Position numbers and translations under genes: made by a program. Under the pieces are notes generated by a model. That model was not told the origin of the DNA, searched no databases, and saw only the letters and a list, made by a program, of their open reading frames with translations. From Steroidobacteraceae bacterium (GTDB lineage: Bacteria > Pseudomonadota > Gammaproteobacteria > Steroidobacterales > Steroidobacteraceae), in NCBI GenBank assembly GCA_019634915.1, contig JAHCAN010000017.1, positions 1-64,000 on the forward strand: a stretch of 64,000 nucleotides of DNA, written 5' to 3'. Of this stretch, positions 1 to 64,000 are shown piece by piece (the stretch's first letter is position 1; each line of letters starts with the position of its first letter).

Positions 1-1
1 T

Positions 2-478
2 TTCGACGGCGATCCGGAAAAGCCTGCCGTGCCGTGGAGCGCGCACGCGCGCGGCGAAGTGCCCGAGGGGCACTACACCGTGCCGATCAGCAAGGCCGAG
101 ATCGTGCGCGCGGGCAGGGACGCGACCATCATCGCGTACGGCACGATGGTGCATGTCGCCGAGGCGGCGGCGAACGCGCTCGGCCTCGATGCGGAAATCA
201 TCGACGTGCGCACGATCGTGCCGCTCGATGCCGAGACTTTGTGCGAATCGGTGAAGCGCACCGGCCGCTGCCTCATCGTGCACGAGGCGACGCGTTTCGG
301 CGGCTTCGGCGCCGAGATCGCGGCGACCGTGCAGGAGGAGTGTTTCTGGCAGCTCGAGGCGCCGATCGGGCGTGTCGGCGGCTGGGACACACCGTATCCG
401 CACGCCTTCGAATGGGAATACTTTCCGGGCCAGAAGCGCGTCGCGAGCGCGCTCGAGGCCCTCATGTCGGCGAGCTGA
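2..478 (+). CDS. bkdA2: Branched-chain 2-oxoacid dehydrogenase E1 beta subunit, C-terminal part
   Basis: The gene enters from the left edge; about 158 C-terminal codons are seen, ending in TGA. This is the transketolase C-terminal half of a TPP-dependent E1 beta subunit, which with E1 alpha decarboxylates 2-oxo acids derived from valine, leucine and isoleucine. The segment IDVRTIVPLD and the later RFGGFGAEIAA are the usual E1 beta signatures. The ending GWDTPYPHAFEWEYFPG resembles branched-chain E1 beta rather than pyruvate E1 beta. The E2 gene follows 15 bp downstream and a branched-chain aminotransferase comes next, which supports the branched-chain assignment. E1 alpha would lie outside the window; no E3 gene is present here. 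Confidence 0.85.
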   Translation, partial: FDGDPEKPAVPWSAHARGEVPEGHYTVPISKAEIVRAGRDATIIAYGTMVHVAEAAANALGLDAEIIDVRTIVPLDAETLCESVKRTGRCLIVHEATRFGGFGAEIAATVQEECFWQLEAPIGRVGGWDTPYPHAFEWEYFPGQKRVASALEALMSAS

Positions 479-493
479 GCGCGCGGGGGCGCC

Positions 494-1762
494 ATGGCGA
501 ACTACGTATTCAAGATGCCCGACCTCGGTGAGGGCACGGTGTCCGCCGAGATCCTGGCCTGGCACGTCAAGCCGGGAGACACGGTTGCGGAAGACCAGAT
601 CATCGCGGACGTCATGACCGAGAAAGCCGCGATCGAGGTGCCGGCGCCCGTCTCGGGAAAGGTCGTGCGCACGCGCGGGGAACCGGGCGAGATGGTCGCC
701 GTGGGCTCCGAGCTGATCGTGTTCGACACCGGGAGCGAAGCCGTGGCCGATGGTGTCGCCACCGTCTCTGCCGCGAGCGCCGCCAAATCCGCCCCTGCGC
801 CTGCAACGACAGCCGCACTCGCTGCCGTTACCGCGGCGCCGGCGGCGGCGCCCGCGCGACCGGCTGTGCCCGCGCCCGCGCGCGTCATGGCTTCGCCGGC
901 CACGCGGCGTCGCGCGCAGGAAGCCGGCATCGACCTGCGTACCATCGCGGGCAGCGGCCCGGGCGGGCGCATCACGCGCGCGGACTTTGAATCTGCGGCG
1001 GCCGGCAGCGCGACGGGCGTCGTTGCCCGCGGGCAGCCGATGCCGGCGCGGGCGCGGCGGGACGGCACGACGGAGGTGAAGATCATCGGCCTGCGCCGCG
1101 TGATCGCCCAGCGCATGAGCGAGGCGAAGCGCAACATCCCGCACTTCGCCTACGTCGAGGAGATCGACGTCACCGAACTCGAAGCGCTGCGGGCGCATCT
1201 CAATGCGGGTGCGCCGGACGGCGCGCCGTCGCTGACGCTGCTGCCTTTCCTCGGCCTCGCGCTCGCGCGCGCGCTGCCGGCCTTTCCGCAGTGCAATGCC
1301 CGGCACGATGCGGAGCGCAACGTCGTCGTCCAGCACGCGGCGCTGCATCTCGGCATCGCAACGCAGACGCCCGATGGCCTCAAGGTGCCCGTCGTGCGCC
1401 ATGCCGAGAGCCTGTCGCTGCGCGAGCTCGCTGCGGCGATTCGCGACGTGGCCGATCGTGCCCGCCGCAACAAGTCGCCGCGCGACGAGCTCGCCGGCTC
1501 CACGCTGACGATCACGAGCCTCGGCCGCCTGGGTGGCATCGCGTCGACGCCAGTGATCAACGCACCCGAGGTCGCGATCATCGGCGTCAACAAGGTCGTC
1601 GAGCGACCCGTCGTGCGCGACGGCGCGATCACGGTGCGCCGGATGATGAATCTTTCCTCGTCGTTCGATCACCGCTTCGTGGACGGCTATGATGCGGCTT
1701 CGATGATCCAGGCGCTGAAGGGCCTGCTCGAACATCCAGCGACGATTTTCATTCAGGAATAG
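494..1762 (+). CDS. bkdB: Dihydrolipoamide acyltransferase (E2) of branched-chain 2-oxoacid dehydrogenase
   Basis: The protein has 422 aa and three domains in the usual order. A lipoyl domain covers about residues 1-80, with the lipoylated lysine at K44 in MTEKAAIEV. An Ala/Pro-rich linker follows, then a peripheral subunit-binding domain near 130-170 (ATRRRAQEAGIDL, GSGPGGRITRADF). The C-terminal catalytic domain carries the HxxxDG motif at H393 and D397. It transfers the acyl group produced by E1 to CoA, forming isobutyryl-, isovaleryl- or 2-methylbutyryl-CoA. It lies 15 bp after E1 beta and 10 bp before ilvE, so the three genes look co-transcribed. Only one lipoyl domain is present, as in most bacterial branched-chain E2 proteins. 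Confidence 0.92.
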   Translation: MANYVFKMPDLGEGTVSAEILAWHVKPGDTVAEDQIIADVMTEKAAIEVPAPVSGKVVRTRGEPGEMVAVGSELIVFDTGSEAVADGVATVSAASAAKSAPAPATTAALAAVTAAPAAAPARPAVPAPARVMASPATRRRAQEAGIDLRTIAGSGPGGRITRADFESAAAGSATGVVARGQPMPARARRDGTTEVKIIGLRRVIAQRMSEAKRNIPHFAYVEEIDVTELEALRAHLNAGAPDGAPSLTLLPFLGLALARALPAFPQCNARHDAERNVVVQHAALHLGIATQTPDGLKVPVVRHAESLSLRELAAAIRDVADRARRNKSPRDELAGSTLTITSLGRLGGIASTPVINAPEVAIIGVNKVVERPVVRDGAITVRRMMNLSSSFDHRFVDGYDAASMIQALKGLLEHPATIFIQE

Positions 1763-1772
1763 GACACGGACG

Positions 1773-2777
1773 ATGCAAGCTGCTGCGAAGCCGGCTTTCG
1801 GCACGGTATTGACGGAGAACATGGCGGTCGCGGAATTCCGCGACGGCCGCTGGCAGGCCCATGAGCTGAAGCCCGTCGCGCCGATTCCGCTGCATCCCGC
1901 GGCCCATGTCCTGCACTACGGCAGCGAGTGCTTCGAGGGTTTCAAGGCCCATCGCGGCAAGGACGGCGCCATCAGCGTCTTTCGCATGGACCGGCACATC
2001 GAGCGCATGCGCCAGAGCGCGCGCCAGCTGGTGCTGCCCGAACCCGACGCCGCGCAGCTCGCGACGATGGTGCGCGAAGTCGTCCGCGCGGCCCGCGAAC
2101 AGGTGCCCGAGCCGCCGGGAGCGCTGTACCTGCGCCCGATGCTGCTCGGTACGACGCCGAACATTGGCGCCGCGGCGACGCCGAGCGCCACGGCGCTGCT
2201 GATCGTGCTCGCGAGTCCGGTGTGGGACTACTTCGCCGGCGGCGCGAAGGCGCTGCGCATCTTCGTCGAAGACCAGAAGACGCGCACCGCCTCGCATCTC
2301 GGCGTCGTCAAGACCGGCGGCAACTACGCGGCGGCGCTCGGCCTCACGCTCGAGGCCCGCAAGCAGTACGGCGTGGACCAGGTGCTGTTCTGCCCGGGAG
2401 GCAGCGTGCAGGAGACGGGCGCGGCGAATTTCCTGCTGCTGCGCGACGGGCAGCTGCTGACTCGCAGCCTCGACAGCTCGTTCCTGCATGGCGTCACGCG
2501 TGATTCGCTCCTCACGATGGCGCGCGACCTCGGCTTTCGCGTCGAGGAGCGCGCGTTCGACGTCGCCGAGATGCTCGAGTGGGTGAAGACCGGCGAGGCG
2601 GCCCTGTCGGGGACCGCCGCGGTGCTCGCGGGCGTCGGCACGCTGGTCACGCGCGACGGCGAGCACAAGGTCGGCGACGGCGGGATCGGCCCCGTGACCC
2701 GACGCCTGCGCGAGGCGCTGGTTGCCGTCCAGACCGGCGCGGTGTCGGACACGCGGGGCTGGCTCGAGCGCATCTGA
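1773..2777 (+). CDS. ilvE: Branched-chain amino acid aminotransferase
   Basis: This 334 aa fold-type IV PLP enzyme interconverts valine, leucine and isoleucine with their 2-oxo acids. The PLP lysine is K180 in GVVKTGGNYAAAL. Also visible are the N-terminal HYGSECFEGFKAH, the RPMLLGT segment and QETGAANFLLL, all typical of the BCAT family in its longer form of about 330-360 aa. The ATG at 1773 follows the E2 stop by 10 bp. Its place directly behind the branched-chain dehydrogenase points to a catabolic role: it would feed 2-oxo acids to the complex, whose acyl-CoA products are handled by the leucine genes near 29-35 kb. Confidence 0.93.
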   Translation: MQAAAKPAFGTVLTENMAVAEFRDGRWQAHELKPVAPIPLHPAAHVLHYGSECFEGFKAHRGKDGAISVFRMDRHIERMRQSARQLVLPEPDAAQLATMVREVVRAAREQVPEPPGALYLRPMLLGTTPNIGAAATPSATALLIVLASPVWDYFAGGAKALRIFVEDQKTRTASHLGVVKTGGNYAAALGLTLEARKQYGVDQVLFCPGGSVQETGAANFLLLRDGQLLTRSLDSSFLHGVTRDSLLTMARDLGFRVEERAFDVAEMLEWVKTGEAALSGTAAVLAGVGTLVTRDGEHKVGDGGIGPVTRRLREALVAVQTGAVSDTRGWLERI

Positions 2778-2913
2778 GAACGGCCGGCCGGCCGGCAGCT
2801 CAGATCACCAGATCCGCGCCGCGCACTGATCCAGAGCAAGTCGTGCTGCAGATGCGCGGGCTATAATGCCCGAGGTTTTTGCGTTCCTCCCCCCATTCCC
2901 CGAGGTTTCCACG

Positions 2914-3366
2914 ATGAAAAGTCTGATGCTTGCCGCCGCCCTGGCGCTTTTCGCCACCGGCCCCGTGCTCGCCGCCGACGCGGGCTGCTCGACCGTGATC
3001 GAAGGCAACGACGCCATGAAGTTCAACAAGGCGAGCATCGAGATTCCGAAGAGCTGCAAGGACTTCAAGGTCACGCTGAAGCACGTCGGCAAGCTGCCCA
3101 AGGCGACCATGGGCCACAACTGGGTCCTGACGAAGACGGCCGACCTGCAGGCGGTGGCCAACGAGGCGCTCAAGGCCGGCGTCAAGAACGATTATGTGAA
3201 GCCGGACGATGCGCGCGTGATCGCGCACACGAAGATGATCGGCGGTGGCGAAAGCACCGAGGTGACCGTGTCCGTGGCGAAGCTCAAGGCCGGTGAGGCC
3301 TATTCGTTCTTCTGCTCCTTCCCCGGGCACTGGGCCCTGATGAAGGGCACGCTGACCGTCAAGTAA
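2914..3366 (+). CDS. azu: Azurin (periplasmic blue copper protein)
   Basis: The 150 aa precursor has a Sec signal peptide of about 20 residues ([20 protein letters not shown]). The mature protein lines up with Pseudomonas azurin throughout. The copper ligands are all present: His in MGHNWVL, and Cys, His and Met in [14 protein letters not shown]. The disulfide cysteines in AGCST and KSCKDF are also kept. It shuttles single electrons in the periplasm, for example to a peroxidase or terminal reductase. An in-frame ATG at 2866 exists, but the start at 2914 places the signal peptide at the N terminus and is preferred. It stands alone between ilvE and gene remnants. Confidence 0.95.
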
Positions 3367-3384
3367 CGCGGCCGGGAGTCGGGC

Positions 3385-3404
3385 CGGGGCCGCCCCTGGC
3401 CCCG
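3385..3404 (+). terminator. Hairpin after azurin, possible terminator
   Basis: A perfect 7 bp stem (CGGGGCC / GGCCCCG) with a 6 nt loop begins 18 bp after the azurin stop codon and is followed by CCCCCTTTC. The T-run is short, so this is a weak candidate. It separates azurin from the convergent FMN-reductase remnant. Confidence 0.4.
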
Positions 3405-3411
3405 CCCCCTT

Positions 3412-3613
3412 TCACGCCCCCCGCGGCAGCACGGTGAGGACGCGTGCCACGAACTCGTGGAACGCATCGAGGTAGCCGCGCAGGAATTTCGCGGTCGACG
3501 CATCGGCGATTTCGCCGGCGTCGTTCAGCATGCCTTCCCGGAACTGGATGTATGCTTCGGGCGCGTTCTTTCGCGAGGCTTCCGATCAGGTATCCGACTT
3601 TGCAGGTTTTCAC
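3412..3613 (-). pseudogene. Remnant of NAD(P)H-dependent FMN reductase, internally deleted
   Basis: On the minus strand a GTG at 3613, preceded by a strong GAGGAG ribosome site, starts VKTCKVGYLIGSLAKERA. This is the N-terminal flavin-binding strand and loop of the NADPH-dependent FMN reductase (SsuE/ChrR) family. The reading then jumps, in another frame, to YIQFREGMLNDAGEIADAS followed by AKFLRGYLDAF and a TGA at 3412-3414. That is the typical C terminus of the same family. A normal member has about 180-190 codons, but only about 67 remain. An internal deletion therefore removed the middle and shifted the frame, and no functional product is expected. Confidence 0.7.
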
Positions 3614-3665
3614 TGTCGTCTCCTCGGGGCGGGGGGGTGCGGCGAGTACAGCGAAGGCGGTCCAG

Positions 3666-3974
3666 ATGAAATCCGGCAAGTCCATGCTGCAGTATCCCTT
3701 CGGCGACGCAGTGCCCGCGATCGGTCGCGCGCGCGAAGTCGCGCCCGGCTTGCGCTGGCTGCGCATGCCGCTGCCCTTTGCGCTCGACCACATCAACCTC
3801 TGGCTGCTGCGCGACCGCGACGTCGAGAGCGGCCGCGAGGGCTGGGCGATCGTCGACTGCGGCATCGCCAGCGACGCGACCCGCGCCGCCTGGGAGCAGG
3901 TGTTCGCCAACGAGCTGCAGGGCCTGCCGGTGCTGCGCGTGATCGTCACGCACATGCACCCGGACCACATCTGA
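3666..3974 (+). pseudogene. Truncated metallo-beta-lactamase-fold hydrolase (N-terminal 102 codons)
   Basis: The reading frame encodes 102 residues and stops right after VIVTHMHPDHI, that is, inside the zinc-binding HxHxDH motif. Most of the metal ligands and the rest of the fold are therefore missing. An intact 353 aa homologue lies at 34794-35855. The first 22 codons differ clearly between the two copies at the DNA level, but from 3734 onward they are base-for-base identical until both diverge at 3972. The TGA belongs to unrelated DNA that begins there. This is a broken paralogue marking the left edge of the foreign-looking island, or an assembly join at a repeat. Confidence 0.75.
3734..3971. 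repeat. 238 bp perfect direct repeat, copy 1
   Basis: Comparing the text base by base, 3734-3971 is identical to 34862-35099 with a constant offset of 31128. The match covers codons 23-102 of the MBL-fold gene. On the left it ends inside coding sequence that is homologous but diverged; on the right it ends abruptly in unrelated DNA. Confidence 0.93.
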
Positions 3975-4196
3975 ACGACGGCCGCTGGCGAGTGGCGCCG
4001 TTTGGCTACCGGCCGCGCGATCTTTGCAGTAATCGGTAGCTTTGAGCGCACGGCGACGCCCTTACTTACCCGGTGCCGAGGCGACGGACTGGCGACACCC
4101 GGGATCTTCTTGCATCCATTGCACACTCCCAACGCATGAGGTTCGTGGGAGGGCGCAAGATGGGGCTCCTCGGATCGGTTGGTAAAGGTTGCGGCG

Positions 4197-5090
4197 TCAG
4201 GCCAATCCGGGTCCCGTCTCGTCCGCGCTACCTGCTTCTCGGACCTTCTTCTCCCACTCGCCCTTGAAGCGGAACATGTTCTCCCTTGGGGGTTGGGGAG
4301 AGAAAGTCTCCAGCCAGCACACTGGCTTGGGGCTGGTGTTACTGAACGAATGAAAGCAACCGACACCGGTCCAAAGCACATCGCCAGGCCGAGCCAAGTA
4401 GTGCTTGTCGTCCATCACCACCTCAACCTCGCCGCTGAGAATGAGGTAGCATTCTTCGAACGTATGGTCGTGCATGCCCAAGCTGACGCCTGGTTGATAC
4501 TCGATGAACACCAGCCGGTGGTGTGCGGCACCGAGGTTCTCATCCACCAGCCACTTCAGGAACACGCCTGGTGGTGCGCCGCTGGTCTGCCGCGCCGGAT
4601 CGTCCGGCGCCGGAATCTGCATCACGTCGAAATGGCCGAGAAGAGAATCGCCGGTATTTTCCGGATCGAGCGACTCGGCGCGGGTGGGCACGGCGGCATT
4701 TCCGAGGAAGCATGTATCCTGCCAAGCGCCCGCTGACTTGGGCTGGGGGGCGGCCATCTGAAACCAGCGCGCCGGTCTGGATCCTGCATTGCGCCAGGCG
4801 TGCACCTGCCCGGACTTGAGCACGCCGAAATCACCGGGCCCGAGCCGATGGGTCCGGCCCTCGATGCTCAATACAACCTCGCCTTGCAGGATATAGAAGC
4901 TCTTCTCGTAGGCATGCAGGTGAGGTGACAGTACCCCTTGCGGCTCGAGCTGGCAGATGTGGGTGCCAGTGTGCACGGAACCCATGGTGGAATCGACCAG
5001 CGTCGCCTGGGTATAGCCCTGGTTGTGCTTGTCATAGGGCGGCGACGGAGGTTGAAGTGCGGATTCCTCGAAATGGTTGAAGTAGTGCAT
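4197..5090 (-). CDS. Bicupin-domain protein, unknown substrate
   Basis: The 297 aa protein contains two cupin barrels. Cupin 1 has HLHAYEKSFYILQG and a later QVHAW; cupin 2 has HDHTFEECYLILSG and a later CFHSF. The second barrel keeps the full His-x-His, Glu and His metal set. In the first the usual ligand Glu appears to be Lys, so probably only the C-terminal barrel binds metal. Such bicupins include dioxygenases, ureidoglycine aminohydrolase and isomerases, and I cannot choose among them. The ATG at 5090 is preferred over one further upstream because GAGGAG lies 6 nt before it. It sits alone between the truncated MBL gene and the IS element. The 220 bp downstream (3975-4196) show nothing recognisable. 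Confidence 0.75.
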   Translation of the reverse strand: MHYFNHFEESALQPPSPPYDKHNQGYTQATLVDSTMGSVHTGTHICQLEPQGVLSPHLHAYEKSFYILQGEVVLSIEGRTHRLGPGDFGVLKSGQVHAWRNAGSRPARWFQMAAPQPKSAGAWQDTCFLGNAAVPTRAESLDPENTGDSLLGHFDVMQIPAPDDPARQTSGAPPGVFLKWLVDENLGAAHHRLVFIEYQPGVSLGMHDHTFEECYLILSGEVEVVMDDKHYLARPGDVLWTGVGCFHSFSNTSPKPVCWLETFSPQPPRENMFRFKGEWEKKVREAGSADETGPGLA

Positions 5091-5252
5091 GAGCGGCTCC
5101 TCGGGAGAGGTCAGAAGTGGCGCCACCTGGTTTCACTACGGAATGCGGCTTGCACTGGACCTGACCCGCTTCGGTGGAAGGGTATGAGTTTGTGATCCGA
5201 TCTGTCGAGTGATAATTCTCCTCTGGTCTTGGCATTCTTGCACTCTTCATTC

Positions 5253-6134
5253 TCAATGCTTCTTGCGCCAGTCAGTCTGGCGCGCGTAGCGCGCCAGAAG
5301 CGCCAGGTTCGCGGACGCGTCCTCGCCGAGGAACGCTCGTTCGAAGTCGCGCGGCGAACGGTAGCCGAGCGAAGAATGACGCCGGCGTGTGTTGTACCAG
5401 CCTTCGATCCAGGCGAAGGTTGCCTGGCGCGCCGCCACACGCGTTCTGAAATGGTTGCGATCCAGTACCTCGCACTCCAGCGTTGCAAAGAAGCTCTCCG
5501 CCATCGCATTGTCGTAGGCGTCACCGACCGAACCCAGCGACGGACGCACGCCGAGCTCCTCGCAGCGCTTTCCGAAGGCGATCGAGGTGTACTGGCAGCC
5601 GTGATCCGAATGATGGATCACAGCGCGCGGGGTGCGCTGGGCGTAGGCCCTCTCGAGAGCGCTGAGCATCAACTCGGTGCGCAGCGCCCCGCCCATCGCC
5701 CAGCCCACGACGCGCCGCGAGAAGGCATCCAGCACCATCGCCAGGTACAGAAAGCCTTCCCAGGTCGGGATGAAGGTCGCATCCGCCACCCACAGACGGT
5801 CCGGTTCCGACACCGTGAAGTCCCGATCCACCAGATCCGGCGCCCAGCGCTCGCGTACCTCGCTGACGGTCGTGCACACGAACCGGCGCTTGCTGATACC
5901 CCGCAGCCCGGCGGCCTTCATCAGACGCGCCACCCGCTTGCGGCCCACGTGTACCCCATAGGCCTGCTGCAGCTCGGCATGCACTCGCGGGGCACCATAG
6001 GTGCCGTACGAGCGCTCGTGAATCGTGTGGATCAGTGCTGTCAGCTCGAGATCCTGCCGGGCATGGCGCGAGCGCGGCCGGTCGTCCCAGGCATAAAAGC
6101 CGCTGACCGAAACCTTGAGCAACCGACACATCAT
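5253..6134 (-). CDS. IS3-family transposase OrfB (DDE integrase domain)
   Basis: The frame encodes 293 aa from the first ATG. The catalytic DDE triad is visible: Asp in LWVADATF, Asp in IHHSDHGCQY, and Glu in AMAESFFATLECE. An HTH_21-like N-terminal region (RLLKVSVSGFYAW) and the C-terminal WYNTRRRHSSLGYRSP are typical of IS3-family OrfB. In the same frame, coding potential continues upstream of the ATG (FGFVRANQANYPVA) into the end of orfA. The active product is therefore expected to be an OrfAB fusion made by -1 ribosomal frameshifting, perhaps at the A-rich GGGAAAAGCC near 6225. The gene looks intact. Confidence 0.93.
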   Translation of the reverse strand: MMCRLLKVSVSGFYAWDDRPRSRHARQDLELTALIHTIHERSYGTYGAPRVHAELQQAYGVHVGRKRVARLMKAAGLRGISKRRFVCTTVSEVRERWAPDLVDRDFTVSEPDRLWVADATFIPTWEGFLYLAMVLDAFSRRVVGWAMGGALRTELMLSALERAYAQRTPRAVIHHSDHGCQYTSIAFGKRCEELGVRPSLGSVGDAYDNAMAESFFATLECEVLDRNHFRTRVAARQATFAWIEGWYNTRRRHSSLGYRSPRDFERAFLGEDASANLALLARYARQTDWRKKH

Positions 6135-6163
6135 CGCTACCGGGTAGTTCGCCTGGTTCGCTC

Positions 6164-6484
6164 TTACGAATCCGAAGAGCGGCGCGAATTGGGCACGATC
6201 TCCTGCGCGAACCAGGCGCTGGCTTTTCCCAGAATGTCACGCTCCAGCCGCAGCCGCTTCACCTCACGCCGCAGCTGCGCCAGCTCCACCTTCTCCTCCG
6301 TGCTCAACCCGCCATCGCCGTGGCCCGCATCCCGATCGGCCTGCTTGGCCCAGCGGCTGATCGCCCACGGCGAACAGCCGAACTCGCGCGACAGCTCCGT
6401 CAGCGATCGGCCGGCCCGGTGCAGGCGCACCAGCTGTGTCTGGAACTCCTTCGGGTAACGCTTTGCAAACTTTGATTTCGCCAT
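6164..6484 (-). CDS. IS3-family transposase OrfA (HTH)
   Basis: The 106 aa protein has a helix-turn-helix (HRAGRSLTELSREFGCSPWAISRW) followed by a leucine-rich coiled coil (LAQLRREVKRLRLERDILGKA). This is the standard OrfA that binds the element ends and dimerises. The start at 6484 is preceded by GAGGAGCTGGAG. Its stop lies 29 bp upstream of the orfB ATG, and its last 25 or so codons overlap the upstream extension of the orfB frame, as needed for frameshift fusion. Confidence 0.93.
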   Translation of the reverse strand: MAKSKFAKRYPKEFQTQLVRLHRAGRSLTELSREFGCSPWAISRWAKQADRDAGHGDGGLSTEEKVELAQLRREVKRLRLERDILGKASAWFAQEIVPNSRRSSDS

Positions 6485-6561
6485 CTCCAGCTCCTCTCTC
6501 GTGCACTGTGGTCCCTACACGAAAGCGGGGCAAGATCACACCGGGTGGACGCCGGTGCGGT

Positions 6562-6690
6562 TCAAGCTGCTCTCGCGAGAGGCAGCGGCAGCGTCGACCT
6601 GAAGTAGACGTGATCGGGCGTCAGGAGGTCAAGGGCACCGTACGATCGACGCGTGTTGTAGAACGCGAAGTAGCGACAGATGCCTGCGCT
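6562..6690 (-). pseudogene. C-terminal remnant of a second IS3-type transposase
   Basis: On the minus strand this stretch reads CRYFAFYNTRRSYGALDLLTPDHVYF and then a short tail to TGA at 6562-6564. FYNTRR..LDxxTPDxVYF is the hallmark C terminus of IS3-family OrfB. It is not identical to the OrfB at 5253-6134 (WYNTRRRHSSLGYRSP), so it comes from another element. No N-terminal or DDE part is recognisable upstream. It lies 22 bp from the end of the complete IS, suggesting repeated insertion at this spot. Confidence 0.65.
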
Positions 6691-6801
6691 GGTAGCTCCA
6701 TCGAGACCGCACTTCCGCTTGCTCGTCGTGCCCGAATCGCGGGCCGACGTCTACCTGTCTTGGTCTTGGTTCCATGGCCCCCTTCAGTCAAGTCAGTAAC
6801 A

Positions 6802-7650
6802 TCAAACCGGACGATCCCCGGCCAACGTGATTCGGTGCATCGAGCGTCGAAAGCCGTGATAGTCATTAACGGGGTTGTGTTGTGCAGCGCGGTTGTCCCA
6901 GAAAGCAATCGATTGCGGTCGCCAGTTGAACCGGCATGTGTACTCCGGCTTCACTTGGTGCTGGAACAGGAAGTCCAGGATCGGAGTGCTTTCGGCAGTG
7001 GTCATACCCTTGAAGTGAGTCGTGTGTGCAAAATTGACGAAGAGTGCGCGTCGCCCTGTCTCGGGGTGTGTGCGAACAGCAGGATGCTCCGACAGCAACT
7101 CTCGCTGAGCGGCGCGGCCGTCCGCTTCGCGCATCATGTCTTCCCGCGTCTTCGTCACATCTGCTTTGGCAGACGAGTTTACCGCGGTGAGGCCGTCCAG
7201 AATACCGCGCATCGGCGCGGATAGTCCCTCGTACGCCAGGTACTGGTTCGCGAACAACGTGTCCCCGCCAAACGGCGGCACCTGCACGGCATAGAGCATT
7301 GAACCCATCGGCGGCTCGTCCAGATAAGTTGTGTCCGAATGCCACACCCCGCCAAAGTTGTTCCGCTCATGTTCGAGCTTTGTGATTTCGATGATCTCCG
7401 GATAACCGTCGATTCCCCTGACGAACGGATATTCGATCGGGGTGCCGAAAGCCCGGGCGAATTCGAGAAACTTCGAAGCCGACAATTCTTGGTCGCGGAA
7501 GAATATGGCCAGATACTCGAGGAGGGCACCTCTGATTTCTGCAACGCTACTGTCATCGAGCGGGGCGCTTAGATCGATGCCGCCTATTTCAGCGCCCAGC
7601 GCGCCGGCAATGCGCGTGACTGTAAATTGCCGCTTACTCGTGACCGACAT
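6802..7650 (-). CDS. TauD/TfdA-family Fe(II)/2-oxoglutarate dioxygenase
   Basis: The 282 aa protein belongs to the taurine dioxygenase family of non-haem iron oxygenases, which hydroxylate a substrate while decarboxylating 2-oxoglutarate. The iron ligands are H104 and D106 (VWHSDTTY) and H258 (RAAQHNPVNDY). Arginines in FRRSMHRITLAGDRP would bind the 2-oxoglutarate carboxylate. Family members act on taurine, aryloxyacetates, alkyl sulfates and various acids, and the sequence alone does not fix the substrate. The ATG at 7650, 4 bp after the stop of the upstream dehydrogenase gene, is preferred over an in-frame ATG at 7677 that would overlap it. The two genes are clearly one transcript. Confidence 0.88.
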   Translation of the reverse strand: MSVTSKRQFTVTRIAGALGAEIGGIDLSAPLDDSSVAEIRGALLEYLAIFFRDQELSASKFLEFARAFGTPIEYPFVRGIDGYPEIIEITKLEHERNNFGGVWHSDTTYLDEPPMGSMLYAVQVPPFGGDTLFANQYLAYEGLSAPMRGILDGLTAVNSSAKADVTKTREDMMREADGRAAQRELLSEHPAVRTHPETGRRALFVNFAHTTHFKGMTTAESTPILDFLFQHQVKPEYTCRFNWRPQSIAFWDNRAAQHNPVNDYHGFRRSMHRITLAGDRPV

Positions 7651-7654
7651 GTTC

Positions 7655-8764
7655 TTACTCGGCTCTATTCGGTTCATCGCTTGTGGCTTCGATAGCTGCG
7701 ACTATGGCTGCGCCCATTTCCCGGGTCGTCGAGTTTCCGCCCAGGTCTGGAGTTCGTGGTCCGCTGACGAGCACCGCCTCGATTCCGTGCAGAATCCTGT
7801 CGTGCGCGTCGCGATATATACCTTCACCGTGCCCCAGGAAGTCGAGCAACATCGCCCCCGACCAGACAGCCGCAATTGGATTGGCGATGCCTTTTCCTGC
7901 GATATCCGGCGCGGAGCCATGAACGGGCTCGAACAGTGACGGATAGTTTCTCTCAGGATTCAGATTGGCCGATGGGGCAATTCCGATCGTGCCGGCGCAG
8001 GCAGGGCCGAGATCCGAGAGGATATCTCCGAACAGGTTTGAGGCGACCACCACGTCGAAGCGTTCGGGAGACGACACAAAGCGCGCGGCCAGGATGTCGA
8101 TATGCTGGCGCTCCCACTCTATCGCGGGGAAGCCCCGTGCCATGAGCTCGACCCGTTCGTCCCAATATGGCATCGTCATGGCAATACCGTTCGATTTGGT
8201 CGCTGCGGTAAGCTTCTTGCGCCGCCGGCGAGATGCCAATTCAAAGGCATAGCGCAGAATGCGGTCGACGCCATGACGGGTGAAGATCGTTTCCTGAATG
8301 ACAAGCTCGCGGTCGGTTCCGGCAAACGCGCGTCCACCGATCTCGGAGTACTCGCCTTCGGTATTTTCTCTGATGATGACGAAATCGATATCGCCCGGCG
8401 ACTTGCCTGCGAGCGGGCACGGCACGCCGGGCATGAGTCTGACTGGTCGAAGATTCACGTACTGATCGAAACCCCGGCGAATGGCGAGAATGGATCCCCA
8501 TATCGCCACATGATCGGGAACAATATGCGGCGCGCCGACCGCCCCGAAATAGATGGCCTCATACGCCTTTAGCTTCTCGGGCCAGTCAATGGGCAGCATG
8601 GCGCCATGCCGTGCGAAGTATGTCGCGCACGACCAATCCAGTTCGTCGATCTCCAGGCGGATATCATATTGGCCCGCTGCCGCTTTCAATGCAGCGAGGC
8701 CCACCGACATCACTTCGGGCCCAATTCCGTCGCCGGGTATCAGCGCAATACGGTGACGGTTCAT
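7655..8764 (-). CDS. Tartrate/D-malate/isopropylmalate dehydrogenase-family enzyme
   Basis: The 369 aa protein is a beta-decarboxylating dehydrogenase: it oxidises a 2-hydroxy acid with a vicinal carboxylate using NAD+ and usually decarboxylates the product. Family motifs are IALIPGDGIGPEVM at the N terminus, VNLRPVRLMPG with the substrate arginines, DFVIIRENTEGEYSEIG, and SNLFGDILSDLG near the metal-binding aspartates. The ENTEGEYS loop and overall length resemble tartrate dehydrogenase/D-malate dehydrogenase (TtuC/DmlA) more than LeuB. The start at 8764 has GAAGG just upstream. It is the first gene of a two-gene unit with the TauD-type oxygenase and is the first gene downstream of the cobalamin riboswitch. 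Confidence 0.85.
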   Translation of the reverse strand: MNRHRIALIPGDGIGPEVMSVGLAALKAAAGQYDIRLEIDELDWSCATYFARHGAMLPIDWPEKLKAYEAIYFGAVGAPHIVPDHVAIWGSILAIRRGFDQYVNLRPVRLMPGVPCPLAGKSPGDIDFVIIRENTEGEYSEIGGRAFAGTDRELVIQETIFTRHGVDRILRYAFELASRRRRKKLTAATKSNGIAMTMPYWDERVELMARGFPAIEWERQHIDILAARFVSSPERFDVVVASNLFGDILSDLGPACAGTIGIAPSANLNPERNYPSLFEPVHGSAPDIAGKGIANPIAAVWSGAMLLDFLGHGEGIYRDAHDRILHGIEAVLVSGPRTPDLGGNSTTREMGAAIVAAIEATSDEPNRAE

Positions 8765-9260
8765 CACGCCTTCGCTTTCAGGAGCATGCACGCGTGTTCG
8801 CGACAGATGCCACTCGGGAAAGTTTCAGTCATCACATTCACTTCCTGATTCAGCACTCCCGACCAACGGTTTCAGACCGGACCGTCGCGATTGGCAACGG
8901 CTTGTCGCAACCGGGCGGAAACCAGCTTGCCGGCTCGCGCACATATATGTGCCGCGCCAGCTTGACTGCTTCACGCAAGCTTGCTCCAAGCACCCGAAGA
9001 TATCTCGGGAAGCATTGGTTGGTGCCTCCGGCTCCTGAGACGACAGCACATACCGAGTGAGAACTCGCTGCGTCGTGGATCCATACGCGCGCGCAGGATT
9101 GATGGAGATGCGATTCCCCAGGAACAATGAGCGGAAATCAAAGAACGAAATGAGACGCGCGCAGCAAAGCAATGCGTCAGCATCCCGGCTGCTCCTTGAT
9201 CCACGAGAGCCTTCAGCCGCGCGCCGCGCTCTTTGCCCCGAAGGCAAATGGTGCGACGGT
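8765..9260 (-). other. About 500 bp leader between riboswitch and dehydrogenase gene, no gene recognised
   Basis: No convincing coding region is seen on either strand. A 77-codon minus-strand frame starting at 9204 has a fair ribosome site (AAGGAG) but an arginine- and serine-rich sequence of no recognisable family. A hairpin with a UUCG-type loop (TTTGCC/GGCAAA, 9232-9248) follows the riboswitch core; it lacks a U-run, so it is not a clear terminator. The stretch may be a decayed gene that the riboswitch once controlled. Confidence 0.5.
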
Positions 9261-9462
9261 CGCGGCAGGTCTTCGGGCTTATGGGCTTGAGGTCCTGATC
9301 CCTCTACCTACCGGGCGCTGCTTCCCGGACCAAGATCCAGTGCTGAAGACGCCTGTCGTTCCCAATTACCGCTGCGGGACAGCTCCGGAATTGGCGCAGG
9401 CCTCAGAGCCCACGCCGCACCGGATTCCCTTTTAAGCCTGCTTGTTGAGGGCAGACACCGCT
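9261..9462 (-). promoter_or_regulatory. Cobalamin (B12) riboswitch, minus strand
   Basis: Read on the minus strand, the conserved blocks of the cobalamin aptamer appear in the right order. They are GCTTAAAAGGGAATCCGGTG; then CCGGAGCTGTCCCGCAGCGG (the GCCCCGCAACTGT-like B12 box region); then GCACTGG and CCGGGAAG (the GCCACTG and GGGAAGGC elements); and last AAGCCCGAAGACCTGCC (the AGCCAGGAGACCTGCC closing element). The element points to lower coordinates, toward the tartrate-dehydrogenase-type gene about 500 bp away, and away from the B12-dependent mutase operon. Such switches normally repress B12 uptake or synthesis genes when adenosylcobalamin is plentiful, and none is seen directly downstream. 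Confidence 0.88.
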
Positions 9463-9615
9463 AACAGGAGGCAAACTATTGCAGGCGCTTTGAGTTGTCA
9501 AATAGGCGAACGCTGGCGCATCTCACGCCATGCAGAGTGTGTGCTGATCTGGATGGTACCGGCTGAAGGCGCTTGACTGGTGCAGCGGCTGCCGACCCTC
9601 CAAGGCGAGTTCGCC

Positions 9616-10395
9616 TCAGCTCATCGTCCATCCGCCGCTGACATCAAGCGTTATGCCTGTTATGTATGAGGCTTGATCGGAGGCAAGGAACACCGCGGCG
9701 TCCGCAATATTTCCTGTCTCCGCGAGGCGACGCATCGGAATCTTCGCGATGAGCGCAGCTGTGGCGTCAGGGGTGCGGACATTGCGAAAGCGTGCGGTGT
9801 TCGTGGGACCTGGAGCAATGGCGTTCACGGTGATTCCATGAGTCGCCAATTCATGCGCGAGGTGCCAGGTCAGCCCACGCACCGCAGCCTTGCTGGCGGC
9901 GTAGTGAGCTGCTGAAAGTGTCATGCCCGCACCTGTCTTGCCCGCGCCGGAAGTAAGATTGATGATCCGCCCGTGGCTGCGCTCGAGCATGCCGGGGATT
10001 GTGGCCTTGCTCCAGAGAAACGTGGATTTGAGGTTCAACGCGATGATGTCGTCCCATTCTTGTTCGGGAATTTCCCAAGTCTTGCGCATCGTGCGATAGC
10101 CGCCTACGTTGTTGACGATGATGTCAATTGCGGCGGAGTTCTTCAAAGTCGCTCGAACAGTCGCTTCGACCGCCGCCGAGTTCGTGGCGTCAACGGCGAA
10201 ACTGCTCGCAATGCCGCCGGAGGCGTTGATTGATTCCGCAACGCTTTGGCCCAGTCTCTCGTCGGCGTCCACGACGATAACTTGAGCTCCGGCGTCTGCG
10301 AGCGCTCTTGCAATTGCCTCTCCGATGCCGCCGCCAGCGCCTGTCACGATCGCGGTACGCCCGGCCAGCGTCTGCTGTGTATTCGGAATCACCAT
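9616..10395 (-). CDS. Short-chain dehydrogenase/reductase (SDR)
   Basis: The 259 aa protein is a classical SDR with the NAD(P)-binding TGAGGGIG near residue 20, the NNVGG motif, the catalytic serine in NLTSGAGKT, the YAASK tyrosine/lysine pair, and GPTNT after the last core strand. It would interconvert an alcohol and a ketone. An Asp after the second strand (VVDADE) suggests NAD(H). The ATG at 10395 has AGGA upstream and is preferred to the longer frame from 10422. It is a single minus-strand gene separated from the plus-strand TonB receptor by about 670 bp, and may act on the same imported compound; that is inference from position only. Confidence 0.9.
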   Translation of the reverse strand: MVIPNTQQTLAGRTAIVTGAGGGIGEAIARALADAGAQVIVVDADERLGQSVAESINASGGIASSFAVDATNSAAVEATVRATLKNSAAIDIIVNNVGGYRTMRKTWEIPEQEWDDIIALNLKSTFLWSKATIPGMLERSHGRIINLTSGAGKTGAGMTLSAAHYAASKAAVRGLTWHLAHELATHGITVNAIAPGPTNTARFRNVRTPDATAALIAKIPMRRLAETGNIADAAVFLASDQASYITGITLDVSGGWTMS

Positions 10396-10904
10396 GTCTG
10401 TCCTGAACAGAGGTCGCCGCAACCTATCACCTTGTGGACACGCATTGAAAGGCGAGTTCGCTCAACGTGGCGGTCATGCGCCCTCTGTGCGCCGTGACTG
10501 TCTTGCCTGTAATGCAGCAAAGGGCTCGATCTCGGCTGCGACCCTTCGGGAAACTGCGGCGGACTGTCGGTAGTTTCGAACCGCGGCGCCTTCGATCCGG
10601 CGAAGGAATGTTGCTCCAACTCCATTCCCGGTACGTCGCTTCGCGCCATCGAGCCACAGGCTGCACAGAAGTTGCGCGCTCTGCCGGTCGGGCTACGCAG
10701 GCTGCATCCGCCAGCGAACGCGGTGCTGCGGGTGCCGTGTGCGGCCAATGTGGCGAACGAACTCGTACCGCCTGCTGCAACGACGCCCGGATCGGTACCC
10801 GCGTGAAGGGTTGTGGTGCGCCCCCAGGACTGCGCGAAGTATCGCCGCGTGACAGCTCCGTGGGCGTCGTCACCGTGGTGATCGCGCACATATCGGGTGC
10901 AAAT
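10396..10904. other. Stretch without a recognisable gene
   Basis: About 500 bp between the SDR start and the AT-rich control region of the TonB operon. Several open frames of 80-200 codons exist on both strands, but all are low-complexity and arginine-, serine- or alanine-rich, with no motif I can name. I see no RNA gene or repeat here. Confidence 0.5.
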
Positions 10905-10948
10905 CAGAAAATATCTATATTCGAGTCTAATAATCTGAATTTATTAGA
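10905..10948 (+). promoter_or_regulatory. AT-rich control region with two inverted repeats upstream of the TonB operon
   Basis: This short stretch is strikingly AT-rich against its surroundings. It holds AATAT-CT-ATATT (10910-10921) and a perfect 8 bp inverted repeat TCTAATAA / TTATTAGA with a 7 nt spacer (10926-10948). They lie 118-156 bp upstream of the TonB receptor start and are good candidates for a regulator site and promoter of the 14-gene operon. The IclR protein encoded in the operon is the obvious candidate to bind here, but that is inference. Confidence 0.5.
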
Positions 10949-11065
10949 TAAATCTATCAGTTTTCTGGCGAGCAAGAGGCGTCGGTCGCTTTGCTCATTG
11001 ACACGAGTGTTCAAAAGGGGGAAATTGGAACCGTATATCCGAACAATTCTAGAGGGGATCTGCGG

Positions 11066-13270
11066 ATGACTACGTACGCGCGAGAGACGTCGACGGCGGG
11101 TTTTCGGCGGGAAAGCGCCGCTGCAAAGGGCGTGCTTTCTGGTTGCGCAGCAGCAGTAATGGTTTCGATCAGCTTCACCGCATACGCCCAATCCTCTGCT
11201 GAACCTCAGCTCGAGGAGGTCATGGTCACAGCACGCAAGCAGGAAGAGAGCTTGCAGGACGCGCCATTGGCTATCAGTGCCGTCAGCGGCGCCAGTCTCA
11301 GGGAGTCCCAAGTCAGTAATCTTGTGGACGTCGAGACGAGCATGCCCAACGTGAATTTCGGCGCGCGCCTCTCGGCAGGCGCCCCCACTATCCGGGGTGT
11401 AGGGTTTACCCTTCTGGCTGCAGGTACGAGTGCCAATGTGGCAGTTCACGTGGACGGCGTACCCATCGGCCGGCCGGCCGCTACGGCTGCGTCGTTCTTC
11501 GACATCGAGCGGATCGAAGTGGTCCGCGGACCTCAGGGCACACTGTACGGTCGCAACGCCACCGGTGGCGCGATCAATCTGATCACAGAGCAACCATCGC
11601 CAGAGCTCAAGGGCTATGCCAATGTGACTGTCGGGAACTACAACAGCCGGCGCCTGGAGGGCGCAATAGGCGGACCGATCGTCGAGGATCGGCTATTGGG
11701 CCGTGTGGCCTTCGTCATAGATCAGCATGACGGCTGGGCAACCAACCGCCAATCTGGCAAGGAGGTCGATGCTCTGGCCATGAACGCTTTTCGGGGCCGT
11801 CTGACCTGGTTGCCGGCAGAGGCGTGGAAAGTGGACTTCGGCGCCGAGGTGTATCACCAGAATGACACCATGAACGGCATGAAGTTCATCGGCCAGCCGG
11901 AAGGTGTTGCACCACTGTTTGGTGTGGTGCGAGGCGGGCAGGCCTATCCGACCGGTACACGCGATATTCTCGGTGAACTCGAGCCGGTCAATCAGCTCGA
12001 TCTCTCCAGCATCAACATGACCGCGAGCTGGCAGGGAGAGCGTTTCGGGTTCAAGTCGATCACAGCCTACCGCGAGACCGAGCTGTACTGGCAGACAGAC
12101 ATTGACGGCACCAATATGACGATCTTCAACTTGACGCGTGAGGAGGACGCTCGACAGACCAGCCAGGAGTTCCAGTTGACCTACAACCACGATCGCCTCA
12201 AGTGGCTGGCAGGGCTGTTCTACTTCGACGAGAGAGATTCGATCAACGCGCGCGCACCGGGCGGCTTTGCGACGACACCCACATTGACGCTCGACTTTCA
12301 CCAGTCCGCCGAGGCGAAGACCGAGGCGTTGGGCATTTTTGCGGAGGGGACCTACAACCTGACCGACCGCTGGGCGGCGACGCTGGGTGTTCGCTACAGT
12401 GACGAGACGGTCGAGGTGATCAACGAAAGAACCGATCGCCTGCCGCTTGCCCCGGCGGTTCGCGATTGCAATGTGATGCCTTGCTCGCTGAAGTTCACCA
12501 ATACCTCGCCCCGTTTCATCCTCACCTACAAGGCGAGCGACGACAAGATGTTGTACGCCAGTGTTTCGGAGGGCTTCAAGAGCGGTGGTTTCTCGGTGGG
12601 GTCGGTGCAACCGTCGTTCGATGCGGAGGAGATCCTCAGCTACGAAGTGGGTGCAAAGACCACCTGGATCGACGGCAGGTTGCGCGCAAACTTCGCCGCT
12701 TTCCTGTACGACTACACGGACATGCATCAAACCAAGGTGCTGCCGGGAATCACCGTCACGGAGAATGCGTCGGACGCCACGATCAAGGGGTTCGAGGCAG
12801 AGATCCAGGCTCTCATTACCAGCCAGTTCCAGATGAATTTCGTACTCGGCCTGCTCGATGCGAAGTTCGATCGCTTCGAGTCGCAGAACCCCATCTATCC
12901 CGGCACGCCGGTACAGGACTTGAGTGGCTACAGACTGCCCATTGCAGCGGACTACAGCGGTTCGCTCGGAGCCACCTATAGCTGGCCCACCCAGCAAGGA
13001 ACGTGGAGGTTGCGCGGAGAGCTGGCGTTCTCCGATTCCTTCTATACCACCGCATTCAACGAGCGGCCCGCGTACCAGCCCGCATATCAGACCGGCAACC
13101 TGTTCCTGAACTACGAGCGCGAGCATGTGGTCCTCGGGCTGTTCGTGCGGAATCTGACTGACGAGCTGATTCTCAATTCGGCCTATATCAGCAACTCCAC
13201 CGGCGCGACCGGTCTGGGCACCTATGCACCCCCCCGCACCTACGGGGCCAGCTTCCGCTTCAGTTTCTGA
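11066..13270 (+). CDS. TonB-dependent outer-membrane receptor
   Basis: The 734 aa protein has an N-terminal signal region ending near AYAQSS and a TonB box (EEVMVTARKQEESLQD). A plug domain follows (AISAVSG, GVPIGRP, IERIEVVRGPQGTLYGRNATGGAINL), then a long beta-barrel rich in aromatic strands that ends in YGASFRFSF with a terminal Phe. It imports a substrate across the outer membrane using TonB energy. The plug and barrel style (VMVTARK, GRNATGG) is that of the broad receptors frequent in sphingomonads and gammaproteobacterial degraders, not of clear BtuB type. The ATG at 11066, with GAGGGG upstream, is preferred to 10991. Only 13 bp separate it from the E1 alpha start, so it heads the operon. 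Confidence 0.92.
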   Translation: MTTYARETSTAGFRRESAAAKGVLSGCAAAVMVSISFTAYAQSSAEPQLEEVMVTARKQEESLQDAPLAISAVSGASLRESQVSNLVDVETSMPNVNFGARLSAGAPTIRGVGFTLLAAGTSANVAVHVDGVPIGRPAATAASFFDIERIEVVRGPQGTLYGRNATGGAINLITEQPSPELKGYANVTVGNYNSRRLEGAIGGPIVEDRLLGRVAFVIDQHDGWATNRQSGKEVDALAMNAFRGRLTWLPAEAWKVDFGAEVYHQNDTMNGMKFIGQPEGVAPLFGVVRGGQAYPTGTRDILGELEPVNQLDLSSINMTASWQGERFGFKSITAYRETELYWQTDIDGTNMTIFNLTREEDARQTSQEFQLTYNHDRLKWLAGLFYFDERDSINARAPGGFATTPTLTLDFHQSAEAKTEALGIFAEGTYNLTDRWAATLGVRYSDETVEVINERTDRLPLAPAVRDCNVMPCSLKFTNTSPRFILTYKASDDKMLYASVSEGFKSGGFSVGSVQPSFDAEEILSYEVGAKTTWIDGRLRANFAAFLYDYTDMHQTKVLPGITVTENASDATIKGFEAEIQALITSQFQMNFVLGLLDAKFDRFESQNPIYPGTPVQDLSGYRLPIAADYSGSLGATYSWPTQQGTWRLRGELAFSDSFYTTAFNERPAYQPAYQTGNLFLNYEREHVVLGLFVRNLTDELILNSAYISNSTGATGLGTYAPPRTYGASFRFSF

Positions 13271-13283
13271 GAGAGGTGATAGG

Positions 13284-14321
13284 GTGCACGGGAGCACGAC
13301 TCGGATGACGCACGGAAGTCCTTCCGCCGCTACGGATGAGCTCACACCGCAGGCCGTGCGACTGCGCATCTATCGCATGCTGGTGGAAACACGTGTCTGC
13401 GAGAAACGGATCTCGGATCTGTTCCTGCAGAACCTGGTCAAGGGAACCAGCCATCTGGCCCTGGGCCAGGAGGCGGTGGCGGCGGGTGTGGCTGCCGCCA
13501 TGGAGAAGGACGACTATTCCTTCCTCACTTTCCGGGGCCATCATCACGTCATCGCGCGCGGTGCGTCGATGAAGGGCGTGCTGGGCGAGATGATGGGGCG
13601 AGAGTGCGGCCTGATGGCGGGCAAGGGCGGCTCCATGCATTTGTCCGACGCGAAGTTGAACATCATGGCCTCGTACGCGATCTTGGGATCGCAGCTCGCC
13701 ATTGCGTGCGGTGCCGGGTGGTCGGCGCAGTATCGCGGCACGCGGCAGGCCACGGTAGCCTTCTTCGGCGACGGCACTGCAAATCTCGGCGCCTTTCACG
13801 AGTCGCTCAATCTGGCGGCGGTTTGGAAGCTGCCGGTACTGTTCATCTGCGAGAACAACCTGTATGGCGAGTACACGGCCACGCACCGTGTCACGGCGGT
13901 GGAGCATCCAGCGGCAGATCGTGCTGCTGGCTACGGACTGGAGCGCATCGTCATCGACGGTAACGATGCGGATGCGGTCTATCAGACTGCGCGCCGTGCT
14001 CTTGCCAAGGCGCGTGCAGGAGATGGACCTTCACTGATCGAGTGTCTCACCTACCGGCAAAGCGGACATTCGCGCGCCGATCCGGCCGCGTATCGGCCGA
14101 AGGGCGAGCTCGAGGAGTGGCTCGAGCGTGATCCGCTGACGACATACCGGCGACGCATGCTCGAGCTGGGTTTCGACGAGGCGCAGTTGGAGCAGATCGA
14201 GATCGAAACACAGCAGACCGTGGACCGTGCCACGGAGGAAGCAAAGGCTTCGCCGCCCAGTCCGGTGTCGCTGGCCTTCCAGGACGTCTGGGCGGATGGG
14301 GGTATCGCATGGCGGAACTGA
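13284..14321 (+). CDS. TPP-dependent dehydrogenase E1 component, alpha subunit
   Basis: The 345 aa protein is the alpha chain of a heterotetrameric pyruvate/acetoin/branched-chain type E1. The TPP-binding motif begins at G162-D163-G164 (GDGTANLGAFHESLNLAAVW) and ends with the asparagines of ICENN. The KGGSMHL segment and SGHSRADPAAYRP phosphorylation-loop region are also present. Length and motifs resemble acetoin dehydrogenase AcoA and PdhA equally. The start is taken as GTG at 13284 because GAGAGGTGATAGG lies directly before it; an ATG at 13305 is the alternative. It overlaps the E1 beta gene by 13 bp. Within this operon it likely cleaves a 2-oxo acid or acyloin intermediate. Confidence 0.9.
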   Translation: MHGSTTRMTHGSPSAATDELTPQAVRLRIYRMLVETRVCEKRISDLFLQNLVKGTSHLALGQEAVAAGVAAAMEKDDYSFLTFRGHHHVIARGASMKGVLGEMMGRECGLMAGKGGSMHLSDAKLNIMASYAILGSQLAIACGAGWSAQYRGTRQATVAFFGDGTANLGAFHESLNLAAVWKLPVLFICENNLYGEYTATHRVTAVEHPAADRAAGYGLERIVIDGNDADAVYQTARRALAKARAGDGPSLIECLTYRQSGHSRADPAAYRPKGELEEWLERDPLTTYRRRMLELGFDEAQLEQIEIETQQTVDRATEEAKASPPSPVSLAFQDVWADGGIAWRN

Positions 14322-15292
14322 GCTATCGCGAAGCGGTGGCCGCAGGCATCGCGCAGGAGATGGAGCGCGATCCAAACGTGGTGTTCCTGGGCGAGGATGT
14401 GGGAGAGGCGGGCGGTGTATTCAAGGCAACCGTCGGCCTGCTCGAACGCTTCGGGCCGAAACGCGTGCGGGATACGCCGATTTCGGAGGAGGCCATCCTT
14501 GGCACGGCCATGGGCGCGGCGATGACGGGGCTGCGACCGGTGGCGGAGATCATGTTCTCCGATTTCCTCGCGGTGTGCTGGGATTACGTGGCAAACCAGA
14601 TCGCCAAGACCCGCTACATGACGCACGGACAATTCAGTTTTCCGCTGGTGATTCGCACGGCGAACGGAGGTGGCTCCCGCTTCGGTGCGCAGCATTCGCA
14701 AAGCGTGGAGAACTGGGCCATGGCCGTACCCGGTATCAAGGTAGTCGCGCCGTCTACGCCGGCCGATGTCAAGGGGCTCCTGGCGGCGGCCATCCGTGAT
14801 CCGGATCCGGTATTGTTCTTCGAGCACAAGTCCCTGTACGCCACGCGCGGCGAAGTGCCCGCCGGCGAGCACGTCGAGTCGTTGGGCACGGCGAGGATCC
14901 TGCGCCGCGGCGAGCACATCACGATCGCAGCGCTGGCGGCAATGGTGCCGCGCTCGCTGGCGGCCGCCGAGATCCTCGCACGCGAGCACGGCATCTCTGC
15001 CACGGTGATCGACGTGAGATCGCTTGTGCCGTTGGATACCCGTACGTTGCTGGAAGAGACGCGTGCCACCGGCCGCTTGTTCACCGTCGAGGAGAATCCC
15101 CGCCTGTGCGGCTGGGGTGCAGAGCTTGCTTCCATCGTCATGGAGGAGTGCTTCTACGATCTCGATCAGCCGGTGATCCGTATCACCACGCCGCACATCC
15201 CGCTGCCATCGACCGATGTACTGGAGGACGCAGTGATTCCCTCAGTGGAGCGCATCGTGCAGGAGGTCCGCAAGGGCGTGGATTTCAGGTGA
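14309..15292 (+). CDS. TPP-dependent dehydrogenase E1 component, beta subunit
   Basis: The 327 aa protein has the pyrimidine-binding domain (FLGEDVGEAGGVFKAT, with the catalytic glutamate, and RVRDTPISEEAILG) and the transketolase C-terminal domain (VIDVRSLVPLDT, EENPRLCGWGAELAS). It pairs with the preceding alpha subunit, whose gene it overlaps, to form the active-site interface that binds thiamine diphosphate. It is clearly a paralogue of the E1 beta at the left edge of the window but differs in sequence throughout. The E2 gene follows 8 bp after its stop, or overlaps it if a GTG start at 15289 is used. Confidence 0.92.
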   Translation: MAELSYREAVAAGIAQEMERDPNVVFLGEDVGEAGGVFKATVGLLERFGPKRVRDTPISEEAILGTAMGAAMTGLRPVAEIMFSDFLAVCWDYVANQIAKTRYMTHGQFSFPLVIRTANGGGSRFGAQHSQSVENWAMAVPGIKVVAPSTPADVKGLLAAAIRDPDPVLFFEHKSLYATRGEVPAGEHVESLGTARILRRGEHITIAALAAMVPRSLAAAEILAREHGISATVIDVRSLVPLDTRTLLEETRATGRLFTVEENPRLCGWGAELASIVMEECFYDLDQPVIRITTPHIPLPSTDVLEDAVIPSVERIVQEVRKGVDFR

Positions 15293-15300
15293 GCACGGCG

Positions 15301-16524
15301 ATGGATGTGATCATGCCCCAGCTTGGCGAAACCGTGCTCGAAGGCACTGTATCGGTCTGGTACAAGAAGGTCGGCGAACCGGTTAGCGCGGATGAGCCCC
15401 TGTTCGAGGTGGAGACCGACAAGGTGACCACCCAGATCCCCGCGCCTGGCTCCGGCGTGCTGGCCTGCATTCTGGTGGAGCCCGGCGTGTCGGTGAAAGT
15501 AGGTACGCCGCTGGCAGTGATCGAGGCCCCAGGAGCATCGCCGTCAGCGCCAGTTGCCGCCTCAGCCGCGACTCCGCCCGCATCATCAGGTTCCACTGCA
15601 TCTGCGCTACCGCAGAATTCGTCGTTCGCCAGCACGCCCCGCCCGGCCTCGACACGCCTGTCGCCTGCCGTGCGTCGGCGCCTGCGGGAACAAGGCATCG
15701 ATCCGGCGCAGGTGCGTGGCTCCGGTCGCGATGGGCGCATCACGCCGCAGGATGTGCAGGCCTTTGCCAACGGCCGCGCGGCGGGTGAGGGCGCGCGAGT
15801 GGTGCCGCTCAACAAGGTACGGCGTATCACCGCCGCCCACATGGTGCGTTCCCGGGCTACGAGTCCTCATGCGTTGCAGGCAGTGGAAGTGGACTTCCAT
15901 CGCGTCGCGGCAGCGCGTGCTGCGGGCGGCGCACTGTGGCGTGCCCGGGAGGGCTTCACGCTGACCTATCTGCCTTTCATCGCACGGGCGATATGCCAGG
16001 CCATCGGCAGATTCCCCTACGTGAACTCCAGCTTCATCGACGACGAGCTGCACGTGCATCCGCGCGTGCATCTGGGCGTGGCGGTGGACATGAATTTCGA
16101 AGGTCTGGCCGTCACCGTGATCCGCGATGGCCAGGATCGTTCTCTGAGCGCGCTGGCAAGGCAGATGCACCGGCTCGCCGAGGGCGCTCGCAGTGGCAAG
16201 CTGGCGTCTGATGAAATGGCTGGCAGCACATATACGCTGTCCAACTCCGGCAGCTTCGGCACTTACTTCAGCGCCCCCATCATCAACCAGCCGCAGGTGG
16301 CCATCCTTTCTGTGGACGCTGTGCGCAAGAAGCCATGGGTGATAGAGGGTCCCGACGGAGACTCGATCGGCATACGGCCCATCGGAGTGCTGGCCCAGAG
16401 CTTCGATCATCGAGCTTTCGATGGTGCCTATTCGGCCGCATTCCTGCGGACGGCAAAGGACATCATCGAGACAACGGATTGGGCGGCCGAGCTGGTCGCG
16501 CAGAACGACATCGAGACCTATTGA
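15301..16524 (+). CDS. Dihydrolipoamide acyltransferase (E2) of the island dehydrogenase complex
   Basis: The 407 aa protein has a lipoyl domain (lipoyl lysine K41 in ETDKVTTQIPAP), an Ala/Pro/Ser linker, a peripheral subunit-binding domain (LSPAVRRRLREQGIDP, GSGRDGRITPQDV), and a catalytic domain ending with SFDHRAFDGAYS, which supplies the HxxxDG motif. It passes the acyl unit from E1 to CoA. The start is ATG 15301; a GTG at 15289 is in frame and overlaps the E1 beta stop. No E3 (dihydrolipoamide dehydrogenase) gene is in the operon, so the complex presumably borrows the E3 of another complex. Confidence 0.92.
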   Translation: MDVIMPQLGETVLEGTVSVWYKKVGEPVSADEPLFEVETDKVTTQIPAPGSGVLACILVEPGVSVKVGTPLAVIEAPGASPSAPVAASAATPPASSGSTASALPQNSSFASTPRPASTRLSPAVRRRLREQGIDPAQVRGSGRDGRITPQDVQAFANGRAAGEGARVVPLNKVRRITAAHMVRSRATSPHALQAVEVDFHRVAAARAAGGALWRAREGFTLTYLPFIARAICQAIGRFPYVNSSFIDDELHVHPRVHLGVAVDMNFEGLAVTVIRDGQDRSLSALARQMHRLAEGARSGKLASDEMAGSTYTLSNSGSFGTYFSAPIINQPQVAILSVDAVRKKPWVIEGPDGDSIGIRPIGVLAQSFDHRAFDGAYSAAFLRTAKDIIETTDWAAELVAQNDIETY

Positions 16525-16554
16525 CAACGGGAAGCACGAGAGCGGAGGCACGCC

Positions 16555-17415
16555 ATGTCCATCCAGAAGTTTATCCCTACCCCGAAGTTCGACGAGTACA
16601 AGGAGATCTTCAAGGACCACTACAAGATGGAGCGCCGCGATGACGGCGTCATCCTGGTTCAGGCACATACGGCTGGCGGTCCGATCCAGCTCAGCGTGCA
16701 GAACCATCGCTCGCTCGGCCAGATGTTCAAGACCATCGGCCAGGATCCCGAGAACGAGCTGCTGATCTTCAGTGGTACCGGCAACGACTTCATGATGACC
16801 GCTGATCCGGAGGGGTTTGCGCTGGAAGACGAGGATCCGCAGTACTGGGCGTACGAATACGCTTTCAAGGACTGTCGTATCAACATCACGTCGCCCATTT
16901 TCGACCTGGACATCCCGACGATCGGCGTGCTGAACGGGTCAGGTCTGCACACGGAGATCTGCCTGATGTGCGACATCACGATCTGCGCGGAGCATGCTGT
17001 GATTTTCGATCCGCACTACGACGCCGGTTGGGTGCCGGGCGACGGCATCAATCTCTGCTTCCGCGAGCTGCTTGGTGCCAAGCGCGCAGCCTTCGCGTTG
17101 CTGACCAGCCAGGCCATTGATGCGAAGCAGGCGCTGGAATGGGGCATGGTCAACGAGGTGCACCCCAGGGAGAAGCTGCTGGCGCGCGCGTACGAGATCG
17201 CCGACCACATAATGAAGCAACACCGCATGACGCGACGCTTGTCCACGGCGGTCGTGCGCCGCCCCTGGAAGGAGCGGGTGACCAACGATCTGGATACGGG
17301 CATCGGCATCCAGATGTTCAGCTATCTGGCCAAGGCTTCGCACCACCATACCAAGGCGCATTTCGACTCGGTCAACTCCACCAAGGTGCCGGCCAAGAAG
17401 TCCGACAGGAAGTAG
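16555..17415 (+). CDS. Crotonase-superfamily protein resembling 6-oxocamphor hydrolase (beta-diketone C-C hydrolase)
   Basis: The 286 aa protein has the crotonase fold core but not the two glutamates of enoyl-CoA hydratase. The stretch from GSGLHTEI through FDPHYDAGWVPGDGINL closely parallels 6-oxocamphor hydrolase. The residues described there as essential (His122, His145, Asp154) correspond to H132, H154 and D163 here, with the same 9-residue spacing between the last two. That enzyme opens a cyclic beta-diketone by a retro-Claisen hydrolysis and does not need CoA. A similar ring- or chain-opening step is plausible here, but the substrate is unknown. It follows E2 by 30 bp. Related crotonases of unassigned role exist, so the reaction is an inference. 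Confidence 0.72.
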   Translation: MSIQKFIPTPKFDEYKEIFKDHYKMERRDDGVILVQAHTAGGPIQLSVQNHRSLGQMFKTIGQDPENELLIFSGTGNDFMMTADPEGFALEDEDPQYWAYEYAFKDCRINITSPIFDLDIPTIGVLNGSGLHTEICLMCDITICAEHAVIFDPHYDAGWVPGDGINLCFRELLGAKRAAFALLTSQAIDAKQALEWGMVNEVHPREKLLARAYEIADHIMKQHRMTRRLSTAVVRRPWKERVTNDLDTGIGIQMFSYLAKASHHHTKAHFDSVNSTKVPAKKSDRK

Positions 17416-17432
17416 CGGTCGGACGGGATGCG

Positions 17433-17497
17433 GTTGAATGCCCGGTGCGGACGATATTCTGCGGCGAGAGGAATATCCTTCTGCACCGGAGTTCAAC
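17433..17497. repeat. Long nested inverted repeat between crotonase and IclR genes
   Basis: Three inverted arms are nested in order: GTTGAA (17433-17438) with TTCAAC (17492-17497), CCGGTGC (17442-17448) with GCACCGG (17483-17489), and GATATTC (17453-17459) with GAATATC (17471-17477), around an 11 nt centre. Each arm pair is perfect, and the short spacers between arms differ in length. It lies 17 bp upstream of the iclR start. It may be the IclR operator, an RNA hairpin that sets expression of the downstream half of the operon, or both. Confidence 0.75.
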
Positions 17498-17513
17498 AGA
17501 GGGTGGTATCAAA

Positions 17514-18269
17514 GTGCGGGAATCAAAGGAAAACAGGAGCGCGGATCGTACCTTGACGATTCTGGAGGCATTTGAGGAAAAGCGTCGTCCGCTCACGCTG
17601 CGCGAGCTGGCAGAGCACTGCGGGATCCCGGTCAGCACTTCTCATGCGCTGGTACACACGTTGCTGAGTCGCGGGTACCTCTACCAGACGAGTCGCCGCA
17701 AGGATCTGTATCCGACGCGGCGGATCCTGGATATGGCGGCGACCATTGTGGCATTCGATCCGTATCTGGAGCGTATCGCGCCGACGCTGGAACAGCTGCG
17801 ACTCGAGACGAGCGAGACGGTCCTGCTGGGCAAACGTCGCGATGACCGGATCCTCTATCTGGAGGTACTGGAGAGTCCGCAGACCATCCGCTACAGCTCG
17901 CGCGCCGGCGAACTGAAACCACTGCACTCCTCCGCGATCGGCAAGGTCATGCTGGGTGCGATGGATACTGCGGCGCTGAGGACATGGCTGGCAGCCCATC
18001 CGTTGCCTCAGATCACGGGTAACACCATCATTACGTGCGAGCAGCTGCTCGAGAATCTTGAGGCCGGGCACCGCTGTGGCTATTTCGTCACGAGCGGTGA
18101 GAACGTGCCGGACGTCACAGCTGTCGCCATTCCGATAGTCATCAACAGCGAGCTGCTGGGCTTGGCCGTGGCCGGCCCGAGTCATCGGATGCAACCAGCG
18201 ATGCAGGAGCACGTCAGCCGCCTGCTGCGCGCGCAGCGGCGTCTGCAGGAGCTGGGGGTGGCGGCCTGA
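17514..18269 (+). CDS. IclR-family transcriptional regulator
   Basis: The 251 aa protein has an N-terminal winged helix (SADRTLTILEAFEEKRRPLTL, HCGIPVSTSHALVHTLLSRGYL) and a C-terminal GAF-like effector domain of the IclR type (SSAIGKVMLGAMD, then GYFVTSGENVPDVTAVAIPI). IclR proteins control catabolic genes in response to a small-molecule intermediate. The GTG at 17514 with GAGGGTGG upstream is taken as start; the frame remains open further upstream but without family similarity. It lies inside the operon, behind a long inverted repeat, and its stop overlaps the next start (TGATG). It probably regulates this operon. Confidence 0.9.
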   Translation: MRESKENRSADRTLTILEAFEEKRRPLTLRELAEHCGIPVSTSHALVHTLLSRGYLYQTSRRKDLYPTRRILDMAATIVAFDPYLERIAPTLEQLRLETSETVLLGKRRDDRILYLEVLESPQTIRYSSRAGELKPLHSSAIGKVMLGAMDTAALRTWLAAHPLPQITGNTIITCEQLLENLEAGHRCGYFVTSGENVPDVTAVAIPIVINSELLGLAVAGPSHRMQPAMQEHVSRLLRAQRRLQELGVAA

Positions 18270-19060
18270 TGGTTCGTTACGCGAACCTGACGGCTGAATC
18301 GGCCGGCGAAGTACTGTGGCTGCGCGTGAACCGGCCCGACAGCCGCAATGCACTTAGCCGTGCCACGCTGGCGGAGCTCGCGCACGCGTGTTCTGCCCAT
18401 GCGAGCGAGCCTGCGCTGAAGGCACTGGTCATCAGTGGAACGGGTTCGCGGGCTTTTGCCGCCGGGGGTGACCTGAAGGAACTATCTGCCGTCCGCACCG
18501 CGGAGCAGGCCGGGGAGCTGTTCGACCTCGCCAGTGACGCGCTGGACCAAGTACGCCGCTTCCCTTTGCCTGTGGTCGCAGCTCTGAATGGCCCCGCCTT
18601 GGGCGGCGGCGCGGAGCTCGCTCTGGCCTGCGACTTCCGCGTTGCGGCATCGACGGCCGGTGTTGGTTTCATCCAGGCACGTCTCAATATCTGCAGCGGC
18701 TTCGGTGGCGGTGCAGATCTCATGCAGCGCCTCGGATCTTCGGGCGCGCTGCTGCATGGCCTCGGTGGAAGCGTTCTGGATGCTTCCGCAGCGTTGGCGG
18801 CCGGACTGGTGGATGCCGTGGCGGCAGAGGGTGAGGCGCTCGAACAGAGCGTTGCCCGTTTCCTCGCTCCCATCCTGCGTCAGAAAAGCCAGGTCATTCG
18901 CGCCTACAAGGCCATGGCCATCGCGACGCGCTTCGGCGAGCCGTTGCGTGCGCGTCGTGTCGTGGAGAGGGAGTGGTTTACGCGTACTTGGGTGCACGAT
19001 GATCACTGGGCCGCCGTCGAGGCGCTGGGTTTCGACAAACCGCGGGCGGAGCGGGTATGA
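18269..19060 (+). CDS. Enoyl-CoA hydratase/isomerase family protein
   Basis: The 263 aa protein is a standard-length crotonase. The oxyanion-hole segments are SGTGSRAFAAGGDLKEL and ALNGPALGGGAELALACD. The region FIQARLNICSGFGGGADLMQRLG corresponds to the active-site helix. The second catalytic glutamate position of true hydratases does not look conserved there, so it may be a hydratase of unusual type or an isomerase. It would act on an unsaturated CoA ester made in this pathway. Its start overlaps the iclR stop and its stop overlaps the mutase start (ATGA), indicating translational coupling. Confidence 0.85.
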   Translation: MVRYANLTAESAGEVLWLRVNRPDSRNALSRATLAELAHACSAHASEPALKALVISGTGSRAFAAGGDLKELSAVRTAEQAGELFDLASDALDQVRRFPLPVVAALNGPALGGGAELALACDFRVAASTAGVGFIQARLNICSGFGGGADLMQRLGSSGALLHGLGGSVLDASAALAAGLVDAVAAEGEALEQSVARFLAPILRQKSQVIRAYKAMAIATRFGEPLRARRVVEREWFTRTWVHDDHWAAVEALGFDKPRAERV

Positions 19061-20658
19061 GCGCAACGCCGCGGCCGCGTGATCCCGGCTCTCATGTACC
19101 TTCCGGCATCGAGGTGCCGGTCGTGGTCACGCGGGAAATGTCGGGTGGCGATCCTGGTGCACCGGGCGTGTATCCGTTCACGCGTGGCATTTTCGCGGAC
19201 GGGTTCCGCGGCCGTTACTGGACTATGCGCCAGTATTCGGGTTTCGGTACCGCAGAGGAATCCAATCAGCGCTACCGATTCCTGCTCGGGCAGGGACAGA
19301 CGGGGCTGTCGGTGGCGCTGGATTTACCTACGCAGATCGGCCTGGACCCTTCCGATCCGATGGCGCGCCCGGAAATCGGCAAGGTCGGAGTTTCGCTGTC
19401 GAATCTCTCGGAAATGGAGATCCTCTTCGACGGCATCGATCTCGGCGCCATTTCCACCTCGTTCACCATCAACGGCACGGCGGCGATCATCTACGCGATG
19501 TACCTGGCCTGCGCCGACAAGCTCGGAGTGGCGCGCGAGCGACTCACCGGCACCATCCAGAACGATATCCTGAAGGAGTATGTGGCGCGCGGCACGTGGA
19601 TCTTCCCGGTGCGCCCGTCCATGCGGCTGATCGCCGACAGTATCCTGTATTCGAACCGGGTTACGCCGCGTTTCAATCCCATTTCCATTGCGGGGGCGCA
19701 CGCGCGCGACGCGGGCTGCACGGCTGCCGAGGAGATCGCCTACACGCTCGCCAACGGGCTGGCCTATGTCGACGAGTTGCGGCGGCGTGGCGGAGATGCC
19801 GATCACTTCGCCCGGCGGCTCTCCTTCTTCTTCTACGTGCACATGGATCTCTTCGAGGAGGTGGCCAAGTTCCGTGCCGCGCGCCGGATCTGGGCGCGCG
19901 CCATGCGCGAACGCTACGGCATCATCGATCCCAAGGCGCAGATGTTCCGCTTCGGCGTCGTGTGCGGCGGTTCTTCATTGGTCGCGCCCCAGCCGTACAA
20001 CAATGCCATCCGGGTCAGCATAGAGACCATGGCGGCGGTGATGGGAGGTGCGCAATCCATCTTTACCTGTGCCTATGACGAGCCCTTCCAGATTCCCACC
20101 GAGTTCTCGGCGGAACTGGCGCTGCGGACCCAGCAGATCATCGCTTACGAAAGCGGCATCGGCCGTACGGTGGACCCGCTCGGCGGCAGCTACTACGTGG
20201 AGTGGCTCACCGACAGGATGGAGGAAAAGATCGAGGGAATCATGCGCGAGGTCGAGGAGTACGGTGGAGCAGTGGCCGCTATCGAGGATGGTTGGATGCA
20301 GCTGCGCGTCGCGCGGCGCGCCCACCAGCGCAAGCTCGACATCGATTCCGGCGCGACACCGGTGGTAGGCCTCAATTGCTTCACCCGCGACGATCAGGCG
20401 CAAGCACCTGGTGAAGTGTTCGCGCTCGATCCTCAGGCGAGCACACGGGTGCTGGAAAAACTCGCCGCGATCCGTGACCGGCGCGACAACGCGGCCGTGG
20501 AGCATTCGCTGGCGAAACTGGCAGAAGCAGCCGTGAAGGACGACGAGAACCTGTTGCCCTACCTCGTAGACTGCTGCCATGCCTATGCCACCGTGGGCGA
20601 GATCGTGCAGCGCCTGAAGCAGTTGTGGGGAGAATTCCGGGAACCGGTGCGGCTATGA
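19057..20658 (+). CDS. B12-dependent acyl-CoA mutase, large (substrate-binding) subunit, atypical
   Basis: The 533 aa protein is the TIM-barrel part of the methylmalonyl-CoA mutase family, without the B12 domain, as in isobutyryl- and 2-hydroxyisobutyryl-CoA mutases. Using Propionibacterium numbering from memory, Tyr89 is Y60 (WTMRQYSGF), Gln197 is Q168, Arg207 is R178, His244 is H215 and Arg283 is R254. Tyr89 and Arg207 are the pair that holds the free carboxylate in methylmalonyl-CoA mutase. Other pocket positions are changed: Tyr243 to A214, the His328/Gln330 motif THSQTSG to G300/V302 (FGVVCGGSS), and His364/Asn366 (HTN) to F336/C338. The partner small subunit overlaps by 4 bp. Substrate unknown; possibly a branched or dicarboxylic acyl-CoA. 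Confidence 0.88.
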   Translation: MSATPRPRDPGSHVPSGIEVPVVVTREMSGGDPGAPGVYPFTRGIFADGFRGRYWTMRQYSGFGTAEESNQRYRFLLGQGQTGLSVALDLPTQIGLDPSDPMARPEIGKVGVSLSNLSEMEILFDGIDLGAISTSFTINGTAAIIYAMYLACADKLGVARERLTGTIQNDILKEYVARGTWIFPVRPSMRLIADSILYSNRVTPRFNPISIAGAHARDAGCTAAEEIAYTLANGLAYVDELRRRGGDADHFARRLSFFFYVHMDLFEEVAKFRAARRIWARAMRERYGIIDPKAQMFRFGVVCGGSSLVAPQPYNNAIRVSIETMAAVMGGAQSIFTCAYDEPFQIPTEFSAELALRTQQIIAYESGIGRTVDPLGGSYYVEWLTDRMEEKIEGIMREVEEYGGAVAAIEDGWMQLRVARRAHQRKLDIDSGATPVVGLNCFTRDDQAQAPGEVFALDPQASTRVLEKLAAIRDRRDNAAVEHSLAKLAEAAVKDDENLLPYLVDCCHAYATVGEIVQRLKQLWGEFREPVRL

Positions 20659-21071
20659 CTGACGCGAGCACACATGGGAGCTTGCGCGGCAGGCGCATTC
20701 TCATTGCCAAGCCCGGTCTCGATGGGCATGACGTGGGTGCGAAGGTCATCGCGCTCGCCTTGCGTGATGCGGGCGCCGACGTGATCTACACGGGGCTGCG
20801 CAAGAGTCCCGGATACATTGCGCGCGTGGCAGTGGACGAGGACGTCGATGCCGTAGGGCTGTCCATCCTCTCCGGCAGCCACAAGGAACTGGTCGAGGAA
20901 ATCGTGGAGCAACTGAAGGCGCTGGGTGCGAGGCAGGTGCCGATTTTCGTCGGTGGCACCATTCCTGAAGCCGACCTGCCCGAGCTGGACCGGCTCGGCG
21001 TCAAGGGCGTCTTCACCAGCGCAATGAAGCTGGACGATGTGGTGGCCGCGGTGACGGAGGCGCTGGTTTGA
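20655..21071 (+). CDS. B12-dependent acyl-CoA mutase, small (cobalamin-binding) subunit
   Basis: The 138 aa protein is a stand-alone B12-binding Rossmann domain. The base-off/His-on motif DGHDVG gives the cobalt ligand H25, with K19 just before it (IAKPGLDGHD). SILSGSH and the later FVGGTIP complete the nucleotide-tail pocket. Together with the preceding large subunit it forms the holoenzyme that moves a group between neighbouring carbons of an acyl-CoA by adenosyl-radical chemistry. ATG 20655 overlaps the large-subunit stop (ATGA), and the next gene starts at a TTG overlapping its own stop. Confidence 0.93.
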   Translation: MTDASTHGSLRGRRILIAKPGLDGHDVGAKVIALALRDAGADVIYTGLRKSPGYIARVAVDEDVDAVGLSILSGSHKELVEEIVEQLKALGARQVPIFVGGTIPEADLPELDRLGVKGVFTSAMKLDDVVAAVTEALV

Positions 21072-22201
21072 GCGGCGCGGCGCCCTTGGCGGGCATTCGG
21101 ATAATCGAGATCGGCCATATGCTCATGGGACCATATTGCGGCATGTTGCTCGCCGACCTCGGGGCCGATCTCATCAAGGTGGAACCGGCGCAGGGCGACA
21201 TCGCCCGTTCCATCGGGCAACACAGTGTCGGGCCACACAATGCCTATTTCGCCAGCCTCAATCGCAACAAGAAGAGCGTAGTGCTGGATCTCGCCAGCGA
21301 GCAGGGACAACAGGCCCTGGGCGAGCTCGCGGCCAGCGCCCGCGGCCTCATCACCAATCTGCGCCCGTCGGCTATCCACAAGCTCGGGCTGACCTATGAG
21401 CATTTGAAGAGGTGGAATCCCGGTATCGTCTGCGTCGCGCTGACCGGCTACGGTCTGGAGGGCCCGTACGCAGATCGCCCCGCCTACGACTACGTGATTC
21501 AGGCGCTCACTGGCGTCATGCAGATCACCGGCGAACCCGGAGGTCCGCCCGCCAAGACCGGCTATTCCGCGGTGGACAATTCCGCTGCCATCATGGGTGC
21601 CGTGGGTCTGCTGGCGAAACTGACGCAGGGCCAGGGCGGGCAGGTGGACATCGCCATGTACGACACCATGCTGTCGCAGCTGAACTATCTGGCGAGCGCG
21701 TGGCTCAACGCCGGCGAACCGGTCGGGCGTTACGCGGAGTCGGCCCACCCCTACATCGTGCCGGCCCAGAACTTCCGCACGCGCGATGGCTGGCTGGTGC
21801 TGTTCATCACACATGATGATTTCTGGCGACTGTTCTGCGAGGAGCTGGGGCGCCCGCAATGGCTCGACGATCCCGCCTTCGCCACCATGGACGCGCGACG
21901 GCGCAACCGCGAACGCGTGGTGCCGGCTATCGCCGAAGTGCTCGCCGACGAAAGTACGCAGCACTGGCTGGACCGCCTCACACCACTCGGTCTCGTGGTC
22001 GCCGATGTGCAATCGCTGGAATCGGCGCTGGCCAGTGAACACGCCGTCGCGAGAGAGATGGTCGTGGATATCCCGACGGAGGATGGATCGATCCGCGCCG
22101 TTGGCAACCCGATCAAGAACCGCGGAGCGGCTATGCCACTGATGCGTCCGCCGCTGCTGGGTGAGCACAACGCCCTGATCAGCGGAGGAGTCCGCCGTTG
22201 A
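21068..22201 (+). CDS. CaiB/BaiF-type (family III) CoA-transferase
   Basis: The 377 aa protein has the family III transferase features: the N-terminal AGIRIIEIGHMLMGPYCGML with LADLGADLIKVE, NRNKKSVVLDL, and the catalytic aspartate D170 in GYSAVDNSAAIMG. These enzymes move CoA from a donor such as succinyl-CoA to a carboxylic acid. In this operon it could activate the acid made by the aldehyde dehydrogenase or recycle CoA between intermediates. The start is a TTG whose last two bases form part of the TGA of the mutase small subunit (TTGA). Length and fold are complete. Confidence 0.92.
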   Translation: MSGAAPLAGIRIIEIGHMLMGPYCGMLLADLGADLIKVEPAQGDIARSIGQHSVGPHNAYFASLNRNKKSVVLDLASEQGQQALGELAASARGLITNLRPSAIHKLGLTYEHLKRWNPGIVCVALTGYGLEGPYADRPAYDYVIQALTGVMQITGEPGGPPAKTGYSAVDNSAAIMGAVGLLAKLTQGQGGQVDIAMYDTMLSQLNYLASAWLNAGEPVGRYAESAHPYIVPAQNFRTRDGWLVLFITHDDFWRLFCEELGRPQWLDDPAFATMDARRRNRERVVPAIAEVLADESTQHWLDRLTPLGLVVADVQSLESALASEHAVAREMVVDIPTEDGSIRAVGNPIKNRGAAMPLMRPPLLGEHNALISGGVRR

Positions 22202-23115
22202 CTGCGCCGTTGCAGCCCACGTTCGACCGCCTTCGCGTGAGCAAGGAGTTGTCGCGTGTGGCCTCGGCCACAGTCGAGGAGATTCTGCACGGCGCCGGCG
22301 CCGAACCCGAGCGGTCCCGGCGCATGCGTGTCATCGGCATCACCGGTGCGCCAGGGGTGGGCAAGAGCACTCTGATCGGAAGATTGGCGCGGAGCCGGCT
22401 CAAGGGTGCGCGATCGCTCGCGATCGTGGCGATCGATCCCACCAGCCCATGCACGCGAGGGTCGCTGCTCGGTGATCGCATCCGCATGGAGGATTTGGGC
22501 GAGGACCCGCGCGTGTTCATCCGTTCGCTGCCGAGCGGCACCAGTGAGGACGGACTCACCGACAATGTCGCGGAGGTCCTGGATGTGCTGGAAGGTTCTG
22601 GCTTCGACGAAGCGTTGCTGGAGACCGTGGGTGTGGGGCAGACAGCGCAGGGTGTGCGCACGCTGGCCGACGTTGAGGTGCTGGTGTTGGCGCCTGGAGC
22701 GGGCGATCACATACAGGCCATGAAGGCGGGCGTCATGGAGACGGCTGACATCCACGTCGTGAACAAGGCGGAGCAGCCGGGTGCCGAGCGTCTCGTGGCG
22801 GAGGTTCTGGGTGTCCGGCGCCGCGCGCGTGCAGGTGCGAGCGCGGCGGCTACTGTCATCCAGGTGCGCGCGGGGGAGTCGACCGGAGTCGAACAGCTGA
22901 GCGCAGCCCTGGACGAACGACTGGCGGCCGGCGCGGCGGTCGATATGCAACGCGTGCGCCAGCGTTATCGCGTGCAACAACTTGTCCAGCGCCGGCTTCA
23001 GGAAACGCTGGACCAACTTCCGGTGACGACATGGGATGCGTCGCTGCCCGACAACTACCTGGCTGTGCTGAGGCGTCTGCATGCCGAAGCGCGGCAATTC
23101 AACCCATCGAAGTGA
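22198..23115 (+). CDS. MeaB/ArgK-type G protein (mutase chaperone)
   Basis: The 305 aa protein is a G3E GTPase of the MeaB class, which protects B12 mutases and gates cofactor loading. The P-loop is at 50-57 (GAPGVGKS), the switch regions include AIDPTSP, LLGDRIRMEDL and ETVGVGQ (142-148), and KAGVMETADIHVVNKAE follows. The G4 guanine-specificity motif reads NKAE (189-192) instead of the usual NKxD, and the conserved GGLS of switch I is replaced by EDGLT, so this is a divergent copy that may be matched to the unusual mutase. Start is TTG 22198 with GGAGGAG seven bases upstream, overlapping the preceding stop. Confidence 0.88.
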   Translation: MTAPLQPTFDRLRVSKELSRVASATVEEILHGAGAEPERSRRMRVIGITGAPGVGKSTLIGRLARSRLKGARSLAIVAIDPTSPCTRGSLLGDRIRMEDLGEDPRVFIRSLPSGTSEDGLTDNVAEVLDVLEGSGFDEALLETVGVGQTAQGVRTLADVEVLVLAPGAGDHIQAMKAGVMETADIHVVNKAEQPGAERLVAEVLGVRRRARAGASAAATVIQVRAGESTGVEQLSAALDERLAAGAAVDMQRVRQRYRVQQLVQRRLQETLDQLPVTTWDASLPDNYLAVLRRLHAEARQFNPSK

Positions 23116-23119
23116 TGTC

Positions 23120-24004
23120 ATGAAAACAGGATTCATCGGTCTGGGACGGATGGGGATCGGCATCGCGCAGCGCATTCTCGGTGGCGGTTTCGATCTGGCA
23201 GTGTGGAATCGCACGGCGGCTCGCGCGCAGCCGCTGCTCACCCTCGGGGCGAGCAGCACGGCCTCCATTCGTGAGCTGGCCATGCAGTCCGATCTGCTGT
23301 TCACCTGCCTCACGGGCGACGAGGCCATCCTCGAGATCATAGAGGGCGAGGAAGGGATCCTCGCCGGCCTGCGTCCGGGCGCGGTCCATGTCTGCCTAAT
23401 GACGATTTCACCGACCTGCGCCGACACGCTGGAACGTATGCATCGCGCGCACGGCAGCCATTACGTGGCGGGGCCCGTCAGCGGACGACCCGATGCAGCG
23501 GCCGCCGGCAAGCTGATCTGCTATCTGGCGGGACCCGCCGACGCCGTGCAGCGAGCGCAGCCCGTATGTGCCGCCTTCTCGAGCCAGGTGATCGCCGTCT
23601 CCGAGCGGCCCCGGGCCGCCAATTGCCTGAAGCTCAGCATCAACTTCACGCTCTGCTCGATCATGGAAGTGCTGGGCGAGGCATACACCTTTGCAGGGAA
23701 ATGCGGAGTGAATACCGACCTGCTGAACGACTGGTACCAGATGGCATTTGCCCATCCCGCCCTCAAGACCTATGCCAACAAGATTCGCGCGCGCGCCTTC
23801 GACACCGATATCGGCTATTCGATGGCGGGAGGCTTGAAGGACGTGCGCCTGATGTTGAGTACCGCGCGCGAGGTGGGCGTGAGACTCGAGACCGGAGAGC
23901 TGGTCGAGCAGAAAACCCGGGAAGCCATCGAAGCGGGACTATCAGAAGTGGACTGGACGGGTTTCACTGAAATCACCCGCCGTCGTGCTGGAGGGGGGGA
24001 TTGA
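23120..24004 (+). CDS. 3-hydroxyisobutyrate dehydrogenase-family NAD(P)-dependent oxidoreductase
   Basis: The 294 aa protein is a beta-hydroxyacid dehydrogenase. The Rossmann motif is GLGRMG (7-12), the substrate-binding segment is GPVSGRPDAAAAGKL, and the catalytic lysine is K171 in ANCLKLSIN. The family oxidises 3-hydroxyisobutyrate, tartronate semialdehyde, 6-phosphogluconate and similar compounds, or reduces the reverse. A free 3-hydroxy acid in this pathway is a plausible substrate. ATG 23120 lies 4 bp after the MeaB stop; a start at 23081 would overlap and lacks family similarity. The arginine found after the nucleotide fold (WNRTAAR) suggests NADP. Confidence 0.88.
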   Translation: MKTGFIGLGRMGIGIAQRILGGGFDLAVWNRTAARAQPLLTLGASSTASIRELAMQSDLLFTCLTGDEAILEIIEGEEGILAGLRPGAVHVCLMTISPTCADTLERMHRAHGSHYVAGPVSGRPDAAAAGKLICYLAGPADAVQRAQPVCAAFSSQVIAVSERPRAANCLKLSINFTLCSIMEVLGEAYTFAGKCGVNTDLLNDWYQMAFAHPALKTYANKIRARAFDTDIGYSMAGGLKDVRLMLSTAREVGVRLETGELVEQKTREAIEAGLSEVDWTGFTEITRRRAGGGD

Positions 24005-25227
24005 GCACTTCGCTGTCCAGCGTTCCCGCGCAGGACGAGACGCCTTCCGACTGGCGCCGCTATCGCGCGCTGGCCGCAGCCAGCTTCGGTCTCGCGCTGG
24101 GTTACAGCAACATCGCGATCCTGTGCTTTGGCCTGTTCGTCGTACCTCTCAGTGCAGCATACGGCTGGTCCAGAAGCGAGATTTCTCTCGCCATGGGTAT
24201 CCTGCTGTGGCTCGTGGTGATCACAGGTCCCTCAGCCGGCGCACTCATCGACCGGTTTGGTGCGCGACGCATACTGATTCCTTCCATCATACTGTTTGCG
24301 CTGGCCTTCGCTTCCCTTGCGCTCGTAAACGGCAGGTTATGGCTGTTCTACGCGATCCATGTGGCGCTGGCGGTGGTCGGCGCCGGCACTTTGCCATCCA
24401 GCTACACGCACGTCATCGTGGGCTGGTTCGACAAACGCCGCGGTCTGGCTCTCGGTATAACCATGGCCGGTGTGGGCATCGGTGGCTTCTTCCTTCCTCC
24501 CTATGTGCAGGCTCTGCTGGCTCGCGGCGGACTGCAGACGGCCTACCTGGGAGTGGCAGCGCTGGTGGCGCTGGTCTGTCTGCCGGTCGTCGTGCTGTTT
24601 CTCAAGGAGCCTCCCGTTCCGGCTGGCCGACAGACGTCCGAAACCAGCCCGCTGCGGGAGCTGTTCGCCAACCCCCGCTTCATCAAGCTGGCGTCTGCCT
24701 TCTTCCTGCTTGGGCTATACACGGCCGGTATGCTCGGCCATCTCGTGCCGCTGCTCGTCGATCGCGGTGTCGATCCCGTCTTTGCTGCCTGGACGATGTC
24801 GATGCTGGCCGCCACGCTCACGCTCGGCAGGGTCTTTGCTGGTTATCTGCTGGACCGCTTCTCACCGATGATAGTCGTGTCGGTGTTTCTTGCGGCCCCG
24901 GTTGCGGGGCTCGTCCTGCTGGCTGGCGGCGCTTCCGGTGACGTGGCCATTCCCAGTGCGATCCTGCTCGGATTCGGGATCGGCGCGGAGTTCGATTTCA
25001 TGTGCTATCTGGTGAGCCGATATCTGCCAGCACAGACCTATGCGCGCAACTATGGCATCACCTACGCGGCGTACGCCGTGGGTGCGGGACTCGGGCCGAT
25101 ACTGCTCAGTTTTTCCCTCGAGAAGCTGGGCGCCTACGCACCGGCTCTGTGGCTGCTATGCGGTACGACGCTCGCCGCCATTCTGATCCTGCTGACATTG
25201 GGCAACTATCGACGTACTTCAGGGTGA
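24001..25227 (+). CDS. MFS transporter (monocarboxylate/oxalate-formate-like)
   Basis: The 408 aa protein has about 12 hydrophobic helices and the major-facilitator loop between helices 2 and 3 (GALIDRFGARRILIP). In helix 1 to 4, YGWSRSEISLAMGI resembles the monocarboxylate and oxalate/formate groups, so an organic acid is the likely cargo. The start is TTG 24001 after GGAGGGGGGA, overlapping the preceding TGA. It would carry the operon substrate, or a product, across the inner membrane, complementing the TonB receptor in the outer membrane. Confidence 0.88.
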   Translation: MSTSLSSVPAQDETPSDWRRYRALAAASFGLALGYSNIAILCFGLFVVPLSAAYGWSRSEISLAMGILLWLVVITGPSAGALIDRFGARRILIPSIILFALAFASLALVNGRLWLFYAIHVALAVVGAGTLPSSYTHVIVGWFDKRRGLALGITMAGVGIGGFFLPPYVQALLARGGLQTAYLGVAALVALVCLPVVVLFLKEPPVPAGRQTSETSPLRELFANPRFIKLASAFFLLGLYTAGMLGHLVPLLVDRGVDPVFAAWTMSMLAATLTLGRVFAGYLLDRFSPMIVVSVFLAAPVAGLVLLAGGASGDVAIPSAILLGFGIGAEFDFMCYLVSRYLPAQTYARNYGITYAAYAVGAGLGPILLSFSLEKLGAYAPALWLLCGTTLAAILILLTLGNYRRTSG

Positions 25228-25233
25228 GCGGGC

Positions 25234-26712
25234 ATGCAGACCTATCAGCTCTACATCGACGGTCAGTTCGTGAATGCTCAATCGGGAGCGTGGTTCGACA
25301 GCGATGATCCTTTCCTCGGCAAGCCGTGGGCGAGGATCGCTGCCGGCAGCGCCGTCGATGTGGATCGCGCAGTACAGGCCGCGCACCGCGCGTTCACCGA
25401 TGGTCCATGGTCGAAGACGACGGCCACTGCCCGCGGGCGGCTGCTATGCAGACTGGGAGACCTGATCGCACGTGATGCGCGCAGGCTCGCGGAAGTCGAG
25501 GTGCGGGACAACGGCAAGTTATTTGCCGAGATGTTCGGACAGGTAAGCTACATTCCGCAGTGGTACTACTACTTCGGAGGTCTCGCCGACAAGATCCAGG
25601 GCGACGTGATCCCGCTCGACAAGCCGGGGTTCTTCAATTTCACCCGCCGCGAGCCGGTGGGCGTCGTCGCGATCATCACACCCTGGAACTCACCGCTGCT
25701 GCTGGCCACGTGGAAGCTCGCGCCGGCGTTGGCGGCGGGCTGCACCGTGGTCGTCAAGCCTTCCGAGTTCACTTCGGCGTCGACGCTGGAGTTCGTCGGC
25801 TTGCTGGAGGAAGCCGGATTTCCGCCAGGCGTCGTGAACGTCGTGACCGGTGCCGGTGCGGAAACAGGTTCTGCGCTGGTGGATCATCCGCTGGTCCGGA
25901 AGATCGCTTTTACCGGCTCCGATACCACGGGTCGCGTCGTCAACGAGCGGGCTGCGCGGAGCTTCAAGCATGTCAGCCTGGAGTTGGGAGGAAAGTCTCC
26001 GAATATCGTATTCGAGGACGCGAATCAGGAGGAAGCCGTCAATGGCGTGGTAGCTGGCATCTTTGCTGCCACCGGTCAGACCTGTGTCGCCGGCTCCCGA
26101 TTGCTCCTGCAGGAGAGCATCTACGAGCCGTTCGTCGAGAAGCTCCTCGCGCTGGCGAGCTCTGCCCGAATGGGAAATCCGATGGACTTGCAGACACAGG
26201 TGGGCCCCGTCACGACGCTGGCGCAGTATCGCAAGGTGCTCGAATACATCGAGGTCGCCAAGGCCGAGGGTGCGCGGCTGCTGATGGGCGGCGGACCGGC
26301 GCAGCGGCCGGAATGTGGCAGCGGCTGGTTCGTCGAACCCACTATTTTCGGCGATGTGGACAATCGCTGGCGTATTGCGCAAGAGGAAGTGTTTGGGCCT
26401 GTACTGTCGATCATCCGCTTCAAGGACGAGGAGCATGCCGTCGCACTGGCCAACGACTCGCAATACGGACTCGGTGCCGGTGTGTGGACCGCCGATATCG
26501 GTCGTGCGCACCGCATGGCTGAACGAATCCAGTCCGGCATCGTCTGGGTGAACTGCTACCGCGCTGTCAGCTTCCTCTCACCGTTTGGTGGCTACAAGCA
26601 TTCCGGCCTCGGGCGCGAAAACGGAATAGACTCCGTCCGCGAGTATCTGCAGGTCAAGAGTGTGTGGATCAACACCGGGGCGCCCACCGCAAATCCATTT
26701 GTTCTGCGTTGA
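25234..26712 (+). CDS. NAD(P)-dependent aldehyde dehydrogenase
   Basis: The 492 aa protein is a standard ALDH. The catalytic cysteine is C284 (GQTCVAGSR) and the general base is E250 (VSLELGGKSPNIVF). The cofactor region includes TPWNSPLLL, KPSEFT and FTGSDTTGR, and the C terminus has FGGYKHSGLGRENG. It turns an aldehyde into a carboxylic acid. As the last gene of the operon, 6 bp after the transporter, it could oxidise the aldehyde released by the E1 reaction or by a retro-aldol step. It resembles betaine/phenylacetaldehyde-type ALDHs in general form; the substrate cannot be read. Confidence 0.93.
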   Translation: MQTYQLYIDGQFVNAQSGAWFDSDDPFLGKPWARIAAGSAVDVDRAVQAAHRAFTDGPWSKTTATARGRLLCRLGDLIARDARRLAEVEVRDNGKLFAEMFGQVSYIPQWYYYFGGLADKIQGDVIPLDKPGFFNFTRREPVGVVAIITPWNSPLLLATWKLAPALAAGCTVVVKPSEFTSASTLEFVGLLEEAGFPPGVVNVVTGAGAETGSALVDHPLVRKIAFTGSDTTGRVVNERAARSFKHVSLELGGKSPNIVFEDANQEEAVNGVVAGIFAATGQTCVAGSRLLLQESIYEPFVEKLLALASSARMGNPMDLQTQVGPVTTLAQYRKVLEYIEVAKAEGARLLMGGGPAQRPECGSGWFVEPTIFGDVDNRWRIAQEEVFGPVLSIIRFKDEEHAVALANDSQYGLGAGVWTADIGRAHRMAERIQSGIVWVNCYRAVSFLSPFGGYKHSGLGRENGIDSVREYLQVKSVWINTGAPTANPFVLR

Positions 26713-26942
26713 TCAGAGGTTCTCCGCTCCGCGAAGCTCTCAACGTATCACCAACCCGGATCTCTCACGGAGAGGGGGTACATCGGGCTCTAAAGAATGT
26801 AATCCAGGGCAGCTGGAGTTCTCATGTGTTGAGCGGCAGCGCGTGGTTGTCTCGTCCGGCGGTCGTGGGTGTGTTCGGACAGCGGTGCGTCCTTGCTGAA
26901 GCGGACCGACGAGGCGTTCGGCCTGCTCGATCGGTTGACGGG

Positions 26943-27818
26943 ATGCCAGGTCATAGGTGTAACGTGACTGCAGGTTTCGAGGAATTGAGGCAGTGGGTCG
27001 GCAGGACCGAGACGCTGGCGGACCAGGTGACGAGCGCACCGCCGCGCGGCCTCGCCGCTGCGCTCGACCGCGACGACCCGCCGCCGCGGGCCGGTGATGC
27101 GATTGCGCCGTGCTGGCATTGGCTCTATTTCCTGCCGTCGCCGCGCCGATCCGAGACGGGTGCCGACGGGCATCTGCGTCGCGGCGGCTTCCTGCCGCCC
27201 GTGCCGTTGCCGCGACGCATGTGGGCCGGCAGTCGCATCGAGTGCATCGCGCCGCTGAGGATCGGCGAGGCGATCACCCGCACGAGCCGCATCGTCGATG
27301 TCAGCGGCAAGGAGGGGCGCAGCGGCCCGCTGGTCTTCGTGCGTGTGCATCACGAGATCTCGGGTCCGCGATCGGTTGCGATTCGGGAAGAGCAGGACAT
27401 CGTGTACCGCGGAATGCCTGCGCCGGGAGCGGCGCCGTCGGTGCCATCGCCAGCGCCGACCAACGAGGCATTCCGTCGCGAGATCGTCGTGGACCCGGTG
27501 CTGCTCTTTCGTTATTCGGCCCTCACGTTCAACGGCCACCGCATCCACTACGATCGTTCCTATGCGACGGGCGAGGAGGGTTACCCGGGACTCGTCGTCC
27601 ATGGCCCGCTGATCGCCACGCTGTTGCTCGAGCTACTGAGGGACGAGCGACCCGATCTCGAGCTCAGGCATTTCGAATTCAGGGCGATGAGCCCGCTCTT
27701 CGACATCGCAGCGTTCACGGTCTGTGGCCGCCTCGATCAAGACAACGCCTCACTCTGGGCACGGGGGCCGCAGGGCGAGCTCGCGATGCAGGCCACCGCC
27801 ACCGTGATTCATCGATGA
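26943..27818 (+). CDS. MaoC-like (FAS1-type) acyl-CoA dehydratase
   Basis: The 291 aa protein has the double hot-dog layout of bacterial mesaconyl-C4-CoA hydratase/HTD2-like enzymes. The N-terminal half has GGFLPPVPLPRRMWAGS; the C-terminal half has LTFNGHRIHYDRSYA followed by GLVVHGPLIATLLL, where the Asn/His/Asp and His of the MaoC dehydratase motif sit. It would hydrate an enoyl-CoA or dehydrate a 3-hydroxyacyl-CoA. Start is uncertain: ATG 26943 or GTG 26964, neither with a strong ribosome site. It is 13 bp before an acyl-CoA dehydrogenase gene, so the two are a pair. The 230 bp before it are unassigned and may be the right edge of the island. Confidence 0.8.
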   Translation: MPGHRCNVTAGFEELRQWVGRTETLADQVTSAPPRGLAAALDRDDPPPRAGDAIAPCWHWLYFLPSPRRSETGADGHLRRGGFLPPVPLPRRMWAGSRIECIAPLRIGEAITRTSRIVDVSGKEGRSGPLVFVRVHHEISGPRSVAIREEQDIVYRGMPAPGAAPSVPSPAPTNEAFRREIVVDPVLLFRYSALTFNGHRIHYDRSYATGEEGYPGLVVHGPLIATLLLELLRDERPDLELRHFEFRAMSPLFDIAAFTVCGRLDQDNASLWARGPQGELAMQATATVIHR

Positions 27819-27831
27819 TTCCAGGAATGTC

Positions 27832-28995
27832 ATGAAGCTGCAGACGACCGATGCCCATCAAGAGATCCGCGACGCGGTCCGCGCGCTGTGTGCACAGTAT
27901 CCGGACGAGTATTTCCGCAAGATCGACGAGGAGCGCAGTTACCCTGAAGCGTTCGTCGACGAGCTGACCCGCGCCGGCTGGCTGGCCGCGCTGATTCCGC
28001 AGGAGTTTGGCGGCCCGGGGCTGTCCATGGCCGAAGCCTCAGTGATCATGGAGGAGATCAACCGCTGCGGCGGCAACTCGGGCGCCTGCCATGGGCAGAT
28101 GTACGTGATGAACGCCATCGTGTTCAGTGGCTCGAAGGCGCAGAAGGAGTACTACCTGCCGAAGATCGCGGCCGGCGAGCTGCGCGTGCAGTCCATGGGC
28201 GTCACCGAGCCCACCACGGGTAGCGATACGACCAAGCTCACGACGAGCGCCGTGAAGAAGGACGGCCGCTGGGTCATCAACGGTCAGAAGGTCTGGATCT
28301 CGCGGGTCCAGCACAGCGACCTGATGATCCTGCTCGCCCGCACGACCCCGCTCGCCGAAGTCGCGAAGAAGACCGACGGCCTCAGCTGCTTCATCATCGA
28401 TCTGCATAAGGCGATCGGCCACGGCCTCGAGGTGCGCCCGATCCCGAACCTGGTCAATCACGAGACCAACGAGCTGTTCTTCGACAATCTCGAGATCCCC
28501 GAGGATGCGCTGCTCGGCGAGGAGGGCAAGGGATTTCGCACCATCCTCGATGGTCTCAACGCCGAGCGCACGCTGATCGCGGCCGAGTGCATCGGCGACG
28601 GCTACTGGTTCATCGAGCGCGCGACGAAGTATGCGAGCGAGCGCACGGTGTTCGGCCGCAGGATCGGCCAGAACCAGGGTGTGCAATTTCCGATCGCGGA
28701 CGCCTACATCGAGCTCGAGGCGGCGAACCTGATGCGCTGGAAGGCCTGCGAGAAGCTCGGCGCGCGCCAGCCGGCCGGCGCCGAGGCGAACATGGCGAAA
28801 CACCTTGCGGCCAAGGCGAGCTGGGAAGCCGCCAACGTGTGCCTGCAGACCCACGGCGGTTTCGGCTTCGCCTGCGAATACGACGTCGAGCGCAAGTTCC
28901 GTGAAACCCGCCTCTACCAGGTCGCGCCGATCTCGACGAACATGATTTACGCGTACATCGCCGAGCACGTGCTCGGCCTGCCGCGTTCGTTCTGA
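27832..28995 (+). CDS. Acyl-CoA dehydrogenase
   Basis: The 387 aa flavoprotein introduces an alpha-beta double bond into an acyl-CoA and passes electrons to ETF. Family motifs are MGVTEPTTGSDTT, GQKVWISRVQHSD, FGRRIGQNQGVQFPIAD and LQTHGGFGFACEYDVER. The usual C-terminal YEGT glutamate is absent (LYQVAPIST), but E245 in GLNAERTLIA matches the catalytic base position of isovaleryl-CoA and long-chain dehydrogenases, so the enzyme looks active. It follows the MaoC-like gene by 13 bp. Next is a CoA-transferase remnant, suggesting a small acyl-CoA pathway (transferase, dehydrogenase, hydratase) that has partly decayed. Confidence 0.92.
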   Translation: MKLQTTDAHQEIRDAVRALCAQYPDEYFRKIDEERSYPEAFVDELTRAGWLAALIPQEFGGPGLSMAEASVIMEEINRCGGNSGACHGQMYVMNAIVFSGSKAQKEYYLPKIAAGELRVQSMGVTEPTTGSDTTKLTTSAVKKDGRWVINGQKVWISRVQHSDLMILLARTTPLAEVAKKTDGLSCFIIDLHKAIGHGLEVRPIPNLVNHETNELFFDNLEIPEDALLGEEGKGFRTILDGLNAERTLIAAECIGDGYWFIERATKYASERTVFGRRIGQNQGVQFPIADAYIELEAANLMRWKACEKLGARQPAGAEANMAKHLAAKASWEAANVCLQTHGGFGFACEYDVERKFRETRLYQVAPISTNMIYAYIAEHVLGLPRSF

Positions 28996-28997
28996 AG

Positions 28998-29148
28998 CCC
29001 GATGGGTCACTCGACGGCATCAAAGTCGTCATGCTCGGACGCGCGATCGCGGCGCCGATGTTTTGCACGCGCCAGCTCGCCGATCTCGGCGCCCGCGTCA
29101 TCAAGATGGAGCGCTCGGGCAGTGGCGATTTCCTGCGGGCCTATAGCG
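28998..29148 (+). pseudogene. N-terminal remnant of a CaiB/BaiF-type CoA-transferase
   Basis: The plus strand directly behind the acyl-CoA dehydrogenase stop reads DGIKVVMLGRAIAAPM, then FCTRQLADLGARVIKMERSG and GDFLRAYSD. This is the first 50 or so residues of a family III CoA-transferase (compare the intact gene at 21068). The similarity stops where the convergent GntR gene ends; the frame continues only as its antisense. About 330 codons with the catalytic aspartate are missing. A deletion probably fused the start of this gene to the regulator next door. Confidence 0.7.
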
Positions 29149-29884
29149 ATCTTCTCGCGATGGGCTCGTCCAAGGCAATGTCGGCGACCTCGTAACCCTT
29201 CCTGAAGTCGCGGACATGCTTCGCCATCCAGTTCGCGGCGAGCTCCGCATTGCCGTTGCCCACCGCGTCGAGGATGCGGCCCTGCGCCGTCACAATGCGC
29301 GCGCGCGCCTGCGGGACGACATCGATCACCGCGCGCAGTGACGGTGCGAGCAGTTGCAGCAGCGGTTCCTGCGCGAGGCACAGCGCCGGATTGTGGGTGG
29401 CGGTGGCGAGGCGGCGGAAGTACTCCTCGACATGCCGCACGGCATCGCTGGCCGCGGCGCCCTGCGTCACGAGCTGCGCCGCGGTTTCCCGCAGCGCCTC
29501 GATGTCGGCAGCCTGTCGCCGTTCTGCCGCCGCGTGGGCGATCGGCGGCTCGAGGAACGTCAGTGCCTCCCAGACATGGAAGTAGGTCGCGTCGTGCAGC
29601 GCGAGCGCGCGGCTCACGCCTTCGGCGACGACCTGGTGCTCGGGCCGTGTGATCACCATCAGCTTCGAGCCGCGCTGGCGGGCGACGAGCCCCGCGCTCT
29701 CGAGCTCGCGCATCGCCTCGCGCACGGTCGAGCGGTTGACGCCGAACTGGCGCGCGAGCTCCATCTCGGACGGCAGGCGATCGCCGGCGGCGAGCGAGCG
29801 GTCGGTGATGCGCCCGATCAGCACCGCCGCCACCTTGCGATAGGCGGGTTCGACATGGATCTGTTCGAACATCGCGCCGGTCAC
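29141..29884 (-). CDS. GntR-family (FadR/FCD) transcriptional regulator
   Basis: The 247 aa protein has a GntR winged helix ([37 protein letters not shown]) and an all-helical FCD effector domain, in which acidic and histidine residues bind metal or a carboxylate ligand. FCD regulators usually repress pathways for organic acids or amino acids. Its start overlaps the stop of the isovaleryl-CoA dehydrogenase gene by 4 bp, so the two are co-transcribed. The palindrome ATTGTC-C-GACAAT at 31062, between that gene and the divergent carboxylase genes, is a natural target for it. Confidence 0.92.
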
Positions 29885-31053
29885 GCGCTCTGCTGAAACA
29901 GCTCACGGCCGATCAGCGCGCGGCGGATCTCCTGCGTGCCGGCGCCGATCTCGTACAGCTTCGCATCGCGCAGCAGCCGGCCAGCTGGGAATTCGTTGAT
30001 GTAGCCATTGCCGCCCAGGGCCTGGATCGCCTCGAGCGCGCAGCGCGTGGCACGCTCGCTCGCGAAGAGGATCGCGGCGGCCGCATCCTGGCGTGTTGTG
30101 CGCTTCGCGTCACAGGCCCGCGCCACCGCGTAGACATAGGCGCGCGAGGCGTTGAAGTCGGCGTACATGTCCGCGATCTTGCCCTGCACCAGCTGGAAGG
30201 TGCCAATCGGCGCGCCGAACTGCTTGCGGTCGTGGACATAGGGCAGCACGACATCGAGCGCCGCGGCCATCAGGCCGAGCGGGCCGCCGGCCAGCACCGC
30301 GCGCTCGTAGTCGAGGCCGCTCATCAGGATCCTGGTGCCGCGGTTCTCCTCGCCGAGCAGGTTCGCGGCCGGTACGAAGCAGTCCTCGAACACGAGCTCG
30401 CAGGTCGAGGAGCCGCGCATGCCGAGCTTGTCGAGCTTCTGTGCCGTGGAGAAGCCTTCGAAGCCGCGTTCGACGATGAATGCGCTGATGCCCTTGGCGC
30501 CGGCGCCCGGATCGGTCTTCGCGTAGACGACGAGCACGTCGGCGTCGGGCCCGTTCGTGATCCACATCTTGCGTCCCGTGAGGCGCCAGCCGCCCGGCGC
30601 CGGGCGCGCGGCAAGCTGCATCGAGACCACGTCCGACCCCGAGCCTGGCTCGGACATCGCGAGCGCGCCCACGTGCTCGCCGCTCACGAGCTTCGGCAGG
30701 TAGCGGTCCCGCTGCGCGTCGCTGGCGTTCAGTCGCAACTGGTTCACACACAGATTGGAATGGGCGCCATAGGACAGTCCCACGGACCCCGAAGCCCGCG
30801 AGATCTCCTCCATGACGACCACATGCGCGAGGTAGCCGAGCCCCGCACCGCCCCAGCGCTCGGGCACCGTGATGCCCAGCAAGCCCATTTCGCCCAGCTT
30901 TGGCCAGAGATGGCGCGGAAATTCATTCGATTTGTCGATATCAGCGGCGATCGGCGCGATTTCTGCGCGCGCAAGACGGCGAACCTCTGAGCGGACGCCG
31001 TCCAGTTCCTCACCGAGGCCGAAATCCAATTCGCAGGCATCGAGACTCGACAT
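29881..31053 (-). CDS. liuA: Isovaleryl-CoA dehydrogenase
   Basis: The 390 aa flavoprotein catalyses the third step of leucine degradation, isovaleryl-CoA to 3-methylcrotonyl-CoA. The catalytic base E250 is in [14 protein letters not shown], which is specific for isovaleryl-CoA dehydrogenase among acyl-CoA dehydrogenases. Other motifs are [42 protein letters not shown] and [12 protein letters not shown]. The ATG at 31053 is chosen over an in-frame ATG at 31104 because the latter would overlap the divergent carboxylase gene. It faces away from mccB across 40 bp that hold a perfect palindrome. Confidence 0.93.
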
Positions 31054-31061
31054 ACAGTAGG

Positions 31062-31074
31062 ATTGTCCGACAAT
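31062..31074. promoter_or_regulatory. Perfect palindromic operator candidate between leucine-catabolic genes
   Basis: ATTGTC-C-GACAAT is a perfect 6 bp inverted repeat around one base. It lies in the 40 bp between the divergent liuA and mccB starts. GntR/FCD regulators commonly bind short palindromes of this kind, and one is encoded two genes away in the liuA transcript. Confidence 0.6.
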
Positions 31075-31093
31075 AGGGCGATGCAGGCAAGCC

Positions 31094-32695
31094 ATGTCGG
31101 TCATTGAATCCAGGATTTCCGGGGTGGCCGCCCGGAATCAATCGGGGCACCTCAGGGGTCTCGTCGGCGATCTGCGGTCACAGGTGGCGCGGATCTCGCT
31201 GGGGGGCGGCGAGGCGGCGAGGGCGAAGCACGTGGGCCGCGGCAAGTTACTGCCGCGCGATCGGGTGGCCCAGCTCCTCGATCCGGGTGCGCCGTTCCTC
31301 GAGTTGTCCCAGCTGGCCGCGATGGGGCTGTACGACGACGAGGTGCCTTGCGCCGGGCTCATCACCGGCATCGGCCGCGTGGCCGGACGCGAGTGCGTGA
31401 TCATCGCGAACGATGCGACGGTGAAGGGCGGCACCTACTACCCGCTCACCGTAAAAAAACATCTGCGCGCACAGGAGATCGCCGCGCAGAACGCGCTGCC
31501 CTGCCTCTATCTCGTCGACAGCGGCGGTGCGTTCCTGCCGCGCCAGGACGAAGTGTTTCCCGACCGCGACCACTTCGGCCGCATCTTCTACAACCAGGCG
31601 ACGCTCTCCGCGGCCGGCATCCCGCAGATCGCGCTCGTCATGGGCAGCTGCACGGCGGGCGGGGCCTATGTGCCCGCGATGTCGGACGAGGCCGTTATCG
31701 TGCGCAACCAGGGCACGATCTTCCTCGGCGGTCCGCCACTCGTGAAGGCGGCCACCGGCGAAGTCGTCAGCGCCGAAGATCTCGGCGGCGCGGACGTGCA
31801 CTCGCGCACCTCGGGGGTCACCGATCACTACGCGATGGACGACACGCATGCGCTCGCGCTCGCGCGGCGCATCGTCGCGAATCTTCCGCGGCCCGCCGGA
31901 ATGCGGCTCGAACGCGCACCCGTCGAGGCGCCGCTCCACGACGCGGAGGAACTCTACGGCGTGATCCCCGAGGATCCGCGCAAGCCGTTCGATGTACGCG
32001 AGGTCATCGCGCGCGTGGTCGACGGCAGCCGCTTCGACGAATTCAAGGCGCTCTATGGCACCACGCTCGTCTGCGGCTTCGCGCGCCTGCATGGCTGGCC
32101 GATCGGCATCGTCGCGAACAACGGCATCCTCTTCAGTGAATCGGCGCTGAAGGGGGCGCATTTCATCGAGCTGTGCTGCCAGCGCGGCATCCCGCTCGTG
32201 TTCCTGCAGAACATCACGGGTTTCATGGTCGGCCGCAAGTACGAGGCGGGCGGCATCGCGAAGGACGGCGCGAAGCTCGTGACCGCGGTCGCGTGCGCGA
32301 AAGTGCCGAAATTCACGGTGATCATCGGCGGCTCCTTCGGCGCCGGGAACTACGGCATGTGCGGGCGCGCCTATTCACCCCGCTTCCTGTGGATGTGGCC
32401 GAACGCGCGCATCTCGGTGATGGGCGGCGAGCAGGCGGGCGGCGTGCTCGCGCAGGTGCGGCGCGACGGCCTCGAGGCGCAGGGCAGGAGCTGGAGTATC
32501 GAGGATGAACTGGCCTTCAAGGAGCCGATCCGCCGCCAGTACGAGACCCAGGGCCATCCGTACTACGCGAGCGCGCGGCTGTGGGACGACGGCGTGATCG
32601 ACCCGGCCGACACCCGCCGTGTGCTCGCACTGGCCCTCGCGGCCGCCCTCAATGCACCGCCCGAAGCCACGCGCTTCGGCGTGTTCCGGATGTAG
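31094..32695 (+). CDS. mccB: Methylcrotonyl-CoA carboxylase, carboxyltransferase (beta) subunit
   Basis: The 533 aa protein is a biotin-dependent carboxyltransferase of the MCC class. Signatures are [18 protein letters not shown], the first-domain oxyanion region [20 protein letters not shown], and [16 protein letters not shown]. In the second domain they are [36 protein letters not shown] and [13 protein letters not shown]. It transfers carboxyl from biotin to 3-methylcrotonyl-CoA, giving 3-methylglutaconyl-CoA in leucine breakdown. The alpha subunit follows 5 bp later and isovaleryl-CoA dehydrogenase is divergent. The hydratase (liuC) that often lies between the two subunit genes is absent. 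Confidence 0.95.
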
Positions 32696-32700
32696 CGCGC

Positions 32701-34719
32701 ATGTTCACGAAGATCCTGATCGCAAATCGTGGCGAGATCGCCGTGCGCATCATGAAGACCGCGCGCCGCCTCGGCATCCGCACCGTTGCCGTGTATTCGG
32801 AGGCCGATGCCGACGCGCTGCACGTCGAATCCGCCGACGAGGCCGTGTGCATCGGTCCCGCACCGGCTGCGCACAGCTACTTGCGCGGCGAGGTGATCCT
32901 CGAGGTCGCGCGTCGCACCGGCGCGCAGGCGATCCACCCCGGCTACGGTTTTCTCGCGGAGAACGCAGACTTCGCGGCGGCCTGCGAAGCGGCCGGCCTC
33001 GTCTTCATCGGGCCACCCGCCGGGGCGATCCGCGTCATGGGCTCGAAGTCCGAGTCGAAGCGCGTGATGGAGCGCGCCGGCGTGCCGCTGGTGCCCGGTT
33101 ATCATGGGGAAGCGCAGGACGAGGCGACGCTGCGGCGGGAGGCCGGGCGCATCGGCTATCCGGTGCTGATCAAGGCTTCTGCAGGTGGGGGCGGCAAGGG
33201 CATGCGCGTCGTGCGCGAGGCGGTGGGGCTCGACGAGGCCCTCGCCGGTGCACGTCGCGAATCGAAGGCTGCGTTCGGTGACGATCGCCTGCTGATCGAG
33301 CGCTATCTCGCGAAGCCCCGCCATGTCGAGGTGCAGGTCTTCGCGGACCGCCACGGTCACTGCATCCACCTGCACGATCGCGACTGCTCGCTGCAGCGCC
33401 GTCACCAGAAGATCATCGAGGAAGCGCCTGCGCCGGGACTTACCGGAGAGCTGCGCGAGCGTATGGGTCGCGCGGCGGTCGCTGCCGCGCAGGCCGTGAA
33501 TTATGTCGGCGCGGGCACCGTCGAGTTCCTGTACGAGGCGGGCGAGTTCTTCTTCATCGAGATGAATACGCGCCTGCAGGTCGAGCACCCGGTCACCGAG
33601 GCGATCACCGGCTACGACCTCGTCGAATGGCAACTGCGCATCGCGGGCGGCGAGCCGCTGCCGGCGCGGCAAGAGCAGGTTCCGCGGCGTGGCCATGCCT
33701 TCGAGGCGCGACTCTACGCGGAGGATGTGCCGAAGGGCTTCCTGCCCGCGATCGGGCGCGTGACGCATCTCCGCCCGCCGCGCGAGGACGCGCATGTGCG
33801 CATCGACAGCGGCGTGCGCACGGGTGACGAGATCACCGTGCACTACGACCCGATGATCGCGAAGCTGATCGTGTGGGACGCGGATCGCGGCAGCGCATTG
33901 CGCCGGCTCGCGACGGTGCTCGAGGACTACGGCATCGCCGGCGTCACGACGAATCTCGCTTTCCTGGCTTCGGTGGCCCGCCATCCCGCGTTTGTGCGGG
34001 TCGAGATCGACACCGGCTTCATCGAGCGTGAGCGCGCGGGGCTCGCGATGAGCGTGCCGGCGCTGCAGTCGTGGCAGCTCGCGCTCTCCGCGATTGCATT
34101 GCTGCATGCGCGCCCCCGCGAACCGGGCGCACCGCTGCCCACGCCGGATACGCCGCCCGGCCCCTGGGACACGCTCGATGGCTGGCGGATGAACGGCGAG
34201 CAGCTGCTCCCGCTGCGCTTCGACATCGACGGACAGACGCATTCGGCGCGGCTGCATTTCGCGAGCGGCGGCGCGCTCGAAGTGGAGCTGGTGGGTGACG
34301 CACGCGTGAAGGTCGCTGGCATCCGCATGAGCGACGACGGTGCGATCACGGCCGAGATCGACGGCGAGCGGGTCGCGGCGCAGCTCGTGCGGAACGGCGG
34401 GGAATGGACACTGCTCGCTCGCAGACATCGCTGGTCATTCGCTCCCGACGATCCCCTCGCGCGCGCGGCACACCAGGATGGCGGCAGTGGACATCTCGTC
34501 GCGCCGATGCCCGGCGCGATCATCGCAGTGCTCGTGAAGGAGAGCGATCTCGTGGAGCGCGACCAGCCTCTGATCGTGCTCGAGGCGATGAAGATGGAAC
34601 ATACGATCCGCGCGCCCGTCGCTGGACGCGTCGCTAAGCTCTTCTTCACCGCCGGCCAGCAGGCCAGCGAAAGTGACGAACTGGTCGTGATCGAACCACT
34701 GTCGGAGACACGCCCCTGA
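32701..34719 (+). CDS. mccA: Methylcrotonyl-CoA carboxylase, biotin-containing (alpha) subunit
   Basis: The 672 aa protein contains a biotin carboxylase half (MFTKILIANRGEIAVRI, KASAGGGGKGMRVV, EVQVFAD, FIEMNTRLQVEHPVTE), a middle BT-type domain, and a C-terminal biotinyl domain with the biotinylated lysine K631 in LEAMKMEHTI. It charges biotin with bicarbonate using ATP for the beta subunit. The start at 32701 is unambiguous from family alignment; the open frame extends upstream only as an overlap with mccB. The stop is 74 bp before the MBL-fold gene. Confidence 0.95.
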   Translation: MFTKILIANRGEIAVRIMKTARRLGIRTVAVYSEADADALHVESADEAVCIGPAPAAHSYLRGEVILEVARRTGAQAIHPGYGFLAENADFAAACEAAGLVFIGPPAGAIRVMGSKSESKRVMERAGVPLVPGYHGEAQDEATLRREAGRIGYPVLIKASAGGGGKGMRVVREAVGLDEALAGARRESKAAFGDDRLLIERYLAKPRHVEVQVFADRHGHCIHLHDRDCSLQRRHQKIIEEAPAPGLTGELRERMGRAAVAAAQAVNYVGAGTVEFLYEAGEFFFIEMNTRLQVEHPVTEAITGYDLVEWQLRIAGGEPLPARQEQVPRRGHAFEARLYAEDVPKGFLPAIGRVTHLRPPREDAHVRIDSGVRTGDEITVHYDPMIAKLIVWDADRGSALRRLATVLEDYGIAGVTTNLAFLASVARHPAFVRVEIDTGFIERERAGLAMSVPALQSWQLALSAIALLHARPREPGAPLPTPDTPPGPWDTLDGWRMNGEQLLPLRFDIDGQTHSARLHFASGGALEVELVGDARVKVAGIRMSDDGAITAEIDGERVAAQLVRNGGEWTLLARRHRWSFAPDDPLARAAHQDGGSGHLVAPMPGAIIAVLVKESDLVERDQPLIVLEAMKMEHTIRAPVAGRVAKLFFTAGQQASESDELVVIEPLSETRP

Positions 34720-34793
34720 TTCAGTCATGGTTCAATGCGGACCGTGCGGTTGGCAAATCGACGTTCCCGTCACGTATAGTAAAGGCGCTCCGC

Positions 34794-35855
34794 ATGAATC
34801 CCGACGAATCCCAACTGCAATATCCGTTTGACGATCAACTGCCCGCCCCCGGCCGCGCGCTCGAAGTCGCGCCCGGCTTGCGCTGGCTGCGCATGCCGCT
34901 GCCCTTTGCGCTCGACCACATCAACCTCTGGCTGCTGCGCGACCGCGACGTCGAGAGCGGCCGCGAGGGCTGGGCGATCGTCGACTGCGGCATCGCCAGC
35001 GACGCGACCCGCGCCGCCTGGGAGCAGGTGTTCGCCAACGAGCTGCAGGGCCTGCCGGTGCTGCGCGTGATCGTCACGCACATGCACCCGGACCACATCG
35101 GCTTGTCGCACTGGCTCACCGAGCGCTTCGGCGTGCGGTTGTGGATCAGCGCCACCGATTTCGGCGCCGCGCGGCTGGCGAGCCAGTCCACGACCGGCTT
35201 CGGCGGCGACAGCGCCGCAGCTTTCATGGCCAGCCATGGCCTCACCCACCCCGAGTCGGTGGCCAAGGTGCGCAAGCGCAGCAACTACTACGCGAGCATG
35301 GTGCCGCAGGTGCCCGCGCGCTTTCGACGCCTGATGGAGGGCAACGAGTTGCGCATCGGCGCGCAGGCCTGGACCTGTCACGCCGGCTACGGCCACGCGC
35401 CCGAGCACATCTCGCTGCACTGCCCGGAGCTCGGCGTGCTGATCAGCGGAGACATGGTGCTGCCGCGCATCTCCACCAACGTCAGCGTGCTCGACATCGA
35501 GCCCGAAGCCAATCCGCTGCCGCTGTACCTCGCTTCGATCGGGCGCATGCGCGCGCTGCCCGCCGACACACTGGTGCTGCCTTCGCACGGCAAGCCCTTC
35601 CGCGGCCTGCACACGCGTATCGCGCAGCTGGTCGCGCACCACGACGAGCGCTTCGCCGCCGTGCTCGACGCCTGCGCGCGCGAGCCGCAGACGGCCGCCT
35701 CGCTGCTGCCGGTGCTGTTCCACCGCGTGCTCGATCTGCACCAGACCACGTTCGCGATGGGCGAATCGGTCGCGCACCTGAACGCGCTGTGGCTTCGCGG
35801 CCAGCTGCGGCGCGAGCGCGGCGCGGACGGCATCTACCGCTTCGCCCCGGCCTGA
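34794..35855 (+). CDS. Metallo-beta-lactamase-fold hydrolase
   Basis: The 353 aa protein has the zinc motif H96-x-H98-x-D100-H101 (THMHPDHIG). Further metal histidines are expected in TCHAGYGHAPEHISLH and LPSHGKPFRG, and ISGDMVLP carries the bridging aspartate. The long C-terminal helical part (Gloxalase II-like group, also called LACTB2-like) is complete. Members hydrolyse thioesters, lactones or nucleic acid; given its place behind the leucine-catabolic carboxylase it could be a thioesterase, but that is only position-based. An N-terminal fragment of a paralogue at 3666 shares 238 identical bases with it. A weak promoter (TTGGCA, 19 bp, TATAGT) is seen at 34750-34780. Confidence 0.85.
   Translation: MNPDESQLQYPFDDQLPAPGRALEVAPGLRWLRMPLPFALDHINLWLLRDRDVESGREGWAIVDCGIASDATRAAWEQVFANELQGLPVLRVIVTHMHPDHIGLSHWLTERFGVRLWISATDFGAARLASQSTTGFGGDSAAAFMASHGLTHPESVAKVRKRSNYYASMVPQVPARFRRLMEGNELRIGAQAWTCHAGYGHAPEHISLHCPELGVLISGDMVLPRISTNVSVLDIEPEANPLPLYLASIGRMRALPADTLVLPSHGKPFRGLHTRIAQLVAHHDERFAAVLDACAREPQTAASLLPVLFHRVLDLHQTTFAMGESVAHLNALWLRGQLRRERGADGIYRFAPA
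34862..35099. repeat. 238 bp perfect direct repeat, copy 2
   Basis: This segment, codons 23-102 of the intact MBL-fold gene, is identical to 3734-3971. The two copies lie 31.1 kb apart in the same orientation and flank the whole island plus the leucine genes. Confidence 0.93.
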
Positions 35856-35891
35856 GCCGGGTCGCGTGGGAGATCTGCGCGGCAGGGAGCC

Positions 35892-36836
35892 TCAGTGAAA
35901 CGGCAGCGGCCGGGTCGTGCCGGGGGCCGGAGGCATATAGAAGTCGTGCAGGTATTTCTCGCCCTCGTCATCGAGGACCGTGACCACCGTCCTCAATTCC
36001 GGATAGCGTGCGCGGATGCGCTGCGCCGCGAGCATGTGCGCGCCGGAACTCGGCCCGCACAGGAGCCCTTGGGTGCGTGCGAGCCTGCGCATTTCCGCGA
36101 CCGCATCATCGCTCGAGACGCTGATCGTGTCGCGTACGAGATCGCGATGGCGCGAGAAGATGCCGGGAACGAAGCCGTCGGAAATGCCTTCGATCTGGTG
36201 CAGCGCCACTTCCCCGCAAAGTATGGTGCGTGACTCGGACGGCTCCATCGCGAACAGGCGCACGCCGGGATTGACCTTGCGCAGCGCCTGGCCGACACCG
36301 ATCAACGTGCCACCGGTGCCCACGCCGTGCACGAAGGCGTCGGGCACGCGGCCCGGCGGCAGCTGGGTGAGGATTTCCGGCCCCAGCAGCTCGCGGTTCT
36401 CGTCGACGTTCCATTCGGACTCGAACTGGCCGGGAAAGAAGCACCCCGGCTGCCGGCCCAACTCGCGCGCCCGCGCGAGGGCGTCATTGACGTGGAAGGT
36501 GCCGCAGAAAAGCACCTCGGCGCCGTAGGCACGCGAGATCGCCACCCGCTCGCTCGACAGCCCCTCGGGCATCACGACCAGCATGCGGTAGCCCTTGACC
36601 GCGGCGACCATCGAGAACGCATTGCCGGTGTTGCCGCTGGTTGCTTCGACGATCGTGTCGCCGGGCGTCAGCAGGCCCGCCTTCTCGGCACGCTCGACGA
36701 TGTAGTGCGCGATGCGCGCCTTGATCGATCCGGATGGGTTCACGAACTCGCACTTGGCGAACACGCCGTCGATTTCGAGCAGCGGAGTGTCGCCGATGGC
36801 GTCGAGGATGCTGGCCGAAACAGTGGGGTAGCGCAT
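35892..36836 (-). CDS. Cysteine synthase/cystathionine beta-synthase-family PLP enzyme
   Basis: The 314 aa protein is a fold-type II PLP enzyme. The PLP lysine is in NPSGSIKARIA, the substrate loop is EATSGNTGNAF, and the phosphate-binding loop is GVGTGGTLIG. The C-terminal DDEGEKYLHDFY is like that of cysteine synthases. It could make cysteine from O-acetylserine or act on a related beta-substituted serine. The N terminus (ILDAIGDTPLLEIDGVFAKCEF) is shorter than in CysK/CysM, so it belongs to a lesser-studied branch. ATG 36836 is chosen because the upstream extension is low-complexity. It converges with the MBL-fold gene. Confidence 0.85.
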   Translation of the reverse strand: MRYPTVSASILDAIGDTPLLEIDGVFAKCEFVNPSGSIKARIAHYIVERAEKAGLLTPGDTIVEATSGNTGNAFSMVAAVKGYRMLVVMPEGLSSERVAISRAYGAEVLFCGTFHVNDALARARELGRQPGCFFPGQFESEWNVDENRELLGPEILTQLPPGRVPDAFVHGVGTGGTLIGVGQALRKVNPGVRLFAMEPSESRTILCGEVALHQIEGISDGFVPGIFSRHRDLVRDTISVSSDDAVAEMRRLARTQGLLCGPSSGAHMLAAQRIRARYPELRTVVTVLDDEGEKYLHDFYMPPAPGTTRPLPFH

Positions 36837-36924
36837 GGCCGCAGTGTAGCGCCACACGCCGCGCGCTGCGTGCGCTGCATGGGCCGCGGCGGCCGCCAGC
36901 AACGCAGGGTCGTGAAGCGCAGCG

Positions 36925-37158
36925 TCAGGCGGTACGCCAGTAGTTGTTCGCGGCGGCGATCGTCTGGAAATTGATTGCGACTACCTGCGATGCGGCCGTG
37001 AGCCCGTCCGCGGAGTCCGCATACGCAGGGCGCAGTTTCTTGAGCACCGCGGTGTCCGGCTGAGTATATTTCACGCCGCGGCGACTCAACGTGATCGCGA
37101 GTTCGAAGCCTGCTTGCGGCGTGTCGGTGATGAGCGTGTTGAGCCAGGTGTCGGTCAT
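36925..37158 (-). CDS. Small hypothetical protein, 77 aa
   Basis: I do not recognise this protein. It looks like a real gene: ATG 37158 has GGAGA at the proper distance, the composition is balanced (WLNTLITDTPQAGFELAITL, then INFQTIAAANNYWRTA), and it lies alone between a PLP enzyme and prfC without a competing frame. No signal peptide or membrane helix is seen. It may be a small soluble regulator or subunit. Confidence 0.55.
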   Translation of the reverse strand: MTDTWLNTLITDTPQAGFELAITLSRRGVKYTQPDTAVLKKLRPAYADSADGLTAASQVVAINFQTIAAANNYWRTA

Positions 37159-37372
37159 GATTGCATTCTCCGCAGTGCTGTCGCTGCAAGTCTACTGCGA
37201 ACGGCCTCACGAAGCAGGGCGCCCGGCAGAACGCCGGCGGCTCGCGCTGAAGGCGGTTGCTGTAAAGTACTATGCGCAGCGCTCCGCTGCGGCGTTCGCT
37301 GGCCGGCGCGCGTTCAACCCGGAATGGATTTCTCGACTCGTGTCCCCGAAATGTATCCCCTTTGCCTCGTGA

Positions 37373-38974
37373 ATGGCCGGTATGGCTGACGTAAGCACCG
37401 AAGAAATCAGCAAAAGACGCACTTTTGCGATCATTTCCCATCCCGACGCCGGCAAGACAACCCTGACCGAGAAGCTGCTGCTGTTCGGCGGCGCGATCCA
37501 GATGGCAGGCACCGTGAAGGGGCGCAAGGCGGCGCGGCATGCGACGTCCGACTGGATGCGCCTCGAGCAGCAGCGCGGCATTTCGGTGACCTCGTCGGTG
37601 ATGCAGTTCCCGTACCGGGGCCGCATCGTCAACCTGCTCGACACGCCCGGCCACGAGGATTTCTCCGAGGACACCTACCGCACGCTGACCGCGGTCGACT
37701 CGGCGCTGATGGTGATCGACTGCGCGAAGGGCGTCGAGGAGCGCACGATCAAGCTGATGGAGGTCTGCCGGCTGCGCGACACGCCGATCATGACCTTCAT
37801 CAACAAGCTCGACCGCGAGGGGCGCGAGCCGATCGATCTGCTCGATGAGATCGAGCGCGTGCTCGGCATCGGCACGACGCCGGTGACCTGGCCGATCGGC
37901 ATGGGTCGCGAACTCGCGGGCATCTACCACCTGGGCGAGGATCGCATCTACGCCTACAGCGCCGGTGAGCGCGGCCGGGTGGGCGAGAACGTGACGATCG
38001 ACGGGCTGCACAGCGCCGCGGGTCGCGAGTTCCTCGGCGAGCGGGCGGCAGCCTTCGACGCCGAGATCGAACTGGTGCGGGGCGCCAGCACGCCGTTCGA
38101 TCCGGCGCTGTATCGCGCGGGTCGCCAGACGCCGGTGTTCTTCGGCTCGGCCATCAGCAATTTCGGCGTCGAGGAGCTGCTCAAATCGTTCGTCGAGCAT
38201 GCGCCGTCGCCGCTGCCGCGCCCGACGCGCCAGCGGCTCGTGCAGGCCGAAGAGCCTGCCCTCACGGGCTTCGTCTTCAAGATCCAGGCGAACATGGACC
38301 CGGCGCACCGCGACCGCATCGCTTTCCTGCGCCTGTGCTCCGGGCGCTATGCGCGCGGCATGCGGCTGCACCATGTGCGGCTCGGCAAGGAGATGCGCGT
38401 CGCCGATGCACTGACGTTCCTCGCGTCGGACCGCAGCCAGGCCGAGGAAGCCTGGGCCGGCGACATCATCGGCCTGCACAACCACGGCACGATCAACATC
38501 GGCGACTCGTTCACCGAGGGCGAACATCTCGTCTTCACCGGCATCCCGAACTTTGCTCCCGAGCTGTTCCGCCGCGCCGTGCTGAAGGATCCGCTGCGCA
38601 TGAAGGCGCTCTCGAAAGGCCTGTCGCAGCTCTGCGAGGAGGGCGCCACGCAGCTGTTCAAGCCGCTGCGCAACAATGACCTGATTCTGGGAGCGGTCGG
38701 GCAGTTGCAGTTCGAGGTCGTGCAGTTCCGCCTGCAGGACGAGTACGGCGTGGACTGCAAGTTCGAAGCGGTCAACGTGCACACCGCCCGCTGGATCGCG
38801 GCCGACGACGACCACAAACTCGCGGAGTTTCGCACGAAGGCCCACGACAGCCTCGCGCTCGATCACGCGGGCGCGCTCGTCTATCTCGCGCCGACCCGCG
38901 TGAACCTGTCGCTCACGCACGAGCGCTGGCCCGATATCCGGTTCCTCGAAACGCGCGAACACCTGGCCGCATGA
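37373..38974 (+). CDS. prfC: Peptide chain release factor 3
   Basis: The 533 aa translational GTPase removes RF1/RF2 from the ribosome after peptide release. The G1 motif is [13 protein letters not shown]2 includes [13 protein letters not shown]3 is [15 protein letters not shown]4 is [11 protein letters not shown] and G5 lies near YSAGERGR. The RF3-specific C-terminal region ([22 protein letters not shown]) is complete. ATG 37373 is used; a second ATG at 37382 is equally possible. Its last 62 bp overlap, in the opposite direction, the end of the rhombotarget lipoprotein gene. Confidence 0.96.
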
Positions 38975-39809
38975 GGGCGAGCGCGAGCAGCAGTATCGCG
39001 GTCAGCCCGTCGATCGCGCCGCCGCCACCACCACCCCCACTACCGTCGCGCTGCGCCACCTTGATCGGTGCGGTGCCGTTCTTCACGCGCGCGGCGAAGC
39101 TGTCGAGCTCGACAGCCAGGTTCCCGAGCAGCTGTTCGCTCGCGAGCTCGAGACCGCGTTCCCGCTGCCGGTAGATGGCTTTCGACTGATCGACTGCGGT
39201 CGAGTCGTCCGCCAGCGCACTCGTGCCGGCGGCGCGAAACAGCAGCGTCGCCGAGTGCGGCTCGACCACCGCGAGATCGAGCAGGGTGTGCGTTTCGTGC
39301 TCGCTGCCCTTGACCAGGTAGGCGCCGATGATCGTGAGGTACAGGAACGAGGCCTTGTTCTCGCTCAGGTTCGCGACGCTGTCGAGCGAGACGAGCGCCA
39401 TGGCATCGAAGCCCTGCAGGCGGGCGACCTGCTGGAGGCCAGTGAAGCCGCTGCGCGCATGCAGGTAACCGTCCGGGATGATCGTGATCGATTCGACGTA
39501 AGGGAGGTCGGCGAAGCGCGCGCGCACGCGTTCGAGCACGGCGTAGCGGTTGCCGGCCGGCAGGTCGCCATAGTCACCCGGCACGAACGCGAGGCCGACC
39601 CGCATCGGCACCGGCAGGACGGGCGCTTCGGCCGGTGGCGGAACCTGCCCGTTCGGGTAGAGGAAGGACACCAGCGGCGTGCTCGATGCGCGCTCTTCGC
39701 CGCAGCCGCTGTAGCAACCGCCGTCGAGCAGTGCGCAGCCGCCGAGCGCCAGGGCCGCGAGGGCGATTGCCGCGAGGTGCAGCGAACGTGGAGCCTGTAG
39801 CGATGTCAT
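38913..39809 (-). CDS. Rhombotarget lipoprotein with GlyGly-CTERM tail
   Basis: The 298 aa protein has a lipoprotein signal peptide with the lipobox LGGCA (Cys near residue 25), a globular domain ([33 protein letters not shown]), and at the C terminus [15 protein letters not shown] followed by a hydrophobic stretch and basic residues. That tail is the GlyGly-CTERM signal cut by rhombosortase, a rhomboid-type intramembrane protease. The arrangement matches the rhombotarget lipoprotein family. The protease gene is not in the window. A TetR gene is divergent, with two TGAACA-type sites between. The gene end overlaps prfC antisense by 62 bp. Confidence 0.82.
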
Positions 39810-39825
39810 CGGAGTCTCCCGTTAT

Positions 39826-39866
39826 TGAACAGTGCTCAGTTTATAACAGGAATTGAACACCGATCA
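39826..39866. promoter_or_regulatory. Two related TetR-type operator candidates
   Basis: TGAACAGTGCTCA (39826-39838) and TGAACACCGATCA (39854-39866) share TGAACA and the final TCA, are partly palindromic, and are spaced 28 bp apart. They lie between the divergent rhombotarget lipoprotein and TetR genes, where autoregulation is common. The flanking DNA is AT-rich for this genome. Confidence 0.55.
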
Positions 39867-39905
39867 ATAAAATGCTACAAAGTCATGCAAATCAGGAGCT
39901 TCTGC

Positions 39906-40514
39906 ATGGGTCGACGCAACCTGCATACGCGGGAGGAGCTGGCGGAACTGGCGTTGCATGAGGCGGCGAAGCTCGTCGACGAGGGCGGCGTGCAGGCGCT
40001 CGGCATGCGCGAAGTGGCGCGGCGCATCGGCTACACGGTCGGCTCGCTCTACATGGTCTTCACGAACCTCGACGACCTGATCGTGCAGGTGAACGAGCGC
40101 ACCGTGGTGCAGCTGCGCGGCTCGCTCGAGGCGGCGGCCGCGCGCTCGCGCGAGCCTGCCCGCCGCCTGCGCCTCCTTTGCGCGGCCTACCTCGATTTCG
40201 CGCAGCGCCACACGCAGCGCTGGCGCATGGTGTTCGAGCATCGGCTGCCGGCGGGGCAGCCGGCGCCGCCGACCTATCGCGGCCACACGCAGGCGATCTT
40301 CAGGCTGGTCGCGGCGGCATTGCGGGATGCGGCGCCGGCGCGTGCCGGTGCCCCTTCGCGCGATACGCCGGAGGAGCTGGCGGTCGTGCTGTGGAGCGCC
40401 GTGCACGGGGTCTGCATGCTCGCCGTCACCGGCAAGCTCGGGGTCAGCGACACGCGCGCTTCCACGCGGCGCATGCTCGACCTGCTGGTCGATCGCTTCA
40501 CCTCGCGGGGCTAG
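39906..40514 (+). CDS. TetR/AcrR-family transcriptional regulator
   Basis: The 202 aa protein has an N-terminal TetR helix-turn-helix (LAELALHEAAKLVDEGGVQA, MREVARRIGYTVGSLYMVFT) and a helical ligand-binding domain with a WHG-like C-terminal part (WRMVFEHRLPAG, VVLWSAVHGVCMLAV). ATG 39906 has AGGAG seven bases upstream; the longer open frame from 39825 runs through the operator region and is not favoured. It probably represses itself and the divergent lipoprotein gene. The ligand is unknown. Confidence 0.9.
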   Translation: MGRRNLHTREELAELALHEAAKLVDEGGVQALGMREVARRIGYTVGSLYMVFTNLDDLIVQVNERTVVQLRGSLEAAAARSREPARRLRLLCAAYLDFAQRHTQRWRMVFEHRLPAGQPAPPTYRGHTQAIFRLVAAALRDAAPARAGAPSRDTPEELAVVLWSAVHGVCMLAVTGKLGVSDTRASTRRMLDLLVDRFTSRG

Positions 40515-40579
40515 CGGGGCGGCGCGAGGCACCCGCCCGGAGGTGACGCCGGGGTACCGCGACAGGTAGCCTTGGCGCC

Positions 40580-41860
40580 ATGGCGAAGGTCCTGACGCGC
40601 AAGCCCGTCGTCGCGTGGGCACTCTACGACTGGGCGAACTCGGCCTTCGCGACCACCGTGATGGCGGGCTTCTTCCCGCTCTTCTTCAAGCAGTACTGGA
40701 ACGACGCGGTGCCCGCGACTGTCAGCACGTTCCGTCTCGGCGTGACGAGCGGTGTCACGAGCCTCATCGTCGCACTGATGGCGCCGATCGTCGGCGCGAT
40801 CGCCGACAAGGGCGGGGCGCGCGTCAAGCTGCTTGCGCTGTTCACCGTGCTCGGTGCGGCGATGACCGCGGCGCTCGCGCTCGTCGGCCAGGGCAACTGG
40901 CTGTCGGCGGCGCTGTTGTACGGGGCCGCGTCGATCGGCTTCTGGGGCGGCAACCAGTTCTATGATTCGCTGCTGACCGACGTCGCCGCGGAGCGCGAGT
41001 ACGACCTCGTCTCGGGCTACGGTTATGCGCTCGGCTACCTCGGCGGCGGCCTGCTGTTCGCGGTCAACGCGGTCATGGTCTCGAAGCCGGAGCTGTTCGG
41101 CATCGCGAGCGCCGCCGCCGCGGTCAAGCTCTCGTTCGTCAGCGTCGCGGTCTGGTGGCTGCTGTTCGCGCTGCCGGCGGTGTTCATCGTGCGCGAGGAG
41201 CGCAGTGCGCCGCCGCTGGCGCCGCGCGCCGCAATCCTTGCCGGCTGGCGTGAGCTCGCCCATACCTTCGGCCAGGTGCGAGAGAGCCACGCGCTGCTGC
41301 TGTTCCTGCTCGCCTACTGGTTCTACATCGACGGCGTGAACACGATCATCAAGATGGCCGTCGACTACGGCCTCGCGCTCGGCTTCCGGCAGGCGAGCCT
41401 GATCCAGGCGCTGCTGCTCGTGCAGTTCGTCGGCTTCCCGGCGGCGCTGTTCTTCGGCTGGCTCGGTGGGCGCATCGGCGCGCGCGCGGGCATCCTGATC
41501 GCGCTCGCGGTGTACACCGGCGTCACGCTGTACGCCTACCGGCTCGATTCCGAGGCCGAGTTCTTCGGTCTCGCGATCGTGATCGGCTGCGTGCAGGGCG
41601 GCGTGCAGTCGCTGTCGCGCTCGTTCTACGGCCGCCTCGTGCCCGAGGGCAAGGCCGGCGAGTTCTTCGGCTTCTACAACATGATGGGCAAGGCCGCGGC
41701 GATCCTCGGCCCGCTGCTCGCGGGGACGGTGGCGCTGCTCAGCGGTGACTCGCGGCTCGCCATGCTGTCGATCGCGCTGCTGTTCATCGTCGGCGGCGCG
41801 CTGCTGCTGCGCGTGCCCTACGGCCCGCCGTCCACCCAGTCCGCCGGATCGACGCCGTAG
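40580..41860 (+). CDS. UMF1-family MFS transporter
   Basis: The 426 aa membrane protein has about 12 helices and the UMF1 (Atg22-like) signatures VAWALYDWANSAFATTVMAG near the N terminus, GFWGGNQFYDSLL and GGVQSLSRSFYGRLVPEGK, with FFGFYNMMGKAAAILGP. The fungal Atg22 homologue exports amino acids from the vacuole; bacterial members are uncharacterised. ATG 40580 follows the TetR stop by 65 bp. Its 3' end overlaps the convergent mtfA by 43 bp. Confidence 0.92.
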   Translation: MAKVLTRKPVVAWALYDWANSAFATTVMAGFFPLFFKQYWNDAVPATVSTFRLGVTSGVTSLIVALMAPIVGAIADKGGARVKLLALFTVLGAAMTAALALVGQGNWLSAALLYGAASIGFWGGNQFYDSLLTDVAAEREYDLVSGYGYALGYLGGGLLFAVNAVMVSKPELFGIASAAAAVKLSFVSVAVWWLLFALPAVFIVREERSAPPLAPRAAILAGWRELAHTFGQVRESHALLLFLLAYWFYIDGVNTIIKMAVDYGLALGFRQASLIQALLLVQFVGFPAALFFGWLGGRIGARAGILIALAVYTGVTLYAYRLDSEAEFFGLAIVIGCVQGGVQSLSRSFYGRLVPEGKAGEFFGFYNMMGKAAAILGPLLAGTVALLSGDSRLAMLSIALLFIVGGALLLRVPYGPPSTQSAGSTP

Positions 41861-42633
41861 AACCGGCACAGCTCGGCGTGCAGCCGAGGGTGCGCGGCGC
41901 GGAATGCCGTGGCGCGCTCGAAGAACACCTCGGTGGCCGTCGCGAAGAACTCGGCCAGATCCTCGGTGCCGTAGGGATCGATCAGCGTGTCCTCGTCGCG
42001 GTCGACCGCGTCGCACAGCGCGTCGTACTCGGCCTGCAGCACGTCGTGCCAGCGCGCTGCGCCCGGGGCCACCGCGCCGCCATCGGTCAGCGCGCCGTCG
42101 AGCGTGTGATCGAGATGGTGGGCGAATTCGTGCAGCACGACGTTGTAACCGTCGTCGCCCGCGAGGCCGGCCTCGATGTCGGCCCAGGACAGCAGGATGC
42201 GCGCGACGTCGACCGTTTGCCCCGAGAGCGCGCGGCGGCCTTCGGTGACGAGGCCATACTCGTCCTCGTCGCGCTCCTCGACGACGAACTCGTCGGGGTA
42301 GATCAGCACGGCATAGAGACCGTCATAAGCTCCCGGGTCGCGGTGCGCGGCGAGCATCGCGGCCTGCGCGGCGACGATCAGGCGCATCTCATCGGTCAGC
42401 TCGAGGCCGCCGCAGCCGACGAAGGCGACGCGGCGCAGGAAACGCCGCGCGGTGTACTCGACCCGCTCGCGTTCGGCGGTCGGCAGGCGGCGCCACAGCG
42501 GCACGCGCGCGGCGAGCAGCGCGCGCCACTCAGGTGGAAACGGCGCCCGCAGCGCGCGCTCGCGCCGGCGGGCACGCAGCACGAGCGCCACGGCGACCAC
42601 CGCGATCAGCAGCGCAAGCGCCCAGGGCATCAT
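41818..42633 (-). CDS. mtfA: MtfA-type zinc metallopeptidase (M90)
   Basis: The 271 aa protein has one N-terminal membrane helix (ALALLIAVVAVALVL) and a peptidase domain with the zinc motif H168-E169-FA-H172 (VVLHEFAHHLDH) and a distal EDLAEFFATATEVFFE. E. coli MtfA binds the Mlc repressor and has aminopeptidase activity, so a role in regulating sugar uptake or general proteolysis is possible. Two adjacent ATG codons (42633, 42630) precede it and overlap the transglutaminase stop. It is the last gene of the MoxR cluster. Confidence 0.9.
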   Translation of the reverse strand: MMPWALALLIAVVAVALVLRARRRERALRAPFPPEWRALLAARVPLWRRLPTAERERVEYTARRFLRRVAFVGCGGLELTDEMRLIVAAQAAMLAAHRDPGAYDGLYAVLIYPDEFVVEERDEDEYGLVTEGRRALSGQTVDVARILLSWADIEAGLAGDDGYNVVLHEFAHHLDHTLDGALTDGGAVAPGAARWHDVLQAEYDALCDAVDRDEDTLIDPYGTEDLAEFFATATEVFFERATAFRAAHPRLHAELCRFYGVDPADWVDGGP

Positions 42634-44624
42634 CGCGATCCACCCGGAGGTGAGGCGCTGACTCGCAAGCCGCGCACGCGGCGGATGAAGCGGCGTGCGG
42701 CGAGTTCGTGCTCGCGCGGATCGGATGCCGGGCCATATCGTAGCCCGACATATTCGCGCGCGAGCGCGAGGGCACCGCCCGCGAGATCGGGCCTCGCGGC
42801 CGCGATGCGCCCGGCGTAGGCGAGCGGTGCTTCGGCCGGCCGGCGCGCGAGCCCGGCGCGCGCATACTTGCCGCCGAGCGTGAGCCAGGCGCGTGCGAGC
42901 GCATCGGGTCGCGCGCCGCGCAGCCAGCGGCGCGAGCGCCACCCCATCCACGCGAGCCAGCCAACGAGGCTCGCGCCGAGCAGCAGGCCGAGCTGCTCCC
43001 AGGCGGGCGACTCGAAGCCGAGGCGTTCCAGCAGCGCGAACTGCGATGCCTGGCCGAACTCGATCACGCGCTGGCGCCATGCGGTGTTGATCGCGTCCCA
43101 GGCCTGCACCAGATCGCCGACCCACGCGGTCTCGCGGGCCATGCGCGTCGCGAACGATGCGGCGCCCGGCATCAGGTCGTAGAGCCCGCGTTGCAGGCGT
43201 TCGGGTGCGACGACGCCGGTCGGGTCGATGCGCGTCCAGCCCTGTCCGTCGAGCCAGATCTCGACCCAGGCGTGTGCATCCGACTGCTTGACGAGGAAAT
43301 AGCGGCCGATCGGATTCCACTCGCCGCCGAGGTAGCCGGTGACGACGCGTGCCGGCACGCCGCCGGCGCGCATCAGCGTCGCGTACGCCGACGCGTAATG
43401 GCCGCAGAAGCCGCGGCGCGTGTTGAACAGGAAGTCGTCGACGGCGTTGGCGGCGAGCTTCGGCGGCGTCAGCGTGTACTCGAAGCCCTCGCGCGCGAAC
43501 AGCTCGAGCGCTGCGCGCGCGTATGCGGCGGCGTCGGGCGCGGCCGCGCGCATTCGCGCGGCGAGCGCGAGCGTACGCGGGTTCTGGCCGGCGGGCAGCG
43601 CGAGCGCGTAGCGGCGGCCGAGCACGGACAGCGGCTCGCCGGTGTGGGTGCGCGGCCGCGAACTCGCGGTATAGGCGACGACTTCGTTGACCGGCTCCAT
43701 CGCGACGAGCCGGCGATCCATCGTCAGCAGCACGCGCCGGTTCGGCGCGGCGAGCACCGATTCGAGCGCGAACCACCAGTTGTGGCCGTGCGGTTCGAGC
43801 GTCACGCGGTAGGTGTAGGTCGGGCCATCGAACCCGACGGCCGGTTCGGGATAGTAATGGCCGCGCTCGCGCCGCCAGGTCGTGCCGTCGAACTCGCTGA
43901 GCACCGGGCCGCGCCAGTAGCGTTCGTTCGGCGGCGGAATCGCGCCGTCGAATTCGACGCGGAAGGCCGGCGTGTCGGAGTCGGTCAGCGCGTCGATCTG
44001 CCCTGGGCTCATCTCCTCGGACAGCCCGGTGACGGCGCCGCTCGCATTCGGCAATGCCCAGAACGCACCCGGCAGGCGCGGGAAGAACAGGAACAGCAGC
44101 ACGGCGAGCGGCAGCGCGAACAGCAGCGCGCGGCCGGCGAGCCGCAGCGGTGCCATCACGCCGGCCAGCGGGCCGGGCGCGGCGATCACCGCGAGCGCCG
44201 CGCAGTTCACGGTGAGCTGCGCGAGGTACAGCGGCACGCGCGTGAGGCCCTGACGGTCGAGGCAGGCTGCGAGCAGCAGGAAGAATGCGACGCCGAGCAT
44301 CACGTAGTCGTCGCGCCGCGCGCGCGTCTCGAGCAGTTTCAGCGAGCCCATCGCGACCAGCAGCGCGGTGCCGGCAGCGAGGCCGTTGAGCGTGCGAAAG
44401 CCCGCGAACACGCCGACCGTCAGCAGCAGCGCGACTGCCGCGCGCAGCCAGACGTTCGGCATGCGCGCGCCGCGCAGCGCGAGCCGCAGGCGCAGCGCGA
44501 TCGCGCCGAGCGCGAACAGGCTGATCCATGCCGGCAGACGATCGACGTGCAGCAGCACCGCACCGGCGAATGCGGCGAAGGTCCATGCGAGCGGGCGCAG
44601 GCGGGCCGGCCACGCGGGGCTCAT
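42630..44624 (-). CDS. tgpA: TgpA-type membrane transglutaminase-like protein
   Basis: The 664 aa protein has about six N-terminal membrane helices, then a periplasmic transglutaminase core with the triad C407 (RRGFCGHYASAYATLM), H451 (SDAHAWVEIW) and D467 (TRIDPTG). A further helix follows near residue 590, then a cytoplasmic DUF4129-like tail. Pseudomonas TgpA is essential and thought to act on the cell envelope. The gene overlaps the DUF58 gene start-to-stop (ATGA) and mtfA, and belongs to the widespread MoxR-DUF58-TgpA set. Confidence 0.93.
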   Translation of the reverse strand: MSPAWPARLRPLAWTFAAFAGAVLLHVDRLPAWISLFALGAIALRLRLALRGARMPNVWLRAAVALLLTVGVFAGFRTLNGLAAGTALLVAMGSLKLLETRARRDDYVMLGVAFFLLLAACLDRQGLTRVPLYLAQLTVNCAALAVIAAPGPLAGVMAPLRLAGRALLFALPLAVLLFLFFPRLPGAFWALPNASGAVTGLSEEMSPGQIDALTDSDTPAFRVEFDGAIPPPNERYWRGPVLSEFDGTTWRRERGHYYPEPAVGFDGPTYTYRVTLEPHGHNWWFALESVLAAPNRRVLLTMDRRLVAMEPVNEVVAYTASSRPRTHTGEPLSVLGRRYALALPAGQNPRTLALAARMRAAAPDAAAYARAALELFAREGFEYTLTPPKLAANAVDDFLFNTRRGFCGHYASAYATLMRAGGVPARVVTGYLGGEWNPIGRYFLVKQSDAHAWVEIWLDGQGWTRIDPTGVVAPERLQRGLYDLMPGAASFATRMARETAWVGDLVQAWDAINTAWRQRVIEFGQASQFALLERLGFESPAWEQLGLLLGASLVGWLAWMGWRSRRWLRGARPDALARAWLTLGGKYARAGLARRPAEAPLAYAGRIAAARPDLAGGALALAREYVGLRYGPASDPREHELAARRFIRRVRGLRVSASPPGGSR

Positions 44625-45598
44625 GCCGGCACCCGCGCGAGCGCCGTCAGGCAGCGGTGGCGATGCAGGGCGCCGGCGCCGGCCGGAATGAACTCCTGCG
44701 GCAGGCGCAGCGCCCAGGGCTCGCCGCGCTGCTCGGCGTCGACGATCCAGCGGCACAGCTGCCTCAGGCGTGTCTCGGTGTCGAGCGGTGCGAGGCGCGC
44801 GAAATCGAACTCGTGGGGCTCGCTGCCGCTCGCGGCGTATTCGCTGACGAGCAGCGGTGCGCCGCGCGCATAGGTCTTCCAGGCGACGTGCCGCGGCGAG
44901 TCGCCGTCACGATAGGCGCGCAGGCCGTGCCACTCGTCATCGCCGTTCACGTCGCCGGCATGAGCGCCGCCGTGGCGACCCGCTCCGCCCCGCGGCGGCA
45001 GCGTGCCCCGCGCCGCCGGATAGACGATGCGCTCGAGCGGCAGATGCAGCCAGGTCCAGGCCTCGAACAGGCCGAACGGCCATTGCGTCGACAGGCGCAC
45101 GCGCTCGATCGTGAACACGCCGCGCCGCGTGCCGGGCAGCTCGAGGCGGGCGGCCGTGCCGGCACCGGCCGGTACCTGTACCGGCTCGCCGACCCGCAGC
45201 TGCCCGCCCTCCGGCAGCGCGAGGCGCCACTCATGGCGCGTGCCGCCGCTCGCCTCGACGATCAGCTCGAGTTTCGCCTCGCTGCCTGCAAACGCCGGCT
45301 CGATCCGCGCGGCGACGATGCGCGCGCCGAGCAGGTTGCCGTGGCACAGCTGCATCGCGGCGAGCGCGAGTCCCGCGAGCAGGAAGGTCAGGAAGAGGGC
45401 GAGGCTGTTCGCGTAGTTGAGCGCGGCGAGCAGCATCGCGAACAGCAGCAGCGCGAAGCCGAGGCCGGCGCGGGTCGGCAGGATGTACAGCCGGCGCCGC
45501 GTGATCGTGACCGGCAGGCTGTCCTCGCCCTGGCGATGACGGATCCAGGCCGCGAAACGGGCGGTGAGCGTGCGGCGCAAGCCTGCAGCGAGTGCCAC
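44621..45598 (-). CDS. DUF58 domain protein
   Basis: The 325 aa protein has two membrane helices (GLGFALLLFAMLLAALNYAN, then LALFLTFLLAGLALAA), a beta-rich domain and the DUF58 signature region EWHGLRAYRDGDSPRHVAWK with ASGSEPHEFDFARL after it. DUF58 proteins are partners of MoxR ATPases and often have a VWA-like fold. GTG 45598 is taken as the start because it lies just after the moxR stop; the frame stays open upstream inside moxR without similarity. Function unknown, probably in envelope complex assembly with TgpA. Confidence 0.85.
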   Translation of the reverse strand: MALAAGLRRTLTARFAAWIRHRQGEDSLPVTITRRRLYILPTRAGLGFALLLFAMLLAALNYANSLALFLTFLLAGLALAAMQLCHGNLLGARIVAARIEPAFAGSEAKLELIVEASGGTRHEWRLALPEGGQLRVGEPVQVPAGAGTAARLELPGTRRGVFTIERVRLSTQWPFGLFEAWTWLHLPLERIVYPAARGTLPPRGGAGRHGGAHAGDVNGDDEWHGLRAYRDGDSPRHVAWKTYARGAPLLVSEYAASGSEPHEFDFARLAPLDTETRLRQLCRWIVDAEQRGEPWALRLPQEFIPAGAGALHRHRCLTALARVPA

Positions 45599-45614
45599 GG
45601 CGGCCGCACCGCCG

Positions 45615-46531
45615 TCAGGCGGGCACCGGCACGGCCTGCGCGACCAGTTCCGCGAGACGCTGTCCGTCGGCCGAATCGACCGCGTCGCGACGCTCGAGGC
45701 GGTGGCCGGCGACCGCGCCGAATACGGCCTGCACGTCGTCCGGCAGCACGGCATGGCGGCCGCTGATCGCGGCCCAGGCCTGCGCCGCGCGCAGCAGGCC
45801 TTGGCCGGCCCGCGGCGACAGCCCGATGCGGATGTCGGCATGCGTGCGCGTGTGCGCGATCAGCGCCTGCAGGTAGTCGAGCAGCGCATCGGAGACGTGG
45901 ATCGCGCGCACCGCGGCCTGCAGGGCGAGCACGTGCTCGGCGTCGAGCACGGGCGGCAGCTGCGGCAGCAGCTCGCGCCGCTCGCCTTCGCGCAGCAGCG
46001 CGCGCTCGTGCCAGGCGTCCGGATAGCCGAGCTGGATGCGCATCAGGAAGCGGTCGAGTTGCGACTCGGGCAACGCGAAGGTGCCGGCCTGTTCGCGCGG
46101 GTTCTGCGTCGCGACGACGAAGAACGGGTCGGGCAGCCGGTAGGTCGTCACGTCGGTGCTGACCTGGCGCTCCTCCATCGCCTCGAGCAGCGCGCTCTGC
46201 GCCTTCGGGCTCGCGCGGTTGACCTCGTCGGCGAGCAGCAGCTGCGTGAACAGCGGCCCTTTGCGGAAGTGGAACTGCTGCGTGTTCCGGTCGAAGACCG
46301 ACACGCCGATGATGTCCGCGGGCAGCAGGTCGCTCGTGAACTGCACGCGTTGCCAGGCGAGGCCGAACACCTGCGCGAGCGCATGCGCGAGGGTGGTCTT
46401 GCCGACGCCCGGGACATCCTCGATCAGCAGGTGGCCGCGCGCGAGCAGGCAGGCCACTGCGAGCCGCAGCTGCGCCGGCTTGCCGAGAATGATCGTCTCG
46501 AGCGTGGCGATCGCCTGCTGCAGCCGCTCGC

Positions 46532-46535
<4 letters not shown>
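45615..46535 (-). CDS. moxR: MoxR-family AAA+ ATPase
   Basis: The 306 aa ATPase has Walker A ([14 protein letters not shown]), Walker B ([15 protein letters not shown]), sensor 1 ([11 protein letters not shown]) and the arginine-finger and lid regions ([21 protein letters not shown]). MoxR proteins act as chaperones that insert metals or assemble VWA/DUF58-containing complexes. It is the first gene of the moxR-DUF58-tgpA-mtfA unit and overlaps the end of valS by 4 bp, so all may be transcribed with valS. Confidence 0.95.
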
Positions 46536-49327
<2,792 letters not shown>

Positions 49328-49335
49328 CCGGCAAA

Positions 49336-49779
49336 TTATAGCGAGCCGGAGCCGAGCTGATGGGTGATCGGAGTGATGCCCTGTTCACGATATTGGCGGA
49401 AGCGCGCACGACCCTCGCTGCGCCGCGTCGGGTGGCCGTCGATGAATTCGGCGACGCGCTGTGCCTGCAGCGCGAGCGGCGGGACCTCCGCATCGAGGTT
49501 GACGAGCACTTCGGGCGCTGCCGCCGGCTCGGCGCCCGACGACAGCGCGACCGGAGACTGCACTTCGGGCCCGGCCCCGGCCAGAGGCTCGTGCGGCACG
49601 AAGCTGCCGTCGGCGAAGGTCCACAGCAGTTCATCGAAGCGCGCGAGCTCGCCGGTCGAGCGGCACCACACGAGCACGCGGTGGCCGGCCAGGTACGCCT
49701 TTTCGGTCACGCGGCAGGCGAGGCGCAGGCGCGTGTCCTCGCCCGCCGCGTCGGTGACGTAGAAGTCGACCTGCGGCAC
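49336..49779 (-). CDS. holC: DNA polymerase III chi subunit
   Basis: The 147 aa protein is the chi subunit of the clamp loader, which contacts [43 protein letters not shown] and the late [16 protein letters not shown] match the family. The start is GTG 49779. A Pro/Ala-rich insertion (about residues 70-90) makes it slightly longer than average. It lies between pepA (7 bp) and valS (8 bp). Confidence 0.93.
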
Positions 49780-49786
49780 CGCCGGG

Positions 49787-51280
49787 TCAGCGCCCGGCGC
49801 GCTGGATCAGGAACTCGGACAGCAGGCCGATCGGCCGCCCGGTGCTGCCTTTCTGCGCGCCCGACAGATAGGCCGTGCCGGCGATGTCCATGTGGGCCCA
49901 TTTCATGCCCCGCGTGAACTTGCCGAGGAAGGCCCCCGCGGTGATCGCGCCGGCGTCGCGCCCCGCGACGTTCGCCATGTCGGCGAAGTTGCTGCGCAGC
50001 TGCTCGCCGTATTCCTCGGTGAGCGGCAGCTGCCAGGCGCGATCGTCGGCGCGCAGGCCGCACTCGACGAGCTCGCGCGCGAGCGCGTCGTCGTTGGCCA
50101 TGACGCCGCTGTGGTGCGCGCCGAGCGCGATCACGCAGGCCCCGGTGAGGGTCGCGATGTCGACCAGTGCGGCGGGCTTGAAGCGGCGCGCATAGTGCAG
50201 CGCGTCGCAGAGGATCAGCCGGCCCTCGGCGTCGGTGTTCAGCACCTCGACGGTCTGGCCGGACGCGCTGGTGACGATGTCACCAGGCTTGACCGCGCAC
50301 CCGCTCGGCATGTTCTCGCAGGTCGGCACGAGGCCGACGACGTTGAGCGCGAGATTGAGCTCGGCGGCGACGGTCAGCGCGGCGATCACGGTCGCGGCGC
50401 CGCTCATGTCGAATTTCATTTCGTCCATCGCCGGCGGGTCTTTCAGCGAGATGCCGCCGGTGTCGAAGGTGATGCCCTTGCCGACGAGCACGACCGGCGC
50501 CGCGCCGGCCTTGCCGCCACGATGCTCGAGCACGATGAAACGCGGCGGCTCGTCGCTGCCCTGCGTGACCGCGAGGAAGCAGCCCATGCGCTCGCGCCGG
50601 ATCGCCTGCTGGTCGAGCACGCGCACGCGCAGGGTTTTCGGATGGCGCCGCGCGAGCGCACGCGCGGTGTTCGCGAGGTAGGTCGGCGTGCAGACATTGG
50701 CCGGCAAGTTGCCGAGATCGCGCAAGGTGCGCAGCCCGACCGCGACGGCCGCTCCGTGCGCGAAGCCGCGCTTCGCCGCGGCGGCGCTGGTGACCGGCCC
50801 GGCGACCACCCGATTGATCGCGGGCGCGCGCGGCTTCTTGCCGCTTTTCAGGTCGTTGATGCGGTAGAGCGCGACGCCGGTGAGTTCGGCGGTCGCGGAG
50901 GCGAGGCGATAGTCGTCGAGTTCGGCGGCGGCGGGCCGGCCGAGCGCGACCGCGCAGCTCGCGATACGCGTGCGGGAGAGGGCGCCGAGACCGGTGAGCA
51001 CGGCTCTACGCCAGCTCTTGCGGCTGAGCGAGCCGCGCTTGCCCTGGCCGACCAGCAGCACGCGCGTCGCACGCAGCCCCGGCAGGTCGGGAACGAGCAG
51101 ATGCTCGCCGGCCCGGCCGGCGAAGTCGCCGCGCCTGACGAGCGCCGTGATGCGCCCGCCGCTCGCGCGATCGATCTCGCGGGTCTCATCGGGCAGCTCG
51201 CCGTCCTCGAACACACCGGCAATGAGGCAGTCGACGCGCAGCCGCGCCAGCCCCCTGGTCCACACCTCGAAACTTGTCAT
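49787..51280 (-). CDS. pepA: Leucyl aminopeptidase (cytosol aminopeptidase)
   Basis: The 497 aa M17 peptidase removes N-terminal residues from peptides and, in E. coli, also acts as a DNA-binding protein. The catalytic domain shows VGKGITFDTGGISLK, DMSGAATVIAAL and the signature NTDAEGRLIL (about 348-357), with the metal-binding acids and the active-site lysine and arginine. ATG 51280 is chosen over the frame start at 51331 because family similarity begins there. It is divergent from lptF across 185 bp, the common arrangement in gammaproteobacteria. Confidence 0.95.
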   Translation of the reverse strand: MTSFEVWTRGLARLRVDCLIAGVFEDGELPDETREIDRASGGRITALVRRGDFAGRAGEHLLVPDLPGLRATRVLLVGQGKRGSLSRKSWRRAVLTGLGALSRTRIASCAVALGRPAAAELDDYRLASATAELTGVALYRINDLKSGKKPRAPAINRVVAGPVTSAAAAKRGFAHGAAVAVGLRTLRDLGNLPANVCTPTYLANTARALARRHPKTLRVRVLDQQAIRRERMGCFLAVTQGSDEPPRFIVLEHRGGKAGAAPVVLVGKGITFDTGGISLKDPPAMDEMKFDMSGAATVIAALTVAAELNLALNVVGLVPTCENMPSGCAVKPGDIVTSASGQTVEVLNTDAEGRLILCDALHYARRFKPAALVDIATLTGACVIALGAHHSGVMANDDALARELVECGLRADDRAWQLPLTEEYGEQLRSNFADMANVAGRDAGAITAGAFLGKFTRGMKWAHMDIAGTAYLSGAQKGSTGRPIGLLSEFLIQRAGR

Positions 51281-51465
51281 TGGATCTCCCGCCAACGGCC
51301 CATGCCGCGCCTCAACGCGCCGTTGTGGCATGAAGCAGTCTGATTTACCTTAGGTTTGGCCCGCCGTCCCATCCTGTTTCTTGCGATTCGCGATCGATTC
51401 TGGTGTTGCATCGGGGTGTGAAAGCGGTGTGGTAGTGTAACCGAACTCTTGCGGGAGCGGCTTTC

Positions 51466-52545
51466 TTGCGACGTCTGGAGCGCTATATCCTGCGGGAGGT
51501 CGTGCTGGCATGGCTCGCCGTCACGAGCGTGCTGCTGGTGATTCTGCTGACCAACCAGGTCGCCGCGGTGCTCGAGCGGGCGGCCGACAATCAGTATCCG
51601 CGCTCGGCCGTGCTGACGCTGATCGGCCTGTCGAGCGTGCAGAACCTGCCGATCGTCGTGCCGGTCGGGCTGCTGCTCGGCGTCGTCCTCGCGCTCGGCC
51701 GGCTGTATCACGAAAGCGAGATGACCGCCGCGCAGGCCTGCGGCGTCGGGCTCGGTCGCGTGTACCGGCCGATCACGGCGCTCGCCGTCGTGGTCACCGC
51801 GCTGCTCGCGTGGCTCACGCTCGATCTCGCGCCGCGCGCGGCCGCGCACACCTACCAGCTCCGCAGCGAAGCGCTGCGCTCGGGGCAGTTCGCGCCGCTC
51901 GCGCCGGGCCAGTTCCGCAGCTTCGGCGCGGACGGCGTCGTGATCTATGCGCAGGACGCCGCCGCCGACGGTACGCTCGAGCGCGTCTTCATCAAGCGCG
52001 CGCGCGGCGACGTGCTCGAGGTCGCGCTCGCGCAGCGCGCACGCCACGAGATCTCGTCCGACGGGCTGCTGCACACGATCACGCTGTACGACGGCGTGCG
52101 CTACGAGGGCGTGCCCGGCAGTTCCCGTTTCCGGCTGGTGCGCTTCGCCGAACAGGTGGTTCCGGTGCGCCTGCCCGGGCTCGCGGCCGGCCGGCAGCGC
52201 GTCGAGGCGATGCCCACAGCCACGCTTGCCGCGAGCAGCGACCTCGCCGAGCGCGCCGAGCTGCACTGGCGCATCGCGCTGCCGGTCATGGCGATCGCGC
52301 TCACCCTGCTCGCCGTGCCGCTGAGCCGCCTGCGCCCGCGCCAGGGCCGCTATTCGCGCGTCTGGCTCGCGGTGCTGATCTATTTCCTCTATTCGAATCT
52401 CGCGTCGGCCGGCCGCGTGTGGATCGAGCGCGGCGTCGTGCCGGAGCGGTTCGGCCTGTGGTGGGTGCACGTCGTGCTGATCGGGCTCGGCGTGATCGTG
52501 ATGGGTGCGCCGCTGGTTGCGGCGCGCCTGCGGTACCGGGGCTGA
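51466..52545 (+). CDS. lptF: LPS export ABC transporter permease LptF
   Basis: The 359 aa inner-membrane protein has six helices and a periplasmic beta-jellyroll between helices 3 and 4 (LRSGQFAPLAPGQFRSFGA). The N terminus LERYILREVVLAWLAV is typical. With LptG and LptB it extracts LPS from the inner membrane. The start is TTG 51466 with GGGAG-type sequence upstream (GCGGGAGCGG). LptG follows 10 bp later. This confirms a Gram-negative host with LPS. Confidence 0.95.
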   Translation: MRRLERYILREVVLAWLAVTSVLLVILLTNQVAAVLERAADNQYPRSAVLTLIGLSSVQNLPIVVPVGLLLGVVLALGRLYHESEMTAAQACGVGLGRVYRPITALAVVVTALLAWLTLDLAPRAAAHTYQLRSEALRSGQFAPLAPGQFRSFGADGVVIYAQDAAADGTLERVFIKRARGDVLEVALAQRARHEISSDGLLHTITLYDGVRYEGVPGSSRFRLVRFAEQVVPVRLPGLAAGRQRVEAMPTATLAASSDLAERAELHWRIALPVMAIALTLLAVPLSRLRPRQGRYSRVWLAVLIYFLYSNLASAGRVWIERGVVPERFGLWWVHVVLIGLGVIVMGAPLVAARLRYRG

Positions 52546-52555
52546 GGGGCGGCAG

Positions 52556-53620
52556 ATGATCCTCGACCGCTACATCCTGCGATCGATCGTCAGCGGCGTG
52601 CTGCTCGTGCTCGCCGTGCTGCTCGCGCTCGGCACGCTGTTCACGTTCATCCAGCAGCAGGACGACATCGGCGTGGGCAGCTACCAGGCGGTCGATGCGC
52701 TGCTGGTCTCGCTGCTCGACATGCCGCAGCTGCTGTTCGAGATGCTGCCGATCGCCGCGCTGATCGGCTCGCTGCTCGGCCTCGGTTCGCTCGCGCGTGG
52801 CAGCGAGCTGACCGTGATGCGCGCCTCGGGCGTGTCGGTCGCGCGCATCGCGCTCGCCGCGGCGTTCGCCGGCATCGCGCTGACCGTGCTCGCGGTCGGC
52901 GTCGGCGAGTACCTCGCGCCGCCGATGAAGAAGATGGCCCGCCAGGTGAAGGCTTTCGGCAAGTTCCAGAACGTGAGCTTCGCCGGCCGCGGCGGTGCGT
53001 GGGTGCGCGACGGCGACCTGCTGCTGAACGTCGAGCAGCAGACGGCAAGCGGCGAGTACGGCGGCATGTACGTGTTCGAGCTGACGCGCGACCACGAGCT
53101 CGCCGCGATGGGGCGCGCATTGCGCGCGCGCGCCGGCCCGGGCGAGACCTGGGAGCTGCAGGATTACGCCGAGACGCGCTTCGCGGGCGATTATGCGAAC
53201 GGGCGCCGCGCGGCGACGCGCAGCCTGTCGTCATCGGTCAGCAGCAGCTTCCTCGGGCTCGCGATCAGCGAGCCGAAGGACATCGAGCTGCGCTCGCTGT
53301 GGCGCCTGATCGGCAGCTTCTCCGGCCACGGCATCGATCTGCGACCCTATGAGTTCGCGTTCTGGTCGCGCATCGCGCGCACGGTCGCGGTCGTATTCGC
53401 GGTACTGCTCGCGGTGCCGTTCGTGTTCGGCACGATGCGCTCGGCCGGCACCGGCACGCGCACGCTGGTCGGGCTCGTGATCGGTATCGCGTTCTTCCTG
53501 GTGCAGCGCATGCTCGAGAGCGGCGCGATCGTGTTCGATGCGCCGCCGATGCTGCTCGCGTGGCTGCCGACCTCGTGCCTGATCGTGGTCACGCTGACGC
53601 TGATCGCGCGCACGCGTTGA
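52556..53620 (+). CDS. lptG: LPS export ABC transporter permease LptG
   Basis: The 354 aa partner of LptF begins LDRYILRSIVSGVLLVLAVL, has the coupling region RGSELTVMRASGVSVARIA and a central periplasmic domain, and ends with three helices (FWSRIARTVAVVFAVLLAVPF). ATG 52556 fits the family; the earlier ATG at 52505 lies inside lptF in another frame. It converges with the DUF4340 gene across 46 bp. Confidence 0.95.
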   Translation: MILDRYILRSIVSGVLLVLAVLLALGTLFTFIQQQDDIGVGSYQAVDALLVSLLDMPQLLFEMLPIAALIGSLLGLGSLARGSELTVMRASGVSVARIALAAAFAGIALTVLAVGVGEYLAPPMKKMARQVKAFGKFQNVSFAGRGGAWVRDGDLLLNVEQQTASGEYGGMYVFELTRDHELAAMGRALRARAGPGETWELQDYAETRFAGDYANGRRAATRSLSSSVSSSFLGLAISEPKDIELRSLWRLIGSFSGHGIDLRPYEFAFWSRIARTVAVVFAVLLAVPFVFGTMRSAGTGTRTLVGLVIGIAFFLVQRMLESGAIVFDAPPMLLAWLPTSCLIVVTLTLIARTR

Positions 53621-53666
53621 TTGCAGCGATCCGCCGGATCCGCCGCGATCGCCCGAATCGCCGGTC

Positions 53667-54641
53667 TCAGGTGAAGTCGGCGAGCGGGCGGAACAGCGCG
53701 TCGTACTTGTAGCGCAGGACCTCGAACTCGCGCCCGGCGAGCCGTGACTCGAGCGCGGCCGCTTCCTTCGCCGCCGCCTCGCCGGTGCTGCGCACGCTGC
53801 CGCGGATATAGCGCTTGTCGCCGTCGCTGCGGCCGTGCAGCCCGATCACGACGCCGTCGAAGGTGCGCAGTTCGACGCGCGGGCCGGCGGGCGCGGCATC
53901 GGGTGCGCTCGCGACGTCCTCGATGTGCAGGCCGGTCAGCATCGCCGCGACCGGCGTCACGATGCCTGCCGAGCGCTGCGTCTTGCCTTTCGGCAGGTCC
54001 TGCAGCGTGAGCCCGTCGGTCGCCGCCGCGCGCGTGGCATGCCACGCCGGGCCGGTCGCCGGCCAGACCGCGACCGATTCGATGCGGTCGGCCGGCAGGT
54101 CGACGAGCGTCGCGTCGATCCAGCGCTTCGGATCGGCGTCGACCGCGACCTGCGGCGAGGCGAGCAGGCTCGTCGCGGTGCCAGGCACCCGCACATAGCT
54201 GCTGCGGTTGTCGGCGACTTTGCCGACCAGCAGGCCGTAACTGGCCGAGGGCGTCTTCGCCTCGACGCGCACGCTCGCGGCCTCCGGGCCCGGATCCTCG
54301 ACGCCGAGGCGGGCATAGTTCGACGGGTCGCTGGTCTTCTCCTCTGCGACCTTCAGCTCCGCGAGGCCCAGCAGCAGTTTGCGCAGTTTCACCGGATCGG
54401 CCGGGTAGTGGCGTTCCTCGACGGACCAGCCGGCCTCGCCGCGCACCAGCGTCACGCCGGCGCCGTGGGACTCGAGCCGCACACTGCGCAGCGCATCGAG
54501 TCCGGTCTTCAGTCCCGGCAATACCAGCGAGCCGACCTGCGCGGCGGGCGCCGCCGCGCGACGGCCCGGCAGCCATAGCGCGACCGCGCCGACGACCAGC
54601 GCCACGGCGAGCAATGTGACGACCCTGCGCGGCGACATCAT
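53667..54641 (-). CDS. DUF4340 domain protein of the Gld-like ABC cluster
   Basis: The 324 aa protein has one N-terminal membrane anchor (RRVVTLLAVALVVGAVALWL) and a large periplasmic region with the DUF4340 pattern of a repeated beta unit (GEAGWSVEERHYPADPVKLR, SSYVRVPGTATSLLAS). Its start (ATGATG at 54641/54638) overlaps the stop of the GldG-like gene, so it is the last gene of the four-gene ABC unit. Function unknown; it is regularly found with GldFG-like transporters and may form the periplasmic part. Confidence 0.85.
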   Translation of the reverse strand: MMSPRRVVTLLAVALVVGAVALWLPGRRAAAPAAQVGSLVLPGLKTGLDALRSVRLESHGAGVTLVRGEAGWSVEERHYPADPVKLRKLLLGLAELKVAEEKTSDPSNYARLGVEDPGPEAASVRVEAKTPSASYGLLVGKVADNRSSYVRVPGTATSLLASPQVAVDADPKRWIDATLVDLPADRIESVAVWPATGPAWHATRAAATDGLTLQDLPKGKTQRSAGIVTPVAAMLTGLHIEDVASAPDAAPAGPRVELRTFDGVVIGLHGRSDGDKRYIRGSVRSTGEAAAKEAAALESRLAGREFEVLRYKYDALFRPLADFT

Positions 54642-56518
54642 GGCTTGCGGGTCCGCTCGACGAGCAGGATCGCGGCCTGGCGCTTGCGTCGCCACAGCGC
54701 CGCGAGCAGCGCGAGCAGCGCGAAGACCAGCGGCACGAGCACGATGTTGATGAACTTCAGCCGGTTGCCGAGCCCCTCGATGTCCTGGTCGAGGCCGAGA
54801 CGCACGCCGCGCAGGTCCTTGCGGATGCGCAGCTTCTCGGCCTCGAAGCGCTCGATCTCCTGCTGCTGCTCGGGCGTCAGGATCATGCCGGACTGGTCGG
54901 CACGCTGCGTCTGCAGCGTCGAGAGCTTCTCTTCGGTCGCCGACAGCTGCGCCTCGAGTTCCTGTTCCTTCGCGCGCAGGCGCCCTTCGGCGTCGCGACG
55001 CAGCGTATCGACGCGCTCGAACGGCCGCGAGAAGCTCGCGCGTCCGCGCACGCTGATCAGGTCGTTGCTGCCGGCGAGGTTGTCGAGCGCGTTCCAGACG
55101 AGGTCGCCGTTGTGCGCCCAGGCCTGCTTGGCGCGCGCGCCGAAGAACGACGCCGGCATGTCGCGCAGCCACAGGTAGTCGGCAAGCAGGTCGGTGTCGG
55201 CGAACACGATCAGGTTGAGCGGCTTCGCGGACGCCTTCAGCGGGCCAGGACCGTTGGGGAAGGCGCTCTTCACATCGCCGGTGACGCGGGCGGCGAGCGT
55301 GTAACGCTCGCCGGTCGGCTTGAAGCCGTCCTGCAGGCTGGCCGGATCGAGCAGCATCGCAAAGCGCTCGACCGGCAGCACGCCGGCGAGCTTGCTCGAA
55401 CTGAGCAGCGGCTCGAATTTCGTCGTCGCATCCTTCGCCGGCGCGAGATGGCCCGCGGTCGCGAGATTGATGCTCGCGAGGCCGCTGGTGACGACGTCGT
55501 GGCTGTCGAGGCTCGCCGAGTCGAGGCCGAGGATCGCGATGTGACGCGTGGGTGCCTCGCCCGCGCGCATCGACACGCTCATGCCGTAGCTCAGGTCGCC
55601 GACCACTTCGTGCGGATTGAAGTCGACGCCCCACGCGCCGAGCAGCGTGCCGAGCTGCGAGCTGCGGTCGGCCCCGGCTGCGCCGAAAGGCTGCCCGGGA
55701 TCGCCGTCACCGGGATCCTGCTCGGCGAGCGGATCGACGAACACGAGCAGATGCCCGCCGCGCAGCGCGAACTGGTCGATCGCCTGCTGCGCCGGCAACG
55801 GCAGGGTCTTCGGGTGCACGAGCACGAGTACGTCGACGTCGGGGTCGATCCGGGTCACCGCCGGCGTCAGCTCGCGCAGATCGAACAGCTGCCCGGCCTG
55901 GGCATAGACGTACCACGGCTCGCGACTGCGGCCGCTCGCCGGGTCGAAGCCGCCGCCCATCGGCAGGCTCGACAGCCAGCCGACGACCGGCTTGTGCGTG
56001 CGGCCGAGCTGGTAGATCAGCTTCGCGACGTCGTACTCGAGGAAGGGCTCCTTCGACGGATCGAAGAACGGGATCGCTTCGCGCCCGTCGGTCGAATTGG
56101 TGCCCGCGAGACCGAAGAAGAAATTCTCGCCGGCGCCGCCGACCGGCACGCCGTGCACGCCGAGCTCGGCCGCCCGGTCCTCGTCCTCGGAGAACGGCTC
56201 CGGATCGACGATCGACAGGCGCAGCTTGCCCTTGCTGCGTGTCGCGAGCTCCTGCAGGAATTCGCGCACGCGCGTGCCGTAGGTCTTGAGCGTCGGGTAT
56301 TCGCCCGCCGTGCGCTCGCTCCAGAAATAGTACAGGTTCACCGGCTCGGCGAGGCTGTCGAGGATGTGCTGCGTGCCGGGCGCCACCGTGTAGAGCCGGT
56401 TTTCGGTCAGGTCGAGCCGCCAGCCGCGCAGCGCCCAGCCGCTCAGCACGGTCAGGCCGATGAACAGCAGCGCGAGGGCGAGCAGTGCGCCGCGGCCGAG
56501 CAGGATCCGGTGCTTCAT
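54638..56518 (-). CDS. GldG-like ABC transporter-associated protein
   Basis: The 626 aa protein has an N-terminal membrane helix (LLALALLFIGLTVLSGWAL), a long periplasmic domain with GldG/IFT52-like folds (RLDLTENRLYTVAPGT, LREFLQELATRS-type region, LVFVDPLAEQDPG), a coiled coil around 535-590 and a C-terminal helix (IVLVPLVFALLALLAALW). In gliding bacteria GldG works with GldA and GldF in an ABC exporter; in gammaproteobacteria the equivalent has no known cargo. It lies between the permease and the DUF4340 genes. Confidence 0.88.
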   Translation of the reverse strand: MKHRILLGRGALLALALLFIGLTVLSGWALRGWRLDLTENRLYTVAPGTQHILDSLAEPVNLYYFWSERTAGEYPTLKTYGTRVREFLQELATRSKGKLRLSIVDPEPFSEDEDRAAELGVHGVPVGGAGENFFFGLAGTNSTDGREAIPFFDPSKEPFLEYDVAKLIYQLGRTHKPVVGWLSSLPMGGGFDPASGRSREPWYVYAQAGQLFDLRELTPAVTRIDPDVDVLVLVHPKTLPLPAQQAIDQFALRGGHLLVFVDPLAEQDPGDGDPGQPFGAAGADRSSQLGTLLGAWGVDFNPHEVVGDLSYGMSVSMRAGEAPTRHIAILGLDSASLDSHDVVTSGLASINLATAGHLAPAKDATTKFEPLLSSSKLAGVLPVERFAMLLDPASLQDGFKPTGERYTLAARVTGDVKSAFPNGPGPLKASAKPLNLIVFADTDLLADYLWLRDMPASFFGARAKQAWAHNGDLVWNALDNLAGSNDLISVRGRASFSRPFERVDTLRRDAEGRLRAKEQELEAQLSATEEKLSTLQTQRADQSGMILTPEQQQEIERFEAEKLRIRKDLRGVRLGLDQDIEGLGNRLKFINIVLVPLVFALLALLAALWRRKRQAAILLVERTRKP

Positions 56519-56525
56519 GGGCGGC

Positions 56526-57260
56526 TCACTCCGATTTGCGCGCGTCGAGCACGATCGCGGTCGCGATCAGGAAGAACGCCATCGTCAGCCCGAAGTACAG
56601 CAGGTCGCGCAGGTCGAGCACGCCGCGGGCGATCGCCTCGAAATGGGTCAGGAACGACAGCGAGGCCACGGCGTCGACGAGCGCCTGCGGCGCCCAGGCG
56701 CGGAACGCGTCGAGCACGAGCGGGAACCCCGCGAGCAGCAGCGCGAAGCAGACGACGGCCGCGAGGATGAAGGCGATCACCTGGTTGCGCGTCAGCGCCG
56801 ACATGCACGAGCCGACCGCGAGGAAGGCGCCGGCCATCAGCAGGCTGCCGAGGTAGGCCGCGAGGATCACGCCGTTGTCGGGCGAGCCGAGGTAGTTCAC
56901 GGTGATCCAGATCGGGAAGGTCAGCGCGAGCGCGGCGGCGGTGAACGCCCAGGCGGCGAAGAATTTGCCGAGCACCGCCTGCCACAATGTCACCGGCTGG
57001 GTCAGCAGCAGCTCGATCGTGCCGCTCCTGCGCTCCTCGGCCCACAGACGCATCGAGATCGCCGGGATCAGGAACAGGTACAGCCAGGGGTGGAAGGTGA
57101 AGAACGGCGCGAGGTCGGCCTGGCCGCGCTCGTAGAAGCCGCCGAGATAGAACGTGAACGCCGCGGCGAGCACGAGGAAGATCAGGATGAACACGTAGGC
57201 GACCGGCGTGGCGAAATAGCCCGCCAGCTCGCGCTTCATGATCGTGGCGATGTGGTGCAC
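56526..57260 (-). CDS. ABC-2 type transporter permease (GldF-like)
   Basis: The 244 aa protein has six membrane helices. IATIMKRELAGYFATPVAYV at the N terminus and LRLWAEERRSGTIELLLTQP between helices 2 and 3 are the ABC-2 permease hallmarks. It pairs with the ATPase encoded 15 bp upstream and the GldG-like protein 7 bp downstream to form a transporter of unknown substrate. Confidence 0.93.
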   Translation of the reverse strand: MHHIATIMKRELAGYFATPVAYVFILIFLVLAAAFTFYLGGFYERGQADLAPFFTFHPWLYLFLIPAISMRLWAEERRSGTIELLLTQPVTLWQAVLGKFFAAWAFTAAALALTFPIWITVNYLGSPDNGVILAAYLGSLLMAGAFLAVGSCMSALTRNQVIAFILAAVVCFALLLAGFPLVLDAFRAWAPQALVDAVASLSFLTHFEAIARGVLDLRDLLYFGLTMAFFLIATAIVLDARKSE

Positions 57261-57275
57261 GGTACTCCCTGTCGG

Positions 57276-58199
57276 TCAGGCGGTGATCGTGCGGAACACC
57301 TCGTCGAGGCGCCCCGACTCGAGCTCGATGCCTTTCAGTGCATAGCCCTCGCGGGCCGCGAGGGCATTGACGGCGTCGAAGATGCGCGCGCCGGTGACCG
57401 GCACCGCGGTCACGCTCAGCTCGCGCTCGGCGGCCTCGACGCTGCCGACCTGCGGCAGCGCCTCGAGTGCCGCGCGCGCCGCGCCGAACTGCGCGGCGTG
57501 CTCGAGCCGCAGCGTCACGGCGTTGTGGTAGCGCGAGCGCGCGGCGAGGCCCTGCGGCGTATCGTCGGCGACGATCCGGCCGTTCGCGATGATGATCGCG
57601 CGCGTGCACACCGCGTCCACTTCCTCGAGGATGTGGGTCGAGACGACGATCGTCTTGTCGGCGGCCATCTCGCCGATCAGCTCGCGCACCTCGTGCTTCT
57701 GGTTCGGATCGAGGCCGTCGGTCGGCTCGTCGAGGATCAGCACCGGCGGGTCGTGCAGGATCGCCTGCGCGATGCCGACGCGGCGCCGGAAGCCCTTCGA
57801 GAGCGTGTCGATCGTCTGCGCCGCGACCGGGCCGAGTGCGAGCCGCTCGAGCACGTGGCCCAGGCGTTCGCGCCGCCGCTCGCCCGCGAGGCCGCGCAGG
57901 CTCGCGACGAATTCGAGGAAGCCGCGGACGCTCATCTCGCCGTAGCTCGGCGCGCCTTCGGGCAGATAGCCGAGCGCGGCGCGGGCCGCGAGCGGCGCGC
58001 GCTCCACGTCATGGCCGCAGATGCTGGCCGAGCCTTCCGATGGGGCGATGAATCCTGCGATCATGCGCATCGTCGTGGTCTTGCCGGCGCCGTTCGGGCC
58101 GAGAAAGCCGAGCACTTCGCCGGGCCGGGCCTCGAAGCCGACGCCATCGACCGCCGTGAGCGTGTCGTAGCGCTTGGTGAGCCGTTCGGTCCTGATCAT
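57276..58199 (-). CDS. ABC transporter ATP-binding protein (GldA/NatA-like)
   Basis: The 307 aa ATPase has Walker A at 34-41 (GPNGAGKT), the signature LSKGFRRRVGIAQA, Walker B VLILDEPTDGLDP and the switch histidine in VVSTHILEEVD. A C-terminal accessory domain is typical for ATPases that drive ABC-2 permeases. ATG 58199 is used because family similarity starts there. It is the first gene of the four-gene unit and is divergent from the cytochrome b561 gene. Confidence 0.95.
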   Translation of the reverse strand: MIRTERLTKRYDTLTAVDGVGFEARPGEVLGFLGPNGAGKTTTMRMIAGFIAPSEGSASICGHDVERAPLAARAALGYLPEGAPSYGEMSVRGFLEFVASLRGLAGERRRERLGHVLERLALGPVAAQTIDTLSKGFRRRVGIAQAILHDPPVLILDEPTDGLDPNQKHEVRELIGEMAADKTIVVSTHILEEVDAVCTRAIIIANGRIVADDTPQGLAARSRYHNAVTLRLEHAAQFGAARAALEALPQVGSVEAAERELSVTAVPVTGARIFDAVNALAAREGYALKGIELESGRLDEVFRTITA

Positions 58200-58278
58200 A
58201 TGGTCTCGTCTGAATGGGCCGGGCGGAAAAAGTTCCGTCGCGGCGCCGATGTCGCGATTCTGGTGCGAAGGAGGAGGC

Positions 58279-58962
58279 GTGTCGAGACTCGTCTGGGACC
58301 TGCCGGTGCGCGTCATGCACTGGGCGCTCGCTCTCGCCACCGCGGGCGCGTGGCTCACGCAGAATCTCGAGGGGGACTGGTTCCGCTGGCACAGCTGGTG
58401 CGGCTACGCCGTGCTGGTGCTCGTGCTGACGCGGATCGCATGGGGCTTCGTCGGCACGCGTCATGCGCGCTTCACGGCGTTCGTGCGCGGCCCGCGCGCC
58501 GCGCTGCGCTACCTGCGCGGGCTCGTTCGCGGCGACGCGCCGGCCCATGCCGGCCACAATCCGCTCGGCGCATGGATGGTCGTCGTGCTGCTCGCGCTGC
58601 TGCTCGTGCAGGCCGTCACGGGACTGTTCGCGAACGACCAGATCATGAACACCGGGCCGCTGTTCGGGTATGTGACCGGCGCGCGCAGCGATGCGCTGAG
58701 CCGCCTGCACGCCTCGCTCGTGAACTGGATCCTCGCCGCGGTGCTGCTGCACGTGCTCGCGGTGTTCGCCTACCTCGCCGGCAAGCGCACCGATCTGATC
58801 ACGCCGATGTTCACCGGGCGCAAGAGCGAGGCGGCGGTGCCGCCGCAGGAGGCGATCCGCGCTTCGCGGACCTGGCTCGCGCTGCTGATCGCCGCGCTGA
58901 TCGCCGGTGCGCTGGCCTGGCTCGTCAGCCACGCACCCGAGGCCACGCTGTCGCTGTTCTGA
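58279..58962 (+). CDS. Cytochrome b561-family membrane protein
   Basis: The 227 aa protein has four or five helices with histidines for two haems: VRVMHWALALA, WFRWHSWCGYAVLVL, AHAGHNPLGAWMVV, SRLHASLVNWI and VLLHVLAVFAYL. This is the bacterial di-haem cytochrome b type that moves electrons between the quinone pool and a periplasmic cytochrome. GTG 58279 with GAGGAG upstream is the start. It converges with a cytochrome c' gene 21 bp away; the two are a frequent pair. Confidence 0.9.
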   Translation: MSRLVWDLPVRVMHWALALATAGAWLTQNLEGDWFRWHSWCGYAVLVLVLTRIAWGFVGTRHARFTAFVRGPRAALRYLRGLVRGDAPAHAGHNPLGAWMVVVLLALLLVQAVTGLFANDQIMNTGPLFGYVTGARSDALSRLHASLVNWILAAVLLHVLAVFAYLAGKRTDLITPMFTGRKSEAAVPPQEAIRASRTWLALLIAALIAGALAWLVSHAPEATLSLF

Positions 58963-58983
58963 CGAGCGTCGCCGGGAGCGGCC

Positions 58984-59454
58984 TCAGTCCCGCTTGAACT
59001 TGTCGTGGCAGTTCTTGCAAGCCTGTCCGGCGGCGACGAAGGCCGTCTTCACGTCGGCAACCGACTTCGCGCCCTGCGCGGTGTCCGACAGCGCGCCGAC
59101 CTTCGACTGCATGTCCTTCAGCAGCCGGTCGAACTCGGCGCGATCGCGCCAGATCTCGGGCCTGGCGGCGGTCGGCTTGCCCGATTCGGATCCGGCGACG
59201 AAACCCTCGGGCAGCATCGCGGCAATGAACGCGACGCGCTCGGCGCGCATCGCGAACTCCCGCGCATCGTACGGTGCCTTGCCCTGCACGACGTTCGCCA
59301 TCGGGCCGAAATTGGCGCCGAGCACGTTGTACATCGACTGGCGGTAGCGCACGAGCTGGTCGGCGCGGCTCTGCGCGTTCTGCGCGACGGCAGTGCCGGC
59401 CAGCAGGCCGGCCGACAGGCACAGGGCGATCACGGTGGCGGGCGATTTCGTCAT
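58984..59454 (-). CDS. Cytochrome c' (c-556 type)
   Basis: The 156 aa precursor has a signal peptide (VIALCLSAGLLAGTAVAQ), a four-helix-bundle domain (VRYRQSMYNVLGANFGPM, LPEGFVAGSESGKPTAA) and the haem-binding CKNCHDKFK at the C terminus, as is typical of cytochrome c'. It binds NO or transfers electrons in the periplasm. ATG 59454 has GAGGAG upstream. Together with cytochrome b561 and azurin it points to respiratory flexibility. Confidence 0.93.
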   Translation of the reverse strand: MTKSPATVIALCLSAGLLAGTAVAQNAQSRADQLVRYRQSMYNVLGANFGPMANVVQGKAPYDAREFAMRAERVAFIAAMLPEGFVAGSESGKPTAARPEIWRDRAEFDRLLKDMQSKVGALSDTAQGAKSVADVKTAFVAAGQACKNCHDKFKRD

Positions 59455-59525
59455 CACGGGGGGCTCCTCGGCGGGGATGCCGAGCGTACCCGAGGTGGTG
59501 CTGGCGCGGCCAGCGGCGCGCAGGT

Positions 59526-60266
59526 TCAGTGCGCGACGATGCCTGCGCGGCGCTCGATGCGGGCGCGATGCTCGCGCAGGATGCGGCGCACTTCGGGCGC
59601 CGCCGGCCGCTCGGCGAGACGCGCGATCAGGTCGCCGAGTTCGTGCCACTGGCGGCCCCAGCCGAGCAGGCGGATGGCGTCGTCGATGATGCGTCCGTCG
59701 ATCACGTCCTGGCTCTCGCGGGCGGCGGGAGCGGTGCGCCGGGCCGGCGCAGCGGCGCGGGGCACGGCTGCGCGGGCTGCAGTAGCGCGGGTGGCGGCGG
59801 GCGTAGCGGGCGCGAGGCGTGGCATTTCGCGTGTCGTGTCGCCGGATTTCTTCGCCTGGCGCGTGCGGGTCGTCGCCGTGAGCACGTCGCGACGCTCGCT
59901 CTCGACCGAGGCGAGCGGAATGAAGCGCTCGTTGCCCTGCAGGCCGGCGAGGTTGGCGAGGAAGCTCATCACTTCGAGCGCTTCCAGGAAGGCGCGGTCG
60001 CCCTCCCGCGCGCGTTGCTCGACGATTCGCGCGAGCGCGTCCGCACGCTGGCGCGCGAGATCGATGATCCAGCGCGCGGGGCGCTCGTGCTTCGGCCACG
60101 GCTGCACGTGCTGGTAATGCGCGTCGTCGAGCGAGGCGTAGCGGGCATGCAGTTCGAGACTCTGCTGCCAGCGCGCGAGCAGCAGGCGCAGCTGCTGGCC
60201 ATCGGGTGTCGTCGTGCGTGGCGCGGCTGCGTCGCGCGGCGCGTCATTCGTGCGGGTCGTGGGCAT
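59526..60266 (-). CDS. Hypothetical protein, 246 aa
   Basis: I cannot assign a family. The N-terminal 110 residues are helical and charged (LRLLLARWQQSLELHARYAS, ARWIIDLARQRADALARIVE). A long Ala/Arg/Pro-rich linker follows, then another helical region (RIIDDAIRLLGWGRQWHELG, LREHRARIERRAG). No signal peptide is seen. ATG 60266 is chosen over the start at 60410, which adds unlikely sequence. The balanced helical ends suggest a real gene, perhaps DNA- or membrane-surface associated. Confidence 0.6.
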   Translation of the reverse strand: MPTTRTNDAPRDAAAPRTTTPDGQQLRLLLARWQQSLELHARYASLDDAHYQHVQPWPKHERPARWIIDLARQRADALARIVEQRAREGDRAFLEALEVMSFLANLAGLQGNERFIPLASVESERRDVLTATTRTRQAKKSGDTTREMPRLAPATPAATRATAARAAVPRAAAPARRTAPAARESQDVIDGRIIDDAIRLLGWGRQWHELGDLIARLAERPAAPEVRRILREHRARIERRAGIVAH

Positions 60267-60445
60267 GGCCGCACTGTAGCGTCGGCCCGCGCGCGTGCCT
60301 GCGATACGCCGCACATTGTCGGCGGCCGCTTGCGCGCCGCGACCTATGTGACATATCAGGAAATCAGGCCAAGTGGCCGCCTTGTAAGGATTTATTCTCG
60401 GCGTTGTCATTCGGCGGACATGCGCGCGGGCGACGCTGGCGGCCC

Positions 60446-61237
60446 ATGCAAGGCATGGCGAAATTCCGCAGCGTCTTCGTATCCGATGTGCACCTCGGCA
60501 GCCGCGGCTGCCGCGCGGAGCTGCTGCTGCAGTTCCTGAACGCGGTACAGACCGAGCGACTCTATCTCGTCGGCGACATCGTCGACCTGTGGTGCCTGCG
60601 CCAGCGGGCGTACTGGCCGGCCGCGCACAACGACGTCATCCGCGCGATCCTCGACCGCGCGAAGGCCGGCGTGCGCGTCATCCTGGTTCCCGGCAATCAC
60701 GACGAGGATCTGCGTGAATTCGACGGCACCGTATTCGGCAACGTCGCCCTGCACCGCGAGTTCGTGCACGAGACCGCCGATGGCCGCCGGCTGCTGGTCC
60801 TGCACGGCGATGAATTCGACGGCGTCGTCCAGTGCAGCCCCTGGCTCGCGAAGCTCGGCGACCAGGCGTATTCGCTGATACTCGGTCTCAACGAAATCTG
60901 GAGCACGCTGCGCCGCTGGCGCGGCCTGCCTTACTGGTCGCTGGCCGGCTACCTCAAGCACAAGGCGCCGCGCGCCGTCGAGTACATCGAGAGCTTCGAG
61001 CGGGCGGCGGCGCACGCGGCGCGGCGTCGCGGCCTCGACGGCGTGGTCTGCGGGCACATCCATCGCGCGAGCCTGCGCGACATCGACGGCGTGCTCTACT
61101 GCAACGACGGCGACTGGGTCGAGAGCTGCACGGCGCTCGCCGAGGATTTCAACGGCCGCTTGCGGCTGACCGGCTGGAACGAACTGTGCGCGGCGGCCCA
61201 CGGGCCCGCCGCGCAGCCGCTCGGGCAGGCCGCGTGA
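60446..61237 (+). CDS. LpxH-like metallophosphoesterase (UDP-2,3-diacylglucosamine diphosphatase family)
   Basis: The 263 aa protein has all calcineurin-type metal motifs: DVHLGSRG, GDIVDLWCL, PGNHDE, LLVLHGDEFD and VCGHIHRA. The family includes LpxH, which cleaves UDP-2,3-diacylglucosamine in lipid A synthesis, and its close paralogues. The spacing and the NDGDWVESCTALAED ending fit the paralogue group found widely in proteobacteria, so lipid A function is possible but not certain. ATG 60446 or 60455 may start it. Confidence 0.85.
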   Translation: MQGMAKFRSVFVSDVHLGSRGCRAELLLQFLNAVQTERLYLVGDIVDLWCLRQRAYWPAAHNDVIRAILDRAKAGVRVILVPGNHDEDLREFDGTVFGNVALHREFVHETADGRRLLVLHGDEFDGVVQCSPWLAKLGDQAYSLILGLNEIWSTLRRWRGLPYWSLAGYLKHKAPRAVEYIESFERAAAHAARRRGLDGVVCGHIHRASLRDIDGVLYCNDGDWVESCTALAEDFNGRLRLTGWNELCAAAHGPAAQPLGQAA

Positions 61238-61267
61238 CGGGCGGGCGCGGGTCCGGTGGCCCGCGTA

Positions 61268-61684
61268 TCAGTGGGCAGTCGCATCATCGGTTGCGTTGGC
61301 GGCGCGCTTCTCTTTCGGCGGCGGGCCGTCGCTGCGCACGAAGCTCACGACCGGGCAGCTGCCCTCGCGCGGCACGATGATCGTGCTGAAGCGGTCGAAG
61401 CTGCCGGGAGGCTTCGTTACGAAGCCGATCGCAGTCGCGAAGTCGAGTCCGGTGCAGGGGCCCAGCAGCTTCGCGTAGTACCAGTTGCGGCGATTGTCCT
61501 GTACCCAGAGGCCGCGGTCGCGGTCGGCATGCCAGTCGCGGATGCCGCCGTGGTCCACGAACGGAATCGACGCCTGCTCGGGGTCGGGCAACGTGTCCTT
61601 CCCGTCGGCCGCGTTTGCGCACAGCGGCGCGAGCAGCAGCGCGGCGAGGGCGATCGCGGGGTTTAGCAGAGGTGTCTTGTTCAT
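61268..61684 (-). CDS. DUF6491-family secreted protein
   Basis: The 138 aa protein has a clear Sec signal peptide (PAIALAALLLAPLCANA). The mature part has SIPFVDHGGIRDWHADRDRG, WYYAKLLGPCTGLDFATAI and STIIVPREGSCPVVSFVR, the pattern of DUF6491 proteins, which are common in gammaproteobacteria and have no known role. Two cysteines (GPCTG, GSCPV) may form a disulfide in the periplasm. It converges with the phosphoesterase gene. Confidence 0.8.
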   Translation of the reverse strand: MNKTPLLNPAIALAALLLAPLCANAADGKDTLPDPEQASIPFVDHGGIRDWHADRDRGLWVQDNRRNWYYAKLLGPCTGLDFATAIGFVTKPPGSFDRFSTIIVPREGSCPVVSFVRSDGPPPKEKRAANATDDATAH

Positions 61685-61920
61685 TTGCGCGTCCTGCCGA
61701 AGAAATCACTGTCTCTTTCGACTGTCGGGCGGCGGGGCGGTTCCGGGCGCGACGTGGGCGTGGCTCTGGTAACTGTAACCAGTTGATTTCGTGACGCCAC
61801 CCTGTCGCTGCCAAGCAGCAGCTGCTGGTCAGATCGTACCGTGCCCCGCGGCATATGTTCTTGCACAGACCGATGGAGAATCGGCTGGCGACGGCCTAGA
61901 ATTCGAGACGAGGTACCAAT

Positions 61921-62151
61921 ATGCGCAATGCGGCCCAACTCGCGCAGGAAGTTCTGGACCTACCGCCTGATGAGCGGGAGCGTCTTGCCTTGCTTGCCTG
62001 GGAGAGTTTGGAAGGTGATGTCGCATTTAACCCGGACGATCCGCAGGGCGATGAGGCGGCCCTCCAGCGCGACAAAGAAATAGAATCAGGCAAGGTCAAA
62101 ACTGTCGGTCATGATGAGTTCGTGCGTGCGACAGGCGGCACGAGAGGGTGA
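61921..62151 (+). CDS. Addiction-module antitoxin (TIGR02574-like)
   Basis: The 76 aa protein begins AAQLAQEVLDLPPDERERLA and LLAWESLEGD, matching the short addiction-module component family in which the N-terminal helices dimerise and the C-terminal tail wraps the toxin. It overlaps the ParE-type toxin gene by 4 bp (GTGA). Base composition is lower in GC than neighbours, consistent with transfer. It would also repress its own promoter. Confidence 0.85.
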   Translation: MRNAAQLAQEVLDLPPDERERLALLAWESLEGDVAFNPDDPQGDEAALQRDKEIESGKVKTVGHDEFVRATGGTRG

Positions 62152-62441
62152 GACTCGAGTACCATCCTGCCGCCATCGAAGATCTGAACAGCGCAATTCG
62201 ACATTACGACGAGAAGCGGACCGGCTTGGGAGACGGTCTCAGGGCCGAAGTCTATATAGCAATTGATTCGATACTTGAGTCCCCTCTGCGATGCAAGGAA
62301 AGCGAGCGTGGAATTCGCCGCCGTCTGGTTCGGCGCTTCCCATATTCCATTTTGTTCAGGATGCCTGCTGTCGACACAGTTCGGGTGCTCGTCATCCGCC
62401 ATCACCGCCGCAATCCAGGCTACGGAATCGAGAGGCGGTAA
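62148..62441 (+). CDS. RelE/ParE-family toxin
   Basis: The 97 aa protein is of the ParE type: LEYHPAAIEDLNSAIRHYDE at the N terminus, LGDGLRAEVYIAIDSI, the arginine-rich strand GIRRRLVRRFPYSILFRM and the ending VLVIRHHRRNPGYG. ParE toxins inhibit gyrase, RelE relatives cut mRNA; the R-R-F-P-Y-x-I-x-F motif favours ParE. The GTG start overlaps the antitoxin stop. It is intact. The 180 bp behind it, up to the tRNA, contain nothing I recognise. Confidence 0.88.
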   Translation: MRLEYHPAAIEDLNSAIRHYDEKRTGLGDGLRAEVYIAIDSILESPLRCKESERGIRRRLVRRFPYSILFRMPAVDTVRVLVIRHHRRNPGYGIERR

Positions 62442-62621
62442 GCTCAATGTGCGCATTGCGCCTGGGTTGGATCCGGGGCCAGTCAGTGTGCCGATCGAGA
62501 AGTGGGTCATTGCAGGCTTGCAGTCTCGCTACAGCCGAGTAGGCAGGTGGTTTTCCAAGGCGGTGTGGGCCGTGATGAAAGCGGCGACAGGGCCGGAAGT
62601 GCGACTAAGTATCTGATTTAT

Positions 62622-62697
62622 TGGCGCTCCCTACGGGATTCGAACCCGTGTTACAGCCTTGAGAGGGCTATGTCCTGGGCCTCTAGACGAAGGGAGC
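62622..62697 (-). tRNA. tRNA-Glu (anticodon CUC)
   Basis: The minus strand folds as a complete 76 nt tRNA with encoded CCA. The acceptor stem is GCTCCCT/AGGGAGC, the D arm is GTCTAGAGGCCCAGGAC, the anticodon stem is TAGCC/GGCTG around CTCTCAA (anticodon CTC), and the T arm is ACGGGTTCGAATCCCGT. The anticodon reads GAG codons. The sequence is close to other proteobacterial tRNA-Glu genes. Confidence 0.96.
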
Positions 62698-62728
62698 GTC
62701 GGGCGGCAGCGCGGCCGGAGGGCGCGGT

Positions 62729-62756
62729 ATTATAGAAACCCTGATTTCTATCTCAA
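62729..62756 (-). promoter_or_regulatory. Sigma-70 promoter of tRNA-Glu
   Basis: On the minus strand TTGAGA (62756-62751) and a consensus TATAAT (62734-62729) are separated by 16 bp, followed by a GC-rich discriminator (ACCGCGCCC). It lies about 32 bp upstream of the tRNA 5' end. The discriminator type fits growth-rate (stringent) control of stable RNA. Confidence 0.7.
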
Positions 62757-62772
62757 GCGGAACCTGATCATT

Positions 62773-64000
62773 TTGTCGACTTCCCATCCTGCGCCCGTGG
62801 AGGCACCGGCGCCCCTGGCCCGGGTCGTACCCCGCGACCGGCACACCGTCTCCAGGTCACAAGTCTCCCCCAACGCGCTGCGCGTGCTCTATCGTCTCAA
62901 GGACGCCGGCTACCAGGCCTTCCTGGTCGGCGGCTGCGTGCGCGACCTGCTGATCGGCATGACGCCGAAGGATTTCGACGTCGCGACGAACGCGTTGCCC
63001 GAGGAGGTCAGGCGCCTGTTCCGCAATTGCCGGCTGATCGGCCGCCGTTTCCGTCTCGCGCACGTGTTCTTCGGCCAGGAAATCATCGAGGTCGCGACCT
63101 TCCGCGCCGCGGGCGCGCCGCCGCCTGGCGATGAGCCGCTCGCCGATCTCGACCCCGAGGAGGGCGACGGGCCGGAGGTCAGCGAGCCGGACGACTTCGA
63201 CGCCGACATCGCCGACACCAGCGGCGAGAGCCTGCGCGTGCTCGACGAGTACGGGCGGATCCTGCGCGACAACGCCTACGGCACGATCGACGACGACGTC
63301 TGGCGGCGCGATTTCACCGCCAACGCGCTCTACTACAACATCGCCGATTTCTCGATCTGGGACTATGTCGGCGGCGTCGAGGACGTGCTCGCGCGGCGCC
63401 TGCGCGTGATCGGCGATCCGGCGACGCGCTTCCGCGAGGACCCGGTGCGGATGCTGCGTGCCGCGCGCTTCGAGGCGAAGCTCGATTTCACGATCGATCC
63501 GGACGTCGAGGCCGCGATACACGAGCTGGGCGGCCTGCTCGCCGCCGCGCCGGCCGCGCGGCTGTTCGACGAGACGCTGAAGCTGTTCCTCGCCGGCCAC
63601 GGTGCGCGTAGTTTCGACGTGCTGCGGCGCCTCGGGCTGCTCGATGCGCTGCTGCCGACCGTCGCTGCCTATTTCAGGCGCAATCCGGGCAGCCTCGTCG
63701 AGCAGCTGCTGCGCCGCGGGCTCGAGAACACCGACCGCCGCGTGCGCGACGGCAAGTCGGTGACGCCGACCTATCTGTTCGCGCTGCTGCTGTACGGCCC
63801 GATCGCCGAGGCGATCGAGGCGCTGCCGCCGCATCGCTGGCACGAGGTCGGCGCGATCCAGGATGCCTGCGATCGCGCCGCGCGCGAACTCGGCGCCCGC
63901 GTGTCGCTGCCGCGGCGTTTTTCGCTCGGCGTGCGCGAGATGTTCGCGCTGCAGCCGCGGCTCGAGCAGCCGCGCGGCCGGCGCGCGCTGCGCCTGCTCG
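62773..64000 (+). CDS. pcnB: Poly(A) polymerase I, N-terminal part
   Basis: The frame is open from TTG 62773 to the window end (409 codons seen). Nucleotidyltransferase motifs are AFLVGGCVRDLLIG, TPKDFDVATNALPEEV, the RRDFTANALYYN motif and DPATRFREDPVRMLRAARF, which place it with poly(A) polymerase/CCA-adding class II enzymes; the RRFRLAHVFF and long N terminus favour PcnB. It adds 3' tails that promote RNA decay. An acidic insert of about 40 residues (around GDEPLADLDPEEGDGPEVSE) lies between strands of the catalytic domain. The start could also be GTG 62797. Confidence 0.9.
   Translation, partial: MSTSHPAPVEAPAPLARVVPRDRHTVSRSQVSPNALRVLYRLKDAGYQAFLVGGCVRDLLIGMTPKDFDVATNALPEEVRRLFRNCRLIGRRFRLAHVFFGQEIIEVATFRAAGAPPPGDEPLADLDPEEGDGPEVSEPDDFDADIADTSGESLRVLDEYGRILRDNAYGTIDDDVWRRDFTANALYYNIADFSIWDYVGGVEDVLARRLRVIGDPATRFREDPVRMLRAARFEAKLDFTIDPDVEAAIHELGGLLAAAPAARLFDETLKLFLAGHGARSFDVLRRLGLLDALLPTVAAYFRRNPGSLVEQLLRRGLENTDRRVRDGKSVTPTYLFALLLYGPIAEAIEALPPHRWHEVGAIQDACDRAARELGARVSLPRRFSLGVREMFALQPRLEQPRGRRALRLL

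Follow-up and report, generated by a model that had tools for sequence, protein, structure and literature searches.

This locus raises the question of whether a long run of genes on one strand of a Steroidobacteraceae contig encodes a single catabolic pathway, and which chemistry such a pathway might carry out. The window, i.e. the whole stretch of 64,000 nucleotides that was analysed, contains at positions 11066-26712 fourteen genes that all lie on the + strand and are overlapping or closely spaced, as the first-pass annotation had claimed. Most junctions are overlaps of 1-47 nt, with spacers of 30 nt between E2 and a 6-oxocamphor-hydrolase-like crotonase (OCH) and of 6 nt between the MFS permease and the aldehyde dehydrogenase; the widest gap inside the operon is the 98 nt that lead from OCH to the IclR gene, and it coincides with the start of a conserved block (module B). 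Scans with consensus models return 0 promoter-like sites against 3.2 expected and 10 terminator-like sites against 9.3 expected, neither above chance.

The family names of all 14 genes are backed by Pfam and NCBIfam profile matches. The first gene encodes a TonB-dependent receptor (11066-13270; Pfam TonB_dep_Rec_b-barrel and Plug) and is followed by E1 alpha (13224-14321; PF00676, E 1e-73), E1 beta (14309-15292; Transket_pyr and Transketolase_C) and E2 (15289-16524), the latter with the lipoyl, E3-binding and catalytic acyltransferase domains recognised by Pfam. These subunits form a dehydrogenase complex for which both acyloin and 2-oxo acid substrates are possible; E1 alpha, which may alternatively start at 13284 or 13305, scores under the PDH equivalog cut-off of NCBIfam. 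OCH (16555-17415) precedes the IclR regulator (17514-18269; Pfam), whose likely start is the GTG at 17514, position 17412 offering no start codon, and which is 68% identical to the corresponding IclR at locus G186. A second crotonase (18269-19060) comes next, then the large subunit MutL (19057-20658; PF01642, E 3.1e-189) and the B12-binding small subunit MutS (20655-21071; PF02310, E 4e-22) of an acyl-CoA mutase, a family III CoA-transferase (21068-22201; CoA_transf_3) and a MeaB-type G protein (22198-23115; PF03308, E 2.8e-57). The operon is completed by a beta-hydroxyacid dehydrogenase resembling 3-hydroxyisobutyrate dehydrogenase (HIBADH-like, 23081-24004, alternative start 23120 possible; NAD_binding_2 and NAD_binding_11), an MFS permease of the lactate/oxalate-formate transporter type (24001-25227; Pfam and NCBIfam) and an aldehyde dehydrogenase (25234-26712; PF00171, Aldedh).

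The first-pass annotation had treated these genes as one set and proposed to look for the same gene order in other genomes. The set was not recovered as a unit: the full 14-gene order was not seen at the 80 OCH loci, in the flanks available, or at the 19 further module-B loci that we compared. On sequence comparison the operon is instead a composite of two recurring modules: (i) module A, made of E1/E2, OCH, the HIBADH-like gene and the aldehyde dehydrogenase; (ii) module B (17514-23115), made of IclR, crotonase, MutL, MutS, the family III CoA-transferase and MeaB.

Module B, complete or partial, is found at those 19 loci (MutL identity 69-78%), some of them plasmid-borne. MutS and MeaB are present at 19/19, the crotonase at 18/19, the CoA-transferase at 16/19 and an IclR gene within 4 kb at 8/19, so that one locus lacks the crotonase, three the CoA-transferase and 11 an IclR gene at this distance. 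Seven plasmid records match at 60-80% identity; H1 and H2 were left out of the locus comparison. Judged by this conservation, the gene order of the operon is not due to chance, because the block from IclR to MeaB is mostly retained in distant bacteria. In L144, L145 and L147 module B is directly followed by TRAP or tripartite-tricarboxylate carrier genes, and in L146 TRAP genes lie at least 4.5 kb away.

The mutase is the most informative component of module B. An MM_CoA_mutase domain in MutL and the DxHxxG motif of the B12-binding subunit (DGHDVG in MutS) assign it to the adenosylcobalamin-dependent acyl-CoA mutases of the methylmalonyl-CoA mutase family. In a tree that retained only matches of at least 450 columns, MutL falls within a clade of 20 members at 100/100, apart from both methylmalonyl-CoA and 2-hydroxyisobutyryl-CoA mutases. 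Tyr89, Gln197, Arg207 and His244 (Propionibacterium shermanii numbering) are present in 20/20 members, as are Ala243 and Val330 in the pocket, whereas position 334 is Ser or Ala and position 366 Cys or Ala. We take the Tyr89/Arg207 pair to be the binder of the substrate carboxylate; since it is retained, MutL/MutS should act on a dicarboxylyl-CoA, and decarboxylation probably comes after the mutase step, points that the first-pass annotation did not make. The top solved structure is the large subunit of 2-hydroxyisobutyryl-CoA mutase (HCM; 4r3u, E 7.3e-145), which presumably is also a two-subunit mutase with a MeaB partner; HCM has Ile89 and Gln207 in place of Tyr and Arg and forms a separate clade, and we therefore rejected this assignment. 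Methylmalonyl-CoA mutase proper was likewise set aside, its clade being separate at 100/100 and its Y, Q, W and N being replaced in MutL by A243, V330, S334 and C366. The enzyme is apparently an unstudied B12 acyl-CoA mutase.

Module B might nevertheless be the organism's ordinary methylmalonyl-CoA mutase for propionyl-CoA, carried within a catabolic operon. The Tyr and Arg that bind the carboxylate of methylmalonyl-CoA are retained, and the own genome shows only this mutase and one frame of 1166 aa, the length of a fused IcmF-like protein, which is weak evidence because the genome is only 79% complete. We consider this explanation quite unlikely: besides the position of MutL in the tree and the four pocket changes, MutL is usually accompanied by a crotonase and a CoA-transferase, neither of which propionyl-CoA oxidation requires.

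The crotonase of module B had been named an enoyl-CoA hydratase. The profile matches uphold the family, and "hydratase" can stand as a family name only, because the second catalytic Glu is missing: the first is retained in 19/19 module-B crotonases, while the second is replaced in all of them, by Gln in 18 and by His in 1. We therefore rejected an enoyl-CoA hydratase proper. The pattern makes the protein a candidate alkylmalonyl-CoA decarboxylase of the ScpB/ECHDC1 type; alternatively, the lack of the second Glu is compatible with an isomerase. The closer likeness, in our assumption, is to ECHDC1. Two papers on this mammalian decarboxylase place a conserved Glu within GGGAEFTT, and their authors propose a broad action of ECHDC1 on branched dicarboxylyl-CoAs (PMC6717113, PMC8473548).

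A comparable set of functions is encoded by the sleeping-beauty operon of Escherichia coli (scpA-argK-scpB-scpC), in which a mutase, a MeaB-type G protein, a crotonase decarboxylase and a CoA-transferase also stand together, and ScpB of strain MG1655 likewise has no second Glu. Module B differs in its split mutase subunits, which belong to another clade (MutL is 42% identical to ScpA), in a crotonase only 22% identical to ScpB, in the family III type of its CoA-transferase and in its link to IclR and module A; the roles may be analogous, but we rejected a succinate decarboxylation operon of the Scp type by orthology. The top NCBIfam models for the CoA-transferase are succinyl-CoA:mesaconate and succinate:glutarate transferases, although it scores below all NCBIfam cut-offs, and its nearest solved structure is a formyl-CoA transferase.

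The direction of the mutase could also be the opposite one, with an activated substituted malonate converted to a substituted succinyl-CoA and the crotonase acting as an isomerase or at a later stage. B12 acyl-CoA mutases work in both directions, and downstream of the operon lie a candidate FAS1/HTD2-type dehydratase (26964-27818, +; PF13452, E 5e-8), 251 nt away, and an acyl-CoA dehydrogenase (27832-28995, +; profile match), both of uncertain operon membership, which would suit such a sequence of reactions. The loss of the second hydratase Glu throughout the module-B crotonases argues against it, as do the CoA-transferase models, which fit succinate-like acids even if below cut-off, and we regard it as doubtful.

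In module A, OCH has as its top solved structures 6-oxocamphor hydrolase (1o8u, E 3.8e-36) and Anabaena beta-diketone hydrolase (2j5g, E 4.1e-32), the nearest among solved crotonases. H132, H154 and D163, invariant among five homologues, align with the two His and the Asp of these enzymes and are presumably active-site residues; near the C terminus, by contrast, the window protein has Gln where 6-oxocamphor hydrolase has Glu. OCH is thus a candidate cyclic 1,3-diketone hydrolase. Its close homologues form a wide group with neighbours of its own, present in Acidobacteria, Actinobacteria and Proteobacteria. By tblastn over 80 loci, with flanks of up to 10 kb and often shorter, a thiamine enzyme lies within 5 kb in 38/80 and a HIBADH-like gene in 39/80; the thiamine enzymes were counted as one class because E1 queries cross-match transketolase (8 of the 15 loci with E1 inside 5 kb also match it, E1 at 25-30%). 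Where the flanks extend to 9 kb (35 loci), 22 loci have a HIBADH-like gene and 15 a split transketolase, and in every case the nearest copy lies no more than 5 kb from OCH; neither a thiamine enzyme nor a HIBADH-like gene was found at the 11 loci with OCH at 44-52% identity. The E1 beta of the window is 52% identical to the E1 beta part adjoining OCH in L068 and L072, and its HIBADH-like protein matches OCH neighbours at 57% (L070), 52% (L096) and 53% (L036).

Do the two modules belong together? The first-pass annotation had joined a diketone-type crotonase, a thiamine enzyme and a B12 mutase, and this association does extend beyond the window: in 7/80 OCH genomes there is a member of the MutL clade (identity 71-74%), against 2/368 in a draw from the class. 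These seven genomes form a single alphaproteobacterial clade and therefore count as one event, not seven, so that Fisher values overstate the association. One of them has OCH and the mutase block on separate contigs whose ends have a gene in common, and at L065 OCH stands beside citryl-CoA-lyase-like, luciferase-like and 2OG-oxygenase genes, which flank module B in sister genomes; OCH and module B are probably neighbours in one of the seven. The split decarboxylase adjoining module B in these genomes and the E1/E2 of the window are different enzymes. MutL, MutS and MeaB occur in none of the 80 OCH flanks (up to 10 kb, often less), and OCH lies within 4 kb of module B at none of the 19 loci. 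One OCH tree, which omits L069, L071 and L077 (taken as duplicates of L033-L035) and matches of fewer than 250 columns, joins the window OCH to that of the co-occurring genomes at 95/95; a second, which omits 14 long or distant rows, recovers a single origin in only 44% of bootstrap trees, and we do not take the OCH trees to prove that the modules were inherited jointly.

Unrelated modules, serving different compounds under different control, may instead have been joined by chance in a mobile island of lower GC. Each is found alone elsewhere, the 98-nt gap leads into module B with an IclR gene of its own, GC per 2 kb is 0.60-0.655 across 4-28 kb of the window versus 0.656-0.742 outside, and an IS3 transposase lies at 5253-6484. 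Against this, module B is nested inside module A with reading frames overlapping at its 3' end, both modules share the seven genomes above, and module B has HIBADH-like genes nearby in all seven and within about 12 kb in Marinobacter, G329 and G871. A chance junction thus seems rather improbable.

From gene content, order, recurrence, clade and active-site residues, all of which are observed, we infer the reactions, the mutase direction and the substrate of one two-module catabolic unit, in which ring opening of a cyclic 1,3-dione falls to module A and the resulting substituted succinate to module B; we hold this tentatively, at slightly less than an even chance. The TonB receptor and the MFS permease would import a cyclic or branched compound, whose oxidation state the HIBADH-like and aldehyde dehydrogenases may adjust. 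OCH would cleave the cyclic 1,3-dione to an oxo acid by a retro-Claisen reaction, and E1/E2, with an E3 assumed to be encoded elsewhere in the genome, would convert a 2-oxo acid or acyloin to an acyl-CoA; the split into an acyl-CoA and an aldehyde proposed by the first-pass annotation is hypothetical. Module B, under its own IclR, would receive the (substituted) succinate, as a succinyl-type CoA ester formed by the CoA-transferase or by E1/E2; MutL/MutS with adenosylcobalamin, kept loaded by MeaB, would relocate the thioester group, forming a (substituted) malonyl-CoA, which the crotonase may decarboxylate to a shorter acyl-CoA and CO2, as E. coli ScpA/ScpB do with succinate.

For the terpenoid or alicyclic substrate suggested earlier, a clear setting is seen only outside the window, at one module-B locus, G329, where the module adjoins a P450, two FMO-like and two luciferase-like monooxygenases. 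A more specific proposal, that module B is a mutase of new specificity removing a quaternary carbon, is unlikely. Here the mutase would turn 2,2-dimethylsuccinyl-CoA, the remnant of a gem-dimethyl ring, into isopropylmalonyl-CoA, and decarboxylation would yield isovaleryl-CoA as the input of an extra set 3 kb downstream, namely an isovaleryl-CoA dehydrogenase (29881-31104, -; top PDB match 4o5m, E 4.5e-189) divergent from the beta and alpha genes of a methylcrotonyl-CoA-type carboxylase (31094-34719, +; sequence matches), whose beta is a second copy distinct from that common to relatives in the genus.

Two known pathways bear partial likeness to this scheme. Anaerobic alkane degraders use an alkylsuccinate route with a mutase and decarboxylation of substituted succinyl-CoA, as proposed here; by contrast, no fumarate-addition enzyme is among the scanned window genes. 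The anaerobic resorcinol/hydroxyhydroquinone pathway is known from Azoarcus and Thauera; a review table gives background (PMC10100899). A large subunit resembling its pyrogallol hydroxytransferase occurs at 3/80 OCH loci (L070, L096, L122), with E1, HIBADH-like and ALDH-like genes; none is among the scanned window genes, and a PF21423 search has no match in the own genome, nor in the control genomes. That no described pathway joins the three enzymes, as claimed earlier, agrees with a literature search by title and start of abstract, which mostly covered journals outside subscription. One paper lists 2,3-dimethylsuccinate among the products of marine lignin consortia, with no link to genes there (PMC10269927); PMC11599936, PMC6759758 and PMC10100899 give general background.

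Few specificities of B12 acyl-CoA mutases are known, and a conserved, apparently unassigned clade, carried in a compact cassette by plasmids and by several groups of Proteobacteria, would add another. The OCH-centred module may represent a common, as yet unassigned step in which a diketone-hydrolase-like protein acts together with a thiamine enzyme. Module B would offer a way, open to testing, around alkyl branches of dicarboxylic acids, the kind of branch at which ordinary degradation stops. If the gem-dimethyl proposal were true, the gem-dimethyl block would be unlocked aerobically through rearrangement, by a cassette that several proteobacterial groups carry on plasmids and chromosomes.

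The first-pass annotation had described an operon of 14 genes at 11066-26712 on the forward strand, and family profile searches bore out the family it had named for every one of the 14. Gene junctions within the operon are overlaps or short gaps; the widest gap, of 98 nt, lies between OCH (the 6-oxocamphor-hydrolase-like crotonase) and IclR, with the IclR start taken as GTG 17514 because it agrees with the start of the IclR homologue in genome G186. The operon can be divided into module A (E1/E2, OCH, a HIBADH-like dehydrogenase and an aldehyde dehydrogenase) and module B (17514-23115; IclR, a crotonase, the mutase subunits MutL and MutS, a family III CoA-transferase and MeaB). GC content per 2 kb is 0.60-0.655 at 4-28 kb, whereas elsewhere in the window it is 0.656-0.742, and an IS3 transposase is present at 5253-6484. 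Upstream of the operon, divergent genes on the reverse strand (6802-10422) encode a TauD-type dioxygenase, an SDR and a tartrate-dehydrogenase-family enzyme that exceeds the TIGR02089 cut-off; these genes may be part of the same pathway. The genome carrying the window (G000) is 2.78 Mb long and 79% complete.

Module B recurs elsewhere, complete or in part. A search of 369 genomes from the class, 398 from the phylum and 217 from the family, G000 being counted in each set, gave 2, 3 and 2 further genomes, respectively, with MutL at 69-79% identity. Moreover, 7 of 72,556 plasmid records have their best MutL place at 60-80% identity; five of the seven were examined, one of them, without annotation, being read by tblastn. 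At 19 module-B loci MutS and MeaB are always present, the crotonase in 18, the CoA-transferase in 16 and IclR within 4 kb in 8. Paraburkholderia largidicola and Sulfitobacter dubius share the gene order of the window (IclR, crotonase, MutL, MutS, CoA-transferase, MeaB); Diaphorobacter has a divergent IclR, and no IclR was found beside the Marinobacter module B, a plasmid locus. TRAP or tripartite-tricarboxylate carrier genes directly follow the module at three plasmid loci (L144, L145, L147), while in Marinobacter a corrinoid adenosyltransferase gene is next and TRAP genes lie at least 4.5 kb upstream.

The window MutL and 19 others form one clade (support 100/100), whose sister is a single MutL from a Streptomyces fulvoviolaceus genome (99/98; 55% identity). 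In the alignment to P. shermanii methylmalonyl-CoA mutase, all 20 members keep Tyr89, Gln197, Arg207 and His244, and all carry Ala243, Val330, Ser/Ala334 and Cys/Ala366. Tyr89 and Arg207, which we take to be the binders of the substrate carboxylate, differ from the Ile and Gln of 2-hydroxyisobutyryl-CoA mutase. Since these two residues are kept, we infer from sequence that MutL acts on a dicarboxylyl-CoA; with other positions changed, the pocket appears to be altered and is perhaps larger, and some of the changed positions, we presume, may contact the adenosyl group instead. A second B12 mutase set, distinct from that of module B and including MeaB and an AMP-binding protein, lies about 9 kb from module B in Diaphorobacter HDW4B (L145:2834-6127); its mutase has Leu89 and Asn207. 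Two further genomes (G395 and G505; loci L047 and L048) have two mutase genes each, ~4-5 kb apart; the aligned mutase, at 46% identity, also has Ala243 and a different remaining pocket, and perhaps represents another unassigned mutase group.

All 19 module-B crotonases (the window and 18 others) retain the first catalytic Glu; in place of the second, 18 have Gln and one has His. E. coli ScpB (MG1655), the crotonase decarboxylase of the scp operon, likewise lacks the second Glu. In two papers on mammalian ECHDC1, a conserved Glu is placed within GGGAEFTT and the authors propose wide activity toward branched dicarboxylyl-CoAs (PMC6717113, PMC8473548). For the CoA-transferase the top NCBIfam models are of the succinate type, with scores under their cut-offs, and the closest solved structure is formyl-CoA transferase. 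A separate PF02515 (family III CoA-transferase) fragment of 53 positions, at 29010-29186 on the forward strand and opposite the 3' end of a GntR gene (29141-29884), is a gene remnant.

OCH homologues occur in several phyla, and the best 80 of 288 loci were used. Of these 80 loci, 39 carry a HIBADH-like gene less than 5 kb from OCH, and over the same distance a split transketolase is present at 31 and a thiamine enzyme of any kind at 38; for the 35 loci whose flanks reach 9 kb the corresponding figures are 22, 15 and 21, and the nearest HIBADH-like gene or transketolase never lies at 5-10 kb. All these matches fall in the 69 loci at ≥59% identity, and none in the 11 at 44-52%. Three families are represented among the thiamine partners: split transketolase (L102), E1 (e.g. 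L068, L072, L096) and the TPP_enzyme_N/M/C type (L115). In the family relatives L033 and L034, with names assigned by eye from sequence, OCH is preceded by a split transketolase, with a 2-amino-3-ketobutyrate-ligase-like gene further upstream in both and a threonine-dehydrogenase-like gene in L034. A pyrogallol-hydroxytransferase-like large subunit is encoded near OCH in 3 of the 80 loci (L070, L096 and L122; only L070 in the Pfam run), in clusters with E1, HIBADH-like and ALDH-like genes (L070:4714-8619). Through this subunit they recall the anaerobic hydroxyhydroquinone pathway, in which an OCH-type hydrolase may play a role.

MutL, MutS and MeaB were found beside OCH at none of the 80 loci, in flanks of up to 10 kb and often less. 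Clade MutL is present at 71-74% identity in seven of the 80 OCH genomes (L062, L063, L065, L068, L072, L074, L080), assigned to Alphaproteobacteria or Rhodospirillaceae, two with marine names. Trees place the seven in a single lineage, so the co-occurrence of the modules counts as a single event. Each of the seven encodes, next to module B, a HIBADH-like protein together with a split sulfopyruvate/phosphonopyruvate-decarboxylase-like enzyme. In L068 and L072, OCH directly follows a single reading frame of 679-690 aa spanning E1 alpha and beta, whose beta part is 52% identical to the window E1 beta. In L065, OCH adjoins genes for a citryl-CoA-lyase-like protein, a luciferase-like monooxygenase and a 2OG oxygenase; the same genes flank module B in its sister genomes, where a PaaK-like ligase, not OCH, comes after the citryl-CoA-lyase-like gene. 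Moreover, a stretch of 459 bp, 93% identical, is common to the ends of two contigs from the L065 genome and falls inside the gene sited between crotonase and oxygenase in L167. On the strength of these common flanking genes and shared ends, OCH and module B are very probably adjacent in this genome.

Downstream of the operon, 27.8-34.7 kb encodes an acyl-CoA dehydrogenase, a divergent isovaleryl-CoA dehydrogenase and a methylcrotonyl-CoA-type carboxylase, whose beta subunit is a second copy in its own genome. Five of six genus relatives gave one beta match each; these five and the genome's other copy are 87-93% alike, and the five are 68-71% identical to the window copy. In G167 an OCH module lies ~11 kb from an isovaleryl-CoA dehydrogenase/methylcrotonyl-CoA carboxylase-type set (75%).

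From the observed gene content, order, recurrence, clade and residues we infer each reaction of a pathway for which, among the matches listed, no publication on it or on the mutase clade was found by title or abstract opening, most subscription journals being outside the literature covered. On the reading favoured here, OCH would open a ring, E1/E2 or the CoA-transferase would form an acyl-CoA, the mutase would convert a succinyl-type to a malonyl-type ester, and the module-B crotonase would decarboxylate the latter. The downstream set and G167 hint faintly at isovaleryl-CoA as the end product.
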